Of a stretch of DNA of 64,000 bases, positions 1 to 64,000 are shown piece by piece. Within the stretch, counting starts at the first letter, position 1, and the number at the start of each line of letters is the position of its first letter. The position numbers were made by a program, and so were the translations under genes. The DNA comes from Chloroflexi bacterium bin125. GTDB lineage: Bacteria; Chloroflexota; Dehalococcoidia; Bin125. Under the pieces are notes generated by a model. The model did no database searches and was not told the DNA's origin. It saw only the letters and a list, made by a program, of their open reading frames with translations. Where the stretch lies: NCBI GenBank assembly GCA_002239025.1, contig MPNM01000006.1, positions 62,001-126,000 of the forward strand, in the 5' to 3' direction.

Positions 1-533
1 AGCATCGTCGTCCGCACCCAGCCCACTCGCTCTGCACCATGCCTGACCCGGTACCAACCGCCTGCCTGCTGCAGCGCCGTCACCGACACTCCCGACTCCA
101 GCCGATCAATCACCCCCCAGGCCAACCCCGGCCGCACTCGCACATCGGCATCTTCAACAACCACGCCCGGCACTTCGGTCAAATCTCGTGGCGGCGCCGA
201 GGGTTCCGGTTCTTCTGCCTCAACCTCTTCTGCCTCCACCGCTGCATCGTTCGATTTCTGCTCAGATACTGGCGCAGACTCCGCTTCCACCGAGACTTCT
301 GCACGTTCATCCTGAGCCGCCGGAGCCGTTCGTGAGTCCAGCGAGCCGCCCGAGACCTCACTCGCCGCAGATGCCTGCTGGGATGATTGCTCCTGGGCCT
401 CCCGCCGTACTGATGGCTCCGACGCTTGCTGTGATTTCGTAGCTCGCTCGGACACCGAAGCTGGCTCGTCGCCGGCGCACGCGGACACGACAATCGCAAC
501 CACAAATAAAAGGCAATAACGGAGGACTCGCAT
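1..533 (-). CDS. SH3-domain lipoprotein, C-terminus beyond the window
   Basis: Minus-strand gene whose ATG lies at 531-533; it runs off the left edge, so only the first 177 codons are visible. The N-terminus MRVLRYCLLFVVAIVVSAC is a lipoprotein signal peptide with a VSAC lipobox, so the protein is probably lipid-anchored outside the membrane. A long Ala/Glu/Ser-rich low-complexity spacer follows. From about residue 125 there is a bacterial SH3-like segment (DADVRVRPG, then GGWYRVRHG and VGWVRTTM) of the kind that binds cell-wall or peptide ligands. The substrate is unknown. It is transcribed away from the small gene at 629, sharing a 95-bp spacer with it. Confidence 0.75.
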   Translation of the reverse strand, partial: MRVLRYCLLFVVAIVVSACAGDEPASVSERATKSQQASEPSVRREAQEQSSQQASAASEVSGGSLDSRTAPAAQDERAEVSVEAESAPVSEQKSNDAAVEAEEVEAEEPEPSAPPRDLTEVPGVVVEDADVRVRPGLAWGVIDRLESGVSVTALQQAGGWYRVRHGAERVGWVRTTM

Positions 534-628
534 ACAGCTAGAAACGTACCGCGCCCCTCCAAATGTTCCCGATCCCGCAAACTCGCTAAGATAAGAACAT
601 ACGTACCGAAACCTAGAGAGGACACCCC

Positions 629-961
629 GTGCCCAACCCCATCCACCTCCGCGCTAGGATCGACCGCCTCTGGCGACGCTCCGCCGACCACAACCCCGGC
701 TACATTCGAGTCAAGGCCCTCAACGCCATCGTCCGCGAGCTCTTCGCCCCCAACCCGCGAGCCCGACTCAACCACCGGCTCTACCTCGCCACAGACCCCT
801 TCGACGTCGCCCGCCACAAGCTCCGCGAACTCTACGACTCCGGCGCCCCCGTCCCCGAAATCTCCTTCTGCCCCCCTCTCCCTCTGGGAGAGGGCTGGGG
901 TGAGGGTCTCTCGGCCCTCCAGGAAGAAGAATCGCTCGAAGAGGACGACGACCCCTGGTAA
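629..961 (+). CDS. small hypothetical protein
   Basis: A 110-residue protein from a GTG start preceded by GAGAGG. I do not recognise a family. The first 80 residues are Arg-rich and look like a compact helical domain (RARIDRLWRRSADHNPGYIR). The C-terminal part is different: residues around LPLGEGWGEGL are the translation of a REP-like palindrome (872-906) that seems to have been absorbed into the 3' end, followed by an acidic tail. GC-rich third positions support coding in the N-terminal part. T-rich tracts follow the stop. It stands alone on the plus strand between a divergent lipoprotein gene and the zinc-ribbon/thiolase pair. Confidence 0.55.
   Translation: MPNPIHLRARIDRLWRRSADHNPGYIRVKALNAIVRELFAPNPRARLNHRLYLATDPFDVARHKLRELYDSGAPVPEISFCPPLPLGEGWGEGLSALQEEESLEEDDDPW
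872..906. repeat. REP-like palindromic repeat inside a coding region
   Basis: The bases CCCTCTCCCTCTGGGAGAGG form a near-perfect hairpin and are followed by GCTGGGGTGAGGG. This combination is a widely distributed bacterial REP-type sequence, recognisable in translation as PLGEGWGEG. Here it is read through in frame as part of the C-terminus of the small protein at 629-961. Only one copy is visible in the window. Confidence 0.6.
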
Positions 962-1129
962 TCGCCCCAATCGTCTCTTTTTTCGCCTCGTTTTTTTTCT
1001 CCCGGGAGTCCAACCAACCCTCAGCCCCGCCGTGCCCGCCGCCGTCCCCAGTCCCCGCTTCACCCTAGGACCCGCTCCATCCCCCCAGTCCCCCAGCCGC
1101 CGCCAAGGTCGCTGGTACACTGCGGGCTG

Positions 1130-1145
1130 CGTGAATCGAATCACG
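1130..1145. promoter_or_regulatory. 16-bp palindrome, candidate operator
   Basis: The bases CGTGAATCGAATCACG form a nearly perfect dyad (CGTGA/TCACG arms around TCGA) about 70 bp upstream of the zinc-ribbon/thiolase start. Dyads of this size and position are typical of dimeric repressors such as TetR-family proteins. No regulator gene is adjacent, so the link is inference from position and symmetry only. Confidence 0.35.
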
Positions 1146-1214
1146 TTGTCACACCATGTTCGTGCAGCTAGTTGCTGCGCGGCCCATACAAGCGATTGTT
1201 GAGAGGGGAGCGCG

Positions 1215-1637
1215 GTGGCTGAGTACACCAAGCCCATTCCGAGTCCCGACCCGGTCTCACAGCCCTTCTGGGACGGGGCCAAAGAGGGGAAGCTGATGCT
1301 CCCCCGTTGTTCCGACTGCAACCGAGTCCACTGGTACCCACGGGTGATCTGCCCGTTCTGCCACTCGATGAACATCGAGTGGGTTGAGGCGACCGGCAAG
1401 GGCACCATCCACACCTTCGCCGTCCAGCACAACAAGGGCCTCGTGGCGCGCGGCTGGGGCGACGAAGTCCCCTACGTCAGCGCATACATCGACCTCGCCG
1501 AGGGCGACCGGATGTTGACCGTGCTCAAGGGCGTCGACCCCAATGACCCCGAGTCGATCGAAATCGGCGGCGCCGTGCAGATCGAGTTCGAGGAAGCCTC
1601 CGAAGACGTCCACATCCCCTTCTGGCGGCCTGTCTAA
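1215..1637 (+). CDS. Zn-ribbon / OB-fold (DUF35) protein partnered with a thiolase
   Basis: A 140-residue protein with a rubredoxin-like zinc ribbon (Cys32, Cys35, Cys46, Cys49 in PRCSDC and CPFC) followed by the DUF35 OB-fold (GKGTIHTFAVQH, then a beta-rich region ending in HIPFWRPV). Members of this family are acyl-CoA-binding partners of thiolase-like or hydratase enzymes in lipid, sterol or polyketide metabolism, and are normally encoded beside them. Here the thiolase gene starts 33 bp downstream. The GTG start is chosen for the GAGAGGGGAG Shine-Dalgarno just upstream. The substrate cannot be told from the sequence. Confidence 0.88.
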   Translation: MAEYTKPIPSPDPVSQPFWDGAKEGKLMLPRCSDCNRVHWYPRVICPFCHSMNIEWVEATGKGTIHTFAVQHNKGLVARGWGDEVPYVSAYIDLAEGDRMLTVLKGVDPNDPESIEIGGAVQIEFEEASEDVHIPFWRPV

Positions 1638-1670
1638 GCGCCGACGAGCTACAAAACACAGGAGATTCAC

Positions 1671-2939
1671 ATGCCTGGTGAAGCATCAAAGGCCGCCGCG
1701 ATCGTCGGCGCCGCCGAAGCCAACGACATCGGCTACCCGCAAACGCCGAAGTCGTCGCTCACCCTTCACATTGAAGCGATCAAGAACGTGACCGATATGA
1801 CGGGGATTCCGATCTCCGCCATCGACGGCATCTTCTCGGCCGGTTGGTCGCCGCAAGTCGCCGAGTATCTCGGCCTGCACCCCAAGTACATCGACACCAC
1901 AGCCGTCGGCGGCTGCTCATTCGAAATGCACGTCCACCACGCCCTGGCCGCGATTCACGCCGGCGTGATCGATGTCGCGCTGGTTACGCATGGCGAGATG
2001 GGATTCAGCCAGCGGTTCACCGGCGGCAAGGGCACCGGACGCCCGTTCGGCGGCGGCGACCCCTGGGACCCTGGCACGCAGCACACCTCGGCCTACGGCC
2101 TGGGCGGCGCGCCGACCGCGTACTCGCACGCGCTCAACCGGCACATGTCCCGCTACGGCACGACGCAGGAAGACTTTGCCGAGATCGCCGTCGTCACCCG
2201 CGAATGGGCGACGCTCAACCCGCGCGCGGTCATGTACCGCAAGGCGGGCGAGGGCGACCTGGCGCCGTTGGAGAAGGGCGAATGGGGCGGCGGCAAGCGC
2301 GGTCACACCTTTGGTGGACCGATCACCGTCGATACCGTGATGAACTCACGCCCGATCTCCTGGCCGATCAAGCTGCTCGATGTCTGCCTGGTCACCGACC
2401 ACGGCGGCGCGGTACTGATCACCGGACCCGAGCTGGCCAAGACCTCCAAGACCCCACCGGTCTGGATCGCCGGCGCCGGCGAAAACATGTCTCACTGGAA
2501 CATGCTTGAGATGGGCGACTTCACGGCTACTTCCGCGGGTCGCTCGGCCGCAGCGGCCTACAAGATGGCGGGAATGGGTCCCGAGGACATGGAAATGGCC
2601 ATGATCTACGACTCGTTCACTGTCACCGCCGGGATCACGGCCGAGATGCTCGGTCTCGCTCCCGCAGGTGAAGGCCCGAGCCTCTGGAAGGACCGCCATG
2701 CGGCTCCCGGCGGACGCCTGCCGATCAACACCAACGGTGGCGGCCTGAGTTTCAACCACTCCGGCATGTACGGCATGCAGTTGCTGGTCGAGGCCTACCG
2801 CCAGCTCTCTGGCACCGCCGAAGACGGTGGATTCTCGGGCGACCCGGGCAAGCAGACCAGCGCACGCAGTTGCGTGGTCAACGGCACCGGTGGCTCACTC
2901 TCTACGACCGGTACGTTGGTGCTCGTCTCAGACGACTAA
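1671..2939 (+). CDS. SCP-x-type thiolase (acetyl-CoA acetyltransferase / lipid-transfer family)
   Basis: A 422-residue thiolase-superfamily protein, normal in length for the SCP-x/lipid-transfer group. Cys82 in VGGCSFE sits where the acyl-binding nucleophile is expected, His363 in SFNHSGMYG replaces the classical GHP motif as in SCP-x relatives, and Cys401 in SCVVNGTGG matches the C-terminal active-site cysteine. It should cleave or form a C-C bond next to a CoA thioester, probably as a complex with the zinc-ribbon protein encoded just upstream. The ATG is preceded by AGGAG. The gene ends at a strong terminator. Whether it works in fatty-acid, sterol or aromatic catabolism is not visible. Confidence 0.9.
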   Translation: MPGEASKAAAIVGAAEANDIGYPQTPKSSLTLHIEAIKNVTDMTGIPISAIDGIFSAGWSPQVAEYLGLHPKYIDTTAVGGCSFEMHVHHALAAIHAGVIDVALVTHGEMGFSQRFTGGKGTGRPFGGGDPWDPGTQHTSAYGLGGAPTAYSHALNRHMSRYGTTQEDFAEIAVVTREWATLNPRAVMYRKAGEGDLAPLEKGEWGGGKRGHTFGGPITVDTVMNSRPISWPIKLLDVCLVTDHGGAVLITGPELAKTSKTPPVWIAGAGENMSHWNMLEMGDFTATSAGRSAAAAYKMAGMGPEDMEMAMIYDSFTVTAGITAEMLGLAPAGEGPSLWKDRHAAPGGRLPINTNGGGLSFNHSGMYGMQLLVEAYRQLSGTAEDGGFSGDPGKQTSARSCVVNGTGGSLSTTGTLVLVSDD

Positions 2940-2965
2940 CAGCGCGTCCCGAGATGACCTCTCAA

Positions 2966-3006
2966 CGAGGCCGCCCCACTTGACTGAGGGGGCGGCCTCG
3001 TTCGTT
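2966..3006 (+). terminator. Rho-independent terminator after the thiolase
   Basis: A 12-bp perfect stem CGAGGCCGCCCC / GGGGCGGCCTCG with a short loop is followed by a T-rich run (TTCGTTT). It lies 26 bp after the thiolase stop and before the next gene's start at 3044. Confidence 0.8.
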
Positions 3007-3043
3007 TACCCTGCTGTCCACGGGCCACGGATCGGCGGCAGTC

Positions 3044-3484
3044 ATGGCGGACGCGACACAGTCAGATTCAAGTCAACACGATCAACAAACTGCCCAGGGA
3101 ATCACCTTCTTCTGGGGCATGGTGATGGCAGCCGGGTTTGTCGTGTTGTTCGGTCTTACCCAATGGGGCATTCTCGATGACGTTCCGACCTCCGAGTTTG
3201 GCATCGTGGCGATCGGCGCCGCCAACGGAATCGGATTGGTTGCAATCGGTGGTTGGAACGCAATCGGCCTGGTCGCGATTGGGGGCGCCAACTCAATCGG
3301 CCTGGTGGCGGTGGGCGGGTTCAACTCTATTGGCCTGGTGGCCTTTGGTGGTGTCAGCAGCTACGGCGTGATTTCGGTCAGCGGGATCCAGGCCTTCGGG
3401 ACCCGATTCGCGGTTCGCATCTTCCGATGGTCGCCGACGATCATCCGCGGTGGACGAGCGCAGGTTGGCGAGGTCGACTCGTAG
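3044..3484 (+). CDS. small membrane protein with 11-residue Gly/Ile repeats
   Basis: A 146-residue protein with one clear membrane segment (about residues 22-43). It is followed by six consecutive 11-residue units of the form GLVAIGGxNxI (GLVAIGGWNAI, GLVAIGGANSI, GLVAVGGFNSI, GLVAFGGVSSY and two variants). Such regular glycine/hydrophobic repeats suggest a stacked beta-solenoid or a membrane-embedded repeat. The last 35 residues are basic and non-repetitive. Similar small repeat proteins of unknown function occur in other bacteria. It lies between a terminator and the TPP riboswitch, so it is probably its own unit. No function assigned; the start has only a weak Shine-Dalgarno. Confidence 0.7.
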   Translation: MADATQSDSSQHDQQTAQGITFFWGMVMAAGFVVLFGLTQWGILDDVPTSEFGIVAIGAANGIGLVAIGGWNAIGLVAIGGANSIGLVAVGGFNSIGLVAFGGVSSYGVISVSGIQAFGTRFAVRIFRWSPTIIRGGRAQVGEVDS

Positions 3485-3493
3485 ATGTGTTAA
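3465..3493 (+). promoter_or_regulatory. possible promoter of the thiamine operon
   Basis: TTGGCG (3465-3470) and TGTTAA (3488-3493) are spaced by 17 bp, about 20 bp before the TPP riboswitch. This fits a vegetative-type promoter but the -10 match is modest and it overlaps the end of the preceding gene. Confidence 0.3.
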
Positions 3494-3511
3494 CCTGAGC
3501 ATCACGATCAA

Positions 3512-3602
3512 GCCGGGGTGGTCCGACCGTCGAGTTGACGGGAATGGGCCTGAGAACACACCCGCCGAACCTGATCCGGGTAATGCCGGCGCAGGGAGCG
3601 AG
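3512..3602 (+). ncRNA. TPP riboswitch (THI element)
   Basis: The conserved core is clear: GGGG near 3514, CTGAGA at 3550-3555, then ACCCGCCGAACCTGATCCGG and GTAATGCCGGCGCAGGGA. This is the thiamine-pyrophosphate aptamer. It lies about 60 bp upstream of thiD and should lower expression of the whole downstream thiamine operon when TPP is abundant. No obvious intrinsic terminator follows, so control of translation initiation is the simpler guess. Confidence 0.93.
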
Positions 3603-3661
3603 CGCAGCGAACTCTAGGCCCACCCGCTAGACAATCAACCGCCCTCATGCGGGAGCATGCT

Positions 3662-4474
3662 GTGCGCGTTGTCCTGTCGATTGCAGGATCCGACTCCTCC
3701 GCCGGAGCCGGGATCCAGGCCGACCTGAAGGCGACCTCGCAGTTCTACGGCTGCTACTGCGCCACCGTGATCACTGCGGTCACGGCGCAAAACACGCTCG
3801 GTGTCCAGGACGCCTACCAGCTCCCGACCCCGATCGTGCGGGCTCAGATCGAGTCAGTCTTCTCCGACCTCAACGTCGCCGCGGTCAAGACTGGCATGCT
3901 CGGCGACGCCGAGATGATCACCACCGTCGCCGATGAGCTGGAACAGCGCCGGCCGAAGAAGATCGTCATCGACCCGGTCATGATCTCCAAAACCGGCTTC
4001 CCGTTGCTTGCCGACGAGGCGGTCGAGACGTTCAAGTCGCGCATGATTCCCCTGGCAACGCTGATCACGCCCAACACGCACGAAGCGGAACGGCTCACGG
4101 GCGTCTCAGTAGTGACCATCGAGGAGGCAACGCGAGCCGGTCAAGCCTTGCTGGAATTGGGCGCCTCCGCCGCGTTGGTCAAGGGCGGGCATCTGGAAGA
4201 GTCGCCCGGCACCGACGTGCTGGTCACACCCAAGGAAACGCACCTAATCGAGCGTGAATGGATCGAGACGAAGCACACTCACGGGACCGGCTGCACCTAT
4301 GCCTCCGCCATTGCCGCGCGGATGGCTTATCCGCGGGACTGGAGCCTCTTTCAATGCGTCGAGAGCGCGAAGTATTGGCTGACTGAGGCGATCCGTTACG
4401 GCCTGGATCTCGGTCATGGCGTGGGCCCCACGCAGCCCTTCTGGGGGCAAGAGTGGGGACCGTGGAACGACTGA
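3662..4474 (+). CDS. thiD: hydroxymethylpyrimidine / phosphomethylpyrimidine kinase
   Basis: ThiD phosphorylates HMP and then HMP-phosphate to HMP-PP, the pyrimidine half of thiamine, in the cytoplasm. The ribokinase-like fold is evident from LSIAGSDSSAGAGIQADLKA at the N-terminus, MISKTGFPLL in the middle and the anion-hole motif HGTGCTYAS (Cys211) near the C-terminus. I prefer the GTG at 3662 because GGGAG lies 6 bp upstream and it gives the usual N-terminus. An in-frame ATG at 3647 would add five residues but has no Shine-Dalgarno. It is the first gene after the TPP riboswitch, and its stop overlaps the thiE start (ATGA). Confidence 0.93.
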   Translation: MRVVLSIAGSDSSAGAGIQADLKATSQFYGCYCATVITAVTAQNTLGVQDAYQLPTPIVRAQIESVFSDLNVAAVKTGMLGDAEMITTVADELEQRRPKKIVIDPVMISKTGFPLLADEAVETFKSRMIPLATLITPNTHEAERLTGVSVVTIEEATRAGQALLELGASAALVKGGHLEESPGTDVLVTPKETHLIEREWIETKHTHGTGCTYASAIAARMAYPRDWSLFQCVESAKYWLTEAIRYGLDLGHGVGPTQPFWGQEWGPWND

Positions 4475-5118
4475 TGACCATGAAACACGTAGGTCGCCTC
4501 CACGTGATCACCGACGAGGTCCTCCAGGAGCGGTTCACCCATGCCGAGCTTGCCTCCGCCGCCGCCGCTGGCGGCGCCGACGTCATCCAGTACCGCGAGA
4601 AACGGCCGATCTCGACTCGTGAGATGATCCGCGTTGCGGGGCTGATGGGCCTGGCTTGCCAGGATCTCGGTGCGTCGCTGCTGATCGATGATCGCGTCGA
4701 TGTCGCCTCTGCGGTCGGCGCGACCGCCGTCCATCTGGGCCGCGAAGACTTGCCGCCCGAAGTCGCCAGGCAGATTCTCGGTCCCGACGCGATCATCGGA
4801 GGTACGGCCAATTCGGTTGAGGAAGCTGTCAGGGTCGCCGGACAGCCGGTCGACTATCTCGGTGTTGGTCCAGTCTTTGGGACCACCTCAAAGGGCGATC
4901 GCGCCGCGCCGATGCTCGGTCTCGAGCGATTCGCCGAGATCTGCGCGGCGGTTGACAAGCCGGTGATTGGAATCGGCAACATCACTGTCGATCGCGTCGC
5001 CGATGTCCTCGCCGCCGGCGCATATGGCGTCGCTGTGCTTTCGGCTGTTGTCTGCCAGGACGATCCGAAGGCGTCATGCAGAGCGTTCGCTAACGAGATA
5101 TCACGGGTGCTCCAATGA
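4474..5118 (+). CDS. thiE: thiamine-phosphate synthase
   Basis: ThiE joins HMP-PP and thiazole phosphate to give thiamine phosphate. Its TIM-barrel landmarks are present: VIQYREKRPIS, LLIDDRVDVA, AVHLGREDLP, GPVFGTTSKGD and GIGNIT. The ATG at 4474 overlaps the thiD stop and gives about 214 residues, normal for ThiE; a GTG seven codons upstream is possible. A second, diverged member of the same superfamily lies at the far end of the operon (11840-12442). The catalytic motifs are retained here, so this is the likely true synthase. It overlaps the next gene by 4 bp. Confidence 0.93.
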   Translation: MTMKHVGRLHVITDEVLQERFTHAELASAAAAGGADVIQYREKRPISTREMIRVAGLMGLACQDLGASLLIDDRVDVASAVGATAVHLGREDLPPEVARQILGPDAIIGGTANSVEEAVRVAGQPVDYLGVGPVFGTTSKGDRAAPMLGLERFAEICAAVDKPVIGIGNITVDRVADVLAAGAYGVAVLSAVVCQDDPKASCRAFANEISRVLQ

Positions 5119-6269
5119 CGAACGCTTCCCGATCTACAGGAGTTGCCATCGTCGGCGGCGGAGTGATCGGACTGTCCTGCGCGTTCGAGCTGGCGCGGCG
5201 AGGCAAGTCGGTCACCGTGATCGAGCGTGAGCAAACGGGATTTGGCGCATCGACCGTGGCGGCTGGGATGCTGACGCCGTCGTTCGAAGTTGAGATGACG
5301 ACGCCGGAGTTGGTCGAGCTTCAGCTCGACAGCTTGCGTCGTTATCCGCAGTTTGTGGCAGACGTCGAGTCCGCCTCGGGATTGTCCTGCGGGTATCGGG
5401 ACGAGGGCACACTCTGGGTTTCGCGCCACCGTGATGATGAGCTCGAGCTTGACCATCTGTGTCAGATCCAGGAGGACCGTGGCCTGCCAGCGAAGCGCCT
5501 GACCGGTCGCGAGACCCGAGGCATCGAACCGTATCTGTCACCCCGAGTCATTGGAGGTCTGCTCGTCGAGACAGACCACCAGGTCAACAGCCGGCTGTTG
5601 TCTACGGCTCTGCGCGCGGCCTGCCTGGTTGTTGGAGTTGAGTTGGTCGAGCGGGCAGGCGTCACTGCCGTGGACCGTTCTGGCGGTCGGATTGCACTAT
5701 CGATCGAATCGCAAGGCAATAGACATACGTTGCACGCGGACCAGGCCCTGCTTGCCGCGGGTGTCTGGTTGGAGGACGGCCTGATCACTCCGCTGCCTCG
5801 CATCGGTATGCGGCCGATCAAGGGTCAGATTGTGCATCTCACCGGACAGCCGTTGATCAATCACGTGCTGCGCAACAGTGATGTCTACATCGTTCCGCGA
5901 GCGGAAGGTGAGCTACTCCTTGGCGCGACTGAGGAAGAACAGGGCTTCAACATGGAGCCAACTGCGGGCGGCACGCTTGACCTGCTGCGCTACGCCTTCG
6001 AGATCCTGCCCGGAATCTATGACCTCTACGTGAGCGAAATCGATGTCGGGCTGCGTCCGGCGGTGTCCGATCACCAGCCCGTCATTGGCCCAACGGACAC
6101 AGAGGGCATCTTCATCGCCGGTGGGCACTACCGCGGAGGCGTCTTACTCGCCCCAAGCACCGCGCATTGGATGGCCGATCTGATGACCACCGGCAACGTT
6201 CCAACTCCGATTGAACCGTTCGGCATCGATCGGTTCAGCGCCGAAGCCCAGCAGGAGGCAGCGGGATGA
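5115..6269 (+). CDS. thiO: glycine oxidase ThiO, first tandem copy
   Basis: A FAD-dependent amine oxidase of 384 residues. The N-terminal dinucleotide-binding motif is VAIVGGGVIGLSCAFELARR, followed by the GASTVAAGML segment typical of ThiO/DadA proteins. The C-terminal half carries VGLRPAVSDHQPVIGPT and the AGGHYRGGVLLAP FAD/substrate loop. ThiO oxidises glycine to the imine (dehydroglycine) used by ThiG for thiazole formation. The start overlaps the thiE stop (ATGA) and the end overlaps the second copy. Which of the two paralogues is the genuine glycine oxidase cannot be decided from sequence alone. Confidence 0.88.
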   Translation: MTNASRSTGVAIVGGGVIGLSCAFELARRGKSVTVIEREQTGFGASTVAAGMLTPSFEVEMTTPELVELQLDSLRRYPQFVADVESASGLSCGYRDEGTLWVSRHRDDELELDHLCQIQEDRGLPAKRLTGRETRGIEPYLSPRVIGGLLVETDHQVNSRLLSTALRAACLVVGVELVERAGVTAVDRSGGRIALSIESQGNRHTLHADQALLAAGVWLEDGLITPLPRIGMRPIKGQIVHLTGQPLINHVLRNSDVYIVPRAEGELLLGATEEEQGFNMEPTAGGTLDLLRYAFEILPGIYDLYVSEIDVGLRPAVSDHQPVIGPTDTEGIFIAGGHYRGGVLLAPSTAHWMADLMTTGNVPTPIEPFGIDRFSAEAQQEAAG

Positions 6270-7456
6270 GCGAAGAACGAATCTGGGATGTGGCGATCAT
6301 CGGTGGCGGCGTCATCGGGCTCACCTGCGCATTCGAGCTATCGCGGCGCGGACACAAAGTGGTCGTAGTCGAGCGCGATCAGCCGGGACAACACGCCAGC
6401 CGGGTCGCAGCCGGATTGCTCGGCACGGCCTCGCTGCCGGTCGGAGAAGATGACAACATCTTTCCGCTCAAGCTCGACAGCTTGCGTCGATATCCCGAGT
6501 ACATCGCCAAGGTCGAATCGATCGGTCGGGGCAGCGCCGGATATCGCCTGGAGGGCACGCTCTGGGTGGCGAGAGATGCAGATGAAGATGAGCAGCTCCA
6601 GGCGCTGCATGACAAACGGATTCGACTCGGACTGAGGTCCGTGCGGGTCGAAGCGAATGAAATCTTCCTGATTGAGCCTGAGCTGACTGCCGGCCTGGTC
6701 GGCGGGTTACGGATCGACGAAGACATTCAGGTTGATCCACGACGGCTGCTCGAACGGCTGAAGCGCGGAGTCAACCAGACGCGCGTCAAGGTTCTTACAG
6801 AGCACGAAGCCCTCGGCGGCGAGTTTGACGAGTCTGAGGACGTATGGACCGTCCAATTGCGCAGCCAGCAAGCAGACACGAACACTCCGCCAGTCCAGGC
6901 CCGCAATGTGCTGCTTACCGCCGGACCGTGGTGTGATCAGATTGTCGACACCTCCCGGCAGCCAGGCACATCCCTCTCGCCTGCGGGCGTGGGTCCGGTC
7001 AAGGGACAACTGCTGCGATTGCGTGGTCCACGTGTGATTGACCGCGTCGTTCGGTCGACGACCGTGAGTCTGGCCCAACGCCGCGACGGCGAACTGATTG
7101 TCGCCTCAACCAAGGAACCGGAAGCTGGCTGGAGTCTTGAGCCGACTGCGGAAGCACGCGAGGAACTGCTCGATCGAGCCAACGGATTGCTGCCTGGAAT
7201 TCGTGAACTGGAGGTCGAGGAGCACAGCGTCGGTCTGCGCCCGGCCGTCGCGGATCACATGCCGGTGATCGGACCGGCAGGTCGGCGAGGACTCTGGATC
7301 GCGACCGGCCACTTTCAGCACGGAATCCTGCTTGCGCCCGCGACCGCCCACTGGCTGGCCGAGGCGATCGAGTCCGGAGACGTGCCAGCCATGCTGAAGC
7401 CGTACGGCATCGACCGGCTAAGACAGTCTTCGGTGAAAATGGAGGCGGCCACATGA
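6266..7456 (+). CDS. ThiO-like FAD oxidase, second tandem copy
   Basis: A 396-residue paralogue of the preceding gene with the same architecture: VAIIGGGVIGLTCAFELSRR for FAD binding, the QHASRVAAGLLG segment, VGLRPAVADHMPVIGPA and ATGHFQHGILLAP at the C-terminus. The ATG overlaps the upstream stop and has GGAGG nearby. The two proteins align along their length but differ throughout, so this is an old duplication. It may handle another amino acid, or act with its neighbour as a hetero-oligomer; both are inference. HYRGG in copy 1 versus HFQHG in copy 2 suggests a changed active-site loop. Confidence 0.85.
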   Translation: MSEERIWDVAIIGGGVIGLTCAFELSRRGHKVVVVERDQPGQHASRVAAGLLGTASLPVGEDDNIFPLKLDSLRRYPEYIAKVESIGRGSAGYRLEGTLWVARDADEDEQLQALHDKRIRLGLRSVRVEANEIFLIEPELTAGLVGGLRIDEDIQVDPRRLLERLKRGVNQTRVKVLTEHEALGGEFDESEDVWTVQLRSQQADTNTPPVQARNVLLTAGPWCDQIVDTSRQPGTSLSPAGVGPVKGQLLRLRGPRVIDRVVRSTTVSLAQRRDGELIVASTKEPEAGWSLEPTAEAREELLDRANGLLPGIRELEVEEHSVGLRPAVADHMPVIGPAGRRGLWIATGHFQHGILLAPATAHWLAEAIESGDVPAMLKPYGIDRLRQSSVKMEAAT

Positions 7457-7677
7457 CCCAGCCGCAATCGACGTTGCAAGTGTCCCTGAATGGTGACGCC
7501 GTCACGCTGTCCAACGAACAACTGACTGAAGCCCTCTTCGAGATCGGCTATGACCCCGAGCAGCAGGGCATCGCTGTCGCGATCAACATGTCCGTCGTTC
7601 CGCGCAGCGAGTGGGCGCAAACCACATTGTCCGACGGCGACCGAGTCGACATCGTCGGGGCCAAACAGGGTGGATAG
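7453..7677 (+). CDS. thiS: thiamine biosynthesis sulfur carrier protein
   Basis: ThiS is a small ubiquitin-like protein that carries sulfur as a C-terminal thiocarboxylate for thiazole formation. This 74-residue protein has the beta-grasp pattern, the AINMSVVPRSEW segment, GDRVDIVGAKQGG and the essential terminal Gly-Gly. The start overlaps the second thiO (ATGA) and thiG follows 15 bp later, the standard partner order. The activating adenylyltransferase ThiF is not encoded in this window. Confidence 0.93.
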   Translation: MTQPQSTLQVSLNGDAVTLSNEQLTEALFEIGYDPEQQGIAVAINMSVVPRSEWAQTTLSDGDRVDIVGAKQGG

Positions 7678-7692
7678 CGATAGAGCACAACT

Positions 7693-8502
7693 ATGGACGT
7701 AGCCAACCACGACACTTGGACGCTGGCCGGACGTGAGATGTCCTCGCGAATCATCCTCGGCACGGCGCGGTATCCGTCGCAGGAGACGCTTCTGGAATCG
7801 CTCAAGGCGTCTGGCACTGAATTGGTCACGGTGGCGCTGCGACGGGTCAATGTCGGCTCCGCCGACGGCACCGACCCGACGAACCTCTACACATTGTTGA
7901 CCGAGCGCGGCTATGGTCTGCTGCCCAACACCGCTGGATGCTTCACTGCGCCCGACGCCATACTGACTGCAGAACTGGCGCGTGAGGCGCTCGGTGTCTC
8001 GCTGATCAAGTTGGAAGTGATTGCCGACGAAGAGACGCTCTTACCCGACACGGAGGGACTGCTCGAAGGCGCGCAGGAGCTAGTGCGTCGCGGGTTCCAG
8101 GTCTTGCCCTACACCAACGACGATCCGGTCACCGCGCGCAAGCTGGAGGATGTGGGTTGCTCGGCCGTGATGCCACTGGGTGCGCCGATTGGCTCCGGTC
8201 TCGGTATTCGCAACCCGCACAACATTCAGTTGATCAAGGAGCGAGCCAGCGTGCCCGTGATCGTCGATGCCGGTGTCGGCACGGCATCCGATGTCGCGAT
8301 CGCCTTCGAGCTCGGCTGCGACGCCGTGCTAATGAACACCGCAGTAGCACGCTCCCGCAATCCGGTGCAGATGGCTCGAGCGATGAATGCCGCCGCTCGC
8401 GCCGGCCGCGACGCCTTCCTCGCGGGCCGCATGCCACGCAAGTTCTACGCAGACGCATCATCACCGTCCGAGGGGATGATCTCGCCCCTTGAAACTTCGT
8501 AA
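7693..8502 (+). CDS. thiG: thiazole synthase
   Basis: ThiG condenses deoxyxylulose 5-phosphate, dehydroglycine and ThiS-borne sulfur into the thiazole phosphate. The TIM-barrel protein shows the Schiff-base lysine (Lys106 in SLIKLEVI), [34 protein letters not shown] and the phosphate-binding [20 protein letters not shown]. Length (269 residues) is normal. The ATG at 7693 is taken because it leads straight into the conserved N-terminus, though its Shine-Dalgarno is poor and translation may be coupled to thiS. Confidence 0.94.
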
Positions 8503-8545
8503 GTGAACCATCCACCGATCAACCGGTGAGACAAGGAGAACGATT

Positions 8546-9178
8546 GTGTCCGAGCAGCTATCACAACGCCTCTGGGATGAAAACCGCGACCTCGCCGAAG
8601 CCTGTCTCGAGCATCCGTTCATCGTGGGCCTCGCCGACGGCACGCTGTCCGAGTCCCGCTACGGACTCTTCGCGCAGCAGGATCATTTCTACCTCGACGC
8701 CTATGCCCGTTCATACGCATGGGGGGCGGTCCGCGCCCAGGATTGGTCGACGCGGCGTCAATTTGGCGAGCTGATGTCGGGCATCCTCACAGAGGGCACG
8801 TTGCATGAGAAGACTGCACCTGAGCTGGGCGTCTCGCTCGAAGATGTCCAGCCGCTACCTGCCGCTCGCGAGTACACAGACTTTCTCCTGGCCACGGCGT
8901 CGTTGGGAACGGTCGGTGAGCATCTCGCAGCCATGGCGCCCTGCGCCAAGTTGTATGGATGGCTAGGACTGCGCCTCGCCGATCAACCGTACGACGACAA
9001 GTACGGCTTCTGGATCAACATGTACTCCAGCCCCGATTACCAGGAAAAAGTCGACATCATTCAGCGATTGCTGGATGAACATGGCGACGATTCCGGTTCG
9101 GAAGCGATCAAGTTCCGTACCGCGATGGAACTTGAATACAACTTCTTCGACTCAGCCTGGGTGAATGGGGACGAATAA
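8546..9178 (+). CDS. tenA: aminopyrimidine aminohydrolase / thiaminase II
   Basis: TenA hydrolyses aminopyrimidine breakdown products of thiamine to HMP, feeding the salvage route. The 210-residue all-helical protein has HPFIVGLADGTL near the N-terminus, FAQQDHFYL, and the catalytic cysteine Cys133 in MAPCAKLYGWLG. The GTG start follows AAGGAG. It sits between thiG and a thiY-type binding protein, which fits import and recycling of pyrimidine precursors. Its stop overlaps the next ATG by one base. Confidence 0.92.
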   Translation: MSEQLSQRLWDENRDLAEACLEHPFIVGLADGTLSESRYGLFAQQDHFYLDAYARSYAWGAVRAQDWSTRRQFGELMSGILTEGTLHEKTAPELGVSLEDVQPLPAAREYTDFLLATASLGTVGEHLAAMAPCAKLYGWLGLRLADQPYDDKYGFWINMYSSPDYQEKVDIIQRLLDEHGDDSGSEAIKFRTAMELEYNFFDSAWVNGDE

Positions 9179-10257
9179 TGAAGCTCTGGAAACTGTTCGG
9201 TTCACTGATCTTGATTGGCGTCGCGTCGCTCGCTGTAGGCGCTTGTGCTGAATCGACCGACGTACCGCAGTCCGATTCAATCCGGGTCGTTGAGGCGCAA
9301 TCAGACCAGGAACCGGATGTCGTTCGGGTGCAACTGGACTGGCTGCCCAACACCAATCACACCGGCATCTATGTGGCGATTGCCCAGGGCTGGTACGAGG
9401 AGGAAGGCATCGAGATCGAGATCCTGCCATACAGCGGCGCAGCCGGTGAAATTCTGCTCGACCAGGAAGTCGCCGATGTCGCATTCTCGTTCCCGACATA
9501 CCTGCCTCTCTTCCGTGCCCAGGGGTTGGACATCGTCTCCATCGCTGCGGTATTGCAGACCAATCCCACAGAGGTCGCAGTTCTTGCCGATGGTCCGATC
9601 GAGCGTCCGCGCGATCTCGACGGTCAGACCTACGGCGGATTCGGCGGTCCGGCCGAGCAGCCACAGTGGGAGTGGGTCGTCCGCGCCGACGGTGGCAAGG
9701 GCGACATTTCCGGCGTGATCCTCGACACCGCGGCCTATGAGGCGCTCTACGAAGGGCGGGTCCAAGCGGTCGAGCCGTTCGTTACCTGGGAAGGAATTGA
9801 AGCGAGACAGCGCGGCATCGAGCTGCGCACCTGGAAGTACACCGACTTCGGCATTCCCGACTACCCGGGAGTCGTCCTGGTCGCTGCTCGCGGACTGGTT
9901 GACAGCGATCCCGAACTACTCACCCGATTCCTCGCAGCGACGATCAAGGGCTACGAGTACGCCGTTTCTGAGCCGAACGAAGCCGCCCAAATGATGATCG
10001 ACATCGCCGGCGAAGACGTCTTCCCCAACCTGGAGCTGGTCTTCGAGTCCGCCCGGCTGCTGGCTGCTCAGTACTACGTCGACCCTGAAGGCCGCTGGGG
10101 TTCGCAGACGCTCGAGCACTGGGAGGGCTACACGGAGTGGCTCTTCGAGCATGGATTGCTACTCGATGTCGACGGCGATCCGATCGTCGATCCGCCCGAC
10201 TACGCCGCACACTTCACGAATGACCTCTATGAAGCGGCGCGAGCGTCGAACAATTAG
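9178..10257 (+). CDS. thiY: ThiY-like pyrimidine-binding lipoprotein of an ABC importer
   Basis: A 359-residue NMT1/THI5-like solute-binding protein. A signal peptide ends in the lipobox AVGAC, anchoring it on the outer face of the membrane. The mature part begins with VRVQLDWLPNTNHTGIYVA and contains GYEEEG-like and PTYLPLF segments typical of ThiY, which binds formylaminopyrimidine (FAMP). It is followed directly by the ATPase and permease genes. With tenA upstream, the likely cargo is a degraded thiamine pyrimidine. Binding specificity is inferred from family and context. Confidence 0.88.
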   Translation: MKLWKLFGSLILIGVASLAVGACAESTDVPQSDSIRVVEAQSDQEPDVVRVQLDWLPNTNHTGIYVAIAQGWYEEEGIEIEILPYSGAAGEILLDQEVADVAFSFPTYLPLFRAQGLDIVSIAAVLQTNPTEVAVLADGPIERPRDLDGQTYGGFGGPAEQPQWEWVVRADGGKGDISGVILDTAAYEALYEGRVQAVEPFVTWEGIEARQRGIELRTWKYTDFGIPDYPGVVLVAARGLVDSDPELLTRFLAATIKGYEYAVSEPNEAAQMMIDIAGEDVFPNLELVFESARLLAAQYYVDPEGRWGSQTLEHWEGYTEWLFEHGLLLDVDGDPIVDPPDYAAHFTNDLYEAARASNN

Positions 10258-10284
10258 TAGCGACTCCTAGCGATAACGTGCGCC

Positions 10285-11052
10285 GTGCTGGAAGTTGAGT
10301 CGGTCGACAAGGCCTACGGTCGCGGCGATAACGAGGTCGTCGCGCTCAGCGGCGTGTCGCTGACCGTGGGCGATGGCGAGTTTGCCGCCCTGGTCGGTCC
10401 GTCCGGCTGCGGCAAGACGACATTGCTCAACCTGATTGCCGGACTGGACGATGTCGACGCGGGACGCATCCTGGTCGATGGCGCATCGGCGCCAGCGGAG
10501 GAGCGGCTCAAGCGGTTCGGTTACATGCCGCAGCAGGACATGCTCTTTCCCTGGCGCACGGTGCTTGCGAACGTGTCGCTGGGACTCGAAGTTCAGGGCA
10601 TGAATCGCGCAGATGCTCGCGCCCGCGCTGCTGAGATGTTTCCTCAGTTCGGATTGGGCGGATTTGAACATCGACGGCCGCATGAACTCTCGGGCGGCAT
10701 GCGTCAACGGGCCAGTTTCCTGCGTACATACCTGCTCGGCCGTCCGTTTCTGTTGCTGGACGAGCCGTTCGGCGCGCTCGACGCCATCACCCGTGGACAA
10801 CTACAAGCCTGGCTCGCCGAGACCTGGAATCGGATTGGCGGTTCGGCCCTGCTGGTCACGCACGACCCACACGAAGCGGTGGCGCTGTCGGATCGTGTCT
10901 ACGTCATGTCGCCACGACCGGGCCGGATCACCAACGTTCTCGAGGTTGATTTGCCGCGTCCGCGCACCGTGCGTGCCGCCGAGACCGAGGCCGCGCATCG
11001 GTTGATCGACGTGTTGCGCCATGAAACCGAGAGCGTTGGCGTCGACTCATGA
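10285..11052 (+). CDS. thiZ: ABC transporter ATP-binding protein (ThiZ-like)
   Basis: A 255-residue nucleotide-binding subunit with Walker A VGPSGCGKTTLLNL, Q-loop MPQQDMLFPW, signature LSGGMRQRASFLRT, Walker B FLLLDEPFGALD and switch histidine in LLVTHDPHEA. It belongs to the nitrate/sulfonate/taurine (SsuB/TauB-like) group that also powers thiamine-precursor importers. The GTG start has a weak ribosome site 28 bp after the thiY stop. The permease gene overlaps its end by 4 bp. Confidence 0.9.
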   Translation: MLEVESVDKAYGRGDNEVVALSGVSLTVGDGEFAALVGPSGCGKTTLLNLIAGLDDVDAGRILVDGASAPAEERLKRFGYMPQQDMLFPWRTVLANVSLGLEVQGMNRADARARAAEMFPQFGLGGFEHRRPHELSGGMRQRASFLRTYLLGRPFLLLDEPFGALDAITRGQLQAWLAETWNRIGGSALLVTHDPHEAVALSDRVYVMSPRPGRITNVLEVDLPRPRTVRAAETEAAHRLIDVLRHETESVGVDS

Positions 11053-11843
11053 TGTGGCGGGCTATCAGTCTCCCCAGGTTGCGCGGATGGTTCTTCGACG
11101 TGGTCGCGCCGGTCGCGCTCACGCTCTTCGTGCTCTCCGGCTGGCAGATCTACGTCTGGCTCTCCGACATCAGACCCCAGGTGCTGCCCGGACCGATCCG
11201 GATCGTGCGTGAGAGTGTTGAGTCGGCCGGCGCCATCTGGGCGCACGCGCTGGTCACGATGTCAGAGGTCGCGGCGGGCTTTGCGATCAGCATCGTTTGC
11301 GCTCTGGCACTGGGCTTGTTGCTAGATGTGTCGACACCGCTCCGACGTGCGGTGTACCCGATCATCGTCGCCTCGCAGACGGTGCCGATTCCGGTCGTTG
11401 CGCCGCTGATGATTGTCTGGTTTGGCTTCGGCGTGTTGCCCAAGATCATTGTCATTGGCCTCTTCACCTTCGTGCCAATCGTGCTCGGCTTCGCCGCCGG
11501 ACTGGCTTCTACCGAGCGCCCGACGTTGGATCTGATGCGTACGTTTGGTTCCTCACGCTGGCAGACATATCGCTACGTCAAGATTCCCGCCGCATTGCCC
11601 GACCTGTTCACTGGCCTACGAATTGCAGCAATCTATGCAGTCTTGGGCGCAATCTTTGGTGAGCTCGCCGGCGCAACGGATGGGCTCGGTATCTTCCTCG
11701 AACAATCCCGTCTATCGTTTCGGACTGACCTAGTGTTCGGAGCAATATTCGTCGTTGCGCTGCTGAGCTATCTATTGTTCCTGGCCGTTGTGCTGATTGA
11801 GCGACGGGCGATCCCGTGGCATTTCCTAAGGCGTGAATCATGA
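11049..11843 (+). CDS. thiX: ABC transporter permease (ThiX-like)
   Basis: A 264-residue inner-membrane subunit with about six hydrophobic segments and the coupling (EAA-like) loop around RTFGSSRWQTYRYVKIPAAL that docks on the ATPase. Its overlaps with thiZ on one side and the tenI-like gene on the other show it is part of the thiamine operon. Together with the preceding two genes it completes a precursor importer. Confidence 0.9.
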   Translation: MMWRAISLPRLRGWFFDVVAPVALTLFVLSGWQIYVWLSDIRPQVLPGPIRIVRESVESAGAIWAHALVTMSEVAAGFAISIVCALALGLLLDVSTPLRRAVYPIIVASQTVPIPVVAPLMIVWFGFGVLPKIIVIGLFTFVPIVLGFAAGLASTERPTLDLMRTFGSSRWQTYRYVKIPAALPDLFTGLRIAAIYAVLGAIFGELAGATDGLGIFLEQSRLSFRTDLVFGAIFVVALLSYLLFLAVVLIERRAIPWHFLRRES

Positions 11844-12442
11844 TTCTGCACCGATTGATGCTGATCGCCGATCGAGAAGGCACCAATGGTCGACCGCTGG
11901 CAGACGTGATCGTCCGCGCAGCCAATGGTGTCGGCGGTCGACTGATGGTGCAACTCCGGGACCGTGATCTTGGAGACGTCGAAGTGATGTCGCTGATCCG
12001 CGCCGTCCAGCGCCGTGTGCCGCCCCAGACTGTGCTGATGGTCAATAATCGCCCGGACATCGCGCGTGCGATCGAGATTGGGCTTCACCTGCCTGCTGCT
12101 GCTGACACCCCCCGAGGTCAATACCTGCTCCTGGGCCGCTCCGTGCATGACGCGCGAGAGGCCGACATCGCCCTCGGCGACGAAGTGGACTACGCCATTG
12201 TGGGCACAGTCTTCGAGACGACTTCGCACCCGGGTCGAGTGGGCGCCGGGTTGACTCATCTGTCGGACATCCGCGCGCTGATGGGCAACATCGCTTGCTA
12301 CGCGATTGGCGGGATCACCGTTGACAACGCTCCATCGGTGATCGAAGCCGGCGCCTGGGGTGTTGCTGTGCGCAGCGCCATCCTCTCAGCGGACGATCCT
12401 TCCGAGGCGGCGTATCGGCTGCACAGTAGCCTGCCGCAATGA
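11840..12442 (+). CDS. tenI: TenI-like protein (thiazole tautomerase family)
   Basis: A 200-residue ThiE-superfamily protein, more diverged than the thiE product at 4474-5118. It keeps VQLRDRDLGD, VGTVFETTSHPG and AIGGITVDNA but has HLPAAAD where ThiE has HLGxxD, and lacks other ThiE phosphate/Mg ligands. TenI in Bacillus speeds aromatisation of the thiazole made by ThiG rather than joining the two halves; that is the likely role here. It overlaps its neighbours at both ends. A second functional ThiE remains possible. Confidence 0.78.
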   Translation: MILHRLMLIADREGTNGRPLADVIVRAANGVGGRLMVQLRDRDLGDVEVMSLIRAVQRRVPPQTVLMVNNRPDIARAIEIGLHLPAAADTPRGQYLLLGRSVHDAREADIALGDEVDYAIVGTVFETTSHPGRVGAGLTHLSDIRALMGNIACYAIGGITVDNAPSVIEAGAWGVAVRSAILSADDPSEAAYRLHSSLPQ

Positions 12443-15411
12443 CGACCGACGCCCCGCTCAGATCTGTCATCGAAGGACGCAGCCCGTCGAGTTTCTCTTC
12501 GGTGCGCCGCGCCCGAGCAATGCTCAACAACGGACCCAACGCGCTGACCACTCTCGCCTCGGACCTGGCGGAGGCGGTATCGGATGCTTCAGATGTCCTG
12601 ATCGACCGACCGTCCCGGCTGCTCTACGCGACCGATGCCTCGTTGTACGAGATGGAGCCAGTCGCGGTCGTCTTTCCCCGATCGCCCGCCGATGCCGCGG
12701 CTGCCGTTGACGTTGCGCGCTCGCACGGCGTACCGGTCTTGCCGCGCGGTGGCGGCACCAGCCTCGCCGGACAGGGTGTCAATCACGCCGTCGTGCTGGA
12801 CTTCACCCGGCACATGAACTCGGTGTTGCACATCGATGCCGACGCCCGCACTGCGCGGGTTCAGCCGGGATTGGTGCTGTCGGAACTGAACAAGGCAGCC
12901 CGAAGGTTCGGATTGCACTACCCCATTGACCCCTCAACCGCGAATCGGGCCACGATCGGTGGCGGGATCGGCAACAATTCGTGCGGCACACACAGCGGTC
13001 TCTACGGTAAGACGATTGACGTCGTCGATTCAGTCGACGTGGTGCTTTCCGACGGCGCCAACCTGCGCTTCGATCACGTCGACGAGCGCCGGCTGCGGGC
13101 TCTGATCGATTCGGGTGGACGCGAAGGGCGCCTGTACCGCGACCTGCGCGAACTCGCTGAGCGCGAGCGAGCGGAAATCGGTGAGCGATTCCCCGACATT
13201 CCCAGACGGGTATCGGGCTACAACCTGGACACACTGCTTGAGCCAAGCGACGTCAATCTTTCCAACATGGTCGTCGGATCTGAGGGCACGCTTGCCGTCG
13301 TGACCGAGGCCACGGTCCAGCTTGCTCCGCTTCCGAGGCGGCGCGGAATTCTGGCCGCCCACTTTCACACGTTGATCGAAGCCGCCGAAGCGACAGTCAC
13401 TGCGAACGCTCACAAGCCGGCCGCGATTGAGCTGGTTGACGACATCATCATTGAGCGCTGCCGATCAAGTGTCGGCTACGCGCCGCTGGCCGAGTTCGTC
13501 GTCGGAGAACCCGGCGCGATTCTGCTGATCGAGTGCTTCGCCGACACAGACGGGGATCTGCATGATCAGTTACGAACGATTGAGTCCCACCTCAAATCGC
13601 AGGCCATGGGATATGCCTATGTGACCGAGACCGATGCCGCTGCGCAGGCGAAGATGTGGCAGATGCGACAGGCAGGCTTGGGCCTGCTGATGTCGATGCA
13701 CGGCGATCCCAAACCAGGCGCGTTTGTCGAAGACACCGCAGTGCCGCCCGAACGCCTGCCGCAATTCGTCGCGCGATTCGACGCCGCCGTCCGAGCAGGT
13801 GGGCTGCGAGCCGGCTACTACGGACATGCAGCGGCTGGCTGCCTACATATCCGGCCCGTGGTCAATGTCAAGGACCAACACGGCCTGGAACAGACCGAGG
13901 CGCTGGCGTCGGAGATCGCCGATCTCGTGGTCGAGTTCGGCGGTTCGCTCTCCGGTGAACACGGTGACGGGATCGTGCGCGGCGCATTCATGGAGAAGAT
14001 GTTTGGACCGCAGTTGGTCGACGCGTTCCGCGAGGCCAAGCAGGTCTTCGATCCTGACGGTCTGCTCAATCCCGGCAAGATCATCGACACGCCCCCATTC
14101 CGCGACAACCTGCGTCTGAGTCCGGAGACGATCAATGCCGAGCCGCCCGGGTGGCTCGACTTCTCCTCCGAGGGTGGACTCGCCCGTGCAGTCGAGATGT
14201 GCAACGGACAGGGCGCTTGCCGCAAGTTCGACGGGGGCATGTGTCCCTCGTTCCAGGTGACACAGGACGAAGAACACTCGACTCGTGGACGGGCCAACCT
14301 GCTGCGACAGGTGCTTAACGGCGCCATGCCGCTCGAGGAGCTGTCCGGCGACCGGCTGCATGACGCGCTTGATCTCTGCGTCGAGTGCAAAGCCTGCAAA
14401 GCGGAGTGTCCATCGGGCGTCGACCTGGCCAAGATCAAGTACGAAGTGCTGGCCCATCGACATCAAACGCACGGTGTGCCTCTCAGAGATCGAGCGTTTG
14501 CCAACATCGCGACGCTGTTGCGACTCGGGTCGCTTGCCCCAAGGATTGCCAACTTCATCGGCTCGACGCAGGTAGCCAGACGTGTCCTGGGACGAGTGGG
14601 CGTACATCCTCAGCGGCCTGTGCCGTCGTTGGCAAGACAGTCGTTCGCTCGCTGGTTCGCACGGCGATCCTCGCCAATCGCCACTCGTGGCGATGTTGTC
14701 CTCTACGACGACACGTTCACAAACTTCGTCCATCCCGAAGTTGGAATCGCGGCGACACGAATCATTGAAGCCCTGGGATATCGGGTGATCAGGATTGAGA
14801 ATCGTGCATGTTGCGGCCGCCCCTCGATCTCTAAGGGAATGCTCGACGATGCTCGCGAACTGGCAGAACGTAACGTCGGCGCATTGCTGTCCTATGCCAA
14901 TGCCGGTACTCCGATCATTGGCACCGAACCGTCATGCCTGCTGACATTGCGGGACGAGTATCCGCTGTTGCTTCGCAGTGAGTCCGCCTCGCTCGTGGCG
15001 TCGCAAGCCCTGCTATTCGATGAGTGGCTAGCCCAGGAACTCAATGCGAATGACGCGCCTCGGATATTCATCGGCGACCGCGGCCCGCTGATGTTGCATA
15101 CGCACTGCCATCAGAAGGCGTTGGCTGGATTTGAGCAAACACTTGACGTGCTCAACCGAGCGGGATTCAAGCCACAGGCAATCGATAGTGGTTGCTGCGG
15201 GATGGCTGGATCGTTTGGCTTCGAGGCCGAACACTACGAGATGTCGCAACGGATGGGCTCGCTGCGGCTCTTCCCAGCATTGGAAGCAGCGGCAGACACT
15301 CCAGTCGCGATCACTGGAGTCTCATGCCGGCAGCAGATCGGTCACTTCACCGACCATGAACCGCGACACGTGGTCGAGTACCTGGCGGACGCGTTGATTT
15401 CGCAGGAGTGA
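12439..15411 (+). CDS. fused FAD-linked oxidase / 4Fe-4S protein (GlcD-GlcF type)
   Basis: A 990-residue fusion. The N-terminal half is a GlcD/D-lactate-dehydrogenase-type FAD domain (PRGGGTSLAGQGV, GGGIGNNSCGTHSG, EHGDGIVRG). The C-terminal half has two 4Fe-4S motifs (CNGQGACRKFDGGMCPSF near residue 590 and CVECKACKAECPSG near 646) and two cysteine-rich CCG motifs (RACCGRPS and SGCCGMAGSF), as in GlcF and D-2-hydroxyacid dehydrogenases of the YdiJ type. It should oxidise a 2-hydroxy acid and pass electrons to the quinone pool. The 4-bp overlap with tenI places it in the thiamine operon, which is unexpected; no known step explains it. Confidence 0.87.
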   Translation: MTTDAPLRSVIEGRSPSSFSSVRRARAMLNNGPNALTTLASDLAEAVSDASDVLIDRPSRLLYATDASLYEMEPVAVVFPRSPADAAAAVDVARSHGVPVLPRGGGTSLAGQGVNHAVVLDFTRHMNSVLHIDADARTARVQPGLVLSELNKAARRFGLHYPIDPSTANRATIGGGIGNNSCGTHSGLYGKTIDVVDSVDVVLSDGANLRFDHVDERRLRALIDSGGREGRLYRDLRELAERERAEIGERFPDIPRRVSGYNLDTLLEPSDVNLSNMVVGSEGTLAVVTEATVQLAPLPRRRGILAAHFHTLIEAAEATVTANAHKPAAIELVDDIIIERCRSSVGYAPLAEFVVGEPGAILLIECFADTDGDLHDQLRTIESHLKSQAMGYAYVTETDAAAQAKMWQMRQAGLGLLMSMHGDPKPGAFVEDTAVPPERLPQFVARFDAAVRAGGLRAGYYGHAAAGCLHIRPVVNVKDQHGLEQTEALASEIADLVVEFGGSLSGEHGDGIVRGAFMEKMFGPQLVDAFREAKQVFDPDGLLNPGKIIDTPPFRDNLRLSPETINAEPPGWLDFSSEGGLARAVEMCNGQGACRKFDGGMCPSFQVTQDEEHSTRGRANLLRQVLNGAMPLEELSGDRLHDALDLCVECKACKAECPSGVDLAKIKYEVLAHRHQTHGVPLRDRAFANIATLLRLGSLAPRIANFIGSTQVARRVLGRVGVHPQRPVPSLARQSFARWFARRSSPIATRGDVVLYDDTFTNFVHPEVGIAATRIIEALGYRVIRIENRACCGRPSISKGMLDDARELAERNVGALLSYANAGTPIIGTEPSCLLTLRDEYPLLLRSESASLVASQALLFDEWLAQELNANDAPRIFIGDRGPLMLHTHCHQKALAGFEQTLDVLNRAGFKPQAIDSGCCGMAGSFGFEAEHYEMSQRMGSLRLFPALEAAADTPVAITGVSCRQQIGHFTDHEPRHVVEYLADALISQE

Positions 15412-15423
15412 ATCGTAGAGGCT

Positions 15424-15499
15424 TGGTGCCGAGGGGCAGAGTCGAACTGCCGACACCACGATTTTCAGTCGTGTGCTCTACCAACTGAGCTACCTCGGC
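15424..15499 (-). tRNA. tRNA-Phe (GAA)
   Basis: On the minus strand a 76-nt cloverleaf is complete: acceptor arms GCCGAGG / CCTCGGC, D-arm GCTC-AGTTGGTA-GAGC, anticodon stem CACGA/TCGTG around CTGAAAA (anticodon GAA), T-arm GGCAG-TTCGACT-CTGCC, discriminator A and an encoded CCA (15424-15426). It stands between the oxidase gene and the kinase pair, with no sign of a repeated 3' end nearby that would mark it as an integration site. Confidence 0.95.
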
Positions 15500-15556
15500 G
15501 CGATAGCTGAATCAGCATACACTCCGCGAGCGGGAATTCCGCCCTCGGGATCTGCT

Positions 15557-16246
15557 CTACGGCATCACTTCGACGGTAGGCAGTACGGCTCGACGGACCT
15601 GCTCAAACACCTCTTCGATGGTCCCTCGGGCGTCCACCACATCCCACTGGTAGCGCTCCGCCATCGCCGACATTTCTTGCAGTTGCTCGCGCTGGTGCTG
15701 CATGAAACCGTCGTAGATGCTGCGGTCGTGCAGATAGTCGCCGCCCGATTCCCAGAAGTCGAACCCGCGCTCCAGCACTCGAAGCACCAGGTCTTCGGCG
15801 TCGATGTCTAGATAGACCACCTGGTCTGGAATGAGCGCAAATCCGTAGATCTGCTCCAGCCAATGACGTGAGGCCCCACGAACCACTGCCCGGGCCATGA
15901 GTGAGAAGATGTAGCGGTCGGCAAGGACGACCATCCCGGCCTGCAACGCGGGCAACATAATCCGCTCGAAGCGATCCCAGAAGTCCGTCGCGTAAAACAG
16001 ATTCAATGTGATCGGGTCGAGGGTATGGCCCTGCTTGGCATCGTCGATGCCGGGACCGACCAGCGGCGAGCGTCGCAGGCCGCTGTCGACGACGCCCCAG
16101 CCATGCGCTTCCAGATAGTCGCGCAGAATGGAGATGATCGTGGAGCGGCCTACGCCGTCAGTGCCTTCGATCACGATCAACCGGCCCGGCAGCCAGTCCT
16201 GTTCGATGCCGGGAGGCGGATCGCCGTAGAACTTGACCTCGGTCAC
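15557..16246 (-). CDS. thymidylate-kinase-like protein with altered P-loop
   Basis: A 229-residue P-loop protein of the thymidylate kinase family: LIVIEGTDGVGRSTIISIL, then LADRYIFSLMARAVVRG and VVYLDIDAEDLVLRVL. The P-loop has Arg (GRST) where the family has the catalytic Lys (GKST), so normal phosphoryl transfer may be impaired or the protein may serve as a partner of its neighbour. The GTG start overlaps the upstream kinase stop (GTGA). It appears to be a tandem duplicate of the gene at 16243-16983; both face the same way. Confidence 0.8.
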   Translation of the reverse strand: MTEVKFYGDPPPGIEQDWLPGRLIVIEGTDGVGRSTIISILRDYLEAHGWGVVDSGLRRSPLVGPGIDDAKQGHTLDPITLNLFYATDFWDRFERIMLPALQAGMVVLADRYIFSLMARAVVRGASRHWLEQIYGFALIPDQVVYLDIDAEDLVLRVLERGFDFWESGGDYLHDRSIYDGFMQHQREQLQEMSAMAERYQWDVVDARGTIEEVFEQVRRAVLPTVEVMP

Positions 16247-16983
16247 AGGCCACCTCCGGCGGCCAGCGCGGCGTATCCGGTCTGGATGTGCGCAGGCACA
16301 TTGGTGATCTCGCGCTTGGGCATGCCCTCTAGCAGAGGTTCAACCAGTTTTCGGACCAACACCTGCTGATTGACGAGCGACTCAGAGGCATCGATGCGGG
16401 TAATGTCGTATTCCTCGCAGAGCGCCTCGTATTCGTCCAGGATCCTGCCCTGGAACAGCCGGAACGACTCATGCACGTCATCGGACAGTCCGAGGTCCAT
16501 GCCCGCTTCGTAGAACTTGATTTCAGCGCGCGCAGCGGCGATGCGTCGGATCGACTCGTCGAGCGACACATGGAAGTAGAGCGCCAGATTGGGCGGCGGC
16601 GCGAATGAGTACAGATCGCGCACCCACTTGCGGTTGACGCCTCTAGCGGCGTCACGCGCAAACGCCGTGTAGACATAGCGATCGGCGAGGACGATCACCC
16701 CAGCCTGTAATGCGGGCAGAATCTGCTCGTGCGTCCGGCTGGCGAAATCGGCGGCGTGAACCAGGCTGAACGACATCGGGGTGAGCAACTGCTTGCGCTT
16801 GCCGCGCTTGGTCGTATCGCGGACGATGGGCGATGAGTTCCACTCGGTGAAGACGGTGACGTAACCCTCGCTGCGCAGCCACTTGTGCAGCAAGTCGAGC
16901 TGGGTGCTCTTGCCGGAACCATCAATGCCCTCGACCACGATCAGCCGACCAGGCAGCTCGGAAAAGTCTGCAGAAGTTGACAC
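16243..16983 (-). CDS. thymidylate kinase-like protein
   Basis: A 246-residue protein with an intact P-loop LIVVEGIDGSGKSTQLDLL, the DR(Y) motif in LADRYVYTAFARDAARG, and a typical LID-side region rich in Arg (SIRRIAAARAEIKFY). The family transfers phosphate from ATP to dTMP. It is longer than classical Tmk (about 210) because of a C-terminal extension. The GTG start follows AAGGGA. It is the first gene of a two-gene unit with the Arg-P-loop paralogue. Whether it is the cell's only Tmk cannot be judged here, so no symbol is given. Confidence 0.82.
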   Translation of the reverse strand: MSTSADFSELPGRLIVVEGIDGSGKSTQLDLLHKWLRSEGYVTVFTEWNSSPIVRDTTKRGKRKQLLTPMSFSLVHAADFASRTHEQILPALQAGVIVLADRYVYTAFARDAARGVNRKWVRDLYSFAPPPNLALYFHVSLDESIRRIAAARAEIKFYEAGMDLGLSDDVHESFRLFQGRILDEYEALCEEYDITRIDASESLVNQQVLVRKLVEPLLEGMPKREITNVPAHIQTGYAALAAGGGL

Positions 16984-17108
16984 CGTTGCTTCCCTTCGTG
17001 TCGCTCGGACTTACGGCATTCGCGCACATGCGCACTATAGGCGCGACCGTCCTGGTTCAGGCTAACGAATCGGCAGGGTGAGACAGTAACGGGAACGATC
17101 ACAGGCAA

Positions 17109-17144
17109 CTTCCCTCAAAACCTTCTCATTGGTTTCGAGGGAAG
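17109..17144 (-). terminator. hairpin terminator between the secreted-protein gene and the kinase pair
   Basis: Arms CTTCCCTCAAAACC and GGTTTCGAGGGAAG pair over 14 positions with one mismatch around an 8-nt loop, just downstream of the secreted-protein stop (17184) on the minus strand. The tail is only weakly T-rich. Confidence 0.55.
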
Positions 17145-17183
17145 CATGCCGGCCCCGAGCGTAGCCGACTACAGTCCGAGCTA

Positions 17184-19199
17184 TCAGCCAATGGTGCCAA
17201 GTCCTTCTGCATTGCAGCCCTTCTGCAATGGCTCGATCGGACCGATTTCTTCGATTACCTGCGCGGACTTGTCGGCGCCGAACTTATCGGAGTACGTCAC
17301 CGTCAAGCGCAGGAACTTGTGGGCCTGGTCCGGCGTTGGCGAATAGGTGGAATCCCAGGACTCGACATGTCCAATGGTGGTCCAGCCGTCTTCGCCGTTG
17401 CTGGAGATTTCCCAGGTCCAGACGTGGTCCTGTTCTTCGCGGTCGGGCTCGTACACGTAGGCATGGAGTACAGGCGTGCAGACCGGCGGTGGCCATTCAA
17501 GGCGTATTTGGCCTGGCTCATCAATGTCGGTCACCTGAATGGTGAGGTCCAGCGACGTTGTCGAGACACCGTCGCTTGCGGAGACCACCAGATCGAAATG
17601 GCTCCGCGACTCGTAACTGAGCCGCCAAACGTTCGTGATTTGCCCGCTGCTATCGATCGAGAATCGCTCAGCGTCATCGCCTGAGAGTGCGAGGGTCAGT
17701 GGCGTTCCATTGGGATCTGAGGCGACAATTGGGTCGCCGACCAGCGAGCCGCGGTCCAGTTCCTCGTCGACAGTGCGGCTGGCGCTGGATCCCTCATCGA
17801 AGACCGGTGGGAGATTGCGGGCATCGATGCATTGGATCGCCGCGGCGGGCACCGCGCTGTGATCGAGGTTCGCATCGTTTCCAGCCGCATCTCTGATCGT
17901 GCCGCTGGTCAGTCTCAGTTTGTTCTCACCGATCGCAAATCCGTCTGGGTCATGATCGCCTTTGACGACCTCGTAGATGAACGTCAGTGTGTTCGCGCCG
18001 GCGGCAGGACCGCTGATTGCTTCGATAAGCAGCGCCGATCGCACCAGGACCGCGGTTTTGGCTTCACCATTGAAGTCCAGTTCAAGTTCGGCCGAGCCGT
18101 CCGCCGTGACATTCTCGTCAAAGACGACGTCGACTCGGATTTCTTCGCCTGCGACATAGCCGCGATCTTCCGGTTGAGTGATGACCTTAAGTTCGGAGAC
18201 GGTTGGTGAGACTAGGTCGTCTGAGCCCAGCACGTTGTGACCGGACTGGTCGTGCAGCGCTCGGTAGCCGAAGCTGCTGTACAGGCCGGTTGCCTGGGAG
18301 CGTACGAAGCCGCTGCCGAAGTAACCCGACTCTCTGCTGCCCGATGAGACGCTGAATCCGGTCGCATCGACGTCCGTGCGCTTGACGGTGTAGCTGAAGA
18401 CCAACTTGTCGGTACCGGCGCCTCGTTCATAGTGAGCGCCGCGCCAACTGCCTTCGACATCTCCGACGTAGATGCTGATGCCCTTCTGACCTTCGACGAC
18501 CATGTTCTCTTCGTAGGTGAGCTGAACCTCAAGGGCTTCGCCGGCCCGGTAGGCGTGACCGTCCTCCGGACTGGAGATAACGGAATCGTCTGTGATCTTG
18601 ACCGAGTGCCTCCAGTCCACCGAGTGGGCAGAGTCATTGACGCCCGGGAACAGGCGGCTGGCCGCGACTCCGGTCATCGCGTCTGTGATTGAACCGCGGC
18701 CAATGAAGCCGTGGTACTGGCCCTGGCCGTCGACATATCCGCCAGGAACCACGACGCCATCGCCGTCGGTGTCGTCCCACATCACTCGCCGTCCAAAGAT
18801 CAGACAGTCGCTTCCTGATCCGTCGAGGAGTGGCATTCCATACCAGCGACTTCCGATGTAGACGCCGATCGAGAGCTTGCCTTGGACATTGACTGGCGTG
18901 TCGAAGAACAAGCCGACCTTGATCATCTCGTTTAATCCGTAGGTGTCGCCGACAGCCGGACTCGAGACCAACGTGGTCCTCGTGACCTGCGGGGCCTGTA
19001 CTGTTGCTGCAGCGCTGGCATCTGACGGGGTGCGAGGTCCTTGAGCCATCGCGGGAGTGCCGTTTGGCAATCCGAGAGCCAGGATTAGACCCAGAGCAAC
19101 CAGCATCAGCGCCAGCAGTGGCAATCTCCTTCGACCCTCTCCATTCCCTGGCGGTTTCGTGCCTTGCCAGCCGGCGCTTGGAACTTGATTGCGGTTCAT
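17184..19199 (-). CDS. secreted multi-domain beta-sandwich protein (SwmB/cadherin-like)
   Basis: A 671-residue exported protein. The ATG at 19199 is chosen because AAGGA lies 6 bp upstream; an in-frame start 23 codons earlier has no such support. After a basic stretch, a hydrophobic segment LPLLALMLVALGLILALG and a PAMAQ cleavage-like site form the signal peptide. Then come two related beta-domains (SSPAVGDTYGLNE... and SSPEDGHAYRAGE...), a third SwmB-like domain (ITQPEDRGYVAGEEIRVDVV) ending in SGTIRDAAGNDANLDH, a cadherin-type domain (FDEGSSASRTVDEE to VTDIDEP) and a final Ig-like region. Probably surface-exposed or released; ligand unknown. Confidence 0.8.
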   Translation of the reverse strand: MNRNQVPSAGWQGTKPPGNGEGRRRLPLLALMLVALGLILALGLPNGTPAMAQGPRTPSDASAAATVQAPQVTRTTLVSSPAVGDTYGLNEMIKVGLFFDTPVNVQGKLSIGVYIGSRWYGMPLLDGSGSDCLIFGRRVMWDDTDGDGVVVPGGYVDGQGQYHGFIGRGSITDAMTGVAASRLFPGVNDSAHSVDWRHSVKITDDSVISSPEDGHAYRAGEALEVQLTYEENMVVEGQKGISIYVGDVEGSWRGAHYERGAGTDKLVFSYTVKRTDVDATGFSVSSGSRESGYFGSGFVRSQATGLYSSFGYRALHDQSGHNVLGSDDLVSPTVSELKVITQPEDRGYVAGEEIRVDVVFDENVTADGSAELELDFNGEAKTAVLVRSALLIEAISGPAAGANTLTFIYEVVKGDHDPDGFAIGENKLRLTSGTIRDAAGNDANLDHSAVPAAAIQCIDARNLPPVFDEGSSASRTVDEELDRGSLVGDPIVASDPNGTPLTLALSGDDAERFSIDSSGQITNVWRLSYESRSHFDLVVSASDGVSTTSLDLTIQVTDIDEPGQIRLEWPPPVCTPVLHAYVYEPDREEQDHVWTWEISSNGEDGWTTIGHVESWDSTYSPTPDQAHKFLRLTVTYSDKFGADKSAQVIEEIGPIEPLQKGCNAEGLGTIG

Positions 19200-19571
19200 C
19201 GCAAGTCCTTTTCCTTTGCCTGATGCCGTGATGGGTTGGAGTTGTTGGTCGACCTCCTCCGACCTCAACCTATGTCCGTCGATTGCCAGGCTGGGCAGTC
19301 GTGATGCGTTTACCCGATCCGAGGCCGAGTGGGCTATGAACGTTGCGACAGCAAATCTGTGGCCGGCTTACGTTGTCGGTTCTGATGTATCGAACTTCTC
19401 GTTGCGCGACGGAAAAACGCGCCTGGATCCCCAGGTCGGCTGACGACGATTCTCCGAGACCATCAACCAGGATTGAACCCGCTAGGTCCTGCCGCGTTTG
19501 GTTACCTTGCGACCCAACCGGAGATCCAGACTTGCGGCGCCGGAGGAGGGCACGTATTGGGGAGGGCAATC
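19200..19571. other. gene-free spacer between divergent genes
   Basis: About 370 bp between the secreted-protein gene (leftward) and the hydrolase gene (rightward). It should hold both promoters. I see no convincing small gene, hairpin or repeat. The GAGGAGG-type run near 19250 lies in non-coding sequence. Confidence 0.5.
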
Positions 19572-20492
19572 ATGGCGTTCGGTATCAGAACGGGTCGACA
19601 GCGAGCTATCGATGCGCTCAACGCGGCCTCTGAGGTCGTCGAGACCGCTGTGGGTCCGGTGGAATACGCGCTCCGCGGCGACGCGCCGTACGTCGTGATC
19701 TTTCACGGCACACCGCAAAGCCATCATGCAAGTTTCATCGGTGAACCCATGGAGGCGGCAGGCTTCGGAACCATCACTCCGTCGAGGCCGGGTTTTCTCA
19801 GAACACCGCTGGAAACGGGCCCGTCGTTCGAAGAGCAAGCGGACGCCGTTGCAGCTCTGTTGGATGCCCTGGAAGTTGGACAGGTCGCTGGTTACGCCAT
19901 CTCGGGTGGCGGACCGAGCGGGATTCAGTTTGCCGCGCGACATCCCGACCGCGTCAGAGCGTTGATCCTTGAGGTCGCGATCACGCAGAGATACGAACCT
20001 GAGGTTTCGGACTTGATGGTCAAGGTATCGATGAGCAGCTTCGTTCAATGGCTCTCGAGCGTGATCATGAAGCGATTTCCACGCGTCGGTGTGGCGCAGT
20101 TCCTCGCGATGGAGAGCACGCTGGAAGCGATGGATCGGGCGAGAGTGGTCGATGACATCCTCGCGGATCCGGAGAAGATGGCAGTGCTGGAGAATCTGAT
20201 TGTTCAGTCGCCCCCGATGGATCTGTTGCGCGCCGGCTTTGATAACGACTTGAAGCGATTCCGTGAGATCGACCAGTTACCGCTGGATCAGGTGCGTTGT
20301 CCGACGCTCCTCGCCTACGGCACTCACGACGGCGATGTGCCGTTTAGTCACGCCGAGAACGCTGCTCAGGGCATACCCAACGCAGAGCTGTTCGCCGTGG
20401 AGAACGGCTGGCATCTGCTGGCCCTGAGCGACGGCGACGGTGCATACCTGGAAGCAGAAATCGACTTCCTGCGAGAGCATCTCGTCAGATAG
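19572..20492 (+). CDS. alpha/beta hydrolase
   Basis: A 306-residue alpha/beta-hydrolase-fold protein. Oxyanion motif IFHGTPQSHH, nucleophile elbow YAISGGGPSG (Ser in A-I-S-G-G), acid in YGTHDGDVPF and the catalytic His in ENGWHLLAL are all in order. The ATG at 19572 is supported by GGGGAGGG; an in-frame upstream start lacks this. The substrate is unknown (esterase, lactonase or haloalkane-type are all possible). It is the last chromosomal-looking gene before the serine recombinase of the mobile element. Confidence 0.82.
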   Translation: MAFGIRTGRQRAIDALNAASEVVETAVGPVEYALRGDAPYVVIFHGTPQSHHASFIGEPMEAAGFGTITPSRPGFLRTPLETGPSFEEQADAVAALLDALEVGQVAGYAISGGGPSGIQFAARHPDRVRALILEVAITQRYEPEVSDLMVKVSMSSFVQWLSSVIMKRFPRVGVAQFLAMESTLEAMDRARVVDDILADPEKMAVLENLIVQSPPMDLLRAGFDNDLKRFREIDQLPLDQVRCPTLLAYGTHDGDVPFSHAENAAQGIPNAELFAVENGWHLLALSDGDGAYLEAEIDFLREHLVR

Positions 20493-20595
20493 CGACATCC
20501 GTGACGCTCGTCAGCTTGAGTACCTGTTCATGTCTCTGCATGTCGCCTGGAAGAGTTCTCATCATGCCCGCGCTTGTCGTGGGCATCTCGCAGCC

Positions 20596-22263
20596 TCAAG
20601 CGAAGACTTGGGTACTCAGCGCGGCGAGATTGCCGCGTCTGAGCGCGGCAATGACGGTAACTGGCAAGTAAGAACGATGAGAAGTGAAAAACAGGGTTGG
20701 TGGGCTTGACTGAACAATACCAAGAACCGACTCGGATTCGATCATCGCCCCGTCGGTCGGCATCGGGATCGTATAGGTCAAGGTGACCTGCTTGGGGGCA
20801 ATCTTGATGCGCTTGACGAAGTTCCTGATGAGGGACTTGCGCTCGGGGATGCTGCCGGCTTGCAGGAACTCGCGGAAATCGGCGACGTAGCGCTTGATCT
20901 CCCGGCTGGAGGGGAGTTCAGCTCTACGTTGTTCCAGTTGGAGCGTTGCGTTCTCGTGCGCGGCGGCGAGTTGGTCTTCCTGGCCGCGCAGCGAGTGGAT
21001 GCGGGGCGACAAATCCTGGTAGGTGAGGTCGCTGTTCTCCAGTGCGTCGTAGAGTTTGGCCAAACGCCTGCGCACGTCGGCGAGTTCAGTCTCAACTGCC
21101 TGCCGCTGGGTGTTGAGTTCGGCCGCCATCGCGTCGATTTCCTCGGCCACCATCTGAACCAGTTCGATGATCGTTTGCTCGTTGAGGATGCGCGTGAGGA
21201 CTTTGTGCGTGACCAGTTCCTCGAGCTTCGGCGCGCTGAGGTAGGGCGCTTGGCAAGCGCCGGCGCCTTCGCGGTGCAGGGTGTTGCAGACGTAGTAAGA
21301 GAATTTTCCGCCCTTGGCCCCGTGGCCGACGAACGACTTGCCGCAACGCCCGCAGCGCAGCAGCCCTGACAGCAGGAACTTGCTGCCGACTCCCCGCGGC
21401 GCACGCGCCTTGGGACTGCGTGCCTTGAGACCGCGCCCAACCGCCTCGAACTGCTCGCGCGAGACGATCGCCGGCCAGGCGTTCTCGACCCGGACCGGAT
21501 CGGGCGCCTGCCCGTCCTTGGCCGTGCGTCCCCAGACCGAGGTGCCGGTATAGGCCTCGTTGGTCAGGAGATAGTGCAGGCGGCGCTTGTACCAGCGCCG
21601 GCCTTGGATCGTGATACCGCGCTCATTTAGGTCGCGTGCGATCTCCTTGAGACCAAGGCCGCGCTGCGACATCTCGAAGATCTGCTTGACGATCGGCGCT
21701 GTTTGAGGATCGAGTATGAGCGTCGGGCGCTCCTTCGGACCGTCCTGGACCTTGACCCGCTCATAGCCATAGGGCGCCTTGGAGGCGAGGAAAAACCCGC
21801 GCGAGGCGGCCTCGCGCATGCCGCGCGTCACCTCCTGGGCGAGGTTCTCGGAGTAGAACTCATCGACGCTTTCGATGATCGCTTCCATCAGTTTGCCGGT
21901 CGGGGTGTCGTCGGCATGCTCGGTGATCGAGGTGACTCGGATCCCGCGACGGCGCAGCATCGACTTGAAGGCGACGGCGTGCTCGCGCTTGCGCGTGAAG
22001 CGCGAGAACTTCCAGACCAGGATCTCCTGGAACGGCGCGTCAGTCTGCGCCGCCTCATCCAGCATCTGGCGGAACTTGGGACGGTTGGCGACACGCCCGC
22101 TTTCGGCCTCGTCGACGTACTCGCGAACGACCACATACCCGTTTCGTTCAGCGAAATCCCGGAGCGCGCGAAGCTGCGCGGCGACCGAGAGATCGACGTC
22201 TTGACGGTCCGAGGAGACCCTGGCGTAGAGCGCCGCTGGAATCAGTTCGGGTGATTGATCCAT
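20596..22263 (-). CDS. large serine recombinase (integrase)
   Basis: A 555-residue site-specific recombinase. N-terminal resolvase domain with catalytic Ser17 in ALYARVSSDRQD and the Arg pair in KFSRFTRKREHA; then the recombinase domain (RGLGLKEIARDLNERGI); a zinc ribbon with CGRCGKSF and a later cysteine pair (YYVCN, GAC); and a long C-terminal coiled coil (about residues 375-450) with a terminal basic segment. Large serine integrases move phages and conjugative elements between attP and attB without host factors. AAAGGAG precedes the ATG. Transcribed leftward, toward the putative element end. Confidence 0.92.
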   Translation of the reverse strand: MDQSPELIPAALYARVSSDRQDVDLSVAAQLRALRDFAERNGYVVVREYVDEAESGRVANRPKFRQMLDEAAQTDAPFQEILVWKFSRFTRKREHAVAFKSMLRRRGIRVTSITEHADDTPTGKLMEAIIESVDEFYSENLAQEVTRGMREAASRGFFLASKAPYGYERVKVQDGPKERPTLILDPQTAPIVKQIFEMSQRGLGLKEIARDLNERGITIQGRRWYKRRLHYLLTNEAYTGTSVWGRTAKDGQAPDPVRVENAWPAIVSREQFEAVGRGLKARSPKARAPRGVGSKFLLSGLLRCGRCGKSFVGHGAKGGKFSYYVCNTLHREGAGACQAPYLSAPKLEELVTHKVLTRILNEQTIIELVQMVAEEIDAMAAELNTQRQAVETELADVRRRLAKLYDALENSDLTYQDLSPRIHSLRGQEDQLAAAHENATLQLEQRRAELPSSREIKRYVADFREFLQAGSIPERKSLIRNFVKRIKIAPKQVTLTYTIPMPTDGAMIESESVLGIVQSSPPTLFFTSHRSYLPVTVIAALRRGNLAALSTQVFA

Positions 22264-22601
22264 CGCAGTTCTCCTTTGCTCCGGGCCGCCACTCGCAATG
22301 GCGGCGGATCAATGTTCGAAACATCGTATCCCAGCCAGACAGCCCTCTCCAGATAGGGCAGCAAGTCCAATACAGAACGAAAGTCTGGGCCAGACCAGTT
22401 GATTGACAGGGGCAGCGCGGTTCTTCCATACAGCGCTCTGGCCGGACAGGATCACGGTATTGGACCCTCCGGACAGGTTGAGGATGCACTGCTTGAACTG
22501 CACACCGATTACATGCTCAATTCAGTAGTCCTGTACGTTCAGTGCACAGACAGTTGTCCGTTCTTGTGGAAGACTGTCCCGGTGCGAAGGGAGGTCGGCC
22601 G
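22264..22601. promoter_or_regulatory. divergent regulatory region between recombinase and HU gene
   Basis: This 338-bp gene-free spacer should hold the promoters of the leftward recombinase and rightward HU-like gene. It carries four copies of the pentamer GGACA on either strand (22444, 22471, and TGTCC at 22555 and 22575, the last two 20 bp apart). The same pentamer is strongly clustered in the spacer at 54526-54780. It may include the attachment site, as integrase genes often abut theirs; no core is identifiable here. Confidence 0.4.
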
Positions 22602-22925
22602 ATGAGCGAAACTCGTGCGAAGACGAAAGCGGAACTGGCGAGAGCGGTGTCCCAGCGCAGCAACGTTGCCCCGAAGGACGCGGAGCGGGTGTTGGAAGCG
22701 TTCGCCGACGTAGCGCTGGCGGAGCTCTCGGCGGATGGGCCGGGGGTGGTGACGCTCCTGGGCTTGGTCAGGGCCGATGTGGCGCCGCAGACGGGACGAG
22801 CCGAGCACATGGGCCGCAATCCGGCCACTGGTGAACCGATGACGATCGCCGCCCGTCCGGCGCGGTTGCGCGGCAAGGTCAGGCTGCGATCGCTCAAGCG
22901 GCTGCGCGACGTGCTTGAGTCGTGA
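22602..22925 (+). CDS. HU-family DNA-binding protein
   Basis: A 107-residue small basic protein of the HU/IHF family: N-terminal helices KAELARAVSQRSNVAPKDAERVLEAFADVALAEL, then the beta arm with GRNPATGEPMTIAARPARLRGKV, the hallmark of the DNA-bending arm, and a basic C-terminus. It bends DNA and could help assemble recombination or conjugation complexes of the element. The ATG at 22602 follows GGGAGG. It is divergent from the serine recombinase. Confidence 0.88.
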   Translation: MSETRAKTKAELARAVSQRSNVAPKDAERVLEAFADVALAELSADGPGVVTLLGLVRADVAPQTGRAEHMGRNPATGEPMTIAARPARLRGKVRLRSLKRLRDVLES

Positions 22926-23629
22926 ACGCTTCGAGGAAACAGGTTCGCAAGCGATCCCTCAGCCATCCTGGCCGGTAGAGCGCATCCCTCGGTTCAACCA
23001 GTCGCCGGAGGAACGGGCGACGAACGCATTGACTGACCAGATGGCGCCATGCCGCGAACTGCCTCGCGCATTGCCGTTTCCGATTCGCCCCGGCCAGCCA
23101 ACGGACAATCGGGCGGCGGAGGAATCTGGTAGTTGATGGCAGCGTGGTCTGGCCGCACGACGATCCGCTTCGAACCACGTGATGAGCTCCGCGCTCGGCC
23201 TCGTTCGGCTGCGCCCGGAGCTGCGCGGCGACCGAGAGATCGACATCGTGCCCGTCGCTGGAGACCCTGGCATAGCGAGCCGCCGGGGTCTGAGCTAACT
23301 CGTTATTCATCTTATGTTTCCTCTACGCCCTAGTGCGACCGTACCGGCGCGCACAGATTCTGAGCCTGGCGCAATTCCGGTCTCCTGTGCGCGCGGACCA
23401 GAATAGACGTTCTTTGTCTATCTGGTAGCCACAGTCTTCTACAGAGGACAACACCGGTTCATCAAGCGGAACACTCCAGCAAGCGATTTGGGCCGAATCC
23501 TCGTCAGCGGTCTCAACGCCCTTGAATCCCAAACAAACGTGTTGATAGATTGGCGCCGCATTGAACACGGGTTCTATTCGTCCATGCCATTTGCACGGAC
23601 TCGATGCGACGGAACAGGAGGGAGGGCTT
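22926..23629. other. gene-poor stretch with recombinase remnant
   Basis: About 700 bp without an intact gene. It contains the decayed 5' end of a second recombinase (about 23200-23311, minus). The 23312-23629 part, upstream of the small-protein/HTH cassette, should hold its promoter; I see no definite -10/-35 pair. No hairpin terminator was recognised after the HU gene. Confidence 0.5.
23200..23311 (-). pseudogene. truncated serine-recombinase N-terminus
   Basis: From an ATG at 23309-23311 the minus strand encodes MNNELAQTPAARYARVSSDG and then HDVDLSVAAQLRA, clearly the same as the N-terminus of the intact recombinase (PAALYARVSSDRQD, VDLSVAAQLRA). After about 45 residues the similarity stops and the frame continues into unrelated sequence. 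The catalytic serine region survives but the rest is gone, so it is a relic of a duplication or an earlier insertion. Confidence 0.8.
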
Positions 23630-23836
23630 GTGGATTCGACAGCAGCATTGACCGAGGAGCAGGAGCAACGGCGCCGGGAGGGCCTGCGCATGCTGGCGCG
23701 GATCATCGCGCGCCACTACCTCGAACAACCGGAGCAGCACCTGTCTGAGCCTGAACCAGCCGAGCCAGGAGAACGACCGGGCCGACAAAGAGCCAGCGCA
23801 GAGAGCCGGGAACCGGCCGCCAGGGAGGATGCGTGA
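23630..23836 (+). CDS. small hypothetical protein of the HTH cassette
   Basis: A 68-residue, charged, probably mostly helical protein (TEEQEQRRREGLRMLARIIAR, then a Pro/Glu/Arg-rich tail). No family recognised. The GTG at 23630 follows GGAGGGAGGG. Its stop overlaps the ATG of the first HTH gene (TGATG), so it is translated with the regulator cassette. Possible roles are an antitoxin-like or regulator-partner peptide; this is a guess from context only. Confidence 0.6.
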   Translation: MDSTAALTEEQEQRRREGLRMLARIIARHYLEQPEQHLSEPEPAEPGERPGRQRASAESREPAAREDA

Positions 23837-24078
23837 TGACACGACGAACCGGATCGCCGCGGGTGCGGCTGAAGCCCGAACCGCTCTGGGAGCGCATCAA
23901 CCGGCTCAACATCAGCCAGAACGAACTTGCCGAGCTGGCCGACATCTCGTCCGGCTATCTCTCGCAACTGATCAGCGGCCGCAAGAGTCCGTCGCCGGAT
24001 GTGCGCCGGCGCTTGCAGGCGGCCCTGGACATCGGCGGCTTCGACGAGCTGTTCGTTCAGGAGTACGAGGATGAGTGA
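23836..24078 (+). CDS. XRE-type helix-turn-helix regulator
   Basis: An 80-residue Cro/C1-type DNA-binding protein. The HTH reads LWERINRLNISQNELAELAD, followed by ISSGYLSQLISGRKSPSPDV, with the usual recognition-helix pattern. It is close to domain size with only a short acidic C-terminus, like phage and ICE repressors. The ATG overlaps the preceding stop, and the next HTH gene overlaps its end. Likely part of the switch that keeps the element quiescent. Confidence 0.82.
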   Translation: MTRRTGSPRVRLKPEPLWERINRLNISQNELAELADISSGYLSQLISGRKSPSPDVRRRLQAALDIGGFDELFVQEYEDE

Positions 24079-24355
24079 GCGAAACACTGACTCGGAGTTG
24101 CGGCCGGGCGTCTGCTTCTTGCCCGACGACTTTCCCGAGCGTCTCGAGTCGTTGAAGGAACTGACCGGCCTGTCCTGGGAGCGGATGGCTGCGGCGATGG
24201 GCGTGGACAGCCGGCAGTTGCACCGCTGGCGGAACGGGACGGCGCCCAGCGGCGAAGCGATGCTCTCGCTCGTGCGACTCGCGACTAAGGTGCCGAACGG
24301 CCTCCCGGAACTGTTGGACGACGACTCGCTGGTCGTACAACGAGAGCAACGTTGA
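24071..24355 (+). CDS. HTH protein, second of the cassette
   Basis: A 94-residue protein with an HTH core LSWERMAAAMGVDSRQLHRW followed by RNGTAPSGEAMLSLVRLA. The RWRNG motif and the leucine-rich helix after it are shared with the third gene of the cassette, so the two are duplicates. The ATG at 24071 overlaps the preceding gene by 8 bp. Expected to bind operator DNA; targets may include the GGACA-rich spacers seen elsewhere in the element (inference). Confidence 0.75.
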   Translation: MSERNTDSELRPGVCFLPDDFPERLESLKELTGLSWERMAAAMGVDSRQLHRWRNGTAPSGEAMLSLVRLATKVPNGLPELLDDDSLVVQREQR

Positions 24356-24359
24356 ACGG

Positions 24360-24719
24360 ATGGCAGGGCGGCAACGGCGCCAGTACCGGACTGAACCATC
24401 GCAGTTCCCTACGGGCTTTGCGGACAAGTTGGCTGAGTTCCGCGCCGCCGCTGGTCTCTCCTGGCGAGAGCTGGCGCGACTGCTTCGGGTGAATGTCCGC
24501 ACGGTGCACCGCTGGCGCAACGGTGCCAAGCCGGACGCCGGTCACTTGCTGTCACTGCTGGAGCTAGCGGCCGATCGACATCTGCTCCACATCCTTGCGC
24601 CGAATCTGGTCGGGTGTCGATTGGCGACCATTCAGCAATCTCGAGGAGATGAGCCACTCGATCGAGCGGCCCCCTTGGAGCGGACGGAGAGTGTGTCTGC
24701 GTGCACACGGATCGCGTGA
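24360..24719 (+). CDS. HTH protein, third of the cassette
   Basis: A 119-residue HTH protein with core LSWRELARLLRVNVRTVHRW and RNGAKPDAGHLLSLLELA, closely matching the second cassette protein. A 35-residue extension (from about residue 85) has no recognisable motif. The ATG follows the previous stop by 4 bp. Together the three HTH genes form a compact regulator stack at the element's left side. Confidence 0.75.
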   Translation: MAGRQRRQYRTEPSQFPTGFADKLAEFRAAAGLSWRELARLLRVNVRTVHRWRNGAKPDAGHLLSLLELAADRHLLHILAPNLVGCRLATIQQSRGDEPLDRAAPLERTESVSACTRIA

Positions 24720-24947
24720 CGCGGACAACGCAACATTCGCACGCATCGAACTAGCGGGATCTGTCCGATCCGGTCTCGTTTTGCGGACATACCGTCGAAC
24801 CCATCGGAGGTAGCCATCGTCGTTCCGACGTGACGCGCATCGGACGCTCACGGTTGGAACCCAGTCGACCTGCAGTTCCCCTGCAGCATCCAGGCCCGGC
24901 GCAGAATCCGTTCTGCGCTGCCGGCCGACGGAGGCGCAGGGACGGAG

Positions 24948-26675
24948 ATGGTCGGCGAACGACGGCTGAGGACGGAACAACGGCGACTCTTGCGACTGAT
25001 TGGGCTGATGCCGCTGGCATCGGCTGGCGACCTGGCCCCGATCCTGAATGTCCGGGAACCAGCCGTGCGGGCGCGACTGGCGAGGTTGCGCCAGGGCGGA
25101 TGGGCGGTGTCGATTCGGCGCGGGATGACCGAGCCGCCACAACCGCGCTGGTTCCTGACCAGCCGGGCGCTGGCCGAGCTCTACGCGACCGACCACACGC
25201 ACCTCTCCCCGCGTGAACTGGCCCGCGGCGACGGGGGCGAGCCGCCCGCCGCGAGCCGAGCCGACTGGCTGCCGGTCGCGCTCGACCATGAGCATCTCGG
25301 ACACAATGAAGACCTGGGCCTGTCGCCATTCCGGTCGGGCTCGGATCAGGCGGCGGACAGACACGAGCATCCGCCCTGGACGGCGACGGCTCGCGGGGTG
25401 CAGGTCGCCTTGCGCCGGCTGGCGATCCTGGAGACGGTCTACCGCCTCGCGCCGGCGCTCACAGCGGACGGCCACCTGGACCGGCCGGAGTGGGACGCGC
25501 CTCCCGGGTTGAGCGACTTCCGCCTGATGCGACTGGGCGGCTACTTCTGGGCCGTGGCTCGCTACGGCGCGGATTGCTGGATCCCCTTTAGCTACGCCGG
25601 GCTGCACGCTACCGAGCGGGTGCTCAGACGCAAGCAGCAGCACCGTTTCTGGAATCTCGATTGCTACTCGGCCGAGCGCGAGCGCCTCTTCCGGATCAGC
25701 AACCGGGTCTTCTACGAGGACCCCGAGCAGGCGGTCGAGCCCTCGGCCCTGGTCGTGGTCGGCGCCGACCGCTGGGCGGTCGACCTGGCGCGGCGCACGC
25801 TGGACGCGGAGACGCCGACGCTGTTCTGCACGCCCGACCGGCGCTGCTCGGGGCCGGTCGAGCCGCGAGTGTCGCGCGACCTCGTCTCCGACCCCCAGAC
25901 GCGGCTCAACCCGGGCCGCTCCGAGCGGTTGGCCCGCTGGCTGCGCCGCCAGCCCGACCTGGACACGCTCAACGGTCTGCTGGCCTACCGGTTGTTCTTG
26001 CTGATCGCCGAGTTCCCGGCGATGCGCGCCGGATGGCTGCGCGAGATATCGGGTGGCTCGGCAACCGGCGTCGGAGCGATTCTGCAGCGCTTCCTGGCTA
26101 CGGGATTGGCCGCGAGATACGAGGGACGCTACTACCTGGCCGAGGCGGGCATGCGCCGCGCCGCCAACCTGAGCCGGGTACGGCCGGCTCAGATTCGCAA
26201 CCGACACGGCGCCTACCTGCGGCGCGCCTACCGACTGCACGAGCGGCGCCATGACGAGGGCGTAAATCGCCTGGTGCTCGGGTTTGCTCGCGAGGGCGTC
26301 CGGGCTTATGCCGGCTGGCGCGGCGAGGTCAATATCCCCCGCCTGACCCAACTGCGACCCGACCTGCTGCTGCTCGTGACCAGTGGTCCGTTCGGTCCCG
26401 GACCCTATGCGCTGGAGTTTGAGCGAAAGGCCGAGTATCGGAGTGGTGTTGCCCGCAAGCTCGGCCCTCACCGGCGCGCGGCGGCGGTCGGACAGGGACT
26501 GCCTGTGCTGTTCGTCTGCGAGACGGAGCGTGCTGCGGCGCGGTTCATTGCCGCCCGCGGCCGGCTGCCGCTGCTCGCGACTTCGCTCGAAGCGGCAGTG
26601 GCCGGACCGCTGACCGGAGCGGGCAGCGTATGGAGCGAAGCGGGCCGTTCGGTGCGGCTTGAGTGCGAGTCCTGA
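24948..26675 (+). CDS. replication-relaxation family protein (first of two)
   Basis: A 575-residue protein resembling the replication-relaxation (Replic_Relax) family of mobile elements. An N-terminal winged-helix region (RRLLRLIGLMPLASAGDLAP...) leads to a second wHTH-like segment (YRLFLLIAEFPAMRAGWLRE). The C-terminal nuclease-like core has LRPDLLLLVTSG, YALEFERKAEYRSG and GLPVLFVCETERAAARF. These proteins are thought to act in replication or nicking of the element, though the biochemistry is poorly known. A distant paralogue lies at 54781-56466. The start is taken at the ATG at 24948, after GGGACGGAG. Three GGACA boxes lie upstream. Confidence 0.72.
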   Translation: MVGERRLRTEQRRLLRLIGLMPLASAGDLAPILNVREPAVRARLARLRQGGWAVSIRRGMTEPPQPRWFLTSRALAELYATDHTHLSPRELARGDGGEPPAASRADWLPVALDHEHLGHNEDLGLSPFRSGSDQAADRHEHPPWTATARGVQVALRRLAILETVYRLAPALTADGHLDRPEWDAPPGLSDFRLMRLGGYFWAVARYGADCWIPFSYAGLHATERVLRRKQQHRFWNLDCYSAERERLFRISNRVFYEDPEQAVEPSALVVVGADRWAVDLARRTLDAETPTLFCTPDRRCSGPVEPRVSRDLVSDPQTRLNPGRSERLARWLRRQPDLDTLNGLLAYRLFLLIAEFPAMRAGWLREISGGSATGVGAILQRFLATGLAARYEGRYYLAEAGMRRAANLSRVRPAQIRNRHGAYLRRAYRLHERRHDEGVNRLVLGFAREGVRAYAGWRGEVNIPRLTQLRPDLLLLVTSGPFGPGPYALEFERKAEYRSGVARKLGPHRRAAAVGQGLPVLFVCETERAAARFIAARGRLPLLATSLEAAVAGPLTGAGSVWSEAGRSVRLECES

Positions 26676-26782
26676 GTCGTTCTCTTTGGCCAACAGCCGA
26701 TGTCAGTTGACGAAAGTATCTGTAAATCACTCTGGATACACGCATGATATGCACACAACTCACAACTGACACACACTTGGTG

Positions 26783-26791
26783 TGAGATAAT
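26783..26791 (+). promoter_or_regulatory. candidate extended -10 promoter of the giant FN3 gene
   Basis: TGAGATAAT contains an extended -10 (TG-n-GATAAT) in an unusually AT-rich stretch, 58 bp upstream of the GTG at 26849. A weak -35 (AACTGA or ACTGAC) lies about 16 bp before it. The overlapping dyad CACAC-TTG-GTGTG (about 26774-26786) could be an operator. All of this is pattern-based. Confidence 0.4.
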
Positions 26792-26848
26792 TCTCCAACC
26801 GGACTGACGCGATGTGGGCCGTGGGGCCCGTGAGGGAAAGCGTGCCGA

Positions 26849-26962
26849 GTGTTCGCCTTCTGGCAACGCCGTTCTAGCGACTCGCGTGCGCAGGTTGATC
26901 GGCGGCGCTGGCCGCGAGATCGTAAGTTAAGCCCCCCCCCCCCCGAGTTACGAACCACATAA
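26849..26962 (+). CDS. N-terminal reading frame of the giant protein, out of phase in this sequence
   Basis: A short frame from GTG at 26849 (GAGGGAAA about 10 bp upstream) gives MFAFWQRRSSDSRAQVDRRR, then WPRDRKLS and a proline run encoded by the C tract. With the 13 C residues present it ends at TAA 26960-26962 after 37 residues. If the tract had 12 or 15 C it would continue without a stop through SYEPHNAHPQPLPVRRRAAQ, LVVTLAILLIAALAGAQPAF and into the giant protein. The basic N-terminus plus hydrophobic core is a complete signal peptide, so this is most likely the true start of the gene at 27042, caught in the OFF state, or an assembly slip. Confidence 0.7.
   Translation: MFAFWQRRSSDSRAQVDRRRWPRDRKLSPPPPELRTT
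26932..26944 (+). repeat. poly-C tract (13 C), candidate phase-variation switch
   Basis: Thirteen consecutive C lie inside the 5' coding part of the giant FN3 gene. The distance from GTG 26849 to the downstream frame (27042) is 193 bases, one more than a multiple of three; losing one C (or gaining two) restores a continuous frame. Homopolymer C or G tracts of this length slip readily during replication and are the standard basis of on/off surface-protein switching in other bacteria. Confidence 0.75.
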
Positions 26963-27041
26963 CGCACATCCGCAACCGCTCCCTGTCCGACGCCGGGCCG
27001 CCCAACTTGTCGTCACCCTTGCGATCCTGCTGATCGCGGCA

Positions 27042-30000
27042 TTGGCCGGCGCGCAGCCCGCGTTTGGCCAGGACGAACCGCAGCCCCCTGCCGCGCCCGG
27101 CGGATTGCACGTCTCCACCGAGATCGGCTCACTTGATGTCGATGTCGACTGGGACGACGTGGACGACGCCACGCGCTACGTGGTCCGCTGGCGGACAGCG
27201 GAACCGGGCGGGAAGCTCAACAAGGGCGAAGAGGTCTCGGTCTCCAGGGCGGAAATCACGGTCGCGGGCACCGGCGCCTGGGTCGTCCGGGTGCAGGCCT
27301 GTAACGACGCGGGCTGCGGAACGCCCAGCGCCGAGAAGTTCGAGGTCGAACCGGCGCCCGAGCCGGAATCGACGCCTGAGCCGGAGTCCGAGCCTGAGCC
27401 TGTTGCAGACACTGAGAACGCGCAGGCGCAGACCGAGCTGACGGTCTCCGTCCGCGCCAGCGCGACCGCTCCCTTCGCCGGCGAGCAAGTCCGCTTCAGC
27501 GCCGACATCGACGGCGCGCCCGAGGGCGAACAACCGACGTATCAATGGGAGTTGAGCTACGGCGGCGACCTCTGGTTCCCCAGCGGCAGCGACCCGACCT
27601 TCTCCTACCTGCCGCACCAACCCGAGACGGCCAGCGTGCGGGTCAGCGTGCGCTATGCCTCAGGGGTGTCGGCCAGGTCGGCGCCGCTGAGCGTGACCTG
27701 GCGGGTGTTCGAGCCCAAACCGCAACCGCCGACCGCGGAGGGCGCCAGGGGAGCGGTAGAGCAGGTCTCGGTCACGATCCGCCACGACGAGACCGTGCCC
27801 AGACCGTTCCAACCGGGCAAGCTGGTGGCGCTGGTGAGCAATCTGCCCGACGGCGAACAGCCGCGCTACCGCTGGGAGATGAACCTGGGCGGCGACTGGT
27901 GGGTCGTCGGCAGCGAGCGCGCGTTCCCCTGGAGCGCCACCCTGAAAGAGACGGTCCGGTTCCGGGTGACGGTCTTCATTGGATCGGACCAAGCCGTCAC
28001 CTCTGACGAGCTAGCACTCGACGGGACGGCAGGCAAGGCCACCCGGGACGTGAACGCGGCGGCGACATCCGTGGCCCTGATCGGAAACAGCGGGCAGACG
28101 TCCTTCGGGAACCCGCAGCTCACCTCCGATCGAGCTCAGGCGTTCACGACGGGCAGCCACAGCACGGGCTACAAGCTGACCAGCGTGCAGATCGACTTCA
28201 AGACGAATGCGGGGGCGGCATACGCGTCCGACGTGAAGATCATGAACGACGGCGGTGCTGGACCGGGCAGCACCACGCTGGGCACGCTGACCGATCCGGC
28301 GTCGTTGGTCGCGGGGCTCAATGAGTTCACGGGAGACGTCGACCTGGCCGCCAGCACGACCTATTACGTCGTCATTGACTCGTCTGTTGCCGACTTCGAC
28401 ACAATATTGGACGGAACATCATCGAATGACGAGGATTCGGGCGGCGCGGCCGGTTGGAGCATCGGGGATGACGGACATTCCCGGGGTGCGACCAGCACCG
28501 GCGCATGGTCCTCGAACGCAAATTCGTTGAAGATCATCGTCAACGGTTATGAGAAACAGGCGCCATCGGTAAGCAACACGGGCCAGACCTCCGTTGCGTC
28601 ACGGTCACTCGCGAACAATCTTGCCCAGGCGTTCACGACCGGGGACCATGCGAAGGGTTACACGCTCACCGCGCTCGGGTGGCGACTCTCGTCCGTCGGG
28701 ACAGCAGAGCCGAGCCATACCGTCAAGATCTGCCCTCAGAGCGGCACTGAGCCGTCCACTTCCTGCCTGGGCACGTTGGAGAACCCACTCTCTCTGACGG
28801 TCGGAACGAACCGCTTCACGGCAGCGGGCGGCGGCATAAGGCTCGACGCAAACACCACGTACTTCATGGTCCACGAACTCGTCACGGCAGGAACCGGGTC
28901 CTATGCCGCTGCGCGGACGAACTCCGACGACGAAGACTCGGGCGCGGCCTCCGGGTGGAGCATCGGCAACGACTTCCTGGTCGATGTCAGCGGCACGTGG
29001 CACCCCCTCACAAGTCCATTGCAGATCTACATCGAGAGCGATCCGAACATCGCGCCCGCCGTGGCCAGCGCCGAGATCGACGGCACCAAGCTGGTGCTCA
29101 CCTTCGACGCGGATCTCGACACCGCTTCGGGCACGGCCGCGGGCGCGTTCACGATCAAAGCCGACGGGACCGCGCAGACGGCCACCGCGATCACGATCGC
29201 CGACAGGACGGTCACGCTCACGGTGCCGACGGTCACCCCGGGCCAGACCGTCACCGTCAGCTACACCAAACCCGCCTCGAGCCCGCTCAAGGGCGCGGAC
29301 GACTCGGAGGTGGATGGGTTCACCGATCAGGCGGTGACCAACAACACCTTGTCGATACGGCTGGTCCAAAACACCTCTCAAGCGGACACAGTTAATGGAC
29401 CGCTCGACGACGATCGGGCGCAATCGTTCACGACGGGCAGCAAGAGTTTGGGCTACCGGCTGACCAGCGTGCAGCTCGGCGTCGACGTGGCAGGGTCGCC
29501 GAGCTATACCGCGACGATCGTGCGCGACACCGGCGCCGGACCGGGCAACCTCGCGGTGGCCACGCTGGCGAAGCCGTCTTCGTTGACCGTGGGGTATGAG
29601 AACGAGTTCACGGGCGAGGTCGACTTGCTCCCCAGCACGACCTACTTCTTCAAGGTCGACATGTCAGCGAGCGCCCTCGCCGTGGAGCTGAAGCTAGCGC
29701 TCGTGAACGGCGAAGTCGGCGAGCCCGGCTGGAGCATCGGCAACGACCATCACGAACGACTTTGGAGCAGCAACGGCGCCTGGAGTGCCGTATTTCAGTC
29801 GTTGAAGATCCAGGTCAACGGCTATGCGAAGGCGCCCGCCCTGGACAAAGCGGAGATCGACGGCGCCGAGCTGGTGCTCACCTACGACGGGAATCTCGAC
29901 ACCGCTTCGGCCACGGCCCCGGGCGCGTTCACGATCAGCGTGGGCGGCGGGGCCGCCCAGGCGGCCACCGCGATCACGATCGCCGGCAAGACGGTCACCC

Positions 30001-33000
30001 TCACGGTGCCGGCCGTGACCGACCAGCAGACGGTGACCGTCACCTACACCAAACCCGACGACAACCCGCTCAAGGGCAGCAACGCGGAGGCGGTGGCCGG
30101 CTTCACCGATCGGCCGGTGACGAACAACCCGTCAATCACGGCGCGTGCCCTGATCGGAAACGGCCTGCAGCCAGGCGCCGCCGGCTTATTCCTTGACGGC
30201 GATCGAGCCCAGGCGTTCACCACGGGCCCCAACAGCGATGGCTACAAGCTGACCAGCATCCAGCTTGGATTCGGTACAGCAGGGTCGCCGACCGATTACG
30301 CGGTGAAGATCATGAACGACGGAGGTTCTGGGCCGGGCACCACCAAGTTGGCCGAATTGGTCGGCCCGACGTCGCTTACCGTGGGGCTCAACGAGTTCAA
30401 GGCCTCTGGCACAGGAATCGATCTGGCCGCCAACACGACGTACTACATCCTTGTGGACCTGGGCGCGAGCGACAGCACGTTCACCCATACGACAACGACA
30501 TCCAAAAGCGAGGACACGGGCGGCGCGAACGGCTGGAGTATTGCGAACAGTTACTACAAGCGAAATGTCAACAACAGCGGCTCGTGGACTGAGTTCATCA
30601 CAAGAATACTGAAGTTCGTCGTCAACGGCCATCCGAAGCTTCCGGCAACCTCAGCGCTGATCGGGAACAACTCGCAGGGGGACAACTCTGAGTTCGGTTT
30701 CGACGCGGATCGGGCCCAGCCGTTCACGACGGGCACCAACAGCACGGGCTACCGGCTGAAGAACGTGCAGCTCGGCGTCAAGACGGCGGGCTCGCCGACC
30801 AATTACAAGGTGAAGGTCATGTCGGACAGCGGTTCGGGGCCGGGCGCCGAGTTGGCCACGCTGGAGAACCCGTCGTCTTTGACCGTGGGGCTCAACAGTT
30901 TCACCGGCGATGTCGACCTGACCCCCAACACGACGTACTACATCGTCGTGGACCAGACCGATATCAGCACTGCGAAGTGGAAGCGCACGGCGTCGGATGA
31001 TGAGGACTCGGGCGGTGCGGCCGGCTGGAGCATGGGGGACAGGTTCTGGACCCGAAGCTATGGCTCGGCCGGCGCATGGCGCGAGGCGGTGACCTCAGAC
31101 ATCTTGAAGGTCGTCGTCAACGGCTATGCGAAGCCGACGTCGTCCACGGCGACGGCCGACGCGGGCGAGGACCAGACGGTGCAGACCGGCGACCCGGTGA
31201 CCCTGGACGGCAGCGGCTCGGCCACCACCAAGGCGGGCGCCACCCTGACCTACACCTGGACCCAGACCAGCGGCCCGGCGGTGACGTTGAGCGACGCCAC
31301 CGCTGCGAGGCCGACCTTCACCGCGCCCACATACCGGGCGGATTACGTGTTCTCGCTGGTCGTCGACGACGGCGACGGCATCAGCATGGCGGACACAGTG
31401 ATGGTCGCGGTGCGGCCGCCGATCAACCCGGCCACCGCGCCCTGTCAGAGTCCCGACGAAGGCGCCGCGGTCGACGCCACAGTGATCTCAACTCCCACCA
31501 CCACCGCCGCCGCCGTCACCTGGGGCGCGACGACCACCGGCGGCGCCGGCACGGCCGACCTGTACTTCTGCTCGCCCGACGGAACCCGGGAGCTGGTCGG
31601 ATCCGCAATCGCTGCCGGGACCACCCGGACCAAGTCCGGACTTGAGAGCGGCACGAAGTACTGGGTCGGGGCGCTCAAGACCACGACCAGCGACGGCTCG
31701 GTCTCCTGGTCGGGCTGGACGGCCGCGACCACCACCGGTAGCGCCTCGATCGTGGCGGTGCAGATCGCCTCGACGCCGCGCTGGGACGCCGACGAGGACG
31801 GGGAGCCGGAGACCTACGGGCGGGGCGACACGATCCAGATCGATGTGACCTACAGCCAGGACGTCACCGTCACGGGCGCGCTCGACAAGGTTCGCGTGCG
31901 CCTCGATGTGGGCACTGACGACTCGGATTTGTCCAACAGCCAGGAAGTGGCCAAGGCCGCGAGCCACAGCGGAACCAGGCTGCGTTTCGAGTACACCGTC
32001 AAGACGAACGATGTGGACTCCGACGGTGTCTGGGTGCAGACCCAGAACGCGATGAGCGACAAGATCATCTTCTTGGCCGGCGGCGCGACCCTCAAGAACG
32101 GCGCCAACAACGCCAAGCTGACCAAGAGCGGGCTGCCGACCAGCGGCGACCCGAAGCACAAGGTCGATCACCAGCACTTCGCGACCGTTCCGGCGTTCCC
32201 CAACGCGACGGAGACCCTGACGATCGACGAGAACAGCGCCGAGGGCGTCACCGTCGGCACGGTGACGGCGACCGACGCCGACGGCGACACGCTCTACTAC
32301 AGCCTGGACACCACCACCGGCGACCATGCCCGCTTCACGGTCGGGCAGACGGGCGCCGACGCGGGCACGATCAAGGTCGGCCCCGGGCAGAACTTCGACT
32401 TCGAGACGCCGCCGAACAGCTACACGGTGACCGTCAACGTCACCGACCGCAAGGATTCCGACGGCAACGCCGAGACGCCTCCGTACACCATCGATGACAC
32501 GGTCGTGGTCACGATCAATGTGATCAACGTCGAGGAGCCGCCCGACGCGCCGACCGTCACCGCGGTCACGGGGGCCTCGACGACCAGCGTCACCGTCACC
32601 TGGACGGCGCCGAGCGACACCGGCGCGAAGGCGATCACCGACTACGACCTGCGCTACTACGAGGGCAGCGCCGAGCCCACCGACGCGGCCGACTGGGTCG
32701 AGGAGGGCGAGACCAACGGCCACACCCACACCGGCACCGCGACCACCGCGACGATCACCGGGCTCGCCGAGGACACCACCTACCAGGTCCAGGTGCGTGC
32801 CGAGGGCGACGGCGAGGGCGCCTGGTCGACCACCGGCTCGGGCGCGACGCTGACCCCGCCGGCGGCGCCTCGCGGCCTCTGGGCCCAGGCGTCCACCACG
32901 TTCTTGATCCTGCAGTGGTCCAACCCGGGCGATTCGACGATCATCAGGTACCAGACCCGCCACAGCACCGACGGCGGCACGACCTGGACCGGCTGGACCA

Positions 33001-36000
33001 ACCTCCACGGCAGCAACGCGTCCACCGTCTGGACCAACCTGTCTAACTTGACCAGCGGCACCTACTACGACGTCGAGTTGCGTACGGTGCACAGTATCGG
33101 CGGGAGCTGGAGCGCCTCGACCGGCGGCACGCCCTCAACCTCGGGAATATTGGGGCCCTCCAACCTGCGCGCCACCGCCGCGGACGGCCAGGTCACCCTG
33201 AGATGGACCCGGAACTCTTCTGCGACCAGGCAGCGGGTTCGCCAGCGGGTGGCCGGCGGGAGTTGGTCCGATACGTTGCTCGGCGGGGGCGCCGGCACGC
33301 ACACCGCGACGGGTCTGACCAACGGCACGACCTACCGCTTCGAGGTACAGACCGGACAAACCAACTCATGGGACAAGTCGAGTACCATCGACGTCACTCC
33401 GACAGCGCGGGCCGTTGCGCCGGGCAACTTCACCGCCCTGCCCGGCGACCGCTCCATCTCGTTGAGCTGGGACAATCCGGGTGACGCGGGGATCACCGCG
33501 TACCAGATCCGGGTCAGCGACGACGGCGGCGCCACCTGGGATCCGGACTGGGCCGACATCACCGGCAGCGACGCGAACACGACCATGCACAGCCTGTCGA
33601 GCCTGACCAACGGCACGACCTACACGATCGAGGTGCGCGCGTCGCGGGGCATGATTCACGGCGCGGTCAGCTCCGCGACCGCCACTCCCAACCTGCCCCC
33701 GCCCGCTCCCAGCGGTCTCAGTTCAACCGCTGGCGACGGGCTAGTCGACCTGAGCTGGACCGATCCGGGTGACTCAAGCATCACCAAATACCAGACCCGC
33801 CACAAGGCAGGGTCCGGCGCCTTCAACGCGTGGGCCGACATCGCCAGCAGCGGCGCGACCACGACCTCGCATCGGGTGACCGGATTGACCAACGACACGA
33901 GCTACACGATCGAGGTCAGAGCGGTCCGTAGCGGCCCGCTGTACGGCGCGTCGTCCAGCACCACCGCCATCCCGAGGCCGACCGTTCCTGCGGCGCCGGC
34001 CAGTTTCACCGCGACCCCCGGCGACGGCCGGGTCGATCTGGCCTGGACCGATCCCAGCAACAGCCAGATCACCGCATACCAGTACCGCTACAAGGCGGGC
34101 ACTGGGAGCTGGAACCCCAACTGGACCGACATCTCCGGCAGCGGCGCGACCACCACCATGTACACGGTGATGGGCCTGACCAACGACACCACCTACACCT
34201 TCGAGGTGCGCGCCAAGGCCGGGACCACCATCGTCAGCGATGCCAGCAGCGCCACCGCGACGCCCCGGCCTACGGCTCCGCCGGCGCCGGCCAGTTTCGC
34301 AGCGACCGCCGGTGACGGGCGGGTGACGTTGAACTGGACCGACCCGAGCGACACTCAGATCAGCAGGTACCGGTACCGCCAGAGCACCGACGGCGGAATG
34401 AACTGGTCGTCGTGGATGGTGATCTCCGGCAGCGGCGCCGCCACGACCATGCACACGGTCACCAGTTTGACAAATGACACCGACTACTCCTTCGAGCTGC
34501 AGGCCCGCCGGGGCACGGCCACGTGGGGTGCGTCCGGCAGCGCCACCGCCACGCCGCGTCCGGCGGCTCCGTCGGCGCCGGCCAACCTCAGCGCCGATGT
34601 CGGCGACAAACAGATCACGCTGCGCTGGAACAACCCCAACGACAACCGGATCACCGAGTACCGGTACCGCCAAAGCACCGACGACGGCGTGAACTGGTCC
34701 AACTGGACCGACATGGGGGCCGGTGCGGCCACCGTCTCGTACACAGTGACCAGTTTGACCAACGACCAGGAGTACAAGTTCGAGGTGGAGGCCCGCCGCG
34801 GGACGCAGACGTACGGCTCCGCCAGCAGCGTGACGCAGACGCCCCGCCCGCCGGCGCCGCCCGCGCCCGCCGGTCTGACCGCCGATCCCGGCAACACAAC
34901 GGTCACGCTCGACTGGACCGACCCCTCCGACACGCTGATCAGCGTCTACCAGTACCGCCAGAGCACCGACGGCGGCGCAACCTGGAACCCGGACTGGGGC
35001 GACATCTCTGGCAGCGACAAGGACACCATCACCCACGCGTTGACCGGGCTGACCAACGACACGACCTACACGTTCGAGGTACGCTCGCGCCGGGGCACGG
35101 CAACGACGGGTCCCGCGAGCCGTGTGACCGTCACGCCGAAGGCGCCGCCGCCCGCGCCGCGCGGCCTCTGGGCCCGGGGCCTGGACGGGGAAGTCGAGCT
35201 TCGCTGGTCCAACCCGGGCGATTCGACGATCACCAAGTACCAACTCCGCCAGAGCACCGACGACGGAGCCACCTGGAACCCCGACTGGACCGACATCCCC
35301 GACAGCGGCGCGAACACCACCATGCGCGACGTGGTCAGCCTGACCAACACCACCTACTACGACTTCGAGTTGCGGGCGGTGCGCGGCACGAGCAACGCGG
35401 GCACGTCCGCCGCGATCGGCGTCGAGCCCAGCAACAGCGGACTATCGGGGCCCAACAACCTGCGCGCCACGGCCAGCGATACCCAGGTCACCCTGGCATG
35501 GGATCAGGCCACGCTCGCGACCCGGTACCGGGTCCGGCACCGGGCCAGCACCACTACCACTTGGGAGAGCTGGACGACTATCTCGAGTGGGACCACCACC
35601 ACGCACACCCAGACGGGTCTGACCAACGGCACGACCTACCGCTTCGAGGTGCAGACCGGACAATCCGGTTCATGGGACCGGCGCAGCGCGGTCGAGGCGA
35701 CGCCGACGGAGCGGGCCGCGGCGCCGCTGAACTTCACTGCGTTGCCGGGCAACCGCACGATCATGTTGAGCTGGACCGACCCGAACGATTCGAACATCAC
35801 CAAGTACGAGTACCGCTACAAGGCGGGCAGCGGGAACTGGAACCCGGACTGGACCGTCATCACCGGCGCCGGCGCCACCACGACCATGCACACGCTGTCG
35901 AACCTGACCAACGGCACGACCTATACGGTCGAGTTGCGCGCCTCGCGGGGCACGGTGGTCGGCGCGGTCAGCTCCACCACCGCCACCCCGAACCTGCCGC

Positions 36001-39000
36001 CGGGCCGGCCGAGCGGTCTCAGCGCCACCCCGGGCGACACGAAGGTCGACCTGAGCTGGACTAATCCGTCGGACTCGAGCATCGTCAACTACCAGTACCG
36101 TGTCAGCGACGACAGCGGCATGACCTGGTCTCCGGACTGGACCGACACCGGCACGGCCACCACGACCACGTTGTCGGTGACCGGGCTGAAAAACGACACG
36201 ACCTACACGATCGAACTTCGGGCGGCCCGCAGCGGCCGGCTCTACGGTCCGGCGGCCAGCAGGACCGCCACCCCCAGGCCGACGCCGCCGCTGGCGCCGA
36301 CCAGTTTCACCGCGACCGCCGGCGACCGTGAGGTCGAGTTGGCTTGGGCCGATCCCAGCGACACCCTGATCACCAAGTACCAGTACCGCCAGAAGGTGGG
36401 CACCGGGAACTGGGCCAACTGGACCGACATCTCCGGCGCTGCCACGACCATGCACACGGTGACCGGTTTGACCAACGACACCACCTACTCTTTCCAGGTG
36501 CGGGCCCGGCGCGGCACGGTCACCCACGGCCCAGCCAGCAGCAGCGCCTCCGCGACGCCGCGGCCGACGGCTCCGCCGGCGCCCAGCGGGCTGACAGCCA
36601 CGGCCGGCGATGGCAAGGTCGACTTGAGCTGGACCGATCCGAGCGACAGTCTGATCAGCAAGTACCGGTACCGGGTCAGCGACGACGGCGGCATGACCTG
36701 GGGCAACTGGACGGTGATCTCCACCAGCAGCGCGGCCACCACCATGCACACGGTGACCGGCCTGACCAACGACACCCCCTACAGTTTCGAGCTGCAGGCC
36801 CGCCGCGGCACGGTCACCGTCGGTCCGGCCGCCAGCGCGACGGCGACGCCGCGACCGGCGGCGCCGCCGGCGCCAACCAACCTCCGCGCCGAGGTCGGTG
36901 ACGGTCAGATCACGCTGCGCTGGAACAATCCCAACGACAGCCGGATCAGCGTGTACTCGCACCGCGAGAAAGAGGTCGGCGGCAACTGGAGTCCGAACTG
37001 GACCGATATCCCGATGAGCAACGCCAACACGACTTCCTTCGTGAGCACCGGTCTGACAAACGACGACACCTACCACTTCGAGGTGCGCGCCCGCCGCGGA
37101 ACGGTCACGTACGGCGCGGAAAGCAGCGTGACCGGGACGCCGCGGCCGGACCCGCCGCCGGCACCGAAGGGGCTGAGCGCCGATCCGGGCAACGCGCAGG
37201 TCACGCTCAACTGGACCGACCCCATGGATCCGGACATCCGCGTCTACGAGATCCGCCAGAAGGCCGGCAACGCCGCCTGGACGGCGTGGGCTGACATCTC
37301 CGGGAGCGACAAGGACACCATCACCCACATCGTGTCGAGTCTGGACAACGACACGAGGTACCGGTTCGAGATACGCGCCGTCCGCGGCGCAGTGACGAGC
37401 GGGGACGCGGCCGGCGTGACCGTCACGCCGAAGGCGCCGCCACCGGCGCCGCGCAACCTGCGGGCCACGCCCGCAGCCGGTCAGATCGTCGTGGACTGGA
37501 CCAACCCGAACGACAGCACGATTACGAAGTACGAGTTCCGCCAGAGCACCGACGGCGGAACCAACTGGAACCCTGACTGGGGCGCCATCTCCGGCAGCGG
37601 GTCGGCTACCACGTCGTTGACGCGTACTGGTCTGACCGACGGCACGTACCACGACATCGAGGTGCGAGCGGTGCGCGGCTCAGCCAATGCGGGCACGGCC
37701 GCTGCGATCGGTGCCGAGCCGTTGAGCACGGGTCCCGCGGCTCCCGCCGCGTTGCGAGCCACCGCGGCTGACGGTCAGGTCACCCTCTCCTGGAGCGAGG
37801 GCGGATCGACGGTGGACAGGTACCGCGTCCGCAATCGGCCGAGCGGCGGGTCGTGGTCAGGTTGGACGGTCAAGTCCGGCCGGACCACCACCACGCACAC
37901 CGAGATGGGCTTGACCAACGGCACGGCCGTCCGTTTCGAGGTGGCGGCAGGCACCTCCGCACCTGCGTTCGGACCCGCCAGCAGTATCGAGGCGACGCCG
38001 ACCGAGCGACCGGCCGCTCCGGTCAATCTCGTGCCCTACGCCCGCCCGGCCTACGTCTATCTGACCTGGGACGATCCCAACGACCCGCTAATCACCGAGT
38101 ACCAGTTCCGCCGGAGCACTGACGGCGGAAGCACCTGGAGTCCGAACTGGACCAAGGTCGCCGGCAGCGGCGCGACCACGACCTGGTTCAACTTGGCTAC
38201 CTTGCTCAACGGCACGACCTACACCATCGAGGTCCGAGCGGTCCGGGGCGCCAGGCTCGGCGTCGCTGGCCGGGTGACGGCCACGCCGCGCACACCGCCC
38301 TCGACGCCGGCGGGCTTCACGGCCACATCAGGCGATAACGAGGTAGTGCTGGGCTGGACCAACCCTGGTGACGCCTCGATCAGCAAGTACCAGTCCCGCC
38401 ACCAGGCCGACGGCGAGACCAACTGGACGGACTGGACAGACATCGACGGCAACAGTGCCGCGCACACCGTGACCGGCCTGACCAACGACACGACCTACAC
38501 GTTCCAGCTGCGAGCGGTCAGGGATCGGGACAACGGAGGCTTGGCAGCCAGCGCCACGGCCACGCCGAAGCCGCCGCCGCCGGCCGCGGTCACCGGCCTC
38601 ATGCCCACCACCGGCGCCACCCCCCGCGACGGCGGGATTGCGCTGAGCTGGACCAACCCCGGCGACACGCGGATCAGCAGGTACGAGTACCGGGTGCAGC
38701 GGGACGGCCAGAGCGCCTGGAGGCCGGATTGGACTGAGGTCCCCGGCAGCAGCGATTCCACGGCCTCGTACATCGTCACCGGGTTGCTGAACGACACGAC
38801 CTATACGGTCGAAGTGCGAGCGGTGCGGGGAGCGGACACGGCGGGTGATGCGGACAGTGTGACCATCAAGACGCCCAAGCCTGCGCCCAGGGGTCTCATC
38901 GCCAGGGCGGACAACGGGCAAGTCCACTTGAGCTGGACCGATCCCGGCGACGATGAGATCACCACGTACCAGATCCGCCAGAGCACCAACGATGGCAGCA

Positions 39001-41249
39001 CCTGGACGACCTGGGCTGACATCACCGGCAGCGACAAAGACACCGTCGCCCACACGGTCTCCGGCCTGGCCAATGGCACGGCGGTCACCTTCGAAATCCG
39101 GGCGCACGTGCTCGGTACTCCACCGCAGGAGGGAGTGGCGGCCCAGATCGAGTCGATGCCGATCGACACATCCTCCGTTCCGGCCGCCCCCGAGGAGGCG
39201 CGGGCCACAGCCGGCAACTCCCAGGTGACGTTGATATGGGCCAATCCGCAGGACGAGACGATCACCAAGTACCAGTTCCGCCATCGCCTGATAGCCGGGA
39301 CGCTCGAGGGGGCGATCGGCAACGCGGAGAACTGGGATGATATCCCCGACAGCGACGCAAACACGACCTCGTACACCGTGACCGAACTCGAGAACGGCAA
39401 CGTCTATCAGTTTGATGTACGCGCCGTGTACGACACGGCAGACTTCGGCGCTGTGACCAGCATGATCGCCACGCCCAAGCGCCCCGTGTCGCAGTCCAGC
39501 TCTGGCGGCGGTGGCGGAGGCGGTGGCGGCGGAGGCGCGCGCGCGCAGCCTTCGGAGGAGGAATTCGACTGGAACGTGACCCGCGACATCGAAGCGCTTG
39601 ACGGAGAGAACGACTTCCCCACGGGTCTCTGGTCCGATGGGGTGATGCTCTGGGTCGTTGAGAACGCAACGAGCGGCCCAGACCGGGTCTTCGCCTACGC
39701 ACTGGAGGACGGCGCCCGTCAAGCGGACCTGGAGTTCGAGTTCGAGCGCCGCAACCGCTTCGCCCACGGCATCTGGTCCGACGGCGAAGTCGTCTGGATC
39801 GCCGACGCGGGCCAGGACAAGCTGTTCGCGTACCGGCTCGACTCAGGGGAGCGGCTGGAAGAGCGGGACTACACGCTCAACGAGCGCAACCGCGACCCGC
39901 GCGGGATCTGGTCGGACGGCGAGGTCATCTACGTGCTCGACTCTGGCAAGGACGCGCTGTTCGCCTACGACGTGCAGAGCGGCGAACTGGACGCCGAGTA
40001 TCCGCTCGACCGGCTCAACCGCAGCCCGCGCGGGATCTGGTCGGATGGAGTCACGATCTGGGTCTCCGATGACGGGGCCAAACGGCTCTTGGCCTATCGA
40101 ATCGTTGAGGTCGAGGTCGAAGGCGAGGAGCGCTCACAGGTCCTACAGCGCCACGAAGCCGAAGAGTTCACGTTCCGCTCGCTGCTGAGTTCTGGCAACA
40201 GCGACCCGCGCGGGATCTGGTCGGATGGCGATGTGATGTACGTCGCAGACGACCGTGATGACCGCGTCTACAGCTACAACATGCCCGACGCGATCGACGC
40301 TCGCCTCGCTTCGCTCAGTCTTGGCGACTTCGACCTCGCAGAGTTCTCTCCGCGGCAGCTGAGCTACCAGGTCTCCATCGAGGGGGACATCACACAGACG
40401 ACCGTCGTGGCCGCGCCGGTCTACGAGGCCGCAACAGTCGAAATCGCCCCCGGCGACGCGGACGGCGATCCAGAGAACGGCCACCAGGTCGCGATCGAGG
40501 ATGGGCTGGCGATCAATGTCACGGTGACCTCCGAGGACGACGACCGCACGCAGGTTTACACGGTCGTCTTCGAGCGCGCCAACCGAGCCCCGCTGGGCAG
40601 CGAGATTCCAGCGCTGGAGCTGACGGCCAAGGGTGATCCAGTCGAGTTCAGCCTCAGCGACTACTTCAGCGACCCGGACGGCGATCCGCTCAGCTACACG
40701 CTGGGCGAGCCAACCGACGCCAGTGTGGTCAGCCTGGTCGAATCAGACGGCGTGCTCAGCGTCACACCGCTTGAAGCCGGCGCCACCTCGTTCGCACTGA
40801 GCGCCTCAGACGGCGAGTTGCGTAGTGAACCCGTCGAAGTCGAGATCAGCGTCGAAGCGGTTCCCGTCGTTGCCCAGGCGCCTGAGGTCCGAATCGGCGC
40901 GAGGCGAGTCGTCAATGGGCGAGTCGAGTTCGGCCTCGGAGTGCGAGCTGCGGACGGCGCCTGGCAACCACTGATCTTGCCGCCGCGGCGCTTCCTGCCG
41001 GCGGACGCTGAGCTGGACCGCTGGCTGGTCAGCACCCCCATCGAGGTCGGCCCTGACGATGCGCCACGGACGCTGCGCATCGCCGCTCGACAACTGGCCA
41101 GCGGCAGCGTCGAGTTCGCTCTGCTCGTGCGGCTCGAAGGGGGCGGCTGGAGCGCTCGGCTGCTGCCATTCGCCCGCTTCCTCCATAGCGACGCTGCCCT
41201 GGACCACTGGCTCTACAGCACCCCACTCAGCAGCGCCGAACCGCGGTAA
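27042..41249 (+). CDS. giant fibronectin type III surface protein (about 4,735 residues, true start upstream)
   Basis: Extracellular adhesin-like protein. Layout by position: signal-peptide end (AQPAFG-Q), FN3 (27090-27340), Pro/Glu linker, two Ig-like domains (27430-28020); five ~160-residue repeats with SDRAQAFTTG...GYKLTSVQ (28065-31135), interleaved with two SwmB-like domains (29041-29360, 29824-30130); a PKD-like domain (31140-31420); a cadherin domain (32190-32540); about 24 FN3 domains (32540-39480); an 11-Gly linker (about 39503-39540); a propeller-like region of RGIWSDG repeats (39565-40290); a cadherin-like beta-sandwich and Ig-like domain; and two copies of a C-terminal ~60-residue unit. 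The listed start is a TTG without ribosome site, after the signal core; the functional start is probably GTG 26849, separated by the poly-C tract. No LPXTG motif, so anchoring is unclear. Confidence 0.88.
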   Translation: MAGAQPAFGQDEPQPPAAPGGLHVSTEIGSLDVDVDWDDVDDATRYVVRWRTAEPGGKLNKGEEVSVSRAEITVAGTGAWVVRVQACNDAGCGTPSAEKFEVEPAPEPESTPEPESEPEPVADTENAQAQTELTVSVRASATAPFAGEQVRFSADIDGAPEGEQPTYQWELSYGGDLWFPSGSDPTFSYLPHQPETASVRVSVRYASGVSARSAPLSVTWRVFEPKPQPPTAEGARGAVEQVSVTIRHDETVPRPFQPGKLVALVSNLPDGEQPRYRWEMNLGGDWWVVGSERAFPWSATLKETVRFRVTVFIGSDQAVTSDELALDGTAGKATRDVNAAATSVALIGNSGQTSFGNPQLTSDRAQAFTTGSHSTGYKLTSVQIDFKTNAGAAYASDVKIMNDGGAGPGSTTLGTLTDPASLVAGLNEFTGDVDLAASTTYYVVIDSSVADFDTILDGTSSNDEDSGGAAGWSIGDDGHSRGATSTGAWSSNANSLKIIVNGYEKQAPSVSNTGQTSVASRSLANNLAQAFTTGDHAKGYTLTALGWRLSSVGTAEPSHTVKICPQSGTEPSTSCLGTLENPLSLTVGTNRFTAAGGGIRLDANTTYFMVHELVTAGTGSYAAARTNSDDEDSGAASGWSIGNDFLVDVSGTWHPLTSPLQIYIESDPNIAPAVASAEIDGTKLVLTFDADLDTASGTAAGAFTIKADGTAQTATAITIADRTVTLTVPTVTPGQTVTVSYTKPASSPLKGADDSEVDGFTDQAVTNNTLSIRLVQNTSQADTVNGPLDDDRAQSFTTGSKSLGYRLTSVQLGVDVAGSPSYTATIVRDTGAGPGNLAVATLAKPSSLTVGYENEFTGEVDLLPSTTYFFKVDMSASALAVELKLALVNGEVGEPGWSIGNDHHERLWSSNGAWSAVFQSLKIQVNGYAKAPALDKAEIDGAELVLTYDGNLDTASATAPGAFTISVGGGAAQAATAITIAGKTVTLTVPAVTDQQTVTVTYTKPDDNPLKGSNAEAVAGFTDRPVTNNPSITARALIGNGLQPGAAGLFLDGDRAQAFTTGPNSDGYKLTSIQLGFGTAGSPTDYAVKIMNDGGSGPGTTKLAELVGPTSLTVGLNEFKASGTGIDLAANTTYYILVDLGASDSTFTHTTTTSKSEDTGGANGWSIANSYYKRNVNNSGSWTEFITRILKFVVNGHPKLPATSALIGNNSQGDNSEFGFDADRAQPFTTGTNSTGYRLKNVQLGVKTAGSPTNYKVKVMSDSGSGPGAELATLENPSSLTVGLNSFTGDVDLTPNTTYYIVVDQTDISTAKWKRTASDDEDSGGAAGWSMGDRFWTRSYGSAGAWREAVTSDILKVVVNGYAKPTSSTATADAGEDQTVQTGDPVTLDGSGSATTKAGATLTYTWTQTSGPAVTLSDATAARPTFTAPTYRADYVFSLVVDDGDGISMADTVMVAVRPPINPATAPCQSPDEGAAVDATVISTPTTTAAAVTWGATTTGGAGTADLYFCSPDGTRELVGSAIAAGTTRTKSGLESGTKYWVGALKTTTSDGSVSWSGWTAATTTGSASIVAVQIASTPRWDADEDGEPETYGRGDTIQIDVTYSQDVTVTGALDKVRVRLDVGTDDSDLSNSQEVAKAASHSGTRLRFEYTVKTNDVDSDGVWVQTQNAMSDKIIFLAGGATLKNGANNAKLTKSGLPTSGDPKHKVDHQHFATVPAFPNATETLTIDENSAEGVTVGTVTATDADGDTLYYSLDTTTGDHARFTVGQTGADAGTIKVGPGQNFDFETPPNSYTVTVNVTDRKDSDGNAETPPYTIDDTVVVTINVINVEEPPDAPTVTAVTGASTTSVTVTWTAPSDTGAKAITDYDLRYYEGSAEPTDAADWVEEGETNGHTHTGTATTATITGLAEDTTYQVQVRAEGDGEGAWSTTGSGATLTPPAAPRGLWAQASTTFLILQWSNPGDSTIIRYQTRHSTDGGTTWTGWTNLHGSNASTVWTNLSNLTSGTYYDVELRTVHSIGGSWSASTGGTPSTSGILGPSNLRATAADGQVTLRWTRNSSATRQRVRQRVAGGSWSDTLLGGGAGTHTATGLTNGTTYRFEVQTGQTNSWDKSSTIDVTPTARAVAPGNFTALPGDRSISLSWDNPGDAGITAYQIRVSDDGGATWDPDWADITGSDANTTMHSLSSLTNGTTYTIEVRASRGMIHGAVSSATATPNLPPPAPSGLSSTAGDGLVDLSWTDPGDSSITKYQTRHKAGSGAFNAWADIASSGATTTSHRVTGLTNDTSYTIEVRAVRSGPLYGASSSTTAIPRPTVPAAPASFTATPGDGRVDLAWTDPSNSQITAYQYRYKAGTGSWNPNWTDISGSGATTTMYTVMGLTNDTTYTFEVRAKAGTTIVSDASSATATPRPTAPPAPASFAATAGDGRVTLNWTDPSDTQISRYRYRQSTDGGMNWSSWMVISGSGAATTMHTVTSLTNDTDYSFELQARRGTATWGASGSATATPRPAAPSAPANLSADVGDKQITLRWNNPNDNRITEYRYRQSTDDGVNWSNWTDMGAGAATVSYTVTSLTNDQEYKFEVEARRGTQTYGSASSVTQTPRPPAPPAPAGLTADPGNTTVTLDWTDPSDTLISVYQYRQSTDGGATWNPDWGDISGSDKDTITHALTGLTNDTTYTFEVRSRRGTATTGPASRVTVTPKAPPPAPRGLWARGLDGEVELRWSNPGDSTITKYQLRQSTDDGATWNPDWTDIPDSGANTTMRDVVSLTNTTYYDFELRAVRGTSNAGTSAAIGVEPSNSGLSGPNNLRATASDTQVTLAWDQATLATRYRVRHRASTTTTWESWTTISSGTTTTHTQTGLTNGTTYRFEVQTGQSGSWDRRSAVEATPTERAAAPLNFTALPGNRTIMLSWTDPNDSNITKYEYRYKAGSGNWNPDWTVITGAGATTTMHTLSNLTNGTTYTVELRASRGTVVGAVSSTTATPNLPPGRPSGLSATPGDTKVDLSWTNPSDSSIVNYQYRVSDDSGMTWSPDWTDTGTATTTTLSVTGLKNDTTYTIELRAARSGRLYGPAASRTATPRPTPPLAPTSFTATAGDREVELAWADPSDTLITKYQYRQKVGTGNWANWTDISGAATTMHTVTGLTNDTTYSFQVRARRGTVTHGPASSSASATPRPTAPPAPSGLTATAGDGKVDLSWTDPSDSLISKYRYRVSDDGGMTWGNWTVISTSSAATTMHTVTGLTNDTPYSFELQARRGTVTVGPAASATATPRPAAPPAPTNLRAEVGDGQITLRWNNPNDSRISVYSHREKEVGGNWSPNWTDIPMSNANTTSFVSTGLTNDDTYHFEVRARRGTVTYGAESSVTGTPRPDPPPAPKGLSADPGNAQVTLNWTDPMDPDIRVYEIRQKAGNAAWTAWADISGSDKDTITHIVSSLDNDTRYRFEIRAVRGAVTSGDAAGVTVTPKAPPPAPRNLRATPAAGQIVVDWTNPNDSTITKYEFRQSTDGGTNWNPDWGAISGSGSATTSLTRTGLTDGTYHDIEVRAVRGSANAGTAAAIGAEPLSTGPAAPAALRATAADGQVTLSWSEGGSTVDRYRVRNRPSGGSWSGWTVKSGRTTTTHTEMGLTNGTAVRFEVAAGTSAPAFGPASSIEATPTERPAAPVNLVPYARPAYVYLTWDDPNDPLITEYQFRRSTDGGSTWSPNWTKVAGSGATTTWFNLATLLNGTTYTIEVRAVRGARLGVAGRVTATPRTPPSTPAGFTATSGDNEVVLGWTNPGDASISKYQSRHQADGETNWTDWTDIDGNSAAHTVTGLTNDTTYTFQLRAVRDRDNGGLAASATATPKPPPPAAVTGLMPTTGATPRDGGIALSWTNPGDTRISRYEYRVQRDGQSAWRPDWTEVPGSSDSTASYIVTGLLNDTTYTVEVRAVRGADTAGDADSVTIKTPKPAPRGLIARADNGQVHLSWTDPGDDEITTYQIRQSTNDGSTWTTWADITGSDKDTVAHTVSGLANGTAVTFEIRAHVLGTPPQEGVAAQIESMPIDTSSVPAAPEEARATAGNSQVTLIWANPQDETITKYQFRHRLIAGTLEGAIGNAENWDDIPDSDANTTSYTVTELENGNVYQFDVRAVYDTADFGAVTSMIATPKRPVSQSSSGGGGGGGGGGGARAQPSEEEFDWNVTRDIEALDGENDFPTGLWSDGVMLWVVENATSGPDRVFAYALEDGARQADLEFEFERRNRFAHGIWSDGEVVWIADAGQDKLFAYRLDSGERLEERDYTLNERNRDPRGIWSDGEVIYVLDSGKDALFAYDVQSGELDAEYPLDRLNRSPRGIWSDGVTIWVSDDGAKRLLAYRIVEVEVEGEERSQVLQRHEAEEFTFRSLLSSGNSDPRGIWSDGDVMYVADDRDDRVYSYNMPDAIDARLASLSLGDFDLAEFSPRQLSYQVSIEGDITQTTVVAAPVYEAATVEIAPGDADGDPENGHQVAIEDGLAINVTVTSEDDDRTQVYTVVFERANRAPLGSEIPALELTAKGDPVEFSLSDYFSDPDGDPLSYTLGEPTDASVVSLVESDGVLSVTPLEAGATSFALSASDGELRSEPVEVEISVEAVPVVAQAPEVRIGARRVVNGRVEFGLGVRAADGAWQPLILPPRRFLPADAELDRWLVSTPIEVGPDDAPRTLRIAARQLASGSVEFALLVRLEGGGWSARLLPFARFLHSDAALDHWLYSTPLSSAEPR
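32862..39480 (+). repeat. higher-order repeat: eight-FN3 block present nearly three times
   Basis: Within the giant gene the FN3 domains repeat in blocks of eight. Block starts marked by APRGLWAQA (about 32865), APRGLWARG (about 35154) and APRNLRATP (about 37446) are spaced 2289-2292 bp. Inside each block the order is the same: the GP-NLRATA domain is second, the domain with NFTALPG (or NLVPYA) third, then those ending GLTNDTTY..., and so on. The third block is shortened. This shows segmental duplication of a 763-residue unit rather than random domain growth. Confidence 0.8.
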
Positions 41250-41292
41250 CGATCTACTCCAGCAGCGCCGAACCGCGGTAACGATCTACTCC
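41229..41292 (+). repeat. 32-bp perfect tandem repeat spanning the giant gene's stop codon
   Basis: AGCAGCGCCGAACCGCGGTA plus the next 12 bases (ACGATCTACTCC) occurs twice back to back (41229-41260, 41261-41292). The first copy contains the TAA stop (41247-41249) of the giant gene. The duplication therefore added a second stop-bearing copy without changing the protein. Confidence 0.9.
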
Positions 41293-41376
41293 AGCCGCGC
41301 GGCTAGGCGGGGAGCATCGTTTGAGGCGTTCCGGCCAACTTGCTTAAACGCAGAAGAGACCGCACAGACGCGGAAG

Positions 41377-41412
41377 GAGGAGGTCATCGTCGGAAAGGAC
41401 GATGACCTCCTC
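41377..41412. terminator. bidirectional terminator between convergent genes
   Basis: A perfect 15-bp stem (GAGGAGGTCATCGTC / GACGATGACCTCCTC) around the loop GGAAAG lies between the rightward giant gene and the leftward helicase gene. It can stop transcription from both sides. Flanking runs are only modestly T-rich. Confidence 0.8.
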
Positions 41413-41427
41413 TCTTGGCGCGGGGGA

Positions 41428-43788
41428 CTAGCCTCCTGCGGCTATGAGCCCTGCCTCCTGCTCGCGCTCCAGCGCCCAGTCGAACAGCGAGGGCCCCGAA
41501 GGTCGCGGGTTGCGTCCGCGAGGCTTCGGTCGCTCCGGTTGGTCGGCGAGGAACTCGGTCCAGCTGAACAAGGACTGCTGTTGTTCCTGTTGGCCGTGAT
41601 TGTTCGCGCAGGGGACCAGTTCGACCACTGGCGCAACTTCCCCGTCGCTCGGCAGAGCCGAAACCAGCGTCTCCGGTTCAGGAGCGGGCAGCTGCCAATC
41701 GGCGTCGACTAGCAGTTGCTCGGCCTGGGCGGCGACCTGCTGGGCCTGGGTGAAGATGTCCTCGACCGGTGCGTCGTCGGTCTCGCCCGAGACCAGCTTG
41801 CGGGCCAGGGCCATCATCAGGTCGTCGCCGGTGTCGCCGTAGGCGGCCAGCCCGTCCTCGGGCAGGTCGCCCTCGACCGCGAGCGACGATTGCAGCTTCT
41901 GCGCGACCAACTTAAGCGCGTCGGCCTGCAGCGTCGAGCGGTAGGCCATGAACACGACCTTGACCGGCTGGGTCTGGCCGATCCGCCAGCTGCGGCGCGA
42001 GGCCTGACGCATGGTGTAGACCGAGTAGTCGGTCTCGAACCAGCAGATCGTCGGAAAGGCGATCAGGTCGAGCCCGGTCTGCACCAGCCTGGGGTGACAG
42101 ATGAGGACGTCGATCCCCTCTTTGACCCGCTTCGCGACCCAGGCCTCCCGCTGCTTGGGCTCCACCCGGTCGGCCTTCATCACCGCTGTGCGGAACCCGT
42201 GCCGGCTGAGCAGCGTCTCCAGCCGGCCGGTGATGTCGCGCGTGCCGGTGTGGGTGGCGTAGACCAGGACCCGCCGTCCGGCCAGGCGCTCTCGCGCGAC
42301 CAGGTCGATCAGCTGCTGCTCCTTGGGATAGACGCGCCCCTCGTCGAGCGGCGGCAGTTGCACGATCAGGTCGCCGGTGTCCGGGTCGAACACCGACTCG
42401 CCCCGAGTGCAGCCCTCGGGATAGGCGAGCAGCGCCTGCAGGTAGGTCGAGAGCAGCCGCGCCGAACCGCGCTCGATCGCCTGTAGCAGCGCCCGCTTGA
42501 GGTCGGTAGCGAGGATCCGGTAGGCGGAAGCCTGGGAGAGACCGTGCAGGCCCTCCTCGGTGTCCATGCTCGCGACCTGGATCTGCTCCTCGTAGGCGGG
42601 CAGTCCCGAAGCGACATCGGCCAGCCTGAGGAAGAGCGAGTGGCCGATGATGTGGAACAGCGCCGCCGGCGCCATCCCCGGCCGCTCTTTGACCTGCTTG
42701 CGGTAGTTGCGCCGGCGCGAGACGGTACCGTCCTCGGTCGGGTCGTCGTCGCGGTCGTTCCGCACCCGCTGCTCGAGGAAGCCGTAGCGCTCGACCCACT
42801 TGTGCTCCTCTGAGCGTCCGAACTCGGAGCGGATCTCAGGTGAGAACCGGTAGAGCAGGTGGAACAGTGTCGAGGCGTAGCCGCCCATCAGGGTGCCCGA
42901 CAGCGCCAGCGACTTGCCGCAGGCGTCGGCCAGGATGCCGGCCGAGACGCCCTGGGCCGAACCACGGCCTTTGTGCTCGTGCACCTCGTCCACGATCAAG
43001 AGGTCGAAGTAGCCGCGCATGTGCTGCTTGACGTAGTCGGCCAGGGGGTACTTGCGCGGGCCCTGCCCAGGGGTGCGTCGAGCCATCAGACCGGCGTTGT
43101 AGTCGGTCGTCACGGTCTGTACCGGTCGCGCCTCCGCCGTCCACAGGGGCGTCCCGCACTTCGGGCAGTTGTGACGCTTCTTGTCCAACTGCCTGTGCGG
43201 GACGGGGACGCCTTCCGCGTCCACGATCTGCGCGGTGCAGTCGGGGCAGGCCGGGGTCATCACGAACTGGCCGGCCTCTTCGTCGCGGACGGGCTTGCCG
43301 TCCTCATCTTTGAGCCGGCGCATCCAGTAGGCGGGGCGGAAGCGGTGGCCCAGCTTGGCCCGCGAGTGCGACATGACCACGTACTGCGGGCCGGAGCCCT
43401 CCTGGCGCCGCAGCTGCTCCAGGTCGGTGATCGAGTCGGCGATGCCGGTGCGGACCAGCGGGATCGTGTCCTCGATTTCCCGCCGCCACTTGCCGACCAG
43501 GTGCGGCGGGCAGAGCACGAGCACACGGCGGAAGCCGGCCAGCTGCGCGGCGGCGATGGCGATGAATGTCTTGCCCACGCCCATCTCGCCGACCACGGTG
43601 GTGCCGCGCTGCTCGGTCAGGCTCAGCGCGGCGCCGCGGATCGCGGTCTCCTGGGCGCCCATCGGCCGGCGCTTGAGCTGCGGCATCGAGCGGTCGTCTG
43701 CCGCCGGGCGGTACTTGGGTGGATAACTGTGGACGATCCGTTTGGTGATCGCCTCGCGGTAGGTGTCGATGAACTCTAAGAGGTTCAC
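41428..43788 (-). CDS. SNF2/DEAD-type helicase
   Basis: A 786-residue superfamily 2 helicase. Walker A GEMGVGKT at residues 67-74, motif Ia LVLCPPHLVGKW, a DEVH box (about 267-270), motif III ALSGTLMGG, and the C-terminal lobe ending in the SNF2-type motif VI RRSWRIGQTQPVKV. Between the motor motifs sits a zinc-binding insert (CPDC ... CPKCG). The GTG at 43788 is taken because GAGGAG precedes it. Such helicases occur with DNA methyltransferases on phages and conjugative elements, helping replication or evading host defence; the exact role is unknown. The small gene upstream ends 2 bp before its start. Confidence 0.83.
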   Translation of the reverse strand: MNLLEFIDTYREAITKRIVHSYPPKYRPAADDRSMPQLKRRPMGAQETAIRGAALSLTEQRGTTVVGEMGVGKTFIAIAAAQLAGFRRVLVLCPPHLVGKWRREIEDTIPLVRTGIADSITDLEQLRRQEGSGPQYVVMSHSRAKLGHRFRPAYWMRRLKDEDGKPVRDEEAGQFVMTPACPDCTAQIVDAEGVPVPHRQLDKKRHNCPKCGTPLWTAEARPVQTVTTDYNAGLMARRTPGQGPRKYPLADYVKQHMRGYFDLLIVDEVHEHKGRGSAQGVSAGILADACGKSLALSGTLMGGYASTLFHLLYRFSPEIRSEFGRSEEHKWVERYGFLEQRVRNDRDDDPTEDGTVSRRRNYRKQVKERPGMAPAALFHIIGHSLFLRLADVASGLPAYEEQIQVASMDTEEGLHGLSQASAYRILATDLKRALLQAIERGSARLLSTYLQALLAYPEGCTRGESVFDPDTGDLIVQLPPLDEGRVYPKEQQLIDLVARERLAGRRVLVYATHTGTRDITGRLETLLSRHGFRTAVMKADRVEPKQREAWVAKRVKEGIDVLICHPRLVQTGLDLIAFPTICWFETDYSVYTMRQASRRSWRIGQTQPVKVVFMAYRSTLQADALKLVAQKLQSSLAVEGDLPEDGLAAYGDTGDDLMMALARKLVSGETDDAPVEDIFTQAQQVAAQAEQLLVDADWQLPAPEPETLVSALPSDGEVAPVVELVPCANNHGQQEQQQSLFSWTEFLADQPERPKPRGRNPRPSGPSLFDWALEREQEAGLIAAGG

Positions 43789-43790
43789 GG

Positions 43791-43976
43791 TTACTCCTCG
43801 ATGTGGGCCCGTGCGTCCTGCACGCACTCGGGCAGTCGTTCGAACTGGTCACGGTGCAGACCGCAGCGGCACCACCAGCTGTAGCTGCGGCCGGCGGTCT
43901 GGTTGCCGTCCTGGTCGATGGCGACGAGTTCCTCGAAGAAAATCTCGCAGCCCCGGTCGTTGCTCCACGGGTTCAT
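43791..43976 (-). CDS. small hypothetical protein upstream of the helicase
   Basis: A 61-residue protein with three or four cysteines (RGCEIFF, WWCRCGLH, LPECVQ) that could bind one zinc. No family recognised. Its TAA is 2 bp before the helicase GTG, so the two are translationally linked. The start has only a weak GGAAC upstream. Confidence 0.6.
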   Translation of the reverse strand: MNPWSNDRGCEIFFEELVAIDQDGNQTAGRSYSWWCRCGLHRDQFERLPECVQDARAHIEE

Positions 43977-44033
43977 GGATGATGTTCCGTTCCAGCCCGA
44001 CCCGCACAGGCGGCAGGTCGGGCGTAGTCGTGG

Positions 44034-44225
44034 TCAGGCTGTGAGCGCGAGTGGCAGTTGCCGCTCGGGGGCGGCGGCGTCGAGTCGCTCGGCCAGCAGC
44101 CGGATGTCCTTGCGGTCGGCCAGGTCATCAGGGTCGATCCACTCGAGTTCGAGCAGTTCGGTAACGACCTGGCCGATCGTGACGTAGGCGTTGAAGTCGG
44201 GTAGCGACGGTGTGCGCTCAGGCAT
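44034..44225 (-). CDS. small hypothetical protein
   Basis: A 63-residue acidic protein (MPERTPSLPDFNAYVTIGQV, then VTELLELEWIDPDDLADRKD). No recognised domain. The ATG at 44225 overlaps the end of the upstream Cys-rich gene (ATGCCTGA), supporting this start over longer in-frame extensions. Part of the leftward small-gene run feeding into the helicase gene. Confidence 0.6.
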   Translation of the reverse strand: MPERTPSLPDFNAYVTIGQVVTELLELEWIDPDDLADRKDIRLLAERLDAAAPERQLPLALTA

Positions 44226-44460
44226 CGGCCGCCAGCCAGACCAGATCGGTGGGTTGCCAGTTGACCAGCTCGACCCGGTCCTCGGGCTGCCAGTCGAACA
44301 TCGGAAAGTCGCGCTCGCGGCAGCCGCGGGCGTCCTGCCGGGCGCAGGTCGCGCACTCATTGAGTGGCAGGGCATCGGCGTCAGGCGTGTACGTCTGGTC
44401 GCCGACCTGGTAGAACTCGCGGCAGAAGCCGCACTGGGTACTCTGGGTCATGTCAGTCAC
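44218..44460 (-). CDS. small Cys-rich zinc-ribbon-like protein
   Basis: An 80-residue protein with CGFC near the N-terminus and CATC later, plus a further Cys (DARGC), a likely zinc ribbon. The second half is acidic/aromatic (FDWQPEDRVELVNWQPTDLVWL). Function unknown; possibly a nucleic-acid or partner-binding adaptor of the replication module. It overlaps the downstream gene by 8 bp. Confidence 0.65.
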   Translation of the reverse strand: MTDMTQSTQCGFCREFYQVGDQTYTPDADALPLNECATCARQDARGCRERDFPMFDWQPEDRVELVNWQPTDLVWLAADA

Positions 44461-44474
44461 TCCATGTCTGACTA

Positions 44475-44507
44475 GAGCGGGCGAGAGCTTTTGCCTCTCG
44501 CCCGCTC
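44475..44507 (-). terminator. GC-rich intergenic hairpin
   Basis: A perfect 13-bp stem (GAGCGGGCGAGAG / CTCTCGCCCGCTC) with a 7-nt loop lies between the zinc-ribbon gene at 44534 and the gene starting at 44460. It lacks a T-tail, so it may be a partial terminator or an mRNA-processing/stability element. Confidence 0.45.
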
Positions 44508-44533
44508 GCTTGGTTCGTAGGAAGTTCGGTCGG

Positions 44534-44710
44534 TTAGCGGTCGTCGTCCGCGATCCGATCGGCGCTCTGGGGCGTGTGCTGCGTCATGTAGCCGCAGCCG
44601 TCGCAGGGCGCCTGGACGACTTCGGTCTCGTGGTAGCGATAGTCGAAGTACTCGGCGGACGACGGGTGCCCGCATCGGTCGCAGGCGTAGTGAACTCTGA
44701 GTCGGGGCAA
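44534..44710 (-). CDS. very small zinc-ribbon protein
   Basis: A 58-residue protein from a TTG start (44708-44710) with GGAG about 8 bp upstream. It has two CxxC pairs, CDRCGH near the N-terminus and CDGCGY in the middle (separated by about 22 residues), a classical small zinc ribbon, and an acidic end (IADDDR). It is shorter than most gene finders' cut-off and uses TTG, so it is easy to miss. It lies between the methyltransferase gene and the other Cys-rich gene in the same direction. Confidence 0.65.
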   Translation of the reverse strand: MPRLRVHYACDRCGHPSSAEYFDYRYHETEVVQAPCDGCGYMTQHTPQSADRIADDDR

Positions 44711-44803
44711 GACCGGTCTCCATTTCAGGTGTGGGCGGTGTGGGTGGCAACGCGCGTCCGCCCGGCCGCGCTGTAGTCGTGAGGTGGGGTTCGTTCGGAA
44801 CCG

Positions 44804-45832
44804 CTACGCCTCGATCCGTTCGATCCGGCCGCTGTCGAGGTCGAGCGTGACCACGCTGGTCTGCAGCTGCTCGCGGTAGACGTCGTGCGTCTCGCCCTCC
44901 TCGACCAGGACCATCTCCTTGGTCGTGCGTCCCTTGACCAGGACGCGCGACTCAGGCGTCTCCAGTTCGAGGTTGTCGAGGAATCCGGCCGCGACCAGCA
45001 TGGCCAGGTGTCCCTTGCGCAGAGGCATCAAGGGGCGCGTCGAGCGGTCCGTCGGCGGCCAGAAGGCGTCCGTGATCTCGTCCTGGGTCCAGAGCCCGCG
45101 CTTACGCGCCTCGGCGACCGCTTTCGAGAAGTCGATCACCCGGGTCGTGAACATCACCGGACCCGGCGCTGACATGCCGACGTCGTACTCCGGCCGCAGG
45201 TCGTGGCGCAGCGGTTCCAGGTCGCCCGAGCTCGCGAGCATGTCGGCCATCGCCCGTGCGTCGGGCCGCGGTTGCGGCTTGCGCACGCCGAGTACCACGA
45301 CCTGGTCGAACTGCTCTCGCTCCGGCTCAGGGAAGGCCCAGACTCGGACTCGCCGGTAGTTGGTCGTCAGGAACCGCGCCGAGGTCGCGATCTGCGAGCG
45401 CGGGATGATGTAGACCAGCACCCCGTCCGGCTCCAGGTAGCGGGAGCAGTGGGTCAGGAACGCGTGCTCGACCCGCTTGTCCTCGCGGTCGTGGTCGTAC
45501 GGGGGATTGAGCCAGAGCAGGTTGAACGCGCGGTTGGCGATCGAGCAGCGGAACAGGTCGCTGGAGAGCGCGTGGTCGAGCCGCTCGGCCGCCTCCTGCG
45601 CGCGCTCCTGGTGCAGTTCCACCCCGTAGGTCTCGATCGGGACGTGGCGGTTCATCGACCCCGCCAGCTGCGACAGGGCGTCGCCCGGACCGCAGCAGGG
45701 GTCGAGCAAGCGGACGATGTCGTCCCGGTTGCGGCCGTAGCGGATCGGCGCCATCAGCAGTGAGCGGATGTGGTCGACCACGCGCGGCGGCGTCGGGTAG
45801 TAGCCGCCCTTCAGTTGTCCGGCGAGTCTCAT
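44804..45832 (-). CDS. DNA methyltransferase-like protein (DUF6094 type)
   Basis: A 342-residue SAM-dependent methyltransferase. The N-terminus GGYYPTPPRVVDHI resembles adenine methylases; motif I is LLDPCCGPGD (residues 43-51) and motif IV is NPPYD (109-113), the amino-methyltransferase catalytic signature. The C-terminal part could be the target-recognition region. No cognate restriction nuclease is nearby, so it may modify the element's own DNA to avoid host restriction. The ATG at 45832 is taken from the ATGA overlap with the upstream gene and the conserved N-terminus; the long in-frame upstream part is another gene's region. Confidence 0.78.
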   Translation of the reverse strand: MRLAGQLKGGYYPTPPRVVDHIRSLLMAPIRYGRNRDDIVRLLDPCCGPGDALSQLAGSMNRHVPIETYGVELHQERAQEAAERLDHALSSDLFRCSIANRAFNLLWLNPPYDHDREDKRVEHAFLTHCSRYLEPDGVLVYIIPRSQIATSARFLTTNYRRVRVWAFPEPEREQFDQVVVLGVRKPQPRPDARAMADMLASSGDLEPLRHDLRPEYDVGMSAPGPVMFTTRVIDFSKAVAEARKRGLWTQDEITDAFWPPTDRSTRPLMPLRKGHLAMLVAAGFLDNLELETPESRVLVKGRTTKEMVLVEEGETHDVYREQLQTSVVTLDLDSGRIERIEA

Positions 45833-46011
45833 TCGTTGTCTTCCTTTCGTTGGTGGTCGGCCTCGACGAGGCCGATCAGGTGGTCTTCGAGGTCTTCGGC
45901 GATCTGGGCGATCTGCCAGCCGGACTCCTCGGGTTGGAGCCACCAGCGGGCTGTCTCGTCCGGTCCGCGGCGGACGCTGACGATGATCTGGTCGTCCGAG
46001 GGTTCGGTCAT
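45829..46011 (-). CDS. small hypothetical protein
   Basis: A 60-residue acidic protein (IIVSVRRGPDETARWWLQPE, then QIAQIAEDLEDHLIGLVEAD). No family recognised. It overlaps both neighbours by 4 bp (ATGA), which is the main evidence that it is real and co-translated with the methyltransferase. Confidence 0.6.
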   Translation of the reverse strand: MTEPSDDQIIVSVRRGPDETARWWLQPEESGWQIAQIAEDLEDHLIGLVEADHQRKEDNE

Positions 46012-46199
46012 GGGTGCTCCTCCTGGTACTGCTCAAGCAGGTTGAGCAGGTGGTCGTGGATGTCCTCGTGGACGCCCTCCTCGATCTGAGAGCCGTCTTC
46101 TTCGAGGTCGAAGTTGTAGATCGCGGTGATCTCCTCTCCGGCGATGTCGTCCTCTCCGGCCCTCGTCTCGACCGTGACGGTCACGTAGCGGTGACTCAT
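46008..46199 (-). CDS. small hypothetical protein
   Basis: A 63-residue acidic protein (YVTVTVETRAGEDDIAGEEI, then ending LLNLLEQYQEEHP), probably a small alpha/beta fold. Its 4-bp overlaps on both sides and shared acidic character with the next gene (45829-46011) suggest the two arose together. Function unknown. Confidence 0.6.
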   Translation of the reverse strand: MSHRYVTVTVETRAGEDDIAGEEITAIYNFDLEEDGSQIEEGVHEDIHDHLLNLLEQYQEEHP

Positions 46200-46846
46200 G
46201 CCGATCCTCCGTTCAGTTCGCGCGGCAGCTTGAGCGCGCCGTACCTTACCGCCGCCGAGAGTTCGGTCTCGAGTTGCTGCGGGTCGTGGTAGCAGGACCA
46301 GGCGTTGAGGCCGGCCGACTTGAGCGGTCGGATCGCCTCGTTCTCCAGCCCTTGCTGCCAGAGCCAGTCGGCCCAGCTGTGGTGGATCGGCAGTTCGGTG
46401 CGCTGGTTGAGGAAGCGCAGATGCAGCGCCGCAGCTTCGGAGGCGTCGGGGGTCAGCAGCAGGAAGGCGTCCCGCTCGAATGAGAGCTCGGCCATCTGCG
46501 TGTAGACCATCGCGTGCCAGGCGCCCGCTTGCGGCAACCGCGCGATCTTGGTCTTCCAGGTGCCGATGCTGTGCTCGGGGATCTGGCAGCGCTCGTAACC
46601 GCCCTCGTGCAGATCGTCGACGGCGCCCTTGATCAGGAAGGCCGGGCTGGGCGGCGAGTTGAGCAGCGCCGCCCAGATCGCCTTGAGCGAGGTCTGGGCG
46701 CCGACCATCGAGACGAACCAGAGCTGGTTCTGCTCGGGATCGGAGGCGAACGCGTCGCAGGTGGCGGAGAAGCCGCCCGCCGTGATCGTGTAGAGCTGGG
46801 TTGCGTGGTCGTCTCCCGAAGGAGGCGTGGTTGGGGTGTCGAGCAT
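46196..46846 (-). CDS. hypothetical protein of the replication module
   Basis: A 216-residue cytoplasmic protein with no recognised family. It looks alpha/beta with Trp-rich segments (NQLWFVSMVG, SWADWLWQQGL). The ATG follows AAAGGA. It heads a four-gene set with 4-bp overlaps leading to the methyltransferase, so a shared function with methylation or element maintenance is likely but unproven. Confidence 0.65.
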   Translation of the reverse strand: MLDTPTTPPSGDDHATQLYTITAGGFSATCDAFASDPEQNQLWFVSMVGAQTSLKAIWAALLNSPPSPAFLIKGAVDDLHEGGYERCQIPEHSIGTWKTKIARLPQAGAWHAMVYTQMAELSFERDAFLLLTPDASEAAALHLRFLNQRTELPIHHSWADWLWQQGLENEAIRPLKSAGLNAWSCYHDPQQLETELSAAVRYGALKLPRELNGGSA

Positions 46847-46888
46847 GGCTCGTCCTTTCGTGGAATGCGGTGTCGGGGTGCGCAGGGC

Positions 46889-47407
46889 TCAGCCGATCAG
46901 GCCCTGGCCTTTGAGCGAGACCCAGCCGTCGGAGCCGATCACGACGTGGTCCAGGAGTTCAATCCCGAGCAGATTCCCGACCTCGACCAGGTCTTTGGTC
47001 AGCTGGATGTCCTCACGGCTCGGTTCCGGGTCGCCGGAGGGGTGGTTATGGACGACGACGATGTGCGGCACGGCCTCGATCACGGCCGGTCGGAAGACCT
47101 CAGCCGGTCGGACCAGCGCGGCGTAGCCGTTGCCTTGGTAGATCGTGCGCTGGCCTACGACCCGGTTCTTGCGGTCCAACAGCAGCACCCGGACCTGTTC
47201 CTGGGCCAGCTGGGACATCTCGTCCGAGAGCAGGTCGACGACGGTCTCGGGCCGGTAGATGGTGGGCATGTCGAGGGGCCGCTCGGGCTTGGTCTCGACC
47301 TCGTAGCGGATCGCGAGTTCGCCCAGGAGGTTGAGGTTCTGGCGCAGGGCGTCGAGCAGCGCCTGCCGCTCGTCGGTTGCGGGAATGGATTCGGTCAGGG
47401 TGGTCAC
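46889..47407 (-). CDS. RadC-family JAB/MPN protein
   Basis: A 172-residue protein with the RadC-type JAMM metalloprotease-like motif: His120 and His122 in HNHPSGDPEPS and Asp133, arranged to bind zinc. RadC-like proteins are common on plasmids and conjugative elements; despite the name, a repair role is unproven. The N-terminal helix-hairpin-helix region of chromosomal RadC is missing, as usual for mobile versions. The GTG follows GAAAGGA. Confidence 0.85.
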   Translation of the reverse strand: MTTLTESIPATDERQALLDALRQNLNLLGELAIRYEVETKPERPLDMPTIYRPETVVDLLSDEMSQLAQEQVRVLLLDRKNRVVGQRTIYQGNGYAALVRPAEVFRPAVIEAVPHIVVVHNHPSGDPEPSREDIQLTKDLVEVGNLLGIELLDHVVIGSDGWVSLKGQGLIG

Positions 47408-47438
47408 GTCGGGTTCCTTTCAGGTGCTGGGAACGAAG

Positions 47439-47496
47439 CGGGGCCGCTCCCCGCGTTGGTGGGAGAGCGGCCCCGAGATGCGCCTCTGAGGAGGCG
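47439..47496 (-). terminator. double hairpin upstream of radC
   Basis: A GC stem CGGGGCCGCT / AGCGGCCCCG (47439-47475) is followed by a second small hairpin CGCCTC-TGAG-GAGGCG (47481-47496). The arrangement is repeated almost exactly after the second ssb gene (47974-48030). It may act as a partial terminator or mRNA-stability element between ssb and radC. Confidence 0.5.
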
Positions 47497-47516
47497 TCAG
47501 TTAGACGGATGACCGG

Positions 47517-47885
47517 CTAGAAGGGTTGGGCGCCGCCGTTGTCGTTGCGCCGACCGTTGCCATTTCGCGAGTCGAGGAAGACGACCTCGTTCGCGTGGAT
47601 CTCGGTCGTCTGACGGCGCTGGCCGTCCTGGTCTTCCCAGTCGTCGTAGCCGAGCCGGCCCGAGGCGTAGATCCGGTCGCCCTTGTGGACGTACTCGGCG
47701 ACCGCCTCGGCGGTCTTGCCCCAGACCACGAGGTTGTGCCAGTCGGTCTGGGTGTCGCCCGACCCGTTGCGGCGGTCGGTCGCCAGCCGCAACCGGCAGA
47801 CGGCGGTTCCCTGTTTGGTCTGGCGCAGCTCGGGGTCGGTCCCGACCCGGCCCAGCAGTTCGATTCGGTTGATCGTGCGTGACAT
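47517..47885 (-). CDS. ssb: single-stranded DNA-binding protein, copy 1
   Basis: A 122-residue SSB with a single OB-fold: INRIELLGRVGTDPELRQTK, VCRLRLATDRR, DWHNLVVWGKTAEAVAEYV and GRLGYDDWEDQDG. The acidic tail is cut down to QPF but keeps the terminal Pro-Phe that docks replication partners. It should coat the single-stranded DNA made during transfer and replication. The ATG at 47885 follows AAAGGAG. It is a recent duplicate of the gene at 48052-48420. Confidence 0.92.
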   Translation of the reverse strand: MSRTINRIELLGRVGTDPELRQTKQGTAVCRLRLATDRRNGSGDTQTDWHNLVVWGKTAEAVAEYVHKGDRIYASGRLGYDDWEDQDGQRRQTTEIHANEVVFLDSRNGNGRRNDNGGAQPF

Positions 47886-47973
47886 GCGTCGTGCTCCTTT
47901 CAGAGAGCATGCGATGGCGCGGACAGGCCTCACTTGATGTGGGGACCGCCCGCGCCTGTGTGCGAGAACGAAG

Positions 47974-48030
47974 CGGGGCCGCTCTCCGCGTTGATGGGAG
48001 AGCGGCCCCGAGATGCGCCTCTGGAGAGGC
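47974..48030 (-). terminator. double hairpin downstream of the second ssb gene
   Basis: A 14-bp stem (CGGGGCCGCTCTCC / GGAGAGCGGCCCCG, 47974-48010) followed by a small CGCCTCT/AGAGGCG hairpin. It is the duplicated counterpart of the hairpins at 47439-47496. Confidence 0.5.
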
Positions 48031-48051
48031 GTCGGTCGGCGTGGTGCGTGA

Positions 48052-48420
48052 CTAGAAGGGCTGGTCGCCGTCGTTGCGGCGACCGTTGCCGTTGCTGTTG
48101 CGCGAGTCGAGGAAGACGACCTCGTTGGCGTGCACCTCGGTGGTCTGACGGCGCTGGCCGTCCTGGTCCTCCCAGTCGTCGTAGCCGAGCCGGCCGGAGG
48201 CGTAGATCCGGTCGCCCTTGCGGACGTACTCGGCGACCGCCTCGGCGGTCTTGCCCCAGCAGACGAGGTTGTGCCAGTCGGTCTGGCTCTCGCCCGACCC
48301 GTTGCGGCGGTCGGTCGCCAGCCGCAGCCGGCAGACCGCGGTTCCGCTCTTGGTCTGGCGCAACTCGGGGTCGGTCCCGACCCGGCCCAACAGTTCGACT
48401 CGGTTGATCGTGCGTGACAT
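48052..48420 (-). CDS. ssb: single-stranded DNA-binding protein, copy 2
   Basis: A 122-residue SSB, near-identical to copy 1, with the same OB-fold motifs (NRVELLGRVGTDPELRQTKS) and a GDQPF tail. It begins at ATG 48420 behind AAAGGAG. A Cys replaces Val in LVCWGK. Having two may serve dosage, or let the copies form mixed tetramers; both are inference. It lies downstream of the RecB-type nuclease gene. Confidence 0.92.
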   Translation of the reverse strand: MSRTINRVELLGRVGTDPELRQTKSGTAVCRLRLATDRRNGSGESQTDWHNLVCWGKTAEAVAEYVRKGDRIYASGRLGYDDWEDQDGQRRQTTEVHANEVVFLDSRNSNGNGRRNDGDQPF

Positions 48421-48504
48421 TGATGGTGCTCCTTTCAGAGAGCGTGTGATGGCGCGGCCTGCCCCGACTGGATCGGGGGATTGCCCTCGCCTGTAGAAAT
48501 GAGG

Positions 48505-48537
48505 CAGGGCCGTTGCCAACTCGAGGCAACGGCCCTG
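48505..48537 (-). terminator. GC-rich intergenic hairpin
   Basis: A perfect 13-bp stem (CAGGGCCGTTGCC / GGCAACGGCCCTG) with a 7-nt loop lies between the nuclease gene's stop (48585) and the second ssb start. No T-tail; perhaps a partial terminator. Confidence 0.45.
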
Positions 48538-48584
48538 TGATGCGCGCGGCCGGCGGCCGAGCGTCCATGAGATGAGCTGGCAGG

Positions 48585-49652
48585 TCAGCTGACCCGGAGG
48601 TACTCCGAGGTCTGCTCGGTCACGATCTCGGCCCGCTGTTCGGGTTCGAGCAGCGCGTTGAGCCGCTTGTGGTCGACCGCGTAGCGGCGGCTCGTGACCA
48701 TGCCCACGGTGCGGGTCTTGGCCGAGCCCTCCAGCCTGGCTTTGGCTTCTCCTTTCCCTCTGAGCCAGTGCTGGAGGGTCGTGAGCGCTCCGCGCTTATC
48801 GGCGTCGAGCGACTTCAGCTCTTGTTGGACGCGCTCGTATTCGTGCAGCGCTGCCTGCGCATCGTGATCGGAGACGGGTTCCGGAGTCTCCTCGTCTAGA
48901 TCGTCCGCTTCGTTCGCCTCGGCCATGCCCGGTTGGCAGGCGTTGAGGTAGGGGCAGCGCCGGCACTGCCAGTCCGCGGCCGTGAAGTCGCGTTCCGGCA
49001 GGGCGTCGGGGTCGGCGCCGTGCACCTCGTGGTGTTCGGCCAGCGGCGCCAGCCGTTCGCAGGCGCGGTCCCAGGCTCGCTCGATGCGAGCTGCGGGGAT
49101 CACTTCGTAGTCCCAGCGCCGCGACCCCGTGTCGAGCGTCGCGATCACCGTCTCGCGGAAGTCGCCGTAAAGGCCGAGCGTGTAGCAGGCCGCCTGGGCC
49201 ACCGACTCGGGGTGGCTGCGCTCGGCGCCCAGCGTCTGCCAGCGCTTGAACGCTTCGGGTCCGCGCGTCTTGACCTCAATCACCGACTCGTCGCCGAACA
49301 ACTCGATCGCGCCGGTGGTGTCGGGATGCCCGGTCACGGTCAGTCCCGGTACCGCTTCGACTTCGACCCGCCAGGGCGCGTCGGGGTCGGCCGGGGCGAC
49401 CGTCCAGAAGCGGCGCTGCATGGCGCGCACGACGACCGGTTCGAGCGCCTGTCCGGCTTCGAGCACGAGCTTGGTCTCGTCCGTCATCGGGTTGGACACT
49501 TCCTGGTCCGTGGCCGCGTACCAGAGGGCGCGGCGGCATTGGCCCAGGGCCGAGGCGCGGACTTCGAGCCGGCCGTCGTCGGTGAACTTGGCGGCCGGTC
49601 GGTCGTAGGCGGCCGACCGGCTGCGAGTCTGAGTTGGTTGGCTGAGGGTCAT
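48585..49652 (-). CDS. RecB/Cas4-type PD-(D/E)XK nuclease with probable Fe-S cluster
   Basis: A 355-residue nuclease. The catalytic core is GHPDTTGAIEL (Asp111) and SVIEVKTRG (Glu126, Lys128), the PD-(D/E)XK pattern. Cys39 at the N-terminus and Cys230, Cys233 and Cys239 after the core (WQCRRCPYLNAC) are placed as the four ligands of the 4Fe-4S cluster seen in Cas4 and AddB-type nucleases. Next to SSB and a Rad52-type protein it should resect DNA ends for single-strand annealing. No Cas genes or CRISPR arrays are near. ATG 49652 follows GAAAGGA. Confidence 0.85.
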   Translation of the reverse strand: MTLSQPTQTRSRSAAYDRPAAKFTDDGRLEVRASALGQCRRALWYAATDQEVSNPMTDETKLVLEAGQALEPVVVRAMQRRFWTVAPADPDAPWRVEVEAVPGLTVTGHPDTTGAIELFGDESVIEVKTRGPEAFKRWQTLGAERSHPESVAQAACYTLGLYGDFRETVIATLDTGSRRWDYEVIPAARIERAWDRACERLAPLAEHHEVHGADPDALPERDFTAADWQCRRCPYLNACQPGMAEANEADDLDEETPEPVSDHDAQAALHEYERVQQELKSLDADKRGALTTLQHWLRGKGEAKARLEGSAKTRTVGMVTSRRYAVDHKRLNALLEPEQRAEIVTEQTSEYLRVS

Positions 49653-49746
49653 GTCGGGTTCCTTTCGGGATACCTGTAGAGAGAAAGAGCGGGGCCGCGA
49701 CTCAGGTCCGCGACCGCGCTCCAGTTGGTTGGCTGGCTCGCCTGGC

Positions 49747-50661
49747 TCAGCCCTGTTCGGACCGCTGCCGCTGTTCGAGCTTCTCGGCGGCCGACGCGAT
49801 CAGTGGGTTGATCTCGTCTGGGCCGAGTTCGTCCAGCGGGCGACCGGTCTTGGCCTTGACGGCGGCGCGGACTTGCTGCTCGGAGAAGCCCTGCTGCGTG
49901 CTCAACTCGATCAGCTGGGCGCGCAGGTTCGCGGCGTCGCGCTCATCGACCCCGGCAGATTCGGTCGTCGGCTGAACGACCCGGCGTCGCGGTTGCGGCT
50001 CGCTGCGGCGCTCAGCTTGCGGCTGCTGGCGCGACTCTGGGGCCGGTCCTGGTGGTCGGCTGTTGCGGATGTTGGTCGGTGGATCGCCGTAGAGGCCGTT
50101 GCCGAAGCGGTCGCCGAAGCTGCGCAAGGCTCGCTTGAGCGCATCGGTAACGGCGCCTTTGAACGCCGTCTCATGGCCATCGGCCGACTCGTCGGTGACC
50201 GCCTGGAAGCCGACGTCGGTGCGCGAGGGCGAGCCCGGCACCGTGACCTTGACGATCGCCGAGTAGGCGGCGCTGCTCGTGACCTCGCCGCTGCGCGAGT
50301 CCATGGACTGGATCTGGCGCAGGGTCACGTCGCCGACCAACTCATAGCCCCAGCCCCCGAACCCGAAGATCCGGTTGGCCTGTTCAATCGCCGTGTGGCC
50401 CTCGATGTAGTCGAACTTGCGCCCGCCGCGGCCCTTGCGCTGCGAGACCAGCTGGGGGTCGAGCGGTTGCCCCAGCGCCTCCGTGACGCGCGGCGCCAGC
50501 GCGTCCCAGTGCAGCGCATCCGTCGCCGTCTGCATGGGGACCGTCTGCGGTGCCGAGTGCGGGCGCGCTCCGTTGCCCCCCGTTCGGGCCGGGGGCAGGC
50601 TGTTGCCGTTGCCGTTGCTGCGAACCGCTGTCGCGGTTCCGTTGCCGTTGCTGCTGCTCAT
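49747..50661 (-). CDS. Rad52/Rad22-type single-strand annealing protein
   Basis: A 304-residue recombinase of the Rad52 family. After an Asn/Gly-rich leader the core has LGQPLDPQLVSQRKGRGGRK, FDYIEGHTAIEQANRIFGFG, GWGYE and DALKRALRSFGDRFGNGLYG, all typical of Rad52-like annealing proteins. The C-terminal third is disordered with a short helical end. With the nuclease and SSBs it forms a Red-like recombination set. The ATG at 50661 is taken from the GAGGAG upstream. Confidence 0.87.
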   Translation of the reverse strand: MSSSNGNGTATAVRSNGNGNSLPPARTGGNGARPHSAPQTVPMQTATDALHWDALAPRVTEALGQPLDPQLVSQRKGRGGRKFDYIEGHTAIEQANRIFGFGGWGYELVGDVTLRQIQSMDSRSGEVTSSAAYSAIVKVTVPGSPSRTDVGFQAVTDESADGHETAFKGAVTDALKRALRSFGDRFGNGLYGDPPTNIRNSRPPGPAPESRQQPQAERRSEPQPRRRVVQPTTESAGVDERDAANLRAQLIELSTQQGFSEQQVRAAVKAKTGRPLDELGPDEINPLIASAAEKLEQRQRSEQG

Positions 50662-50831
50662 TTCGTGCTCCTCATTCTGTGGTGTTCGTGGTTGTTGAGT
50701 GCGGTTGCCTGTGACGGCAACCGTGCGCCGTGCCGGCGCCACGGTCAGCTAGAGGCCATAGGCAGGCCCTCCGTTTCATTGACTTGGGGAGATGGGTGGT
50801 AGCGGGATGGGTCCCGCTGGGAGCGGCGTCG

Positions 50832-51881
50832 CTAGCGAGCGGCGGTCGCCGCCAGCCGGAGTTGGTCGAGGAAGACGGCGCGGCCGTCCGGGCGAGCGCC
50901 CAGCTCGCTAACGTCGCAGACGCCCCGAGGCAGGTCCACGATTGCGGCTCGGCGAGTGCCGAGCAGTCCGGCGAGCTCGTCTGCAGCAGTGCATCCGGCC
51001 TCATCGGCGTCGAACGCGAGGAAGACGCGCGGTCGTCCCTGTAGGGAGGAAGCCAGCCTGTCCATCCCCTGGGTGCCAAGCGCGGCGCAGGCCGGCAGGC
51101 CCCAGGCGCTCAAGAGGAGCCAGTCGAACAGCCCCTCGGCGACGACGATCCAAGGCGTCGCCGAGGGAACCGCCGCCAGGCCGAGCACCGGTTTGGGGCC
51201 GGGCAGAGCCTGGAACCTGGGGCTGACCTCGGGCCAGATCGACCGCCCGGCGAGCCAATGGACGCGTCCCCCAATCAGCTCGGGGACGACGATCATGCCC
51301 TGGAAGCGCTCCTGCTGCTCGCGGACGAGTCCGCTGGCCAGGATCCGCTGGTCGTCAAAGCCGGACTGCCTGAGCCAATCGCGCAGGCCGTGGCCACTGG
51401 CGTAGCCCAGCCCGAGTTCGCGCGCGGCTACAGCGCTGATCCCGCGTCCGGCGAGGTAGGCCGGGGCGGCCCGGCTGAGCTCCAGCTGGCGCTGGTAGCA
51501 GCGCATCGCCGCCGTTAAGAGCGCCGGGTCCCTGACCGCTCCCAGCGGTCCTGCGCTGGCCGGCTGGCGGGTCGCCGGAGCAGCAGCCTGGGCCTCCGGA
51601 GGCGGCGCGCGCTCCAGACGGCGAATCGCCTCGGGCAGGTCGACCCGGTCCGTGCGCTGGATGAAGTCCAGCACGTCGCCGCCCAGGCCGCAGCCGAAGC
51701 AGTAGAAGCGCTGGGTGTCGGCGTAGACCGTGAAGCTGCCCTCGGTCTCCTCGTGGAAGGGGCACTTGCCCTGGCGCACCCGGCCGCGGCCGCGCAGCTT
51801 GATGCCGAAGGACTCGACGATGTCGCCGAGTTGGTAGCGCCGTTTGAGCGCGGCGATGTCGACGGAGACGGTCAGCGTCAT
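50832..51881 (-). CDS. DnaG-type primase (CHC2 zinc finger + Toprim)
   Basis: A 349-residue primase-like protein. The CHC2 zinc finger has Cys40, His43, Cys61 and Cys64 (GKCPFHEE, FYCFGCG). A helical linker leads to a Toprim core with WIVVAEGLFDWLLL and VFLAFDADEAG. It lacks the DnaB-binding C-terminus of chromosomal DnaG, as is usual for element primases. It would prime complementary-strand synthesis in the recipient. The ATG at 51881 overlaps the upstream stop (ATGA). Confidence 0.9.
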   Translation of the reverse strand: MTLTVSVDIAALKRRYQLGDIVESFGIKLRGRGRVRQGKCPFHEETEGSFTVYADTQRFYCFGCGLGGDVLDFIQRTDRVDLPEAIRRLERAPPPEAQAAAPATRQPASAGPLGAVRDPALLTAAMRCYQRQLELSRAAPAYLAGRGISAVAARELGLGYASGHGLRDWLRQSGFDDQRILASGLVREQQERFQGMIVVPELIGGRVHWLAGRSIWPEVSPRFQALPGPKPVLGLAAVPSATPWIVVAEGLFDWLLLSAWGLPACAALGTQGMDRLASSLQGRPRVFLAFDADEAGCTAADELAGLLGTRRAAIVDLPRGVCDVSELGARPDGRAVFLDQLRLAATAAR

Positions 51882-52327
51882 GGCGAGCCGTCCTTGGCCA
51901 GCGGCTTGAGCCCTCTGAGGCTGCGCTGCGAGACGACCTTGCCCGCTGGCCAGCGCATCCCGAGCACGGCGCAGACTTCGAGCGTCCCCTCGCCGCAAGG
52001 GGTCAGGAGGGCAGCGCGTCCGGAGCCGGGGCTGTAAACCAGAGCGCCGTCGTCTCGGAAACGCCGCCTCGCCAGTTCGAGGAACTCGGCATAAGCCCAG
52101 CGCCGTTCGCCGTCGGTGACGCCCGCTGTCTCCAACCCGGCGAAGACAGCGAGGGCGCCGTCGAGGTCGCCGCTGCGGCGCAGCCGACGCGCTTCGTGGA
52201 TGCCTCGCGCGAACGAGGTGCGGGGTGGCGTTGGTGTGTCATCGCCGAAGATGGCGTCGATCAGTCGGTCGACCAGTTCCTCCAGCGTGGGCCGGGGAGC
52301 GATCGCAGTGGTGGTGGTTGCAGTCAT
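51878..52327 (-). CDS. hypothetical protein co-encoded with the primase
   Basis: A 149-residue protein of no recognised family: a helical N-terminus (LEELVDRLIDAIFGDD), an Arg-rich repeat-like middle (ARRLRRSGDLDGALAVFAGL) and a beta-rich end. The 4-bp overlap with the primase suggests a joint function, perhaps a primase accessory (inference). GGAG precedes the ATG. Confidence 0.65.
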   Translation of the reverse strand: MTATTTTAIAPRPTLEELVDRLIDAIFGDDTPTPPRTSFARGIHEARRLRRSGDLDGALAVFAGLETAGVTDGERRWAYAEFLELARRRFRDDGALVYSPGSGRAALLTPCGEGTLEVCAVLGMRWPAGKVVSQRSLRGLKPLAKDGSP

Positions 52328-52370
52328 GAGGTCTCCTTTCCTTGTCGACGTGCGACTGCGGGTTAACGAG

Positions 52371-52397
52371 GAAGGGCCGCCACGGAAGGCGGCCCTT
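52371..52397 (-). terminator. hairpin after the membrane-protein gene
   Basis: A perfect 10-bp stem AAGGGCCGCC / GGCGGCCCTT with a 6-nt loop lies between the 52424 stop and the 52327 start on the minus strand. No T-tail. Confidence 0.5.
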
Positions 52398-52423
52398 ACA
52401 TGTGGATGGATGGGGATGCTCGG

Positions 52424-52990
52424 TCAGCGGCGACGCCCGGCGCGCGCGACCGAGGCCAGTCGGCCAAGCACGATCCGATGCGCGAGCCAGCCGGTCCAAC
52501 CGAGGCCGAAGGCGTTCAGCGCTACGACTTGGAGGTCGTAGCCGAGCGCGACCGGAGCCGCCAGCAAGAGCAGCAGGAACGGCAGCAGCACGACCCGCCA
52601 GGAGCGCCCGCCTGTGTCGTTCGAGGCCGGCGTTGACTCGGTCGCGGGATTCGGGGGTGCCGGCACGTCCTCAGCGCGGTAGGCCGACCAGATCGACTCG
52701 CCACCGAGCGTCTCCAGCCGTCGGATGATCCGCTCGCGCGAGCAGCCGGCCGAGTTCGTGCCCCGTGCTCCGACACGGGGGCAGCGCACGTCGATCCCGT
52801 CGCCGTCGGGCCGCTGGCGGAAGGCCAGCAGGTCCTGCTCCGATCCGTGGCAGGCGGCCGCCGTCCAGAACCAGCCGCGTTCAAAGCGCACCCGTTGCCG
52901 GGGTGCAATCAGTTCGGCGATCCGCGCGGCCGTGGGGCCGACGTAGCGCCCTCTGACTCTCGTTCCGTTCGTCTCGTTCGTGTCCTTCAT
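52424..52990 (-). CDS. hypothetical membrane protein with N-terminal Cys/His region
   Basis: A 188-residue protein. The N-terminal cytoplasmic half has AACHGSEQDLLAF, DVRCPRVGARG and SAGCSR, which could bind zinc. The C-terminal part has two membrane segments (VVLLPFLLLLLAAPVALGYD and LGWTGWLAHRIVL). No family recognised. The first minus-strand gene after the repeat-rich spacer; AAAGGAG precedes ATG 52990. Confidence 0.65.
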   Translation of the reverse strand: MKDTNETNGTRVRGRYVGPTAARIAELIAPRQRVRFERGWFWTAAACHGSEQDLLAFRQRPDGDGIDVRCPRVGARGTNSAGCSRERIIRRLETLGGESIWSAYRAEDVPAPPNPATESTPASNDTGGRSWRVVLLPFLLLLLAAPVALGYDLQVVALNAFGLGWTGWLAHRIVLGRLASVARAGRRR

Positions 52991-53048
52991 GGTGAGCTCC
53001 TTTCACTTGAGCCGTGGGTGTGGGCGGGACGTGGTGGATGGTGAACCG

Positions 53049-53086
53049 GCCCGGCATCCCCGTATCAAGTACGGGGCAGGCCGGGC
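53049..53086. repeat. nested stem-loop, possibly a dispersed REP-like palindrome
   Basis: The inner stem CCCCGTA/TACGGGG around TCAAG is enclosed by an outer stem GCCCGGC/GCCGGGC. The inner palindrome resembles sequences often scattered through bacterial genomes. It lies in the leader of the membrane-protein gene. Confidence 0.55.
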
Positions 53087-53624
53087 GCGGTTCGTCGCGG
53101 TTGACGTTGTAACTGGGTGGACGATTGCAGGCGCACTCCGCCGCCGACCTGATGACATGAGATGCCGTGATCAATGGGAGTCGGGAGTGCGGAAAGAGGG
53201 ATCGGGCGGGTCAGGTGAGAGGCGACCGAGCGTGTTCGCGCTCAAATCGCTGTGCTCAGACCGACTTCGCGGACACGAAGCGACCGAACTGCGACATCTA
53301 CAGTCCGGTCAAGTGTCAGTTCCATGGTCGGAGAGCCATTCGGCGTCCGCCCATATGGTTCCCGCGTTTCCGAGCGAGTCTCAGGAGAGCAAGGCTCGAT
53401 CCCTCGGCTCGTTCGCACGCTGCGGTGAGCGTTTGTCCCTCAGTGAACCGACCATCAGAAGAGCAAGGCTCAATCCATTTGTTCGGACTCGGATCGGGGA
53501 CGGATCCTCCAGCGTTTCTGGGCGGGAAATGCTGGCAAAGCCTGAAACCACCTCCAGTAGTACGCCCCCTGCCCCCTGCCTGGCAACAGTTCCTAGAGCA
53601 TCCGCAGCGGATTACTTGATCGAC

Positions 53625-53657
53625 GGTGTCTTGATGGTGTCTTGATGGTGTCTTGAC
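53625..53657 (+). repeat. three 11-bp direct repeats
   Basis: GGTGTCTTGAT occurs three times in a row (the last ends in C) with an exact 11-bp period, just beyond the stop of the gene at 53680. The helical-turn spacing suits protein binding on one DNA face. Confidence 0.75.
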
Positions 53658-53679
53658 CGTGACTCGGCTGAGCCGCCGG

Positions 53680-54525
53680 CTAGCGACCCCGCCAACCCAG
53701 GGTCAGCAGCCGCAGCAGACAGCGTTTCAGCCCCGCTCGAAGCCGTTCGCGGCGTAGCCGCTCCAGCGTGCGCCGTCGACGGCGCAATTCACCGTGTCGC
53801 CGCAGCCCATCCCAGGGGAAGTCGGCGGGTGGCAGGGTGAGCTGGTGCGTCTCGATCAGCTCGATCTCCAGCTCCGTCATCCGCCACTCCGCCGTCAGCT
53901 TGCGCCAGCCGTCACCGGCAGCGAGGTAGTCGGCACGCTCCGACCGCCATTGGGCCACGAGGGGCGCCGCTTCCCGGTAGACCCGCTCCTCCCCCGCCAC
54001 CGCCTCCTCGGTGACCAGCTCCGGATACCGCCGGTCGAGCCGGATGTCCTGGTTGGAGTCCGGGTTGGAGGGTGTGGAGGGTGTACCAGCCAAGCGCCCG
54101 GAAGACGGTGCCGGCGGGCTTCCCGAAGCGCCCTGTTCCAGTTCGGCCACGCGCGACTGCAGTGCCTCGTTCGCGGCGATCGCCTCGGCCAACTCGGCCC
54201 GCAGTTCGGCAAGCGCCTCCGCCGTGCCCTGCTCCAGCCGCTCAATCCGACCGCCCAGCCCGGTCACGTCCGCCGCGGCGTCCGGGTTGGCGTGGCTGGT
54301 GTGGTGCGCCGTCGTCGCGTATTGCTCCAGCGCGTCCGCCAGCGGGCCGGTCAGTCGCCCCGCCGCCTCCACCCGCCTGAGGGTTCGTTCGCTGACACCC
54401 AGCAGTTCCGCCGTCCGCTTGCGTCCTCGTGCGGCGAGCAGGTCCTGTAGGAGGCCCCACAGCCGCCCCTCCGACCCGATCCCCCCGTCCTGAGCCGGTG
54501 CCGGCCCGCCCGTGTGGCCATTCAT
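53680..54525 (-). CDS. HTH/coiled-coil DNA-binding protein
   Basis: A 281-residue protein. The N-terminal HTH is RKRTAELLGVSERTLRRVEA. A long coiled coil follows (GGRIERLEQGTAEALAELRA and on to VAELEQG), then a Ser/Pro-rich linker and a basic C-terminal domain (RRRRTLERLRRERLRAGLKR). This layout resembles partition, replication-accessory or chromosome-organising proteins of elements. The ATG 54525 is in the GGACA-rich divergent spacer shared with the second replication-relaxation gene, so the protein may bind there. Confidence 0.68.
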   Translation of the reverse strand: MNGHTGGPAPAQDGGIGSEGRLWGLLQDLLAARGRKRTAELLGVSERTLRRVEAAGRLTGPLADALEQYATTAHHTSHANPDAAADVTGLGGRIERLEQGTAEALAELRAELAEAIAANEALQSRVAELEQGASGSPPAPSSGRLAGTPSTPSNPDSNQDIRLDRRYPELVTEEAVAGEERVYREAAPLVAQWRSERADYLAAGDGWRKLTAEWRMTELEIELIETHQLTLPPADFPWDGLRRHGELRRRRRTLERLRRERLRAGLKRCLLRLLTLGWRGR

Positions 54526-54780
54526 CTCCCGTCCTCCCCCACCGGACAGCGTCCGGGGCAGCCGACGAACTGTCCAACAACACCGGAACCATCATGCGCA
54601 GAAATCGCTTGCCGAATCGGGACGCTTGGACAGCGTTCGCCTCGTACAGCACTGGGGATCTGCCCTCGTTGTCCATCGATGTCCAAGTCAGTGTTCCTGT
54701 ACACGACTAGCGCTTCCAAACCCGGACAGTTTCTGGACAACCGTCCCGACCGCAGATAGTATCGCACGGACATTCTGGGT
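54526..54780. promoter_or_regulatory. divergent regulatory region rich in GGACA boxes
   Basis: The 255-bp spacer between the leftward HTH gene and the rightward replication-relaxation gene has eight GGACA/TGTCC pentamers: 54544, 54571, 54628, 54670, 54680, 54724, 54735 and 54768. The 54724/54735 pair is spaced 11 bp and the last sits in an inverted repeat (GACAT...ATGTC) over the start codon. A -10-like TAGTAT occurs at about 54758. One such pentamer per about 500 bp is expected by chance, so this looks like a multi-site operator. Confidence 0.55.
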
Positions 54781-56466
54781 ATGTCTGCCCGTGCCCCGTG
54801 GCATCGTCAGGAGACTCTATTGCCGCCGCTTGAGCGAGAGTTACTGTCGCATCTGGCGGCGACGCCCTTGCTCGACCGGGTCGAACTCGCAGCGCTCAGC
54901 GGTCGCTCGCCCAGCGCCGTGTATGAAGGCGCCGGCGCCCTGGCCGACGTTGGACTGGTCGCAACCGTGCCCCACGCCAGCGAGTTGGTCCCGTCGGCGC
55001 GCCGCTTGCACCTCACCTCGGGCGGAGTCGAGCACCTCGCTGGCATGGACGGGATGAGCGTCGAAGCCCTGCTGCGCGACCAGCCCGCGTCGGATGAATG
55101 GCTGCGGGCGCTGATGCGCCGCTTGGACGCGGTCGCGGTGATCTACCGCCTGGCCTCGGCGCTCTCTGAGATCGCGTTCCCGATCCGGTTCCGCTGGTAC
55201 CGCTCGGCGCCGGCCGACGCGGCCGCTGCCTTGCCCGATGGCGGCACGCTGGCGATCGTCCGAATCGGTCGCTCGGTCGAGCGCACAGCGCTCGGGCATC
55301 GCTTGCGCCGCTTGCGCGAGGGAGCCGGGTACTCGGCCGCGCTACTGCTGGCGCCGGACGAGTTCCGCTTGCGCCACGCCCGCCGGCTGGCGACGGGGAT
55401 GCCGTTCGTCTGCTTCTCCGCGCTGGAGCGCCACGCGGTTGCCGCGTCGGTTGAGGCGCCGATCTGGCGCCCGCCCTCCGGTGGTGCAGCGGTGAGTCTG
55501 ACCACCGCGCTCAAATCAGTCCAGCGAGCAGGTTCCTGGACCCGAGAGCCAACGCGCCAACGGCGCACTGCGCCTCGTCCGTTCAATGCTCGCATCGGCG
55601 CCCAAGACTGGCTGCTCCCGTCGCAGCTCAAGCCGGTGCAGAAGCGCACGCTCGACCTGATCGCGGACTGGCCCTGGCTCACGCCGCATCACCTGGAGCA
55701 GATGCTGGGCGTCGGACGGCGGCGCGTCTCCCAGCTCTCAGGGCAGTTGCAGCGAAGCGGCTTGGTCGCCTCAGTGAAGATTGCCGGCCGCGGCCGGCTA
55801 GCCCTGACCGACCGCGCGCTGACGATGATCGCCAATCGCGACCGAGCGTCCCCCGCCCTGGCGCGCAAGCGCTGGAGCGCGTCGCCGCTCGACGCCGAAA
55901 GTCCGTCCGACTGGCGCGACGTCTCAGGCACGCGGACGAGGCAACTGCTGAGACACATTGATCACACCGAGGCGGTGCACGGGTTCGCCGCCGGCTTGGC
56001 CGCGCAGACCCGCTTAGGGGACTTGACCCTGGCGCAGATCGAGCCGCCTCAACGTGCGTCTCGCTACTTCCGTTATCGGGACCGACTGCACTCGGTCCAG
56101 CCCGACGCCTACGGATTGCTGCTCGACCGCAGCGACCGTCTGCCGTTCTTCCTCGAGTGGGAGCGGCGAGCGATCCGGCCCAGGGCGATGGCGGCGCGGC
56201 TGGCGCCGTACCTGCGCTACTTCTCGGGCCGCCGACCGCTCGACGACCACGGGGCGATGCCCAGGTTGCTGGTCGTGTTCGAGGACGATCTGCTTGCGGG
56301 TCGCTTCATCCGCGTGGCCGCCGAGGAGATGGCGCGAGCGGGTACCCGTGTCCCGCTCGCGGTCACGGACCGCGGGCGCGTCGCAGAGCGCGGTCCGCTC
56401 AGTCCGATCTGGTTCGCCGCGGACGATTGGCAACGCCGGTCCGCCTTCTCCCCGCTCGAGCACTGA
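54781..56466 (+). CDS. replication-relaxation family protein (second of two)
   Basis: A 561-residue protein similar in plan to the one at 24948-26675. N-terminal wHTH region (ERELLSHLAATPLLDRVELA), a second wHTH at about residues 285-350 (TLDLIADWPWLTPHHLEQML), and a C-terminal nuclease-like core (VQPDAYGLLLD, FLEWERRAIRPR, PRLLVVFEDDLLAGRF). The acidic residues of the core (Asp, Glu) are conserved between the two paralogues. Probably the replication or mobilisation protein of the element; alternatively one copy serves transfer and one maintenance. The region before it has eight GGACA boxes. Confidence 0.72.
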   Translation: MSARAPWHRQETLLPPLERELLSHLAATPLLDRVELAALSGRSPSAVYEGAGALADVGLVATVPHASELVPSARRLHLTSGGVEHLAGMDGMSVEALLRDQPASDEWLRALMRRLDAVAVIYRLASALSEIAFPIRFRWYRSAPADAAAALPDGGTLAIVRIGRSVERTALGHRLRRLREGAGYSAALLLAPDEFRLRHARRLATGMPFVCFSALERHAVAASVEAPIWRPPSGGAAVSLTTALKSVQRAGSWTREPTRQRRTAPRPFNARIGAQDWLLPSQLKPVQKRTLDLIADWPWLTPHHLEQMLGVGRRRVSQLSGQLQRSGLVASVKIAGRGRLALTDRALTMIANRDRASPALARKRWSASPLDAESPSDWRDVSGTRTRQLLRHIDHTEAVHGFAAGLAAQTRLGDLTLAQIEPPQRASRYFRYRDRLHSVQPDAYGLLLDRSDRLPFFLEWERRAIRPRAMAARLAPYLRYFSGRRPLDDHGAMPRLLVVFEDDLLAGRFIRVAAEEMARAGTRVPLAVTDRGRVAERGPLSPIWFAADDWQRRSAFSPLEH

Positions 56467-56655
56467 TCGCTCCCTCCGAAACATCTCCCCTTCCGCGACA
56501 CCTGGGTGCCTCCAGCCCTAAAGCGCCGCACCGACTCGTGTGTGCCTTGGGGACAGTGACGTCCGCGTCACCCCTTAAGAGCCATTACATCGCATCGCGC
56601 GCCGGTACACACTCGTGTTCTCACGCAGGGAACGCGCGTTCGGAAAGGCAACACG

Positions 56656-57276
56656 ATGCGAGGACGACTGATTAGACATCCGTTGAGCAGAGGCCGATGG
56701 GTGGTCGGCGCCTGCGCGCTGTTGATCGCGGCTGCCGTTGCGCTCGCGGCCTTGCAGGCGACCAGTGCCCAGACGCCGCCCTCGGGCGCCGAGCTGGAGT
56801 GGGTCAACCAGGACGAGGACTGGATCGAGCGCAAGAAGCACGGCGAGTTCCGCGCCCGGCCGATCTTCAACCAGCGGCTGGCGACCCTCTACTACGGCCT
56901 GCGCGACTCAGACACGGGCGAGTGGCTGACCGCCATGTACCGCGTCTCGGGCGGGGAGAAGGAAAGAGATGAGGGCTGGGAGTACGAGTTTGACTACCCC
57001 GCCTTGGACGAGCACGAGGCGATCGACCCGGACAAGACCTACCTGATGGTGATGCTGGCCGCGTCCGCGCGTCAGCCGACCCCGACCACGTTCTACGCCG
57101 TCGTCCCCCTGCACCAGCCCGGAGGGCTGCTGGGCAGCCTGCTGCGCGCGCTGGACCCGGACGGCTGGGCCAAGGCGGCCGCCGGCTGGGTGATCGAGGG
57201 CGTGCACGGCACGCTCTGCGGCGTCTTGACGGCGCTGACCGCGGAAGAGCCGCGCAGCTGCCGGGACGAGGAGTAA
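56656..57276 (+). CDS. secreted/periplasmic-type protein of the transfer operon
   Basis: A 206-residue exported protein. Signal peptide: basic start, hydrophobic VVGACALLIAAAVALAALQA and TSAQ cleavage-like end. The mature part has a beta-rich domain (ATLYYGLRDSDTGEWLTAMY) and a C-terminal hydrophobic/helical end with a Cys pair (GTLCGVLTAL, RSCRDEE). No named family. It is the first gene of the conjugation operon, with the VirB6-like gene starting 6 bp later, so it is probably an extracellular component of the secretion channel. The ATG follows AAAGG. Confidence 0.7.
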   Translation: MRGRLIRHPLSRGRWVVGACALLIAAAVALAALQATSAQTPPSGAELEWVNQDEDWIERKKHGEFRARPIFNQRLATLYYGLRDSDTGEWLTAMYRVSGGEKERDEGWEYEFDYPALDEHEAIDPDKTYLMVMLAASARQPTPTTFYAVVPLHQPGGLLGSLLRALDPDGWAKAAAGWVIEGVHGTLCGVLTALTAEEPRSCRDEE

Positions 57277-57282
57277 CCCAGG

Positions 57283-58257
57283 ATGTCCGACATCATCACC
57301 GGTACCCCCGCCGATCTGACCTACGGCCACCTGCTGGTCCAGGAGGCCTGGCTCGCGGTCTGGGTCGTGACCTCGGCCGCGCTCGCCTTCATCATCGGCT
57401 GGATCGGCCTCACGCTGATCACCCAGGAACCGCTGGGCGCCAGGCAGGCCGGCTGGCGTGAGTTGATTCCCCGGCTCATCTTGGGCGTCGTCGCGGCGGC
57501 CGCCTCGCTCTGGTGGTGCGCGCTCGTGATCGACGTCGCCCACGCCGTCTCCGGGTTCATCGCGGCGACGCTCGAAGTGACCCCCTCCGACCTGCTCCGC
57601 GCGCCGGTCGAGACGCTGCTCACGGCGGTCGAGGGCGGCTCGGTCGGGCTCGCCTTGCTGTTGGCCCTGATCTATCTGATCTACGGCTTTTTCTGTCTTT
57701 ACCTGCTGATGCAGATGGTGCTGCGCCTGGCGCTGTTCGACCTCTTGCTGGTTCTGGCCCCGGCGGCGATGGGCCTCTGGATCCTGCCGCACTCGTCGGG
57801 TTGGAGTCGGCACTGGCTGCGCCTGTTTGCGACCACGGTCTACCAGCAGGCGGTCCAGCTGATCGCGCTCGCCCTGGGCATCGGCTTCCTCGGTGAGCTG
57901 GCCTCAATCGACCTGTTCGAGCCGGCCCGCGATCTGATCTGGAAGCTGCTCATGTCGGTGGCCTTCATCTACCTCGCCACCCGGGTGCCCTCAATGCTGG
58001 GCAACTCGAGCCCCTTCGACGCCTGGCTGCAGACGCTCTACTTCGGCTTCTCGCTGCCCGCCAACCTGGCCCGCTCGGTCACATCGGTTGCGGCTCTGGG
58101 CGCCGGCGGCGGAGCGGCCACGCGCACCGTCGCAAGCAGCGGCGGGTCCGGCGGTTCCTCGGGCGTGGGCGGCGCGACCCGCTCGGCGGCCGAACTCTCG
58201 ACCCCCCAGGGCGGCTCGGAGCAGTCCGGTCGCGGCCCCCGGAGCCAGAACGAATAG
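57283..58257 (+). CDS. VirB6/TrbL-like polytopic membrane protein
   Basis: A 324-residue protein with five to seven membrane segments (WLAVWVVTSAALAFIIGWIG, ILGVVAAAASLWWCALVI, LALLLALIYLIYGFFCLYLL and more) followed by a low-complexity Gly/Ser-rich tail. This matches the VirB6/TrbL class of inner-membrane channel subunits of type IV secretion. It directly precedes a VirB2-like pilin. Assigned from topology and neighbours; sequence identity to named VirB6 is not evident by eye. Confidence 0.75.
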   Translation: MSDIITGTPADLTYGHLLVQEAWLAVWVVTSAALAFIIGWIGLTLITQEPLGARQAGWRELIPRLILGVVAAAASLWWCALVIDVAHAVSGFIAATLEVTPSDLLRAPVETLLTAVEGGSVGLALLLALIYLIYGFFCLYLLMQMVLRLALFDLLLVLAPAAMGLWILPHSSGWSRHWLRLFATTVYQQAVQLIALALGIGFLGELASIDLFEPARDLIWKLLMSVAFIYLATRVPSMLGNSSPFDAWLQTLYFGFSLPANLARSVTSVAALGAGGGAATRTVASSGGSGGSSGVGGATRSAAELSTPQGGSEQSGRGPRSQNE

Positions 58258-58374
58258 CGACACGAAGCAGGAGGCGAGCCATGTGCTGACTACTAATGCG
58301 TCCCCATCGGGACACCACCACTCGAATCGTTCTGCCTCACACATGGGGCAGGTTCCCGGAAAGGAACACCAGTT

Positions 58375-58644
58375 ATGGATGATCTGACCCAAACCCTCTC
58401 GAATCTCGTTGGGATCTTGCTGGGCGTGGTCGGCGGGGTGGGCGTCGCCTACTTCGTCTTCGGCGCCTACCAGTACCTGACCGCCTCCGGCGCGCCGCAC
58501 CAGATGGAGCGCGGCAAGACGGCGATGCTCACGGCGCTGGCCGGCATTGTACTCGCCATGGTCGCGTTCGGCGTGGTCGAACTGGTGATCGACGCGGTCT
58601 CCAACCCGGTCGTCACGATCGACGCCCCGCCCGACCCGGAGTAG
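58375..58644 (+). CDS. VirB2-like pilin subunit
   Basis: An 89-residue protein with two hydrophobic helices (VGILLGVVGGVGVAYFVFGA and AMLTALAGIVLAMVAFGVVE) joined by a short basic loop with QYLTASG and RGKT, typical of VirB2/TrbC-like pilins. No cleavable signal peptide is obvious. The ATG follows AAAGGA. It lies between VirB6- and PrgI-like genes as expected for a conjugation operon. Confidence 0.78.
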   Translation: MDDLTQTLSNLVGILLGVVGGVGVAYFVFGAYQYLTASGAPHQMERGKTAMLTALAGIVLAMVAFGVVELVIDAVSNPVVTIDAPPDPE

Positions 58645-58677
58645 GTCGCCGGACCTCTTCAGAAAGGAGGTTGTCCC

Positions 58678-60513
58678 ATGGATGAACACGAGGTGCCGAC
58701 CCACGTGCAGGCCGAGGACCGCGTCCTGCTCTGGTTCACCTTCCCCCAGATCGTGGCCCTGACCGCGGTGGCGGCTGTGTCCTACGGCATCTACCAGGTC
58801 GCGCCGTTCGGTCCCGAGGCGGTGCGGATTGGGCTCGGCCTGGTCTTCGCTCTGGCCGGCATCGCGCTGATCGTGGGCCGGGTCGGCGGCCGCCGCCTGC
58901 CGGCGGTCGCGGCCGACCTGCTCCGCTTCGGCTTCGGCGCGCGCCGCTTCGCCGGTCTCCCGGCGCAGCTGGTGCGGGTCGAGCCGCCCGCGCCGCCGGT
59001 CAAGCGGCGAGCGGCGGAAGCGGAGGACGATGCGGCCGGCAGCGTGGCCCAGAAGTCCACTGAGGCGAGAGCCAAACCATCCGCCGACCTTGGCGCCGAC
59101 CTGGCGCAGCAATCGGCCAAGGCGGATGGTCCGTTCCGCCGCCGCGTACGCAAGCTGGCCAACCTGAAGCGTTCGCCGCGACCGCGCACGCGAGGCGAGC
59201 GGATGCCGTTCAAGCCGCGCAACTGGTTCCGCAAGCGCGACCGGCGTCAGCGCTCGAAGCGCGAGTTCGACGAGGCGCGCGACGCGTTGGCCCGGGAGCA
59301 GCGGGAGCACCGATTCAGTCGGTGGCCCTCGCTCCTGGGCGGCGCGGCCGCGCTGGCCGTGGTCGCCTCGGTCGCGGTCTGCACGCCGCCCCATGCGCTG
59401 GCGGACGAGGGCGAGCAGGAGACCTGGAGTTCGGACGAGATCGAGTTCGACCCGCCGCCCTTGATCCCGGGCCGGCGGCTGTTCATCGAGCGCCTGACCG
59501 TGACCGCCTCGGCGGCCACGGTCGTGCTCAAAGCGGCCGCCAACCTGGAGGTCGAGGTGCGCGCCTTCGGCGGCCCCGACGGACGCGAGCCCAAGTTCCG
59601 GCGCGAGAACACCCTGGGCCGGGGCGGACGCTCGAGCTACCTGATGCCGCTCGACGGCCCCGCGCCCTCGTTCACGTTCGCCTGGCGCGACGAGTACGGC
59701 CAGGCGGGCGCGCTCTCGCTGAGCGGGGATCAGATCCCGTATCCGCTGCCATCAGCCGAGGGCGAGCTCTGCGAGCTGCGGCTGGTCTCGCTGGTCTGGC
59801 GCGCGGAGCGGATCGAGGGCGGCCTGCGCTCCGAGTGCGTCAGCGCGCTGGAGGAGCCGGTCGAACTGCAGACCGCCGCCGGCCACGCCGAGCTCAGCCA
59901 GACGGCGCTGCTGCCGGCCGAAGTGACCCAGGTCTCGGGAACGCTGATCGTTTCGGCTGGCAGCCGTGAGGCGAGTGTCGCCTTCGCCCCGGACGCCGAG
60001 ACGAGGTTCGAACTCCCGTTGCCGGCGGAGTCCGGCATCCTGGCGGTCGAGGTCGCAGCGGCGCTGAGCGCCGATCTGCGGATCCCGCTGCCCGACCTGG
60101 TCCAGCTGACCCACCACCCGCGCTGGGTCGAGCAGCGCACCGAGACCGTCACCCTGACCCGTCCCGGGACGAGCCAGACCGTCTCTGAGACGGTCACGCT
60201 GAGCGACCCGGAGGGCAACCCCGTCGCGTACACGATCTCGGCCACCCTCTCGATCCCATCAGCCCAGGTGCAGAAGGACGTGACCCTGGAGATTGTGCAC
60301 CCGGAGCACGTGCGGGCCGAGCTGGTCCAGCGCCCGGCGCTGACCAAGATCCGCTCGGAATCGCTCGCGCTCTCCTCGGCCGTCGCCGCGGACGACGCCT
60401 ACCGGGCGCTGGTCCCGCCACAGCAAGAGCCGGAGCGGCCGGCCTCGGTCCAGACCCGGCTCTCGCCGGCGGAGCGGAACGAGCTGTTCCTGATCCTGGG
60501 TTGGGGGCCCTGA
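58678..60513 (+). CDS. PrgI (VirB3-like) protein fused to an extracellular beta domain
   Basis: A 611-residue protein. Residues 1-95 are a PrgI-type domain (VPTHVQAEDRVLLWFTFPQI, two membrane segments, GRRLPAVAADLLRFGFGARR). A basic, Arg/Lys-rich cytoplasmic linker follows (about 100-210), then a third membrane segment (LLGGAAALAVVASVAVCTPP) and about 370 residues of beta-rich exported sequence with Thr/Ser/Glu-rich repeats. Classical PrgI/VirB3 proteins are only about 100 residues, so this is a fusion that would link the inner-membrane ring to an outside domain. AAAGGAGG precedes the ATG. Confidence 0.76.
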   Translation: MDEHEVPTHVQAEDRVLLWFTFPQIVALTAVAAVSYGIYQVAPFGPEAVRIGLGLVFALAGIALIVGRVGGRRLPAVAADLLRFGFGARRFAGLPAQLVRVEPPAPPVKRRAAEAEDDAAGSVAQKSTEARAKPSADLGADLAQQSAKADGPFRRRVRKLANLKRSPRPRTRGERMPFKPRNWFRKRDRRQRSKREFDEARDALAREQREHRFSRWPSLLGGAAALAVVASVAVCTPPHALADEGEQETWSSDEIEFDPPPLIPGRRLFIERLTVTASAATVVLKAAANLEVEVRAFGGPDGREPKFRRENTLGRGGRSSYLMPLDGPAPSFTFAWRDEYGQAGALSLSGDQIPYPLPSAEGELCELRLVSLVWRAERIEGGLRSECVSALEEPVELQTAAGHAELSQTALLPAEVTQVSGTLIVSAGSREASVAFAPDAETRFELPLPAESGILAVEVAAALSADLRIPLPDLVQLTHHPRWVEQRTETVTLTRPGTSQTVSETVTLSDPEGNPVAYTISATLSIPSAQVQKDVTLEIVHPEHVRAELVQRPALTKIRSESLALSSAVAADDAYRALVPPQQEPERPASVQTRLSPAERNELFLILGWGP

Positions 60514-60839
60514 TGCTGCGCCGAACACTCGCGATCCTCACGCTGGGCGCTGCGGCCCTGGTCACGACGGCGGCCGCGCCCGACGTGGACGCGGCCGAGC
60601 GAGCGATGCTCGACGCCTTCGACGCGGCGCTGACCGCGGTCGCCTACGCCGCCTCCGGCCTGGCCCTGTTCGGCCTGGTCTGGGCCGGCTTCCTGCTCAT
60701 GGCCGACGGCGCGGAGGGCCGCAGCGCCCGTGGCCGCTCGGCCGTCTTCCTGACTGTCGCTGGACTTGCGATCGCACTCTCAGCCAAGGGCCTCGCGGCG
60801 CTGATCTCGGCCGGCGTGATCCCGATTCCGATTCCTTGA
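60513..60839 (+). CDS. second VirB2-like small membrane protein
   Basis: A 108-residue protein: a signal-like N-terminus (LRRTLAILTLGAAALVTTAA), then two hydrophobic helices (VAYAASGLALFGLVWAGFLL and AVFLTVAGLAIALSAKGLAA). This is the VirB2 pilin pattern with a cleavable leader. Its ATG overlaps the preceding stop (TGATG). With the one at 58375 the operon has two pilin-like subunits. Confidence 0.7.
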   Translation: MLRRTLAILTLGAAALVTTAAAPDVDAAERAMLDAFDAALTAVAYAASGLALFGLVWAGFLLMADGAEGRSARGRSAVFLTVAGLAIALSAKGLAALISAGVIPIPIP

Positions 60840-60856
60840 ACGAAGGAGATGTTCCG

Positions 60857-63088
60857 ATGAAACGACTGTTTGCCAGAACGAACACCCTCGCGGCGCCAAC
60901 ACTAGGGGGCGCCGCTCTGCATGAGCCGCCCGATGACGCGGCCCGGCCTGAGCAGCCGCTGCCTGAACTGCCGCTCTGCTTCATGCTCTCCCACGTTGAG
61001 CCGGACGGCCCGGTGCGCTTGGACGGGGTCAAGCTGACCCTGACCGAGCTGATGGGGCTGGAACTGGACGGGCCCAAGCTGGGCGCCTTCGCGGGCCTGC
61101 TCAACGCCTGCGACTTCCCCCTGCAGCTCTTGGTGCGCCAGCACCCGCCCGACCTGGAGCGAATGCGGCGCGAGCTGGCAGAGGCGCAACCGGGCGACCT
61201 GCCGGAGCAGACCCGTGACGCGGCCGAGTCCCAACGCCGCCTCTTGACCGAGTTGGAGTCGCGCGAGGGCATCCTCGACCGCCGCTTCTATGCGGTCTGC
61301 GAGCAGGAGCACGCGCAGGAGCTGCGCGGCCTCCTGGCCCGCACCGGGCTCTCGATCCATCCACTCAAGGATGAAGCGCTCGGTCGCCTCGTGGTCGCCT
61401 CGGCCCTGGGCGGCTCGCCCGCGCGCAGCGGACGAGACGAGCCGGTCGAAGTCCTGCTCAACCACCGCGACATCCGTCTCGGCGGACGCCTGGCCCGCTC
61501 GCTGCATCTGGCCAAGTGGCCGCGTTCGCTCGCGCCCGGATTCCTGCAGCAGCTGATGGCGACCGGCGCGCCGATGGACATCGCCCTGCACCTGGGGCCG
61601 ATCCCATCCGAACAGGCGGCGCGCCAGCTGGAGTGGCAGAAGGTCAGGTTCGAGTCGGCCCGTTCACTCTCGCTCAGGCGCGGCAAGACGATGTCGCCCG
61701 AGGCCGAGATCGCTCTCGAAGACGTGAGCCGGCTGCGCGACGACGTGCAGCGCGGCCGTGAGCGGCTGTTCCACGCCTCGCTCTCCCTGACCCTGCACGC
61801 GGACGACCCCGAGACGCTGGACGAGCTGACCCAGCGCGCCTCGGCCCACTTCGCCGCCGCCCTGGGCCAGCTCGATCCTTTGCCTTTCCGCCAGCGCGAA
61901 GGCCTGCTCTCGACCCAGCCGCTGGCGCTCAACGCGGTCGCGGCCTGGCGCACGCTGGACACCTCGTCCGTGGCCCGCTGCTTCCCCTTCTCGCCGCCCG
62001 ACCTCGACACCCGTTCGGGCGCGCTCTACGGGATCGACATGCGCGCCTGCGCCCCGATCGTCTACGACCCCTGGGACGGCACCCACCTCAACGCCAACAC
62101 AGCGGTGCTGGCGCGGTCCGGCTCGGGCAAGTCGTTTGCGACCAAGTTGGGCGTCTTGCGCGGCATCTGCCGGGGCGTGGTCGCCTACGTGATCGACCCT
62201 GAGGGCGAGTACGCCGACATGGCCCGCTCGGCCGGCGGGCGGGTGCTCTCGCCCGGTGTCGCGGGTCAGGGCATGAACCCGTTCGTGCTCGACCGCACCG
62301 ACCCGGAGGAACTGCTCCAGCGGATCGGCTCGCTCAGGCGGCTGATCGAGGTGATGGTCGGCGAGCGGCTGGGGGCCGAGCGGCGGGCGGCGCTCGATCA
62401 CGCGCTGGCCAGCTACTACGCGCGGCCCTCGGAACGCACCGGGTTCCGCGACTTCTACCGCTTCCTGGAGGGGGACGATCCCGAGGGGCTGGCCAAGCTG
62501 TTGCGCCCATTCGCCTCGGGCAGCCTCAGGCACCTGCTCTCGGACGAGGGCGACGACCTGCTGCACAACGAGGCCCTGGTCACGGTGTTCGACCTCAGGC
62601 TGCTCGAACCGGAACTCAGACCGGCGGCGGCGATGGTCTGCACCGAGACCGTCTGGGCGGCGGCCGCCCGCGACCCTCGTCCGCGCCTGCTGGTCGTGGA
62701 CGAGGTCTGGTCGATCATGCAGCATCCCGAGGGCGCCGCGTTCATGGTCTCGATGGCCAAGCGGGCGCGCAAGCACCGCCTCGGCCTGCAGTTCATCACC
62801 CAGGACGTGCAGGACCTGCTCTCGGAGGACCACTCGCGCACGATCACCGGGCACTCCGGCCGAGCGCTCTTGCAGAACGCCGCGTTCAAGCTCCTGCTCC
62901 AGCAAGACGCAGCTGCGATCTCTACCGTCGCGGACGCGTTCGACCTGCCCGAGGACCTGCAGCGTTGGCTCGTCTCCTGCCCCAGAGGCGATGGACTCTT
63001 GCTGGCCAAGGGCGAACGGTTCCCGATCCGGATCGAGGCGACGGCCGAGGAGACCGAAGTGATCGAGTGGCGGCCGGGCCGGCACTGA
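60857..63088 (+). CDS. VirB4/TraC-type conjugation ATPase
   Basis: A 743-residue secretion ATPase. The Walker A motif ARSGSGKS is at about 418-425 after the typical YGIDMRACAPIVYDPWDGTH lead-in; Walker B LLVVDEVW is at about 610; the arginine-rich KRARKHRLGLQFITQDVQDL and ALLQNAAFKLLLQQD segments follow, all VirB4 hallmarks. It energises pilus assembly and substrate transfer at the inner membrane. The ATG 60857 follows GAAGGAG; a TTG seven codons upstream is less likely. Confidence 0.92.
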   Translation: MKRLFARTNTLAAPTLGGAALHEPPDDAARPEQPLPELPLCFMLSHVEPDGPVRLDGVKLTLTELMGLELDGPKLGAFAGLLNACDFPLQLLVRQHPPDLERMRRELAEAQPGDLPEQTRDAAESQRRLLTELESREGILDRRFYAVCEQEHAQELRGLLARTGLSIHPLKDEALGRLVVASALGGSPARSGRDEPVEVLLNHRDIRLGGRLARSLHLAKWPRSLAPGFLQQLMATGAPMDIALHLGPIPSEQAARQLEWQKVRFESARSLSLRRGKTMSPEAEIALEDVSRLRDDVQRGRERLFHASLSLTLHADDPETLDELTQRASAHFAAALGQLDPLPFRQREGLLSTQPLALNAVAAWRTLDTSSVARCFPFSPPDLDTRSGALYGIDMRACAPIVYDPWDGTHLNANTAVLARSGSGKSFATKLGVLRGICRGVVAYVIDPEGEYADMARSAGGRVLSPGVAGQGMNPFVLDRTDPEELLQRIGSLRRLIEVMVGERLGAERRAALDHALASYYARPSERTGFRDFYRFLEGDDPEGLAKLLRPFASGSLRHLLSDEGDDLLHNEALVTVFDLRLLEPELRPAAAMVCTETVWAAAARDPRPRLLVVDEVWSIMQHPEGAAFMVSMAKRARKHRLGLQFITQDVQDLLSEDHSRTITGHSGRALLQNAAFKLLLQQDAAAISTVADAFDLPEDLQRWLVSCPRGDGLLLAKGERFPIRIEATAEETEVIEWRPGRH

Positions 63089-63137
63089 GCCGTCAACTCC
63101 ACCAATCCCAGAACCACCAACTGAAAGCAACTACACC

Positions 63138-64000
63138 ATGAGACTCAATCCATTCAAATCGTTCGGGCGCCGTGCCAGGCCATCCGAGCCGGTGCTGCTG
63201 GCAGTCACGCCGCCGCGCAGCGGCCAGCGCACGCTCCTGGGCGTGGAGAACCTGCTCCAGTCGATCGCCGTGCCCGAGCCGTTCTCGCTCGAACTGGCCG
63301 GCGACGAACGGGGCGTGACCCTGTTGGTCCGCTGCCTCGCGGGCGAGGTCGTCGCCGGTCAGATCCACGCCCGCTATCCCCAGGCCCGGATCCGCCAACT
63401 GTCTCACCAGGACGATCCACTGCGCTCAAGCGACGACGAGCAAACCTGGAGCCTGAGACTGCGCTCCAGCGGTCCCGACTACGTGCCCTTGCGCGTATTC
63501 CGCGACGACGACTTGCTCGATCCCGGCTCCGACCCCCTGCTCGCGCCCCTGGGCGCGCTCTCGGGGCTCAAGCAGGGAGAACGGGTCGTCGCACGGCTGC
63601 GTCTGCGCTCGCTCGGTCCGGACTGGTCGCGCGGCTACCAGGAGAAAGCGCACGAGCGGCCCGGACAGACAAGAGCCGTTCCATCCTCCGCAGAGCAGCC
63701 TCAGAGCGGGGCCGACCCGTTGGCGCTAACCGTGCTCGGTCTGGTCGCACTGGGCGCCTTTCAGGGCTACACCTGGCTCCAGGCGGGAGAGATCTGGAAC
63801 CTCGCCGCGCTCTGCGCGGGCGCCGCCGTCGCGCTGATCGGCGGCAGCTGGGCCTGGCGGCGCTGGAAGCGCTCGCGCCGCCGCGTGCACGACCCGCAGC
63901 TGATCAAGGAGAAGGTCTCGCGCGTCGCCTTCGAGGGCGAACTGGAGATCGTTGCCATCCTGCCTCCAACCGCTAACGCCGACCGGGCGACCGAGCTGCT
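63138..64000 (+). CDS. probable conjugative ATPase / coupling protein, N-terminus only
   Basis: The first 287 codons of a gene that continues past the window. It begins MRLNPFKSFGRRARPSEPVL, has an alpha/beta N-terminal domain (FSLELAGDERGVTLLVRCLA), a proline/glutamine spacer, and two close membrane segments (LALTVLGLVALGAFQGYTWL and LCAGAAVALIGGSWAW) followed by a basic region. This layout fits the membrane-anchored N-terminus of a VirD4/HerA-like coupling ATPase, which is the gene expected after VirB4. No ATPase motif is inside the window, so the call rests on context. Confidence 0.55.
   Translation, partial: MRLNPFKSFGRRARPSEPVLLAVTPPRSGQRTLLGVENLLQSIAVPEPFSLELAGDERGVTLLVRCLAGEVVAGQIHARYPQARIRQLSHQDDPLRSSDDEQTWSLRLRSSGPDYVPLRVFRDDDLLDPGSDPLLAPLGALSGLKQGERVVARLRLRSLGPDWSRGYQEKAHERPGQTRAVPSSAEQPQSGADPLALTVLGLVALGAFQGYTWLQAGEIWNLAALCAGAAVALIGGSWAWRRWKRSRRRVHDPQLIKEKVSRVAFEGELEIVAILPPTANADRATEL

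Follow-up and report, generated by a model that had tools for sequence, protein, structure and literature searches.

Introduction

Large serine recombinases are seldom associated with tRNA genes: one account, in the text available, describes them as having no known tRNA gene targets (PMC4383910), and another as rarely targeting such genes (PMC3218068). The latter gives phiRSM1 (at tRNA-Ser) and Mycobacterium AICEs (at tRNA-Leu), which, like the elements described below, have a serine recombinase at a tRNA gene (PMC3218068).

Here we analyze a 64,000-nucleotide stretch (the window) from a Dehalococcoidia-type (SAR202-like) Chloroflexota genome, which a first-pass annotation had described as a large conjugative element that lacks a recognizable relaxase of the MOB classes. 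The window carries a genuine mobile element, largely intact, which is very likely an integrative and conjugative element (ICE) with a CcrB-like large serine recombinase that joins DNA at TGGTGG. The conjugative part of the earlier description stands, with a full VirB/VirD4 set, conserved synteny, and recognizable ends; the statement on the relaxase does not. The body of this ICE is ordinary, and its mode of integration is what is new. The bacterial hosts of the element are uncultured, marine, and often sponge-dwelling. A search for papers on conjugative elements from Dehalococcoidia, from SAR202, or from sponge-associated settings, judged largely by titles and abstract openings, found none.

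Results

The left part of the element holds the recombinase end, its regulators, and cargo:

17076..20697, no strand: outer island layer between host DNA and element end, with a cadherin-like ORF (17184-18971) and an alpha/beta hydrolase (19572-20492), both from Pfam
20596..22263, −: large serine recombinase, type B (CcrB-like)
20698..20703, no strand: TGGTGG core, left end of the element
22602..22925, +: HU-like DNA-binding protein (PF00216, 1.3e-13)
23863..24078, +: XRE-type HTH regulator, again beside recombinases in relatives (PF01381, 4.1e-9)
24071..24355, +: second XRE-type HTH regulator, again beside recombinases in relatives (profile match and synteny)
24948..26675, +: second, diverged Replic_Relax-like protein, outside the shared core (hhalign to A1: probability 96.5, E 9.8e-10)
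27042..41249, +: 4735-aa fibronectin-III/SWM/cadherin-like surface protein (24 fn3 stretches)

The serine recombinase claimed earlier has the Resolvase, Recombinase, and Zn-ribbon domains of a large serine recombinase. It is related to CcrB, the SCCmec recombinase, and is not a member of that family (NCBIfam NF047343, 155.6 bits vs. a cut-off of 900). The left boundary, previously set at 20596, is corrected to 20698, within the recombinase ORF, where homology to the recombinase end of a sister element (G009:C25) begins (~20698); the final ~34 codons of the ORF are flanking DNA outside the element. Host homology (collinearity with G014:C8) stops at 17075, left of this end, and 17076-20697 therefore belongs to the same island as its outer layer. 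A tRNA-Phe gene at 15424 was considered as the target and ruled out, being 5 kb from the end and syntenic in relatives. The HTH stack noted earlier comprises the HU-like gene and two XRE-type genes, and GC steps up from 0.60-0.64 to 0.67-0.71 near 24 kb. The adhesin-like gene of 14 kb, also noted earlier, encodes the fn3 protein; it is missing at the corresponding place in a copy in the same genome (C41), has a counterpart in G009:C25, and is cargo, as is the restriction gene described below.

The DNA-processing core follows:

41428..43788, −: helicase
44804..45832, −: DUF6094 methyltransferase (PF19587, 1.8e-28)
46889..47407, −: RadC-like JAB protein
47517..48420, −: two SSB genes
48585..49652, −: Cas4/RecE-type exonuclease (phrog_1990, 4.4e-16)
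49747..50661, −: Rad52-type annealase (PF04098, 6.5e-31)
50832..51881, −: DnaG-type primase (CHC2 and Toprim)
51878-52327 and 52424-52990, −: core proteins with no assigned family (synteny)
53680-54525, −: weak HTH protein

The recombination kit of the first-pass annotation is thus borne out (helicase, RadC, two SSBs, Rad52, primase, and nuclease). As read from the sequence, a core of ~25 kb is present in 14 of 23 neighborhoods examined, made up of helicase, methyltransferase, RadC, SSB, Cas4/RecE nuclease, Rad52, and primase, then a type IV secretion system (T4SS) part with VirB6, two pilins, a PrgI-like protein, VirB4, VirD4, and a Replic_Relax protein. Because the gene order recurs in other genomes, the gene content listed earlier reflects more than chance. 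Every core ORF is open, and most core genes are 79-94% alike to those of C41, one of three copies of the VirB4 element in this genome (one is a fragment). VirB4 was found in 20/120 related genomes and, among the 14 further members of the genus that were listed, in 11. In a plasmid collection, all 1253 records with a VirB4 match had <60% identity, and none of nine candidate viral contigs was related.

Next to the core lie the candidate relaxase and the conjugation apparatus:

54781..56466, +: MOBC-type relaxase candidate (two winged-helix plus alpha/beta units, the second with invariant D442..E459xE461)
56701..57276, +: conserved T4SS-operon protein with no family match (synteny)
57283..58257, +: VirB6/TrbL (PF04610 matches 17/17 members)
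58375..58644, +: T4SS pilin, VirB2-like (PF18895, 1.1e-11)
58678..60513, +: PrgI/VirB3-like N-terminus and long extra domain (PF12666 in 11/18 members)
60513..60839, +: second pilin-like protein (PF18895, 0.0014, under cut-off)
60857..63088, +: VirB4 ATPase
63192..65699, +: VirD4/TraD coupling protein, mostly beyond the window end at 64000 (PF10412, 1.2e-5; TraG-D_C, 5.2e-4)

Profile searches confirmed the proposed VirB2/B3/B4/B6 operon (pilins, PrgI, VirB4, and VirB6/TrbL). The suggested search for Replic_Relax, VirB4, and PrgI recovered all three families, PrgI via relatives; PF12666 has no match in the window's own copy. VirB4 thus occurs with a coupling protein, and PrgI/VirB3, VirB4, and VirB6 are those of an MPF_FATA system; Pfam recognized neither VirB1 nor VirB8. 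The best family model for VirB4 is CD1110, at 216.6 bits, under its cut-off of 325 bits. When the contig was extended rightwards, as also suggested, the element went on past the window with VirD4, a PIN gene, and an IIG/ISP-like restriction enzyme, up to a contig break at 79513 that falls in an IS21-type repeat. A repeat at 73.0-73.5 kb was considered as an RNA and rejected, as it reads by eye as a transposase remnant; Rfam searches of four stretches gave tRNAs and a TPP riboswitch and nothing else.

The Replic_Relax family (PF13814) is given as the MobC relaxase superfamily (PMC5357655, Table 1), and MOBC relaxases are described as relatives of PD-(D/E)XK proteins, TraX having a winged helix at its N-terminus (PMC12857230). 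Both replication-relaxation proteins reported earlier exist: a Replic_Relax-type protein (54781-56466) and a distant full-length relative (24948-26675). The suggestion that they act as relaxase holds for the former, which is conserved with the T4SS; no close relative of the latter was found in the other loci compared. The PF13814 profile matches all 38 aligned members of the T4SS-linked protein at E <= 0.01 (best 7e-11), with the window protein itself under the Pfam cut-off (22.4 vs. 25.3 bits); the assignment draws on homology and fold together. The model used for its N-terminal winged helix has a pLDDT of 93.3, with MarR-type structural matches at 279-356 (Z 13.2, rmsd 2.0, 74 aligned). Because the whole-protein model matched mainly winged-helix chains, the C-terminal domain was folded alone (pLDDT 89.9); its matches are mostly PD-(D/E)xK nucleases (best Z 8.6), including the nickase Nt.BspD6I (6qnz; Z 7.8, rmsd 4.0, 138 aligned), and the nuclease match is moderate, with a best Foldseek E of 9.9e-3. 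P441, D442, E459, and E461 are invariant. As modeled, the product fits the MOBC architecture of winged helices and a PD-(D/E)xK-like nuclease fold, and we regard it as a candidate relaxase.

The recombinases fall into type B (here) and a sister clade, type A. In 21 of 32 scorable type-A copies, an antisense tRNA gene has its CCA end at a fixed distance from the match end (+60 nt in 20 copies, +66 nt in one), with 11 anticodons represented; the chance expectation for such a tRNA window is ~1.3e-4. The same test found a tRNA CCA end in 0/22 type-B copies, one of which (L084) is only 26% alike. Copies flagged as truncated (17) or contig-end (2) were left out of the count, together with duplicates with the same end. 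Label changes on the recombinase tree (13 and 9) had no shuffle control and were left unused. In one genome, recombinases 97.0% identical to each other are located at tRNA-Ile(gat) and tRNA-Ala(ggc). Two relatives within a complete chromosome, G120a and G120b, have an inverted arm with TGGTGG at the far end, 58.1 and 66.3 kb away, respectively, and in each case 0/300 shuffled arms matched. The case for a third delimited relative, G002, is weak, with 6 mismatches and 14/300 shuffles matching too, and the remaining tRNA-linked copies had no far-end arm within the sequence stretches searched. This inverted-arm search was used in place of a search for direct repeats, which gave no convincing repeat of at least 14 nt at both element ends, the core common to them being only about 3-6 nt long.

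TGGTGG would represent the CCA-3' end of a tRNA gene in reverse, at which the recombinase would cut and join, so that integration would leave the tRNA gene complete at one element end and the former downstream DNA at the other. The recombinase gene would lie at the tRNA-proximal end in type A and at the tRNA-distal end in type B, here at 20698. We lean toward the view that the clade reads the encoded CCA end, a feature common to all such tRNA genes, which would let one enzyme use almost any tRNA gene and leave it unbroken, and that the two sister clades differ in the side of this one reaction on which the recombinase gene lies, and form stacked tandem arrays.

The first-pass annotation made its claim depend on a right boundary. 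Both ends are located in G120a and G120b; for the window copy, we infer that the right, tRNA-proximal end is probably a tRNA-Ala(cgc) junction on contig C28, which would be linked to the window's contig, C19. In G014:C8, host DNA like window 13678-17075 and DNA like C28 from 9461 are contiguous save ~425 bp. At the tRNA-Ala(cgc) locus, the 5' side is alike in 14/15 genomes and the 3' side switches at the CCA end. The G009:C25 sister runs from tRNA-Ala(ggc) at 10067 to a type-B end at 78691, and its tRNA-side end sequence is nearly identical to that of C28. Against the link, the right half of the window copy is unassembled. C19 terminates in a 127-mer common to several contigs and C28 starts with its reverse complement, so they cannot be bridged directly by a single IS copy. 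C28 and G009:C25 have nothing in common beyond the end sequence and dispersed repeats, and the C28 end is 12/19 alike to the window copy's type-B arm, vs. 15-18/19 for other tRNA-side ends.

Discussion

The gene content suggests how the ICE could move. Once the element is excised, its circular form would be nicked by the MOBC relaxase and the strand delivered by VirD4 to a channel of VirB4, VirB6, and PrgI that has VirB2-like pilins; the strand that comes in would be processed by primase, SSB, Rad52, and nuclease. The element is thus predicted to be probably self-transmissible between cells via conjugation.

It is doubtful that the locus is instead a dead mosaic, in which element remains piled up at one tRNA gene and the recombinase, T4SS, and adhesin are of separate origin and form no mobile unit. 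The outer layer fits such a history, as do scattered IS5 and IS21 pieces, a core found in both orientations relative to the recombinase, and cargo oriented unlike that of relatives (the restriction module g55-g58 is inverted vs. G011:C18); however, the open core ORFs and the similarity to C41 argue against decay, and the G009:C25 sister has the same plan plus both ends. The T4SS could also export proteins to the sponge or to neighbors rather than DNA, as proposed for Patescibacteria, whose set likewise has PrgI, VirB4, and pilins and no VirB1 (PMC12102498). We consider this very unlikely, since relatives retain relaxase and VirD4 alongside the T4SS and the unit is located at mobile ends.

Two further alternatives concern integration. 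Our initial reading was that tail-to-tail A/B pairs are a single attP with two genes, so that types A and B would be two recombinases of one element, like a split ccrA/ccrB: in 7 of the 32 type-A ends that could be scored, an A-arm is followed by TGGTGG and a type-B arm. The same junction also arises from tandem insertion at one tRNA gene, though, and we now think this reading unlikely: G120a and G120b have A-arms at both ends in a chromosome devoid of type B, and in G009:C25 one end of the element carries type B and the tRNA gene is flanked by a B-like arm. That the tRNA link is passive, with serine recombinases riding along on islands whose tyrosine integrases own the tRNA sites, is highly improbable. 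Islands do commonly use tRNA 3' ends (PMC4383910), but the 60-nt spacing is constant in 20/21 copies, the arms stop at TGG in the same place, and inverted arms occur at the far end.

If the clade does read the CCA end of almost any tRNA gene, the family would represent a generalist integration strategy with harmless sites. A clade that uses the CCA ends of many tRNA genes would make attB choice by large serine recombinases testable through natural variants, and its enzymes could find use as tools for broad-host integration. The family also offers its host bacteria a plausible conjugation route.

Among described systems, the Dehalococcoides ssrA islands (DsiB) come from the same bacterial class, carry a CcrB-like serine recombinase at one of their ends, insert at a tRNA-like gene, and form tandem arrays (PMC3146451). 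Their target is a single tmRNA gene, at the T-loop, with a 20-bp repeat, whereas here many tRNA genes are used at the CCA end with a TGG(TGG) core, and DsiB-type T-loop junctions are not what we find; they also carry another module, of six genes, with no T4SS reported in the available text (PMC3146451), in contrast to the full conjugation set here. Streptococcal IMEs likewise combine a serine integrase, a PF13814 relaxase, and VirD4, but are mobilizable only (PMC5357655), whereas this element has its own VirB4, VirB6, PrgI, and pilins plus a recombination kit, and its relaxase, unlike the IME MobC, comprises two units in ~550 aa. MPF_FATA systems, including the Patescibacteria T4SS, share PrgI, VirB4, VirB6, and PF18895 pilins and the lack of a detected VirB1 (PMC12102498); here, relaxase and integrase are linked to the T4SS. 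Finally, phiRSM1 and the Mycobacterium AICEs each use a single tRNA gene (PMC3218068), whereas here 11 anticodons are represented within a recombinase clade.

The element and its conserved core

The contig that carries the window (C19; 141,513 bases of a 3.68-Mb, 66-contig genome) was analyzed rightwards beyond the window, which spans contig positions 62001-126000, up to the contig end at window coordinate 79513. Searches with Pfam, PHROGs and NCBIfam bore out the gene list of the first-pass annotation (recombinase, HTH, Replic_Relax, recombination kit, VirB genes and adhesin), and further genes lie to the right:

20596-22263, minus strand, CcrB-like large serine recombinase
24948-26675, second, diverged Replic_Relax copy
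27042-41249, adhesin (4735 aa, fn3-type)
54781-56466, Replic_Relax (PF13814) protein
63192-65699, VirD4, mostly beyond the window's right edge
right of the window, after VirD4, PIN gene
right of the window, restriction-helicase-methyltransferase, 1407 aa (best PADLOC model Type IIG, 1.6e-92)
right of the window, transposase remnant
right of the window, QueC

The QueC-containing block (12163-17064 of L003, a stretch ending with C19) is duplicated at 74% in contig C15 of the same genome. A TPP riboswitch lies at 3504-3614, in the host part.

All called genes were mapped onto 23 neighbourhoods from bin125 and its relatives (G, genomes; C, contigs), five of them taken in for the recombinase only and four interrupted by contig ends (G011, G004, G009:C39 and bin125 C37). 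Two modules occur together in 14 of the 23 (bin125 C41, G120a-c, G123, G121a-c, G126, G002, G006, G009:C25, G010 and G013): helicase-methyltransferase-RadC-SSB-nuclease-Rad52-primase on a single strand, and VirB6-pilin-PrgI-pilin-VirB4-VirD4 on the opposite one. The Replic_Relax gene mostly follows VirD4, and lies between the modules in the window, G006 and G009:C25. Because the adhesin is missing at the corresponding place in C41 yet present in G009:C25, it is cargo.

VirB4 was found in 20 of 120 relative genomes (E <= 1e-20). The relatives recovered with VirB4 are labelled as Dehalococcoidia, Chloroflexi or SAR202 metagenome genomes, apart from one short contig labelled Gammaproteobacteria, which is probably misbinned. 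Bacteria of this kind often dwell in sponges. PrgI, VirB4 and PF18895 pilins without VirB1 (58375-60839) resemble the Patescibacteria T4SS, on whose origin these elements might bear. The PrgI-like protein (58678-60513) has a long C-terminal extension beyond its second likely membrane segment.

The relaxase candidate

PF13814, which CONJscan treats as MobC superfamily (PMC5357655), was matched by all 38 aligned relatives (E <= 0.01). The predicted fold of the Replic_Relax protein comprises two winged-helix plus alpha/beta units (pLDDT 93.3), and residues P441, D442, E459, E461, R463 and H395 are invariant. Modelled alone (pLDDT 89.9), the C-terminal unit resembles PD-(D/E)xK nucleases at Z 5.5-8.6, and several of these matches are nickases; Foldseek returned no match with E under 0.0099. 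The second copy is a remote homologue over its full length, and no close relative of it was found in the loci examined.

Recombinases at tRNA CCA ends

The recombinases form two sister clades, type A (33 rows) and type B (20 rows, including the window's), with 100/100 support. Across all loci examined, the 3' side could be read for 32 type-A copies, and in 21 of them the CCA end of an antisense tRNA starts 60 nt (in one case 66 nt) past the end of the match; these and the following counts refer to sequences rather than to independent events. The tRNAs are Arg(ccg, tcg), Ala(cgc, ggc, tgc), Glu(ttc, ctc), Met(cat), Ile(gat), Tyr(gta) and Val(cac). In the other 11 copies, TGGTGG leads into a type-B end (seven) or into other DNA (two), or the core is missing (two); tandem insertions at the same tRNA account for the A-B junctions. 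Type-B copies adjoin a tRNA in none of 22 sequences, and the conserved sequence of most of them ends at C[CT]ACCA.

Closely related recombinases occupy different places in one genome: recombinases with 97.0% identity lie next to tRNA-Ile(gat) and next to tRNA-Ala(ggc) in G013, and the G010 copies, which are 94.6-96.8% identical, lie at Ala(ggc), at Ala(cgc) and in a third location. The far end of type-A elements is marked, after TGGTGG, by the reverse complement of the arm, the end sequence that borders the core. This delimited G120a (372,222 to ~430,431) and G120b (940,631 to ~1,007,040) in the closed chromosome OX638292.1, with 0 of 300 shuffled arms matching in each case, and the T4SS core lies inside both. 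The far-end arm of G002 is weak (14/300 shuffled arms also match).

Within the genus, the tRNA-Ala(cgc) locus was found in 14 of 15 genomes. The sequence on its 5' side is shared (72-80% across ~1.5 kb) and that on its 3' side varies, switching at the CCA end; the locus is a hot spot. Host gene g18 adjoins this tRNA in G006 and G014, and adjoins tRNA-Ile(gat) in G010:C2 (L298, 65348-68179); a recombinase-made rearrangement between two CCA ends is possible. Elsewhere in G010, tRNA-Ala(cgc) bears a type-A element.

Ends of the window's element

The left end reads ..AAAAACAGGGT followed by TGGTGG at 20698. Immediately outside lies a dispersed repeat of ~95 bp (20562-20657), with similar copies at dozens of places in bin125 and genus genomes. 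The block of host DNA bordering the island on its left adjoins tRNA-Ala(cgc) in G014:C8 and G006:C10; in bin125 it stops at 17075, and the tRNA is on C28, whose homology to G014 starts at 9461, the CCA end. The tRNA-side end on C28 reads ..GTTCTTGCTTTTAGGAAGTT followed by TGGTGG and is almost identical to the corresponding end of the G009:C25 sister, which lies at tRNA-Ala(ggc) and has at its other end a type-B recombinase with 88% identity to that of the window. That sister measures 68.6 kb, and the parts of the window's element sum to at least 58.8 + 9.5 kb. Likeness to type-B arms is 15-18/19 for the tRNA-side ends of G006 and G008, and 11-12/19 for C28. We can only infer that the right end lies at the C28 tRNA-Ala(cgc), because C19 and C28 are not joined in the assembly and the orientation of a 127-mer common to both does not fit a simple join. 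At least seven other contigs also have this 127-mer (79387-79513) at their ends; it is the edge of an IS21-type element that breaks the assembly (IstB identified by eye).

Comparison with known systems

By the sequence criteria applied, the window's element would work like an ICE, with putative movement. One study (PMC10083194) reportedly covers multi-targeting serine recombinases, with no mention of 'tRNA' in the text searched. No case of one serine recombinase clade using many tRNA genes was found in the literature searched, most subscription papers lying outside it. The Islander paper gives tRNA genes as known targets of tyrosine recombinases only (PMC4383910), and another paper describes two rare cases of serine recombinases at tRNA genes (PMC3218068). 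The window's recombinase is CcrB-like, yet falls far under the cut-off of the CcrB model; the closest precedent, DsiB from Dehalococcoides, has its site in the T-loop of tmRNA (PMC3146451).

Follow-up and report, generated by a model that had tools for sequence, protein, structure and literature searches.

A predicted poly-C phase-variation switch at a giant secreted-protein gene in Chloroflexota and related tracts in its family

A run of 13 cytosines separates the proposed start codon of a giant secreted protein from its signal peptide in the window, i.e., the whole analyzed stretch of 64,000 nucleotides, which belongs to contig C19 in a draft genome (G000; 66 contigs, 3.68 Mb). Judging by its sequence and by the company it keeps, this tract is very likely to be a contingency (phase-variation) locus and to belong to a group of poly-C/G switches found in two or more genera of the family. 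As a predicted layout and as a lineage-wide system, the switch is well supported, but it remains unproven as a process: slippage in living cells, use of the GTG codon at 26849, surface exposure of the product and an adaptive role are all inferred, with neither reads nor protein data at hand. Under this hypothesis, slipped-strand mispairing would alter the number of cytosines; a tract of 12 or 15 C would place the leader initiated at GTG 26849 in frame with the signal peptide, and a fibronectin-III protein some 4,800 residues long would be made and secreted, whereas at 14 C or at the assembled length of 13 C translation would end within 37-61 residues, so that no exported protein would be made. 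With a set of such switches located both at secreted-protein N-termini and in or at restriction-modification genes, the surface states, and probably the methylation states as well, would differ between sister cells.

The poly-C tract and its reading frames

The tract consists of exactly 13 C (26932..26944, plus strand) and is the sole long C run of the window; as the proposed slippage site, it is predicted to be ON at 12 or 15 C and OFF at 13 or 14 C. A first-order Markov estimate gives an expectation of 0.002 runs of 13 or more C in the window and of 0.23 C/G runs this long across all 3.68 Mb of the genome, and a search for C12 yields two overlapping matches in the window vs 0.01 expected from dinucleotide shuffles. 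The proposed leader start, GTG (26849..26851, plus strand), is the only start listed by the start scan whose upstream frame remains open as far as the tract. It is preceded, at a distance of 12 nt, by a Shine-Dalgarno-like GAGGG (26832..26836, plus strand); this is only a fair match, weaker than the Shine-Dalgarno sequences at some other tract loci, and counts against the switch. In the frame of the giant ORF (27042..41249, plus strand, listed from TTG, 4,735 aa), the same scan places a TAA codon (26928..26930, plus strand) immediately upstream of the tract and finds the first ATG, GTG or TTG only at TTG 27042, inside the hydrophobic core. The translated n-, h- and c-regions of the signal peptide, RRRAAQLVVTLAILLIAALAGAQPAFG, occupy 26988..27068 (plus strand), and the octanucleotide GAGTTACG (26945..26952, plus strand), which is shared with a second locus of this genome, directly follows the tract.

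The distance from GTG 26849 to TTG 27042 is 193 nt (3x64+1), and at 13 C the GTG frame is terminated after 37 residues by TAA at 26960..26962 (plus strand). When the tract length is varied in silico, the frame from GTG 26849 is open into the signal peptide (...LPVRRRAAQLVVTLAILLIAALAGAQPAFGQ...) at 9, 12, 15 and 18 C, stops after 36-38 aa at 10, 13 and 16 C, and stops after 60-62 aa at 11, 14 and 17 C. The first-pass annotation had read the same layout from the letters alone, and its values for the tract, the start and the 193-nt spacing are all exact; its claims that the two frames fuse into one signal peptide at 12 or 15 C (to which 9 and 18 C can be added), that translation ends after 37 residues at 13 C, and that the body frame has a TAA codon before the tract and no early start are reproduced as well. 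Two characteristics of contingency loci are thus found here: a long tract in the 5' part of the coding sequence with a repeat unit that is not a multiple of three, and, in silico only, a tract length that toggles between a full-length and a truncated product.

Homologues, genomic setting and a second locus with the same junction

The giant protein contains 21 matched fn3 stretches together with SWM, PKD-like and Cadherin-like domains. Its homologues in G010 and G014, the closest ones, have no tract and start from an ordinary ATG, with a leader upstream of the hydrophobic core. This arrangement fits the long leader proposed for the window gene, as far as can be told from sequence, and it also speaks against the switch, given that the tract is absent; the tract is therefore a lineage-specific feature of the window gene, and the switch has either arisen or been lost inside the genus. 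Homologues without a C tract and with a different start had been named beforehand as an observation that would refute the switch; this condition holds in part, through the tract-free homologues of G010 and G014 with their ordinary ATG starts, and the switch reading is otherwise supported. In G003, the contig edge falls in C48 directly before the signal peptide of the homologue, and this case is left uncounted because other contig ends of G003 also carry poly-C. By eye, a look-alike of the gene at 24948-26675, which lies beside the giant gene, adjoins the G010 homologue (L041) in the other orientation; the two genes may travel as a pair.

Several genes of the window indicate a mobile element, namely a VirB4-like conjugal transfer ATPase (60836..63088, plus strand; NCBIfam E 6e-64, below the curated cut-off), a DnaG-like primase (50832-51998), a large serine recombinase (20596-22263) and a weak replication-relaxation match (54781-56466); a helicase is also found among them. 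These matches bear out the conjugative setting suggested by the first-pass annotation, and a predicted location of the giant gene on a conjugative or integrative element is supported, with the borders and the relaxase undetermined. A tRNA-Phe gene (15424-15499 of the window, minus strand) to the left of the mobile-element genes is a possible integration site.

At the second locus (L015, G000:C32), a 1,209-aa LRR protein with the signal peptide RFLLLGLAATLSAALIALAALFLGSELASGQS is preceded by exactly the same junction, AG-C13-GAGTTACG. The AAGGAG-6nt-ATG upstream of this tract matches the frame of the protein at 12 or 15 C but not at the assembled 13 C. Beyond these two loci, no further site with the AG-C13-GAGTTACG junction was found in the window genome. 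The exact junction C9+GAGTTACG has a single match in 257 Gb of genomes, next to a rhodanese gene (L038), which was rejected as an unrelated setting, and no match in viral contigs; a C7GAGTTAC match (L027 of G018), whose C7 lies between genes near an ABC permease, was judged to be a chance occurrence. The other C/G runs of at least 10 in G000 are mostly located in intergenic G/C-rich elements. At L009, L014, L019 and other loci of this genome, such elements are repeated, with C and G runs that face each other, as do C28 and G23 in L014; they are probably repeats and perhaps in part an assembly artefact.

That the window gene is a decaying pseudogene, its 5' end broken by a frameshift, can be practically discounted: the out-of-frame state of the assembled allele and the existence of tract-free homologues would suit such decay, but the 4,735 codons downstream of the tract stay open with a coding-like composition, and the same layout recurs at the second locus and in relatives.

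Tracts across the family

The 20 genomes of the family were scanned for C/G runs of at least 11, and most of the contig-interior runs were fetched; once runs close to gaps, contig ends or one another had been excluded, a clean set of 73 tracts remained. Poly-C at contig ends or beside N-gaps (G003, G014, G017, G018, G019) was set aside as prone to artefact, and in genera g3-g5 no clean tract of this length was found. A fixed script scored the presence of a hydrophobic N-terminal segment in the open frame just downstream of each tract, with 529 C/G runs of 5-8 in the same loci as controls. Signal-peptide N-termini follow 21 of the 73 clean tracts, which come from two genera, vs 8 of the 529 control runs. 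The enrichment is seen in each genus separately, with 13/47 tracts vs 8/334 controls in genus 1 (p 3e-8) and 8/26 vs 0/195 in G015 (p 1e-8). Domains found in the secreted proteins that bear tracts are fn3, Ig-like, Calx-beta, FG-GAP and collagen; a haem peroxidase is also among these proteins. In two G015 loci with lipoprotein-like N-termini (L161, L172), the tract comes directly after the putative lipobox cysteine region, so that length changes would choose between an anchored lipoprotein and a short peptide.

A further 13 clean tracts are in or at restriction-modification genes: seven encode N6/N4 methylases (L094, L178, L132, L163, L115, L134, L169), two encode C5 methylases (L110, L179) and four are BsaWI-type endonuclease-methylase loci (L105, L117, L131, L177; L105 by sequence likeness only). 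Surface proteins and restriction-modification genes are the targets expected of contingency loci. In L117, the endonuclease and the N6/N4 methylase are fused in one intact frame with a G tract at the junction; in L105, L131 and L177, the G tract at the equivalent junction is followed right away by a stop and then by a start codon, making coupling of two genes possible.

Orthologues of a phase-variable gene should differ in tract length and frame, and this expectation is met for the methylases; for the window gene, only tract-free homologues are certain. Tract lengths are 9, 14, 15 and 15 among the N6/N4 methylase orthologues and 12, 16, 16 and 22 in the BsaWI-type family. The C5 methylase of G011, G013 and G014 is tract-free, with an intact 340-aa frame through ...NPFTPPATPE or ...NPFTPPALPE; in G004 (C16) and G015 (C17), a tract is found at these very codons, with the first and second half of the enzyme out of frame with each other. 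With and without a tract at one Pro-rich position in five species (L110, L179, L200, L202, L203), this gene offers a ready test case for tract birth.

These comparisons bear on the possibility that the length of 13 C is merely an assembly or sequencing error in a gene that is fixed at 12 or 15 C and always on. Such an error cannot be dismissed in a 66-contig draft, all the more so as several related drafts have artefact-like poly-C at contig ends; it is nevertheless unlikely, because what is unusual is the tract itself rather than its exact length, because coding for a leader requires no such run, and because tracts recur at homologous, functionally matched sites in independent assemblies, including the 6-contig assembly of G015.

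The assembled state of the tract was judged at the loci that allowed a start or an upstream domain to be assessed, with the choice of start made partly by eye. Five of the 16 judged loci are in frame, namely L124 (AGGAG-8-ATG, C12) and L135 (C12), both with a layout like that of the window locus, L175 (C17), L169 and L117. The window locus, L015, L122, L154, L161, L172, L110, L179, L132, L163 and L115 are out of frame. The proportion in frame is close to the one third that is expected for frames left to chance. With most judged loci out of frame in the assemblies, and since long homopolymers can also provoke transcriptional slippage, programmed slippage of the RNA polymerase or the ribosome comes into consideration, whereby a single DNA length would give a fixed mixture of frames and the protein would always be made, at a lower level. 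A recoding site should, however, keep its length and frame, and here both vary between orthologues and in-frame alleles exist; moreover, the tracts concentrate in two gene classes that are known for phase variation at the DNA level. Programmed slippage is accordingly considered very unlikely.

At five loci (L155, L180, L170, L109, L178), the tract is located upstream of a normal start, where it would act on transcription or RNA, in the manner of the promoter tract of opc. Along with the starts chosen by eye at several loci, these cases count against the frame switch, and together with the flank consensus described below, which is independent of coding direction, they are compatible with the view that the tract generally acts through promoter spacing, leader structure or an opposite-strand G-quadruplex, the frame relation being incidental. 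For the window gene this is highly improbable: since the first ATG, GTG or TTG of the body frame is reached only in the hydrophobic core, a start downstream of the tract would lose the signal peptide, and the tracts of L015, L124, L135, L161, L172 and the C5 methylases are coding. The slipped-strand layout proposed in the first-pass annotation, which dealt with a single locus of a far larger set, is thus upheld by the junction of the second gene, the enrichment at signal peptides, the methylase tracts and the intact tract-free orthologues; the switching itself is an inference.

The sequences that flank the tracts are biased. In G015, they approach TTTTA-Cn-GCAA, with T at -2 in 20/26 tracts vs a background of 9% (p 2e-16) and A at +3 in 17/26 (p 2e-8). 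The bias is weaker in genus 1 (TTA/CTA-Cn-G), where A is present at -1 in 29/47 tracts (p 2e-9). These tests are somewhat too optimistic because of paralogous genes. Tracts read as poly-C and as poly-G display the bias alike, so that codon choice alone is an insufficient explanation; the motif may mark the origin of the tracts, their mutability or a binding site, and no cause is established. It is conceivable, if doubtful, that this uncultured lineage carries its set of switches across genera and that their flank signature reflects a specialised process acting on specific sequences, which would seed, lengthen or maintain the tracts over and above polymerase slippage.

Loss of mismatch repair was rejected as a cause, given that MutS is present in 18 of the 20 genomes and MutL in 16; slippage is thus not explained by the absence of these genes, and mismatch repair in most genomes would damp it, which is a further point against the switch. 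The mutS gene is located at contig ends in G010, G012 and G015 (L213, L215 and L212, respectively), with no homopolymer at the break; these breaks are probably due to assembly failure at high GC.

Known systems and implications

The Neisseria gene pilC has a polyC/G tract within its reading frame (PMC5953494, citing Jonsson 1991), and in the opa genes, CTCTT repeats are located in the region that encodes the leader peptide (PMC3960869). The window locus is similar in that the repeat is in the 5' coding part, in opa in the leader-peptide codons themselves, and that slippage would shift the frame of a surface protein on or off. The proteins and the bacteria are unrelated, however, and the window gene codes for a giant fn3 protein on a putative conjugative element of an uncultured lineage in which switching is only inferred. 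In meningococcal opc, poly-C is in the promoter (PMC3960869); this too is a poly-C tract at a surface-protein gene, and it resembles the loci with a tract before a normal start (L155, L180, L170), but it acts on transcription, unlike the window tract, which separates the start codon from the signal peptide. Restriction-modification genes are the second classical class of phase-variable genes, and DNA methyltransferases that vary through simple repeats (phasevarions) have been surveyed for types I and III (PMC7394358). The tracts in or at L110, L179, L163, L132, L115, L169, L134 and L117, with out-of-frame alleles among them, are similar to these; in contrast to the surveyed systems, the present lineage also has C5 methylases and BsaWI-type loci, and there are no methylome or expression data. 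Out-of-frame methylase alleles, as expected of phasevarions, are present in relatives (L110, L179, L132, L163, L115) and not in the window genome.

A search of the open-access literature for phase variation, homopolymers and Chloroflexota (the phylum presumed in the first-pass annotation) in combination found no paper, and the Chloroflexi matches that were opened are incidental. Most known cases of simple-repeat phase variation come from host-associated bacteria, pathogens in particular. The mechanism is already known; the lineage and the scale appear to be new, that is, undescribed in the open-access literature searched.

The annotation of such genomes calls for caution, in that giant secreted ORFs without a start may be out-of-frame alleles rather than pseudogenes. 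Given that one of the switches is apparently carried by a conjugative element, it could move between hosts. If the proposed switching is real, the literature understates how widespread contingency loci are, and the consensus genomes of this family would conceal on/off mixtures of surface and methylation states.

Follow-up and report, generated by a model that had tools for sequence, protein, structure and literature searches.

Multi-domain block duplication is already known as a way in which repeat proteins are lengthened. For nebulin, the account of Bjorklund et al. (2006, PMC1553488) includes domain repeats that expanded several at a time, in seven-domain units, while the titin A-band is described as containing FnIII/Ig super-repeats (PMC10665226). 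Among mobile elements, conjugative plasmids encode large Ig-like (Big) proteins of the RSP type, which are described as needed for IncHI transfer (PMC6764697, PMC8730810). In the archaeal cell-wall genomic island of Haloquadratum walsbyi, surface-protein genes are reported to differ between lineages via recombination and mobile elements (PMC4535781).

The locus described here, in a 64,000-nucleotide stretch of Chloroflexi bacterium bin125 (the window hereafter; contig MPNM01000006.1, positions 62,001 to 126,000), is a bacterial mobile-element case of block duplication. The explanation that fits best, and which we regard as probable, is that a unit of eight FN3 domains was duplicated in tandem within a giant surface protein, itself probably secreted and encoded by an ICE-like element, with length differences between relatives being due to array exchange. 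In the literature searched on bacterial FN3 super-repeats, FN3 domains of sponge Chloroflexi symbionts, ICE giant adhesins, and giant FN3 proteins of Chloroflexota, no description of the giant protein was found.

The giant gene and its predicted product

The open frame of the giant gene begins at 26931 on the plus strand, and a signal-peptide-like stretch lies within it at about 26985-27071; counted from the first canonical start (TTG), the ORF spans 27042-41249 and encodes 4735 amino acids. Its N-terminal region (approximately 28040-31080) consists of five choice-of-anchor R domains (NF041539; 373.6 bits against a cut-off of 30, five stretches) and SWM repeats. The FN3 array comprises 24 domains, cut by hand at the conserved B-strand Trp, and the Pfam fn3 model (PF00041) matches the protein in 22 separate stretches with an E-value of 4.5e-164 (533.6 bits against a cut-off of 25). 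FN3 domain 1 (32541-32855) is divergent and does not belong to the blocks discussed below. A GGC-rich tract coding for a poly-Gly linker (39504-39537) forms the seam between the array and a conserved C-terminal module (39549-41246), which contains GIWSDG repeats, a Cadherin-like domain, and a double C-terminal motif, and is common to relatives with other arrays; all of these parts lie on the plus strand. The last 119 residues gave no Pfam match, and no NCBIfam anchor model was found on the giant protein. A 32-nt direct repeat (2.3 copies, 97%) lies across the stop codon of the gene, at 41228-41300.

A long surface protein is suggested by the signal-peptide-like start, the beta-sandwich arrays, and the constant C-terminal module; its array would set the length and the binding surface, and the C-terminal module might have a constant job such as attachment. 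Judged solely by its domain content, the protein could be a long surface stalk or adhesin aiding cell contact.

The double motif (40890-41246) comprises two copies of an approximately 52-residue unit (R-I-x-A-R-R ... EFA ... LP-x-x-RF ... RW). Its AlphaFold2 model has a pLDDT of 93.6; against the PDB set, Foldseek gave no match with an E-value of 0.001 or lower, and a second-look fold comparison gave a best Z of 5.5, a level that is common by the tool's own account. That the motif acts purely as a C-terminal sorting signal was considered and rejected: it ends at most 10 residues from the frame end in only 10 of the 31 loci examined and lies elsewhere in the others.

A run of 13 C occupies the 5' end of the open frame (26932-26944, plus strand). 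It is the only C or G run of at least 8 in the window, and no C or G run over 9 was found in about 200 kb of other sequence from the same genome. With 13 C, as assembled, the signal-peptide-like stretch has no canonical start ahead of it, so the giant protein is a predicted product only; a tract length divisible by three would bring the GTG at 26849-26851 into frame with that stretch. The tract is thus a candidate slippage switch, or else an assembly or start-site oddity.

The eight-domain register of blocks A and B

A higher-order repeat with a period of about 2.29 kb had been proposed for the array in a preliminary description, and the period was confirmed: the start motifs lie at 32865, 35154, and 37446, i.e., 2289 and 2292 bp apart. 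In codon alignments, mean domain identity at lag 8 amounts to 56.1% (amino acids) and 67.8% (nucleotides), compared with 37.4-45.3% and 54.0-60.4%, respectively, at the remaining lags up to 19. The enhanced similarity at about 2290 bp, the absence of which would have spoken against the repeat, is therefore present, with lag 8 above every other lag. The peak at a multi-domain lag, as expected of a higher-order repeat, recurs at third codon positions (65.8% at lag 8 versus 53.6-58.9% at other lags; 72.5% between blocks A and B). Global nucleotide alignments of single domains were set aside in favor of codon alignments, as with cheap gaps they returned 67-85% for all pairs.

Block A (domains 2-9, 32856-35144, plus strand) pairs one-to-one with block B (domains 10-17, 35145-37436, plus strand) at an average identity of 63.0% (amino acids) and 73.4% (nucleotides), and this pairing is the best of all 40,320 (mean 47.1, s.d. 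2.7). The lag-8 partner is the best match for all eight domains of block A; there are seven reciprocal best pairs, each of them at lag 8, and all 16 domains of the two blocks recovered their own position when scored against the other block. The positions have features of their own: position 2 is short, and position 1 has its own linker.

The partial third block

The proposal that domains 2-9, 10-17, and 18-24 align one to one holds for blocks A and B and for domains 18-20, is ambiguous for domain 21, and fails for domains 22-24. Block C, as delimited here, contains domains 18-21 (37437-38588, plus strand), with a clear assignment up to domain 20 (38294). In a maximum-likelihood domain tree, for which the bootstrap had not settled, domains 18, 19, and 20 group with their partners in A and B, each outside the A+B pair (supports 96/95, 100/99, and 91/82). 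With the first four domains of block C in register, the value obtained is reached by 3 of 1680 arrangements. Domain 21 scores highest against position 6, and its best single match is domain 14.

Domains 22-24 (38589-39482, plus strand) agree with the one-to-one order only as well as expected by chance (of 336 arrangements, 72 were equal or better): domain 23 fits position 8, where one-to-one order would need position 6, and domains 22 and 24 have no clear fit to any position. Three complete one-to-one blocks are thus not found; as domains 22-24 are out of register, the array consists of blocks A and B, both complete, and an incomplete block C. That a block of eight domains was duplicated, as put forward in the same description, is accordingly well supported for A and B, and for C it is supported over three to four domains. 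Domain 23 was also considered as a recombinant (N-terminal half like position 1, C-terminal half like position 8); this was rejected as unproven because in the A/B control only 13 of 16 N-terminal and 12 of 16 C-terminal half-domains were placed correctly.

The ICE-like element

As judged from its gene content, the giant gene is on an ICE-like element that covers 20596-63088 and continues in L067, on the same contig beyond the window. The element encodes a large serine recombinase (20596-22263, minus strand), a helicase (41428-43827, minus strand), a DUF6094 methyltransferase (44804-46036, minus strand), a DnaG-like primase (50832-51998, minus strand), a VirB4/TraC-like ATPase of a conjugation system (60836-63088, plus strand), and a coupling protein (L067:137-1699). 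Of the features by which an ICE is recognized, a recombinase, a VirB4-like ATPase, and a coupling protein are present; a relaxase candidate scored below the cut-off (Replic_Relax, 22.4 bits against 25.3). Beyond the window lie genes for a 1417-aa restriction-helicase-methyltransferase-like protein, DndB, a radical SAM protein, and a TGT-like protein, which suggest that the putative element carries DNA-modification cargo. Elsewhere in the window, a TPP riboswitch (3504-3614; 62.6 bits, above the gathering score) and a tRNA-Phe (15424-15499) were observed.

The helicase is multi-copy: four further copies in the same genome (91-95% amino acid identity, one cut by a contig end) point to several related elements in one genome. 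Its use as a single-copy locus marker was rejected, as the genome has five full or partial copies of at least 460 aa. Across the genomes, 18 helicase copies matched over at least 460 aa, and the 3' side was examined for 17 of them (one lies at a contig end), several being short at contig ends. Two further helicase copies in this genome have a large gene nearby: in L108 an Ig-like-repeat gene with Big_9, Big_2, and Cadherin_5, and in L109 a gene with AIR9-type Ig matches in the opposite orientation, followed by a 227-aa gene and a recombinase. The C-terminal module is absent from both. At others of the 17, no large gene of this sort was found or the neighbor was of another kind (e.g., an ABC transporter in L112).

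Arrays and the constant C-terminal module in relatives

A search with the last 119 residues yielded matches in all 15 genus genomes, own included (7-30 matches each; here and below, one genome per species was compared). In four congeners, frames of 2595-3255 aa end in the C-terminal module, and their middles hold cadherin arrays (G003, G014, and G012) or SWM/Big_5 domains (G002), with no FN3 arrays; the G002 protein has one weak single fn3 match. The giant gene of G002 is flanked on one side by the recombinase (88% amino acid identity) and the 227-aa gene (62%), and on the other by the helicase (88%) and the methyltransferase (87%); the gap between helicase and giant gene is about 9.9 kb in G002 versus 178 bp in the window. 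As these flanks are element genes and the helicase is multi-copy, the match is one of an element slot and not of a chromosomal site.

Within the giant gene, DNA similarity to G002 is confined to 39504-41248, from the poly-Gly tract on; the choice-of-anchor and SWM parts at the N-terminus resemble those of G002 at the protein level (33% over 743 columns). The poly-Gly linker directly precedes the C-terminal module in all seven proteins compared, two of which are paralogs in the same genome. With linker and module shared by these proteins and the arrays different, length seems to vary by whole-array exchange. This suggests, as far as sequence comparison can tell, that length differences between relatives stem from the exchange of whole arrays rather than from gain or loss of the 763-residue block. 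In G002 itself, SWM units ending near residues 1190, 1740, and 1846 match those near 2179, 2290, and 2401 at 70-75%; given this order, block duplication may be a habit of these giant genes.

A wider reading, which we consider rather doubtful, is that ICE-like elements of the genus have in common a slot encoding a giant surface protein; its array (24 FN3 domains partly in a register of eight, SWM triads, or other Ig-like domains) would be swapped as a unit ahead of the poly-Gly seam, with an unchanging C-terminal module behind it, and slippage at the 13-C tract may switch expression in this copy. If true, the element would cause variation in its host's surface, in display as well as in identity.

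No comparable FN3 array was found in the 15 genus genomes (seven with any match, own included), where the top match outside the own genome reached 58 bits, nor in 20 genomes of the family and order (nine with a match, own included), nor in a sample of 60 genomes of the class (four with a match, own included). One uncultured Dehalococcoidia genome has a match at 28% identity; the virus and plasmid sets contained nothing close, with no match on viral contigs and one weak match on plasmids. In G015, from another genus of the family, a 1469-aa frame (L050:3754-8160, minus strand) has FN3 pairs about 455 aa apart and is perhaps another higher-order FN3 arrangement.

Order and age of the duplications

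Distances at four-fold-degenerate sites, composition-corrected and used for ordering only, are 0.38 (0.29-0.48) between A and B, 0.70 (0.47-1.02) between B and C (positions 1-4), and 0.72-0.90 at lags 1, 2, 7, and 9 inside A+B. To G002, the corresponding distances are 0.41 for the helicase, 0.58 for the C-terminal module, and 0.65 for the recombinase. As the A-B distance is of between-species size, the duplication of A and B is not recent; its age would be close to, or slightly below, that of the separation from the element copies of G002, provided that synonymous rates are similar, and with the reservation that element genes may move between species. Estimates for A-B were dN 0.30 and dS 0.40 (NG86), and dN 0.25 and dS 1.4 (YN00); third positions have about 90% G+C, so dN/dS allows no conclusion on selection.

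In the proposed sequence of events, single FN3 domains would first have multiplied, after which an eight-domain unit would have been duplicated at least twice, presumably via unequal crossing-over. The older duplication would have given rise to block C on one side and the common forerunner of A and B on the other, and the later one would have parted A from B; block C may since have eroded, with its register lost beyond domain 20 or 21. At three positions the tree gives the order (C,(A,B)), although faster change or conversion in C could also make A and B more alike.

Alternative explanations

The register of eight could conceivably reflect convergence or selection on features of single positions, with a structural repeat at every eighth domain, and the differences in length and linker between positions agree with this. 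The same lag-8 excess is, however, seen at third codon positions, which is not expected from selection on protein features, and this explanation is disfavored as highly improbable. Block duplication being preferred, it may be asked whether homologous recombination continues to change the number of 763-residue blocks from strain to strain. The array does have two complete blocks and part of a third in tandem, with exact repeats of 39, 28, and 26 nt at offsets 2289-2304. Nevertheless, the blocks are only 73% identical, with a divergence between A and B of the size seen between species; 72 exact repeats across the array reach 15 nt, 24 reach 20 nt, and only four reach 25 nt, the longest being 39 nt (offset 2304). 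Repeats so short and few are a poor substrate for frequent homologous recombination of the RecA type. The suggested recombination hot spots hence find no support as a present-day feature, and, no relative with more or fewer FN3 blocks having been found among the genomes searched, we regard ongoing variation in block number as improbable.

A stronger competitor, if still a less probable one than duplication in place, is that the array came whole from another lineage, in which its blocks had already been duplicated, and was inserted ahead of the poly-Gly seam of a choice-of-anchor gene. This would account for the lack of the array in every congener searched, for its position at the site of the SWM or cadherin arrays of relatives, and for the DNA similarity to G002 that starts at the seam (39504). 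Yet no donor was found: four of the 60 class genomes, own included, had any match, one genome matched at 28% identity, plasmids gave one weak match, and viral contigs gave none. Moreover, loss of the array in the other genomes explains the same pattern. Internal tandem duplication of the eight-FN3 unit stays the preferred explanation.

Comparison with described systems

Duplication of whole multi-domain blocks has been described chiefly in eukaryotes; the array is a clear example, with a relative date, from a giant protein of a bacterium. More useful than the repeat is the setting in which it lies: a giant surface gene on a mobile element, with a constant C-terminal module and an array that differs between species. 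This opens a test of whether element-borne surface proteins serve cell contact in transfer or surface variation against phages or partners.

As in nebulin, domain identity peaks at a multi-domain lag, which is read there as multi-domain duplication; in contrast to that kind, described mainly in eukaryotes, the unit here has eight FN3 domains, lies in a bacterial element gene, and has older, more diverged copies (PMC1553488). The titin A-band, like this array, has FN3 domains whose higher-order register goes along with features particular to each position, but the register of titin is described as matching the thick filament, whereas the giant protein is without a known partner of this sort and its third block is out of register (PMC10665226). 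The RSP-type proteins are likewise large Ig-fold proteins on elements with conjugation genes; they differ in having Big instead of FN3 domains and in their enterobacterial hosts, and the likeness is one of description (PMC6764697, PMC8730810). In the Haloquadratum walsbyi island, too, surface-protein genes vary between lineages, as reported for an island within one population, while here one gene slot varies between species (PMC4535781).
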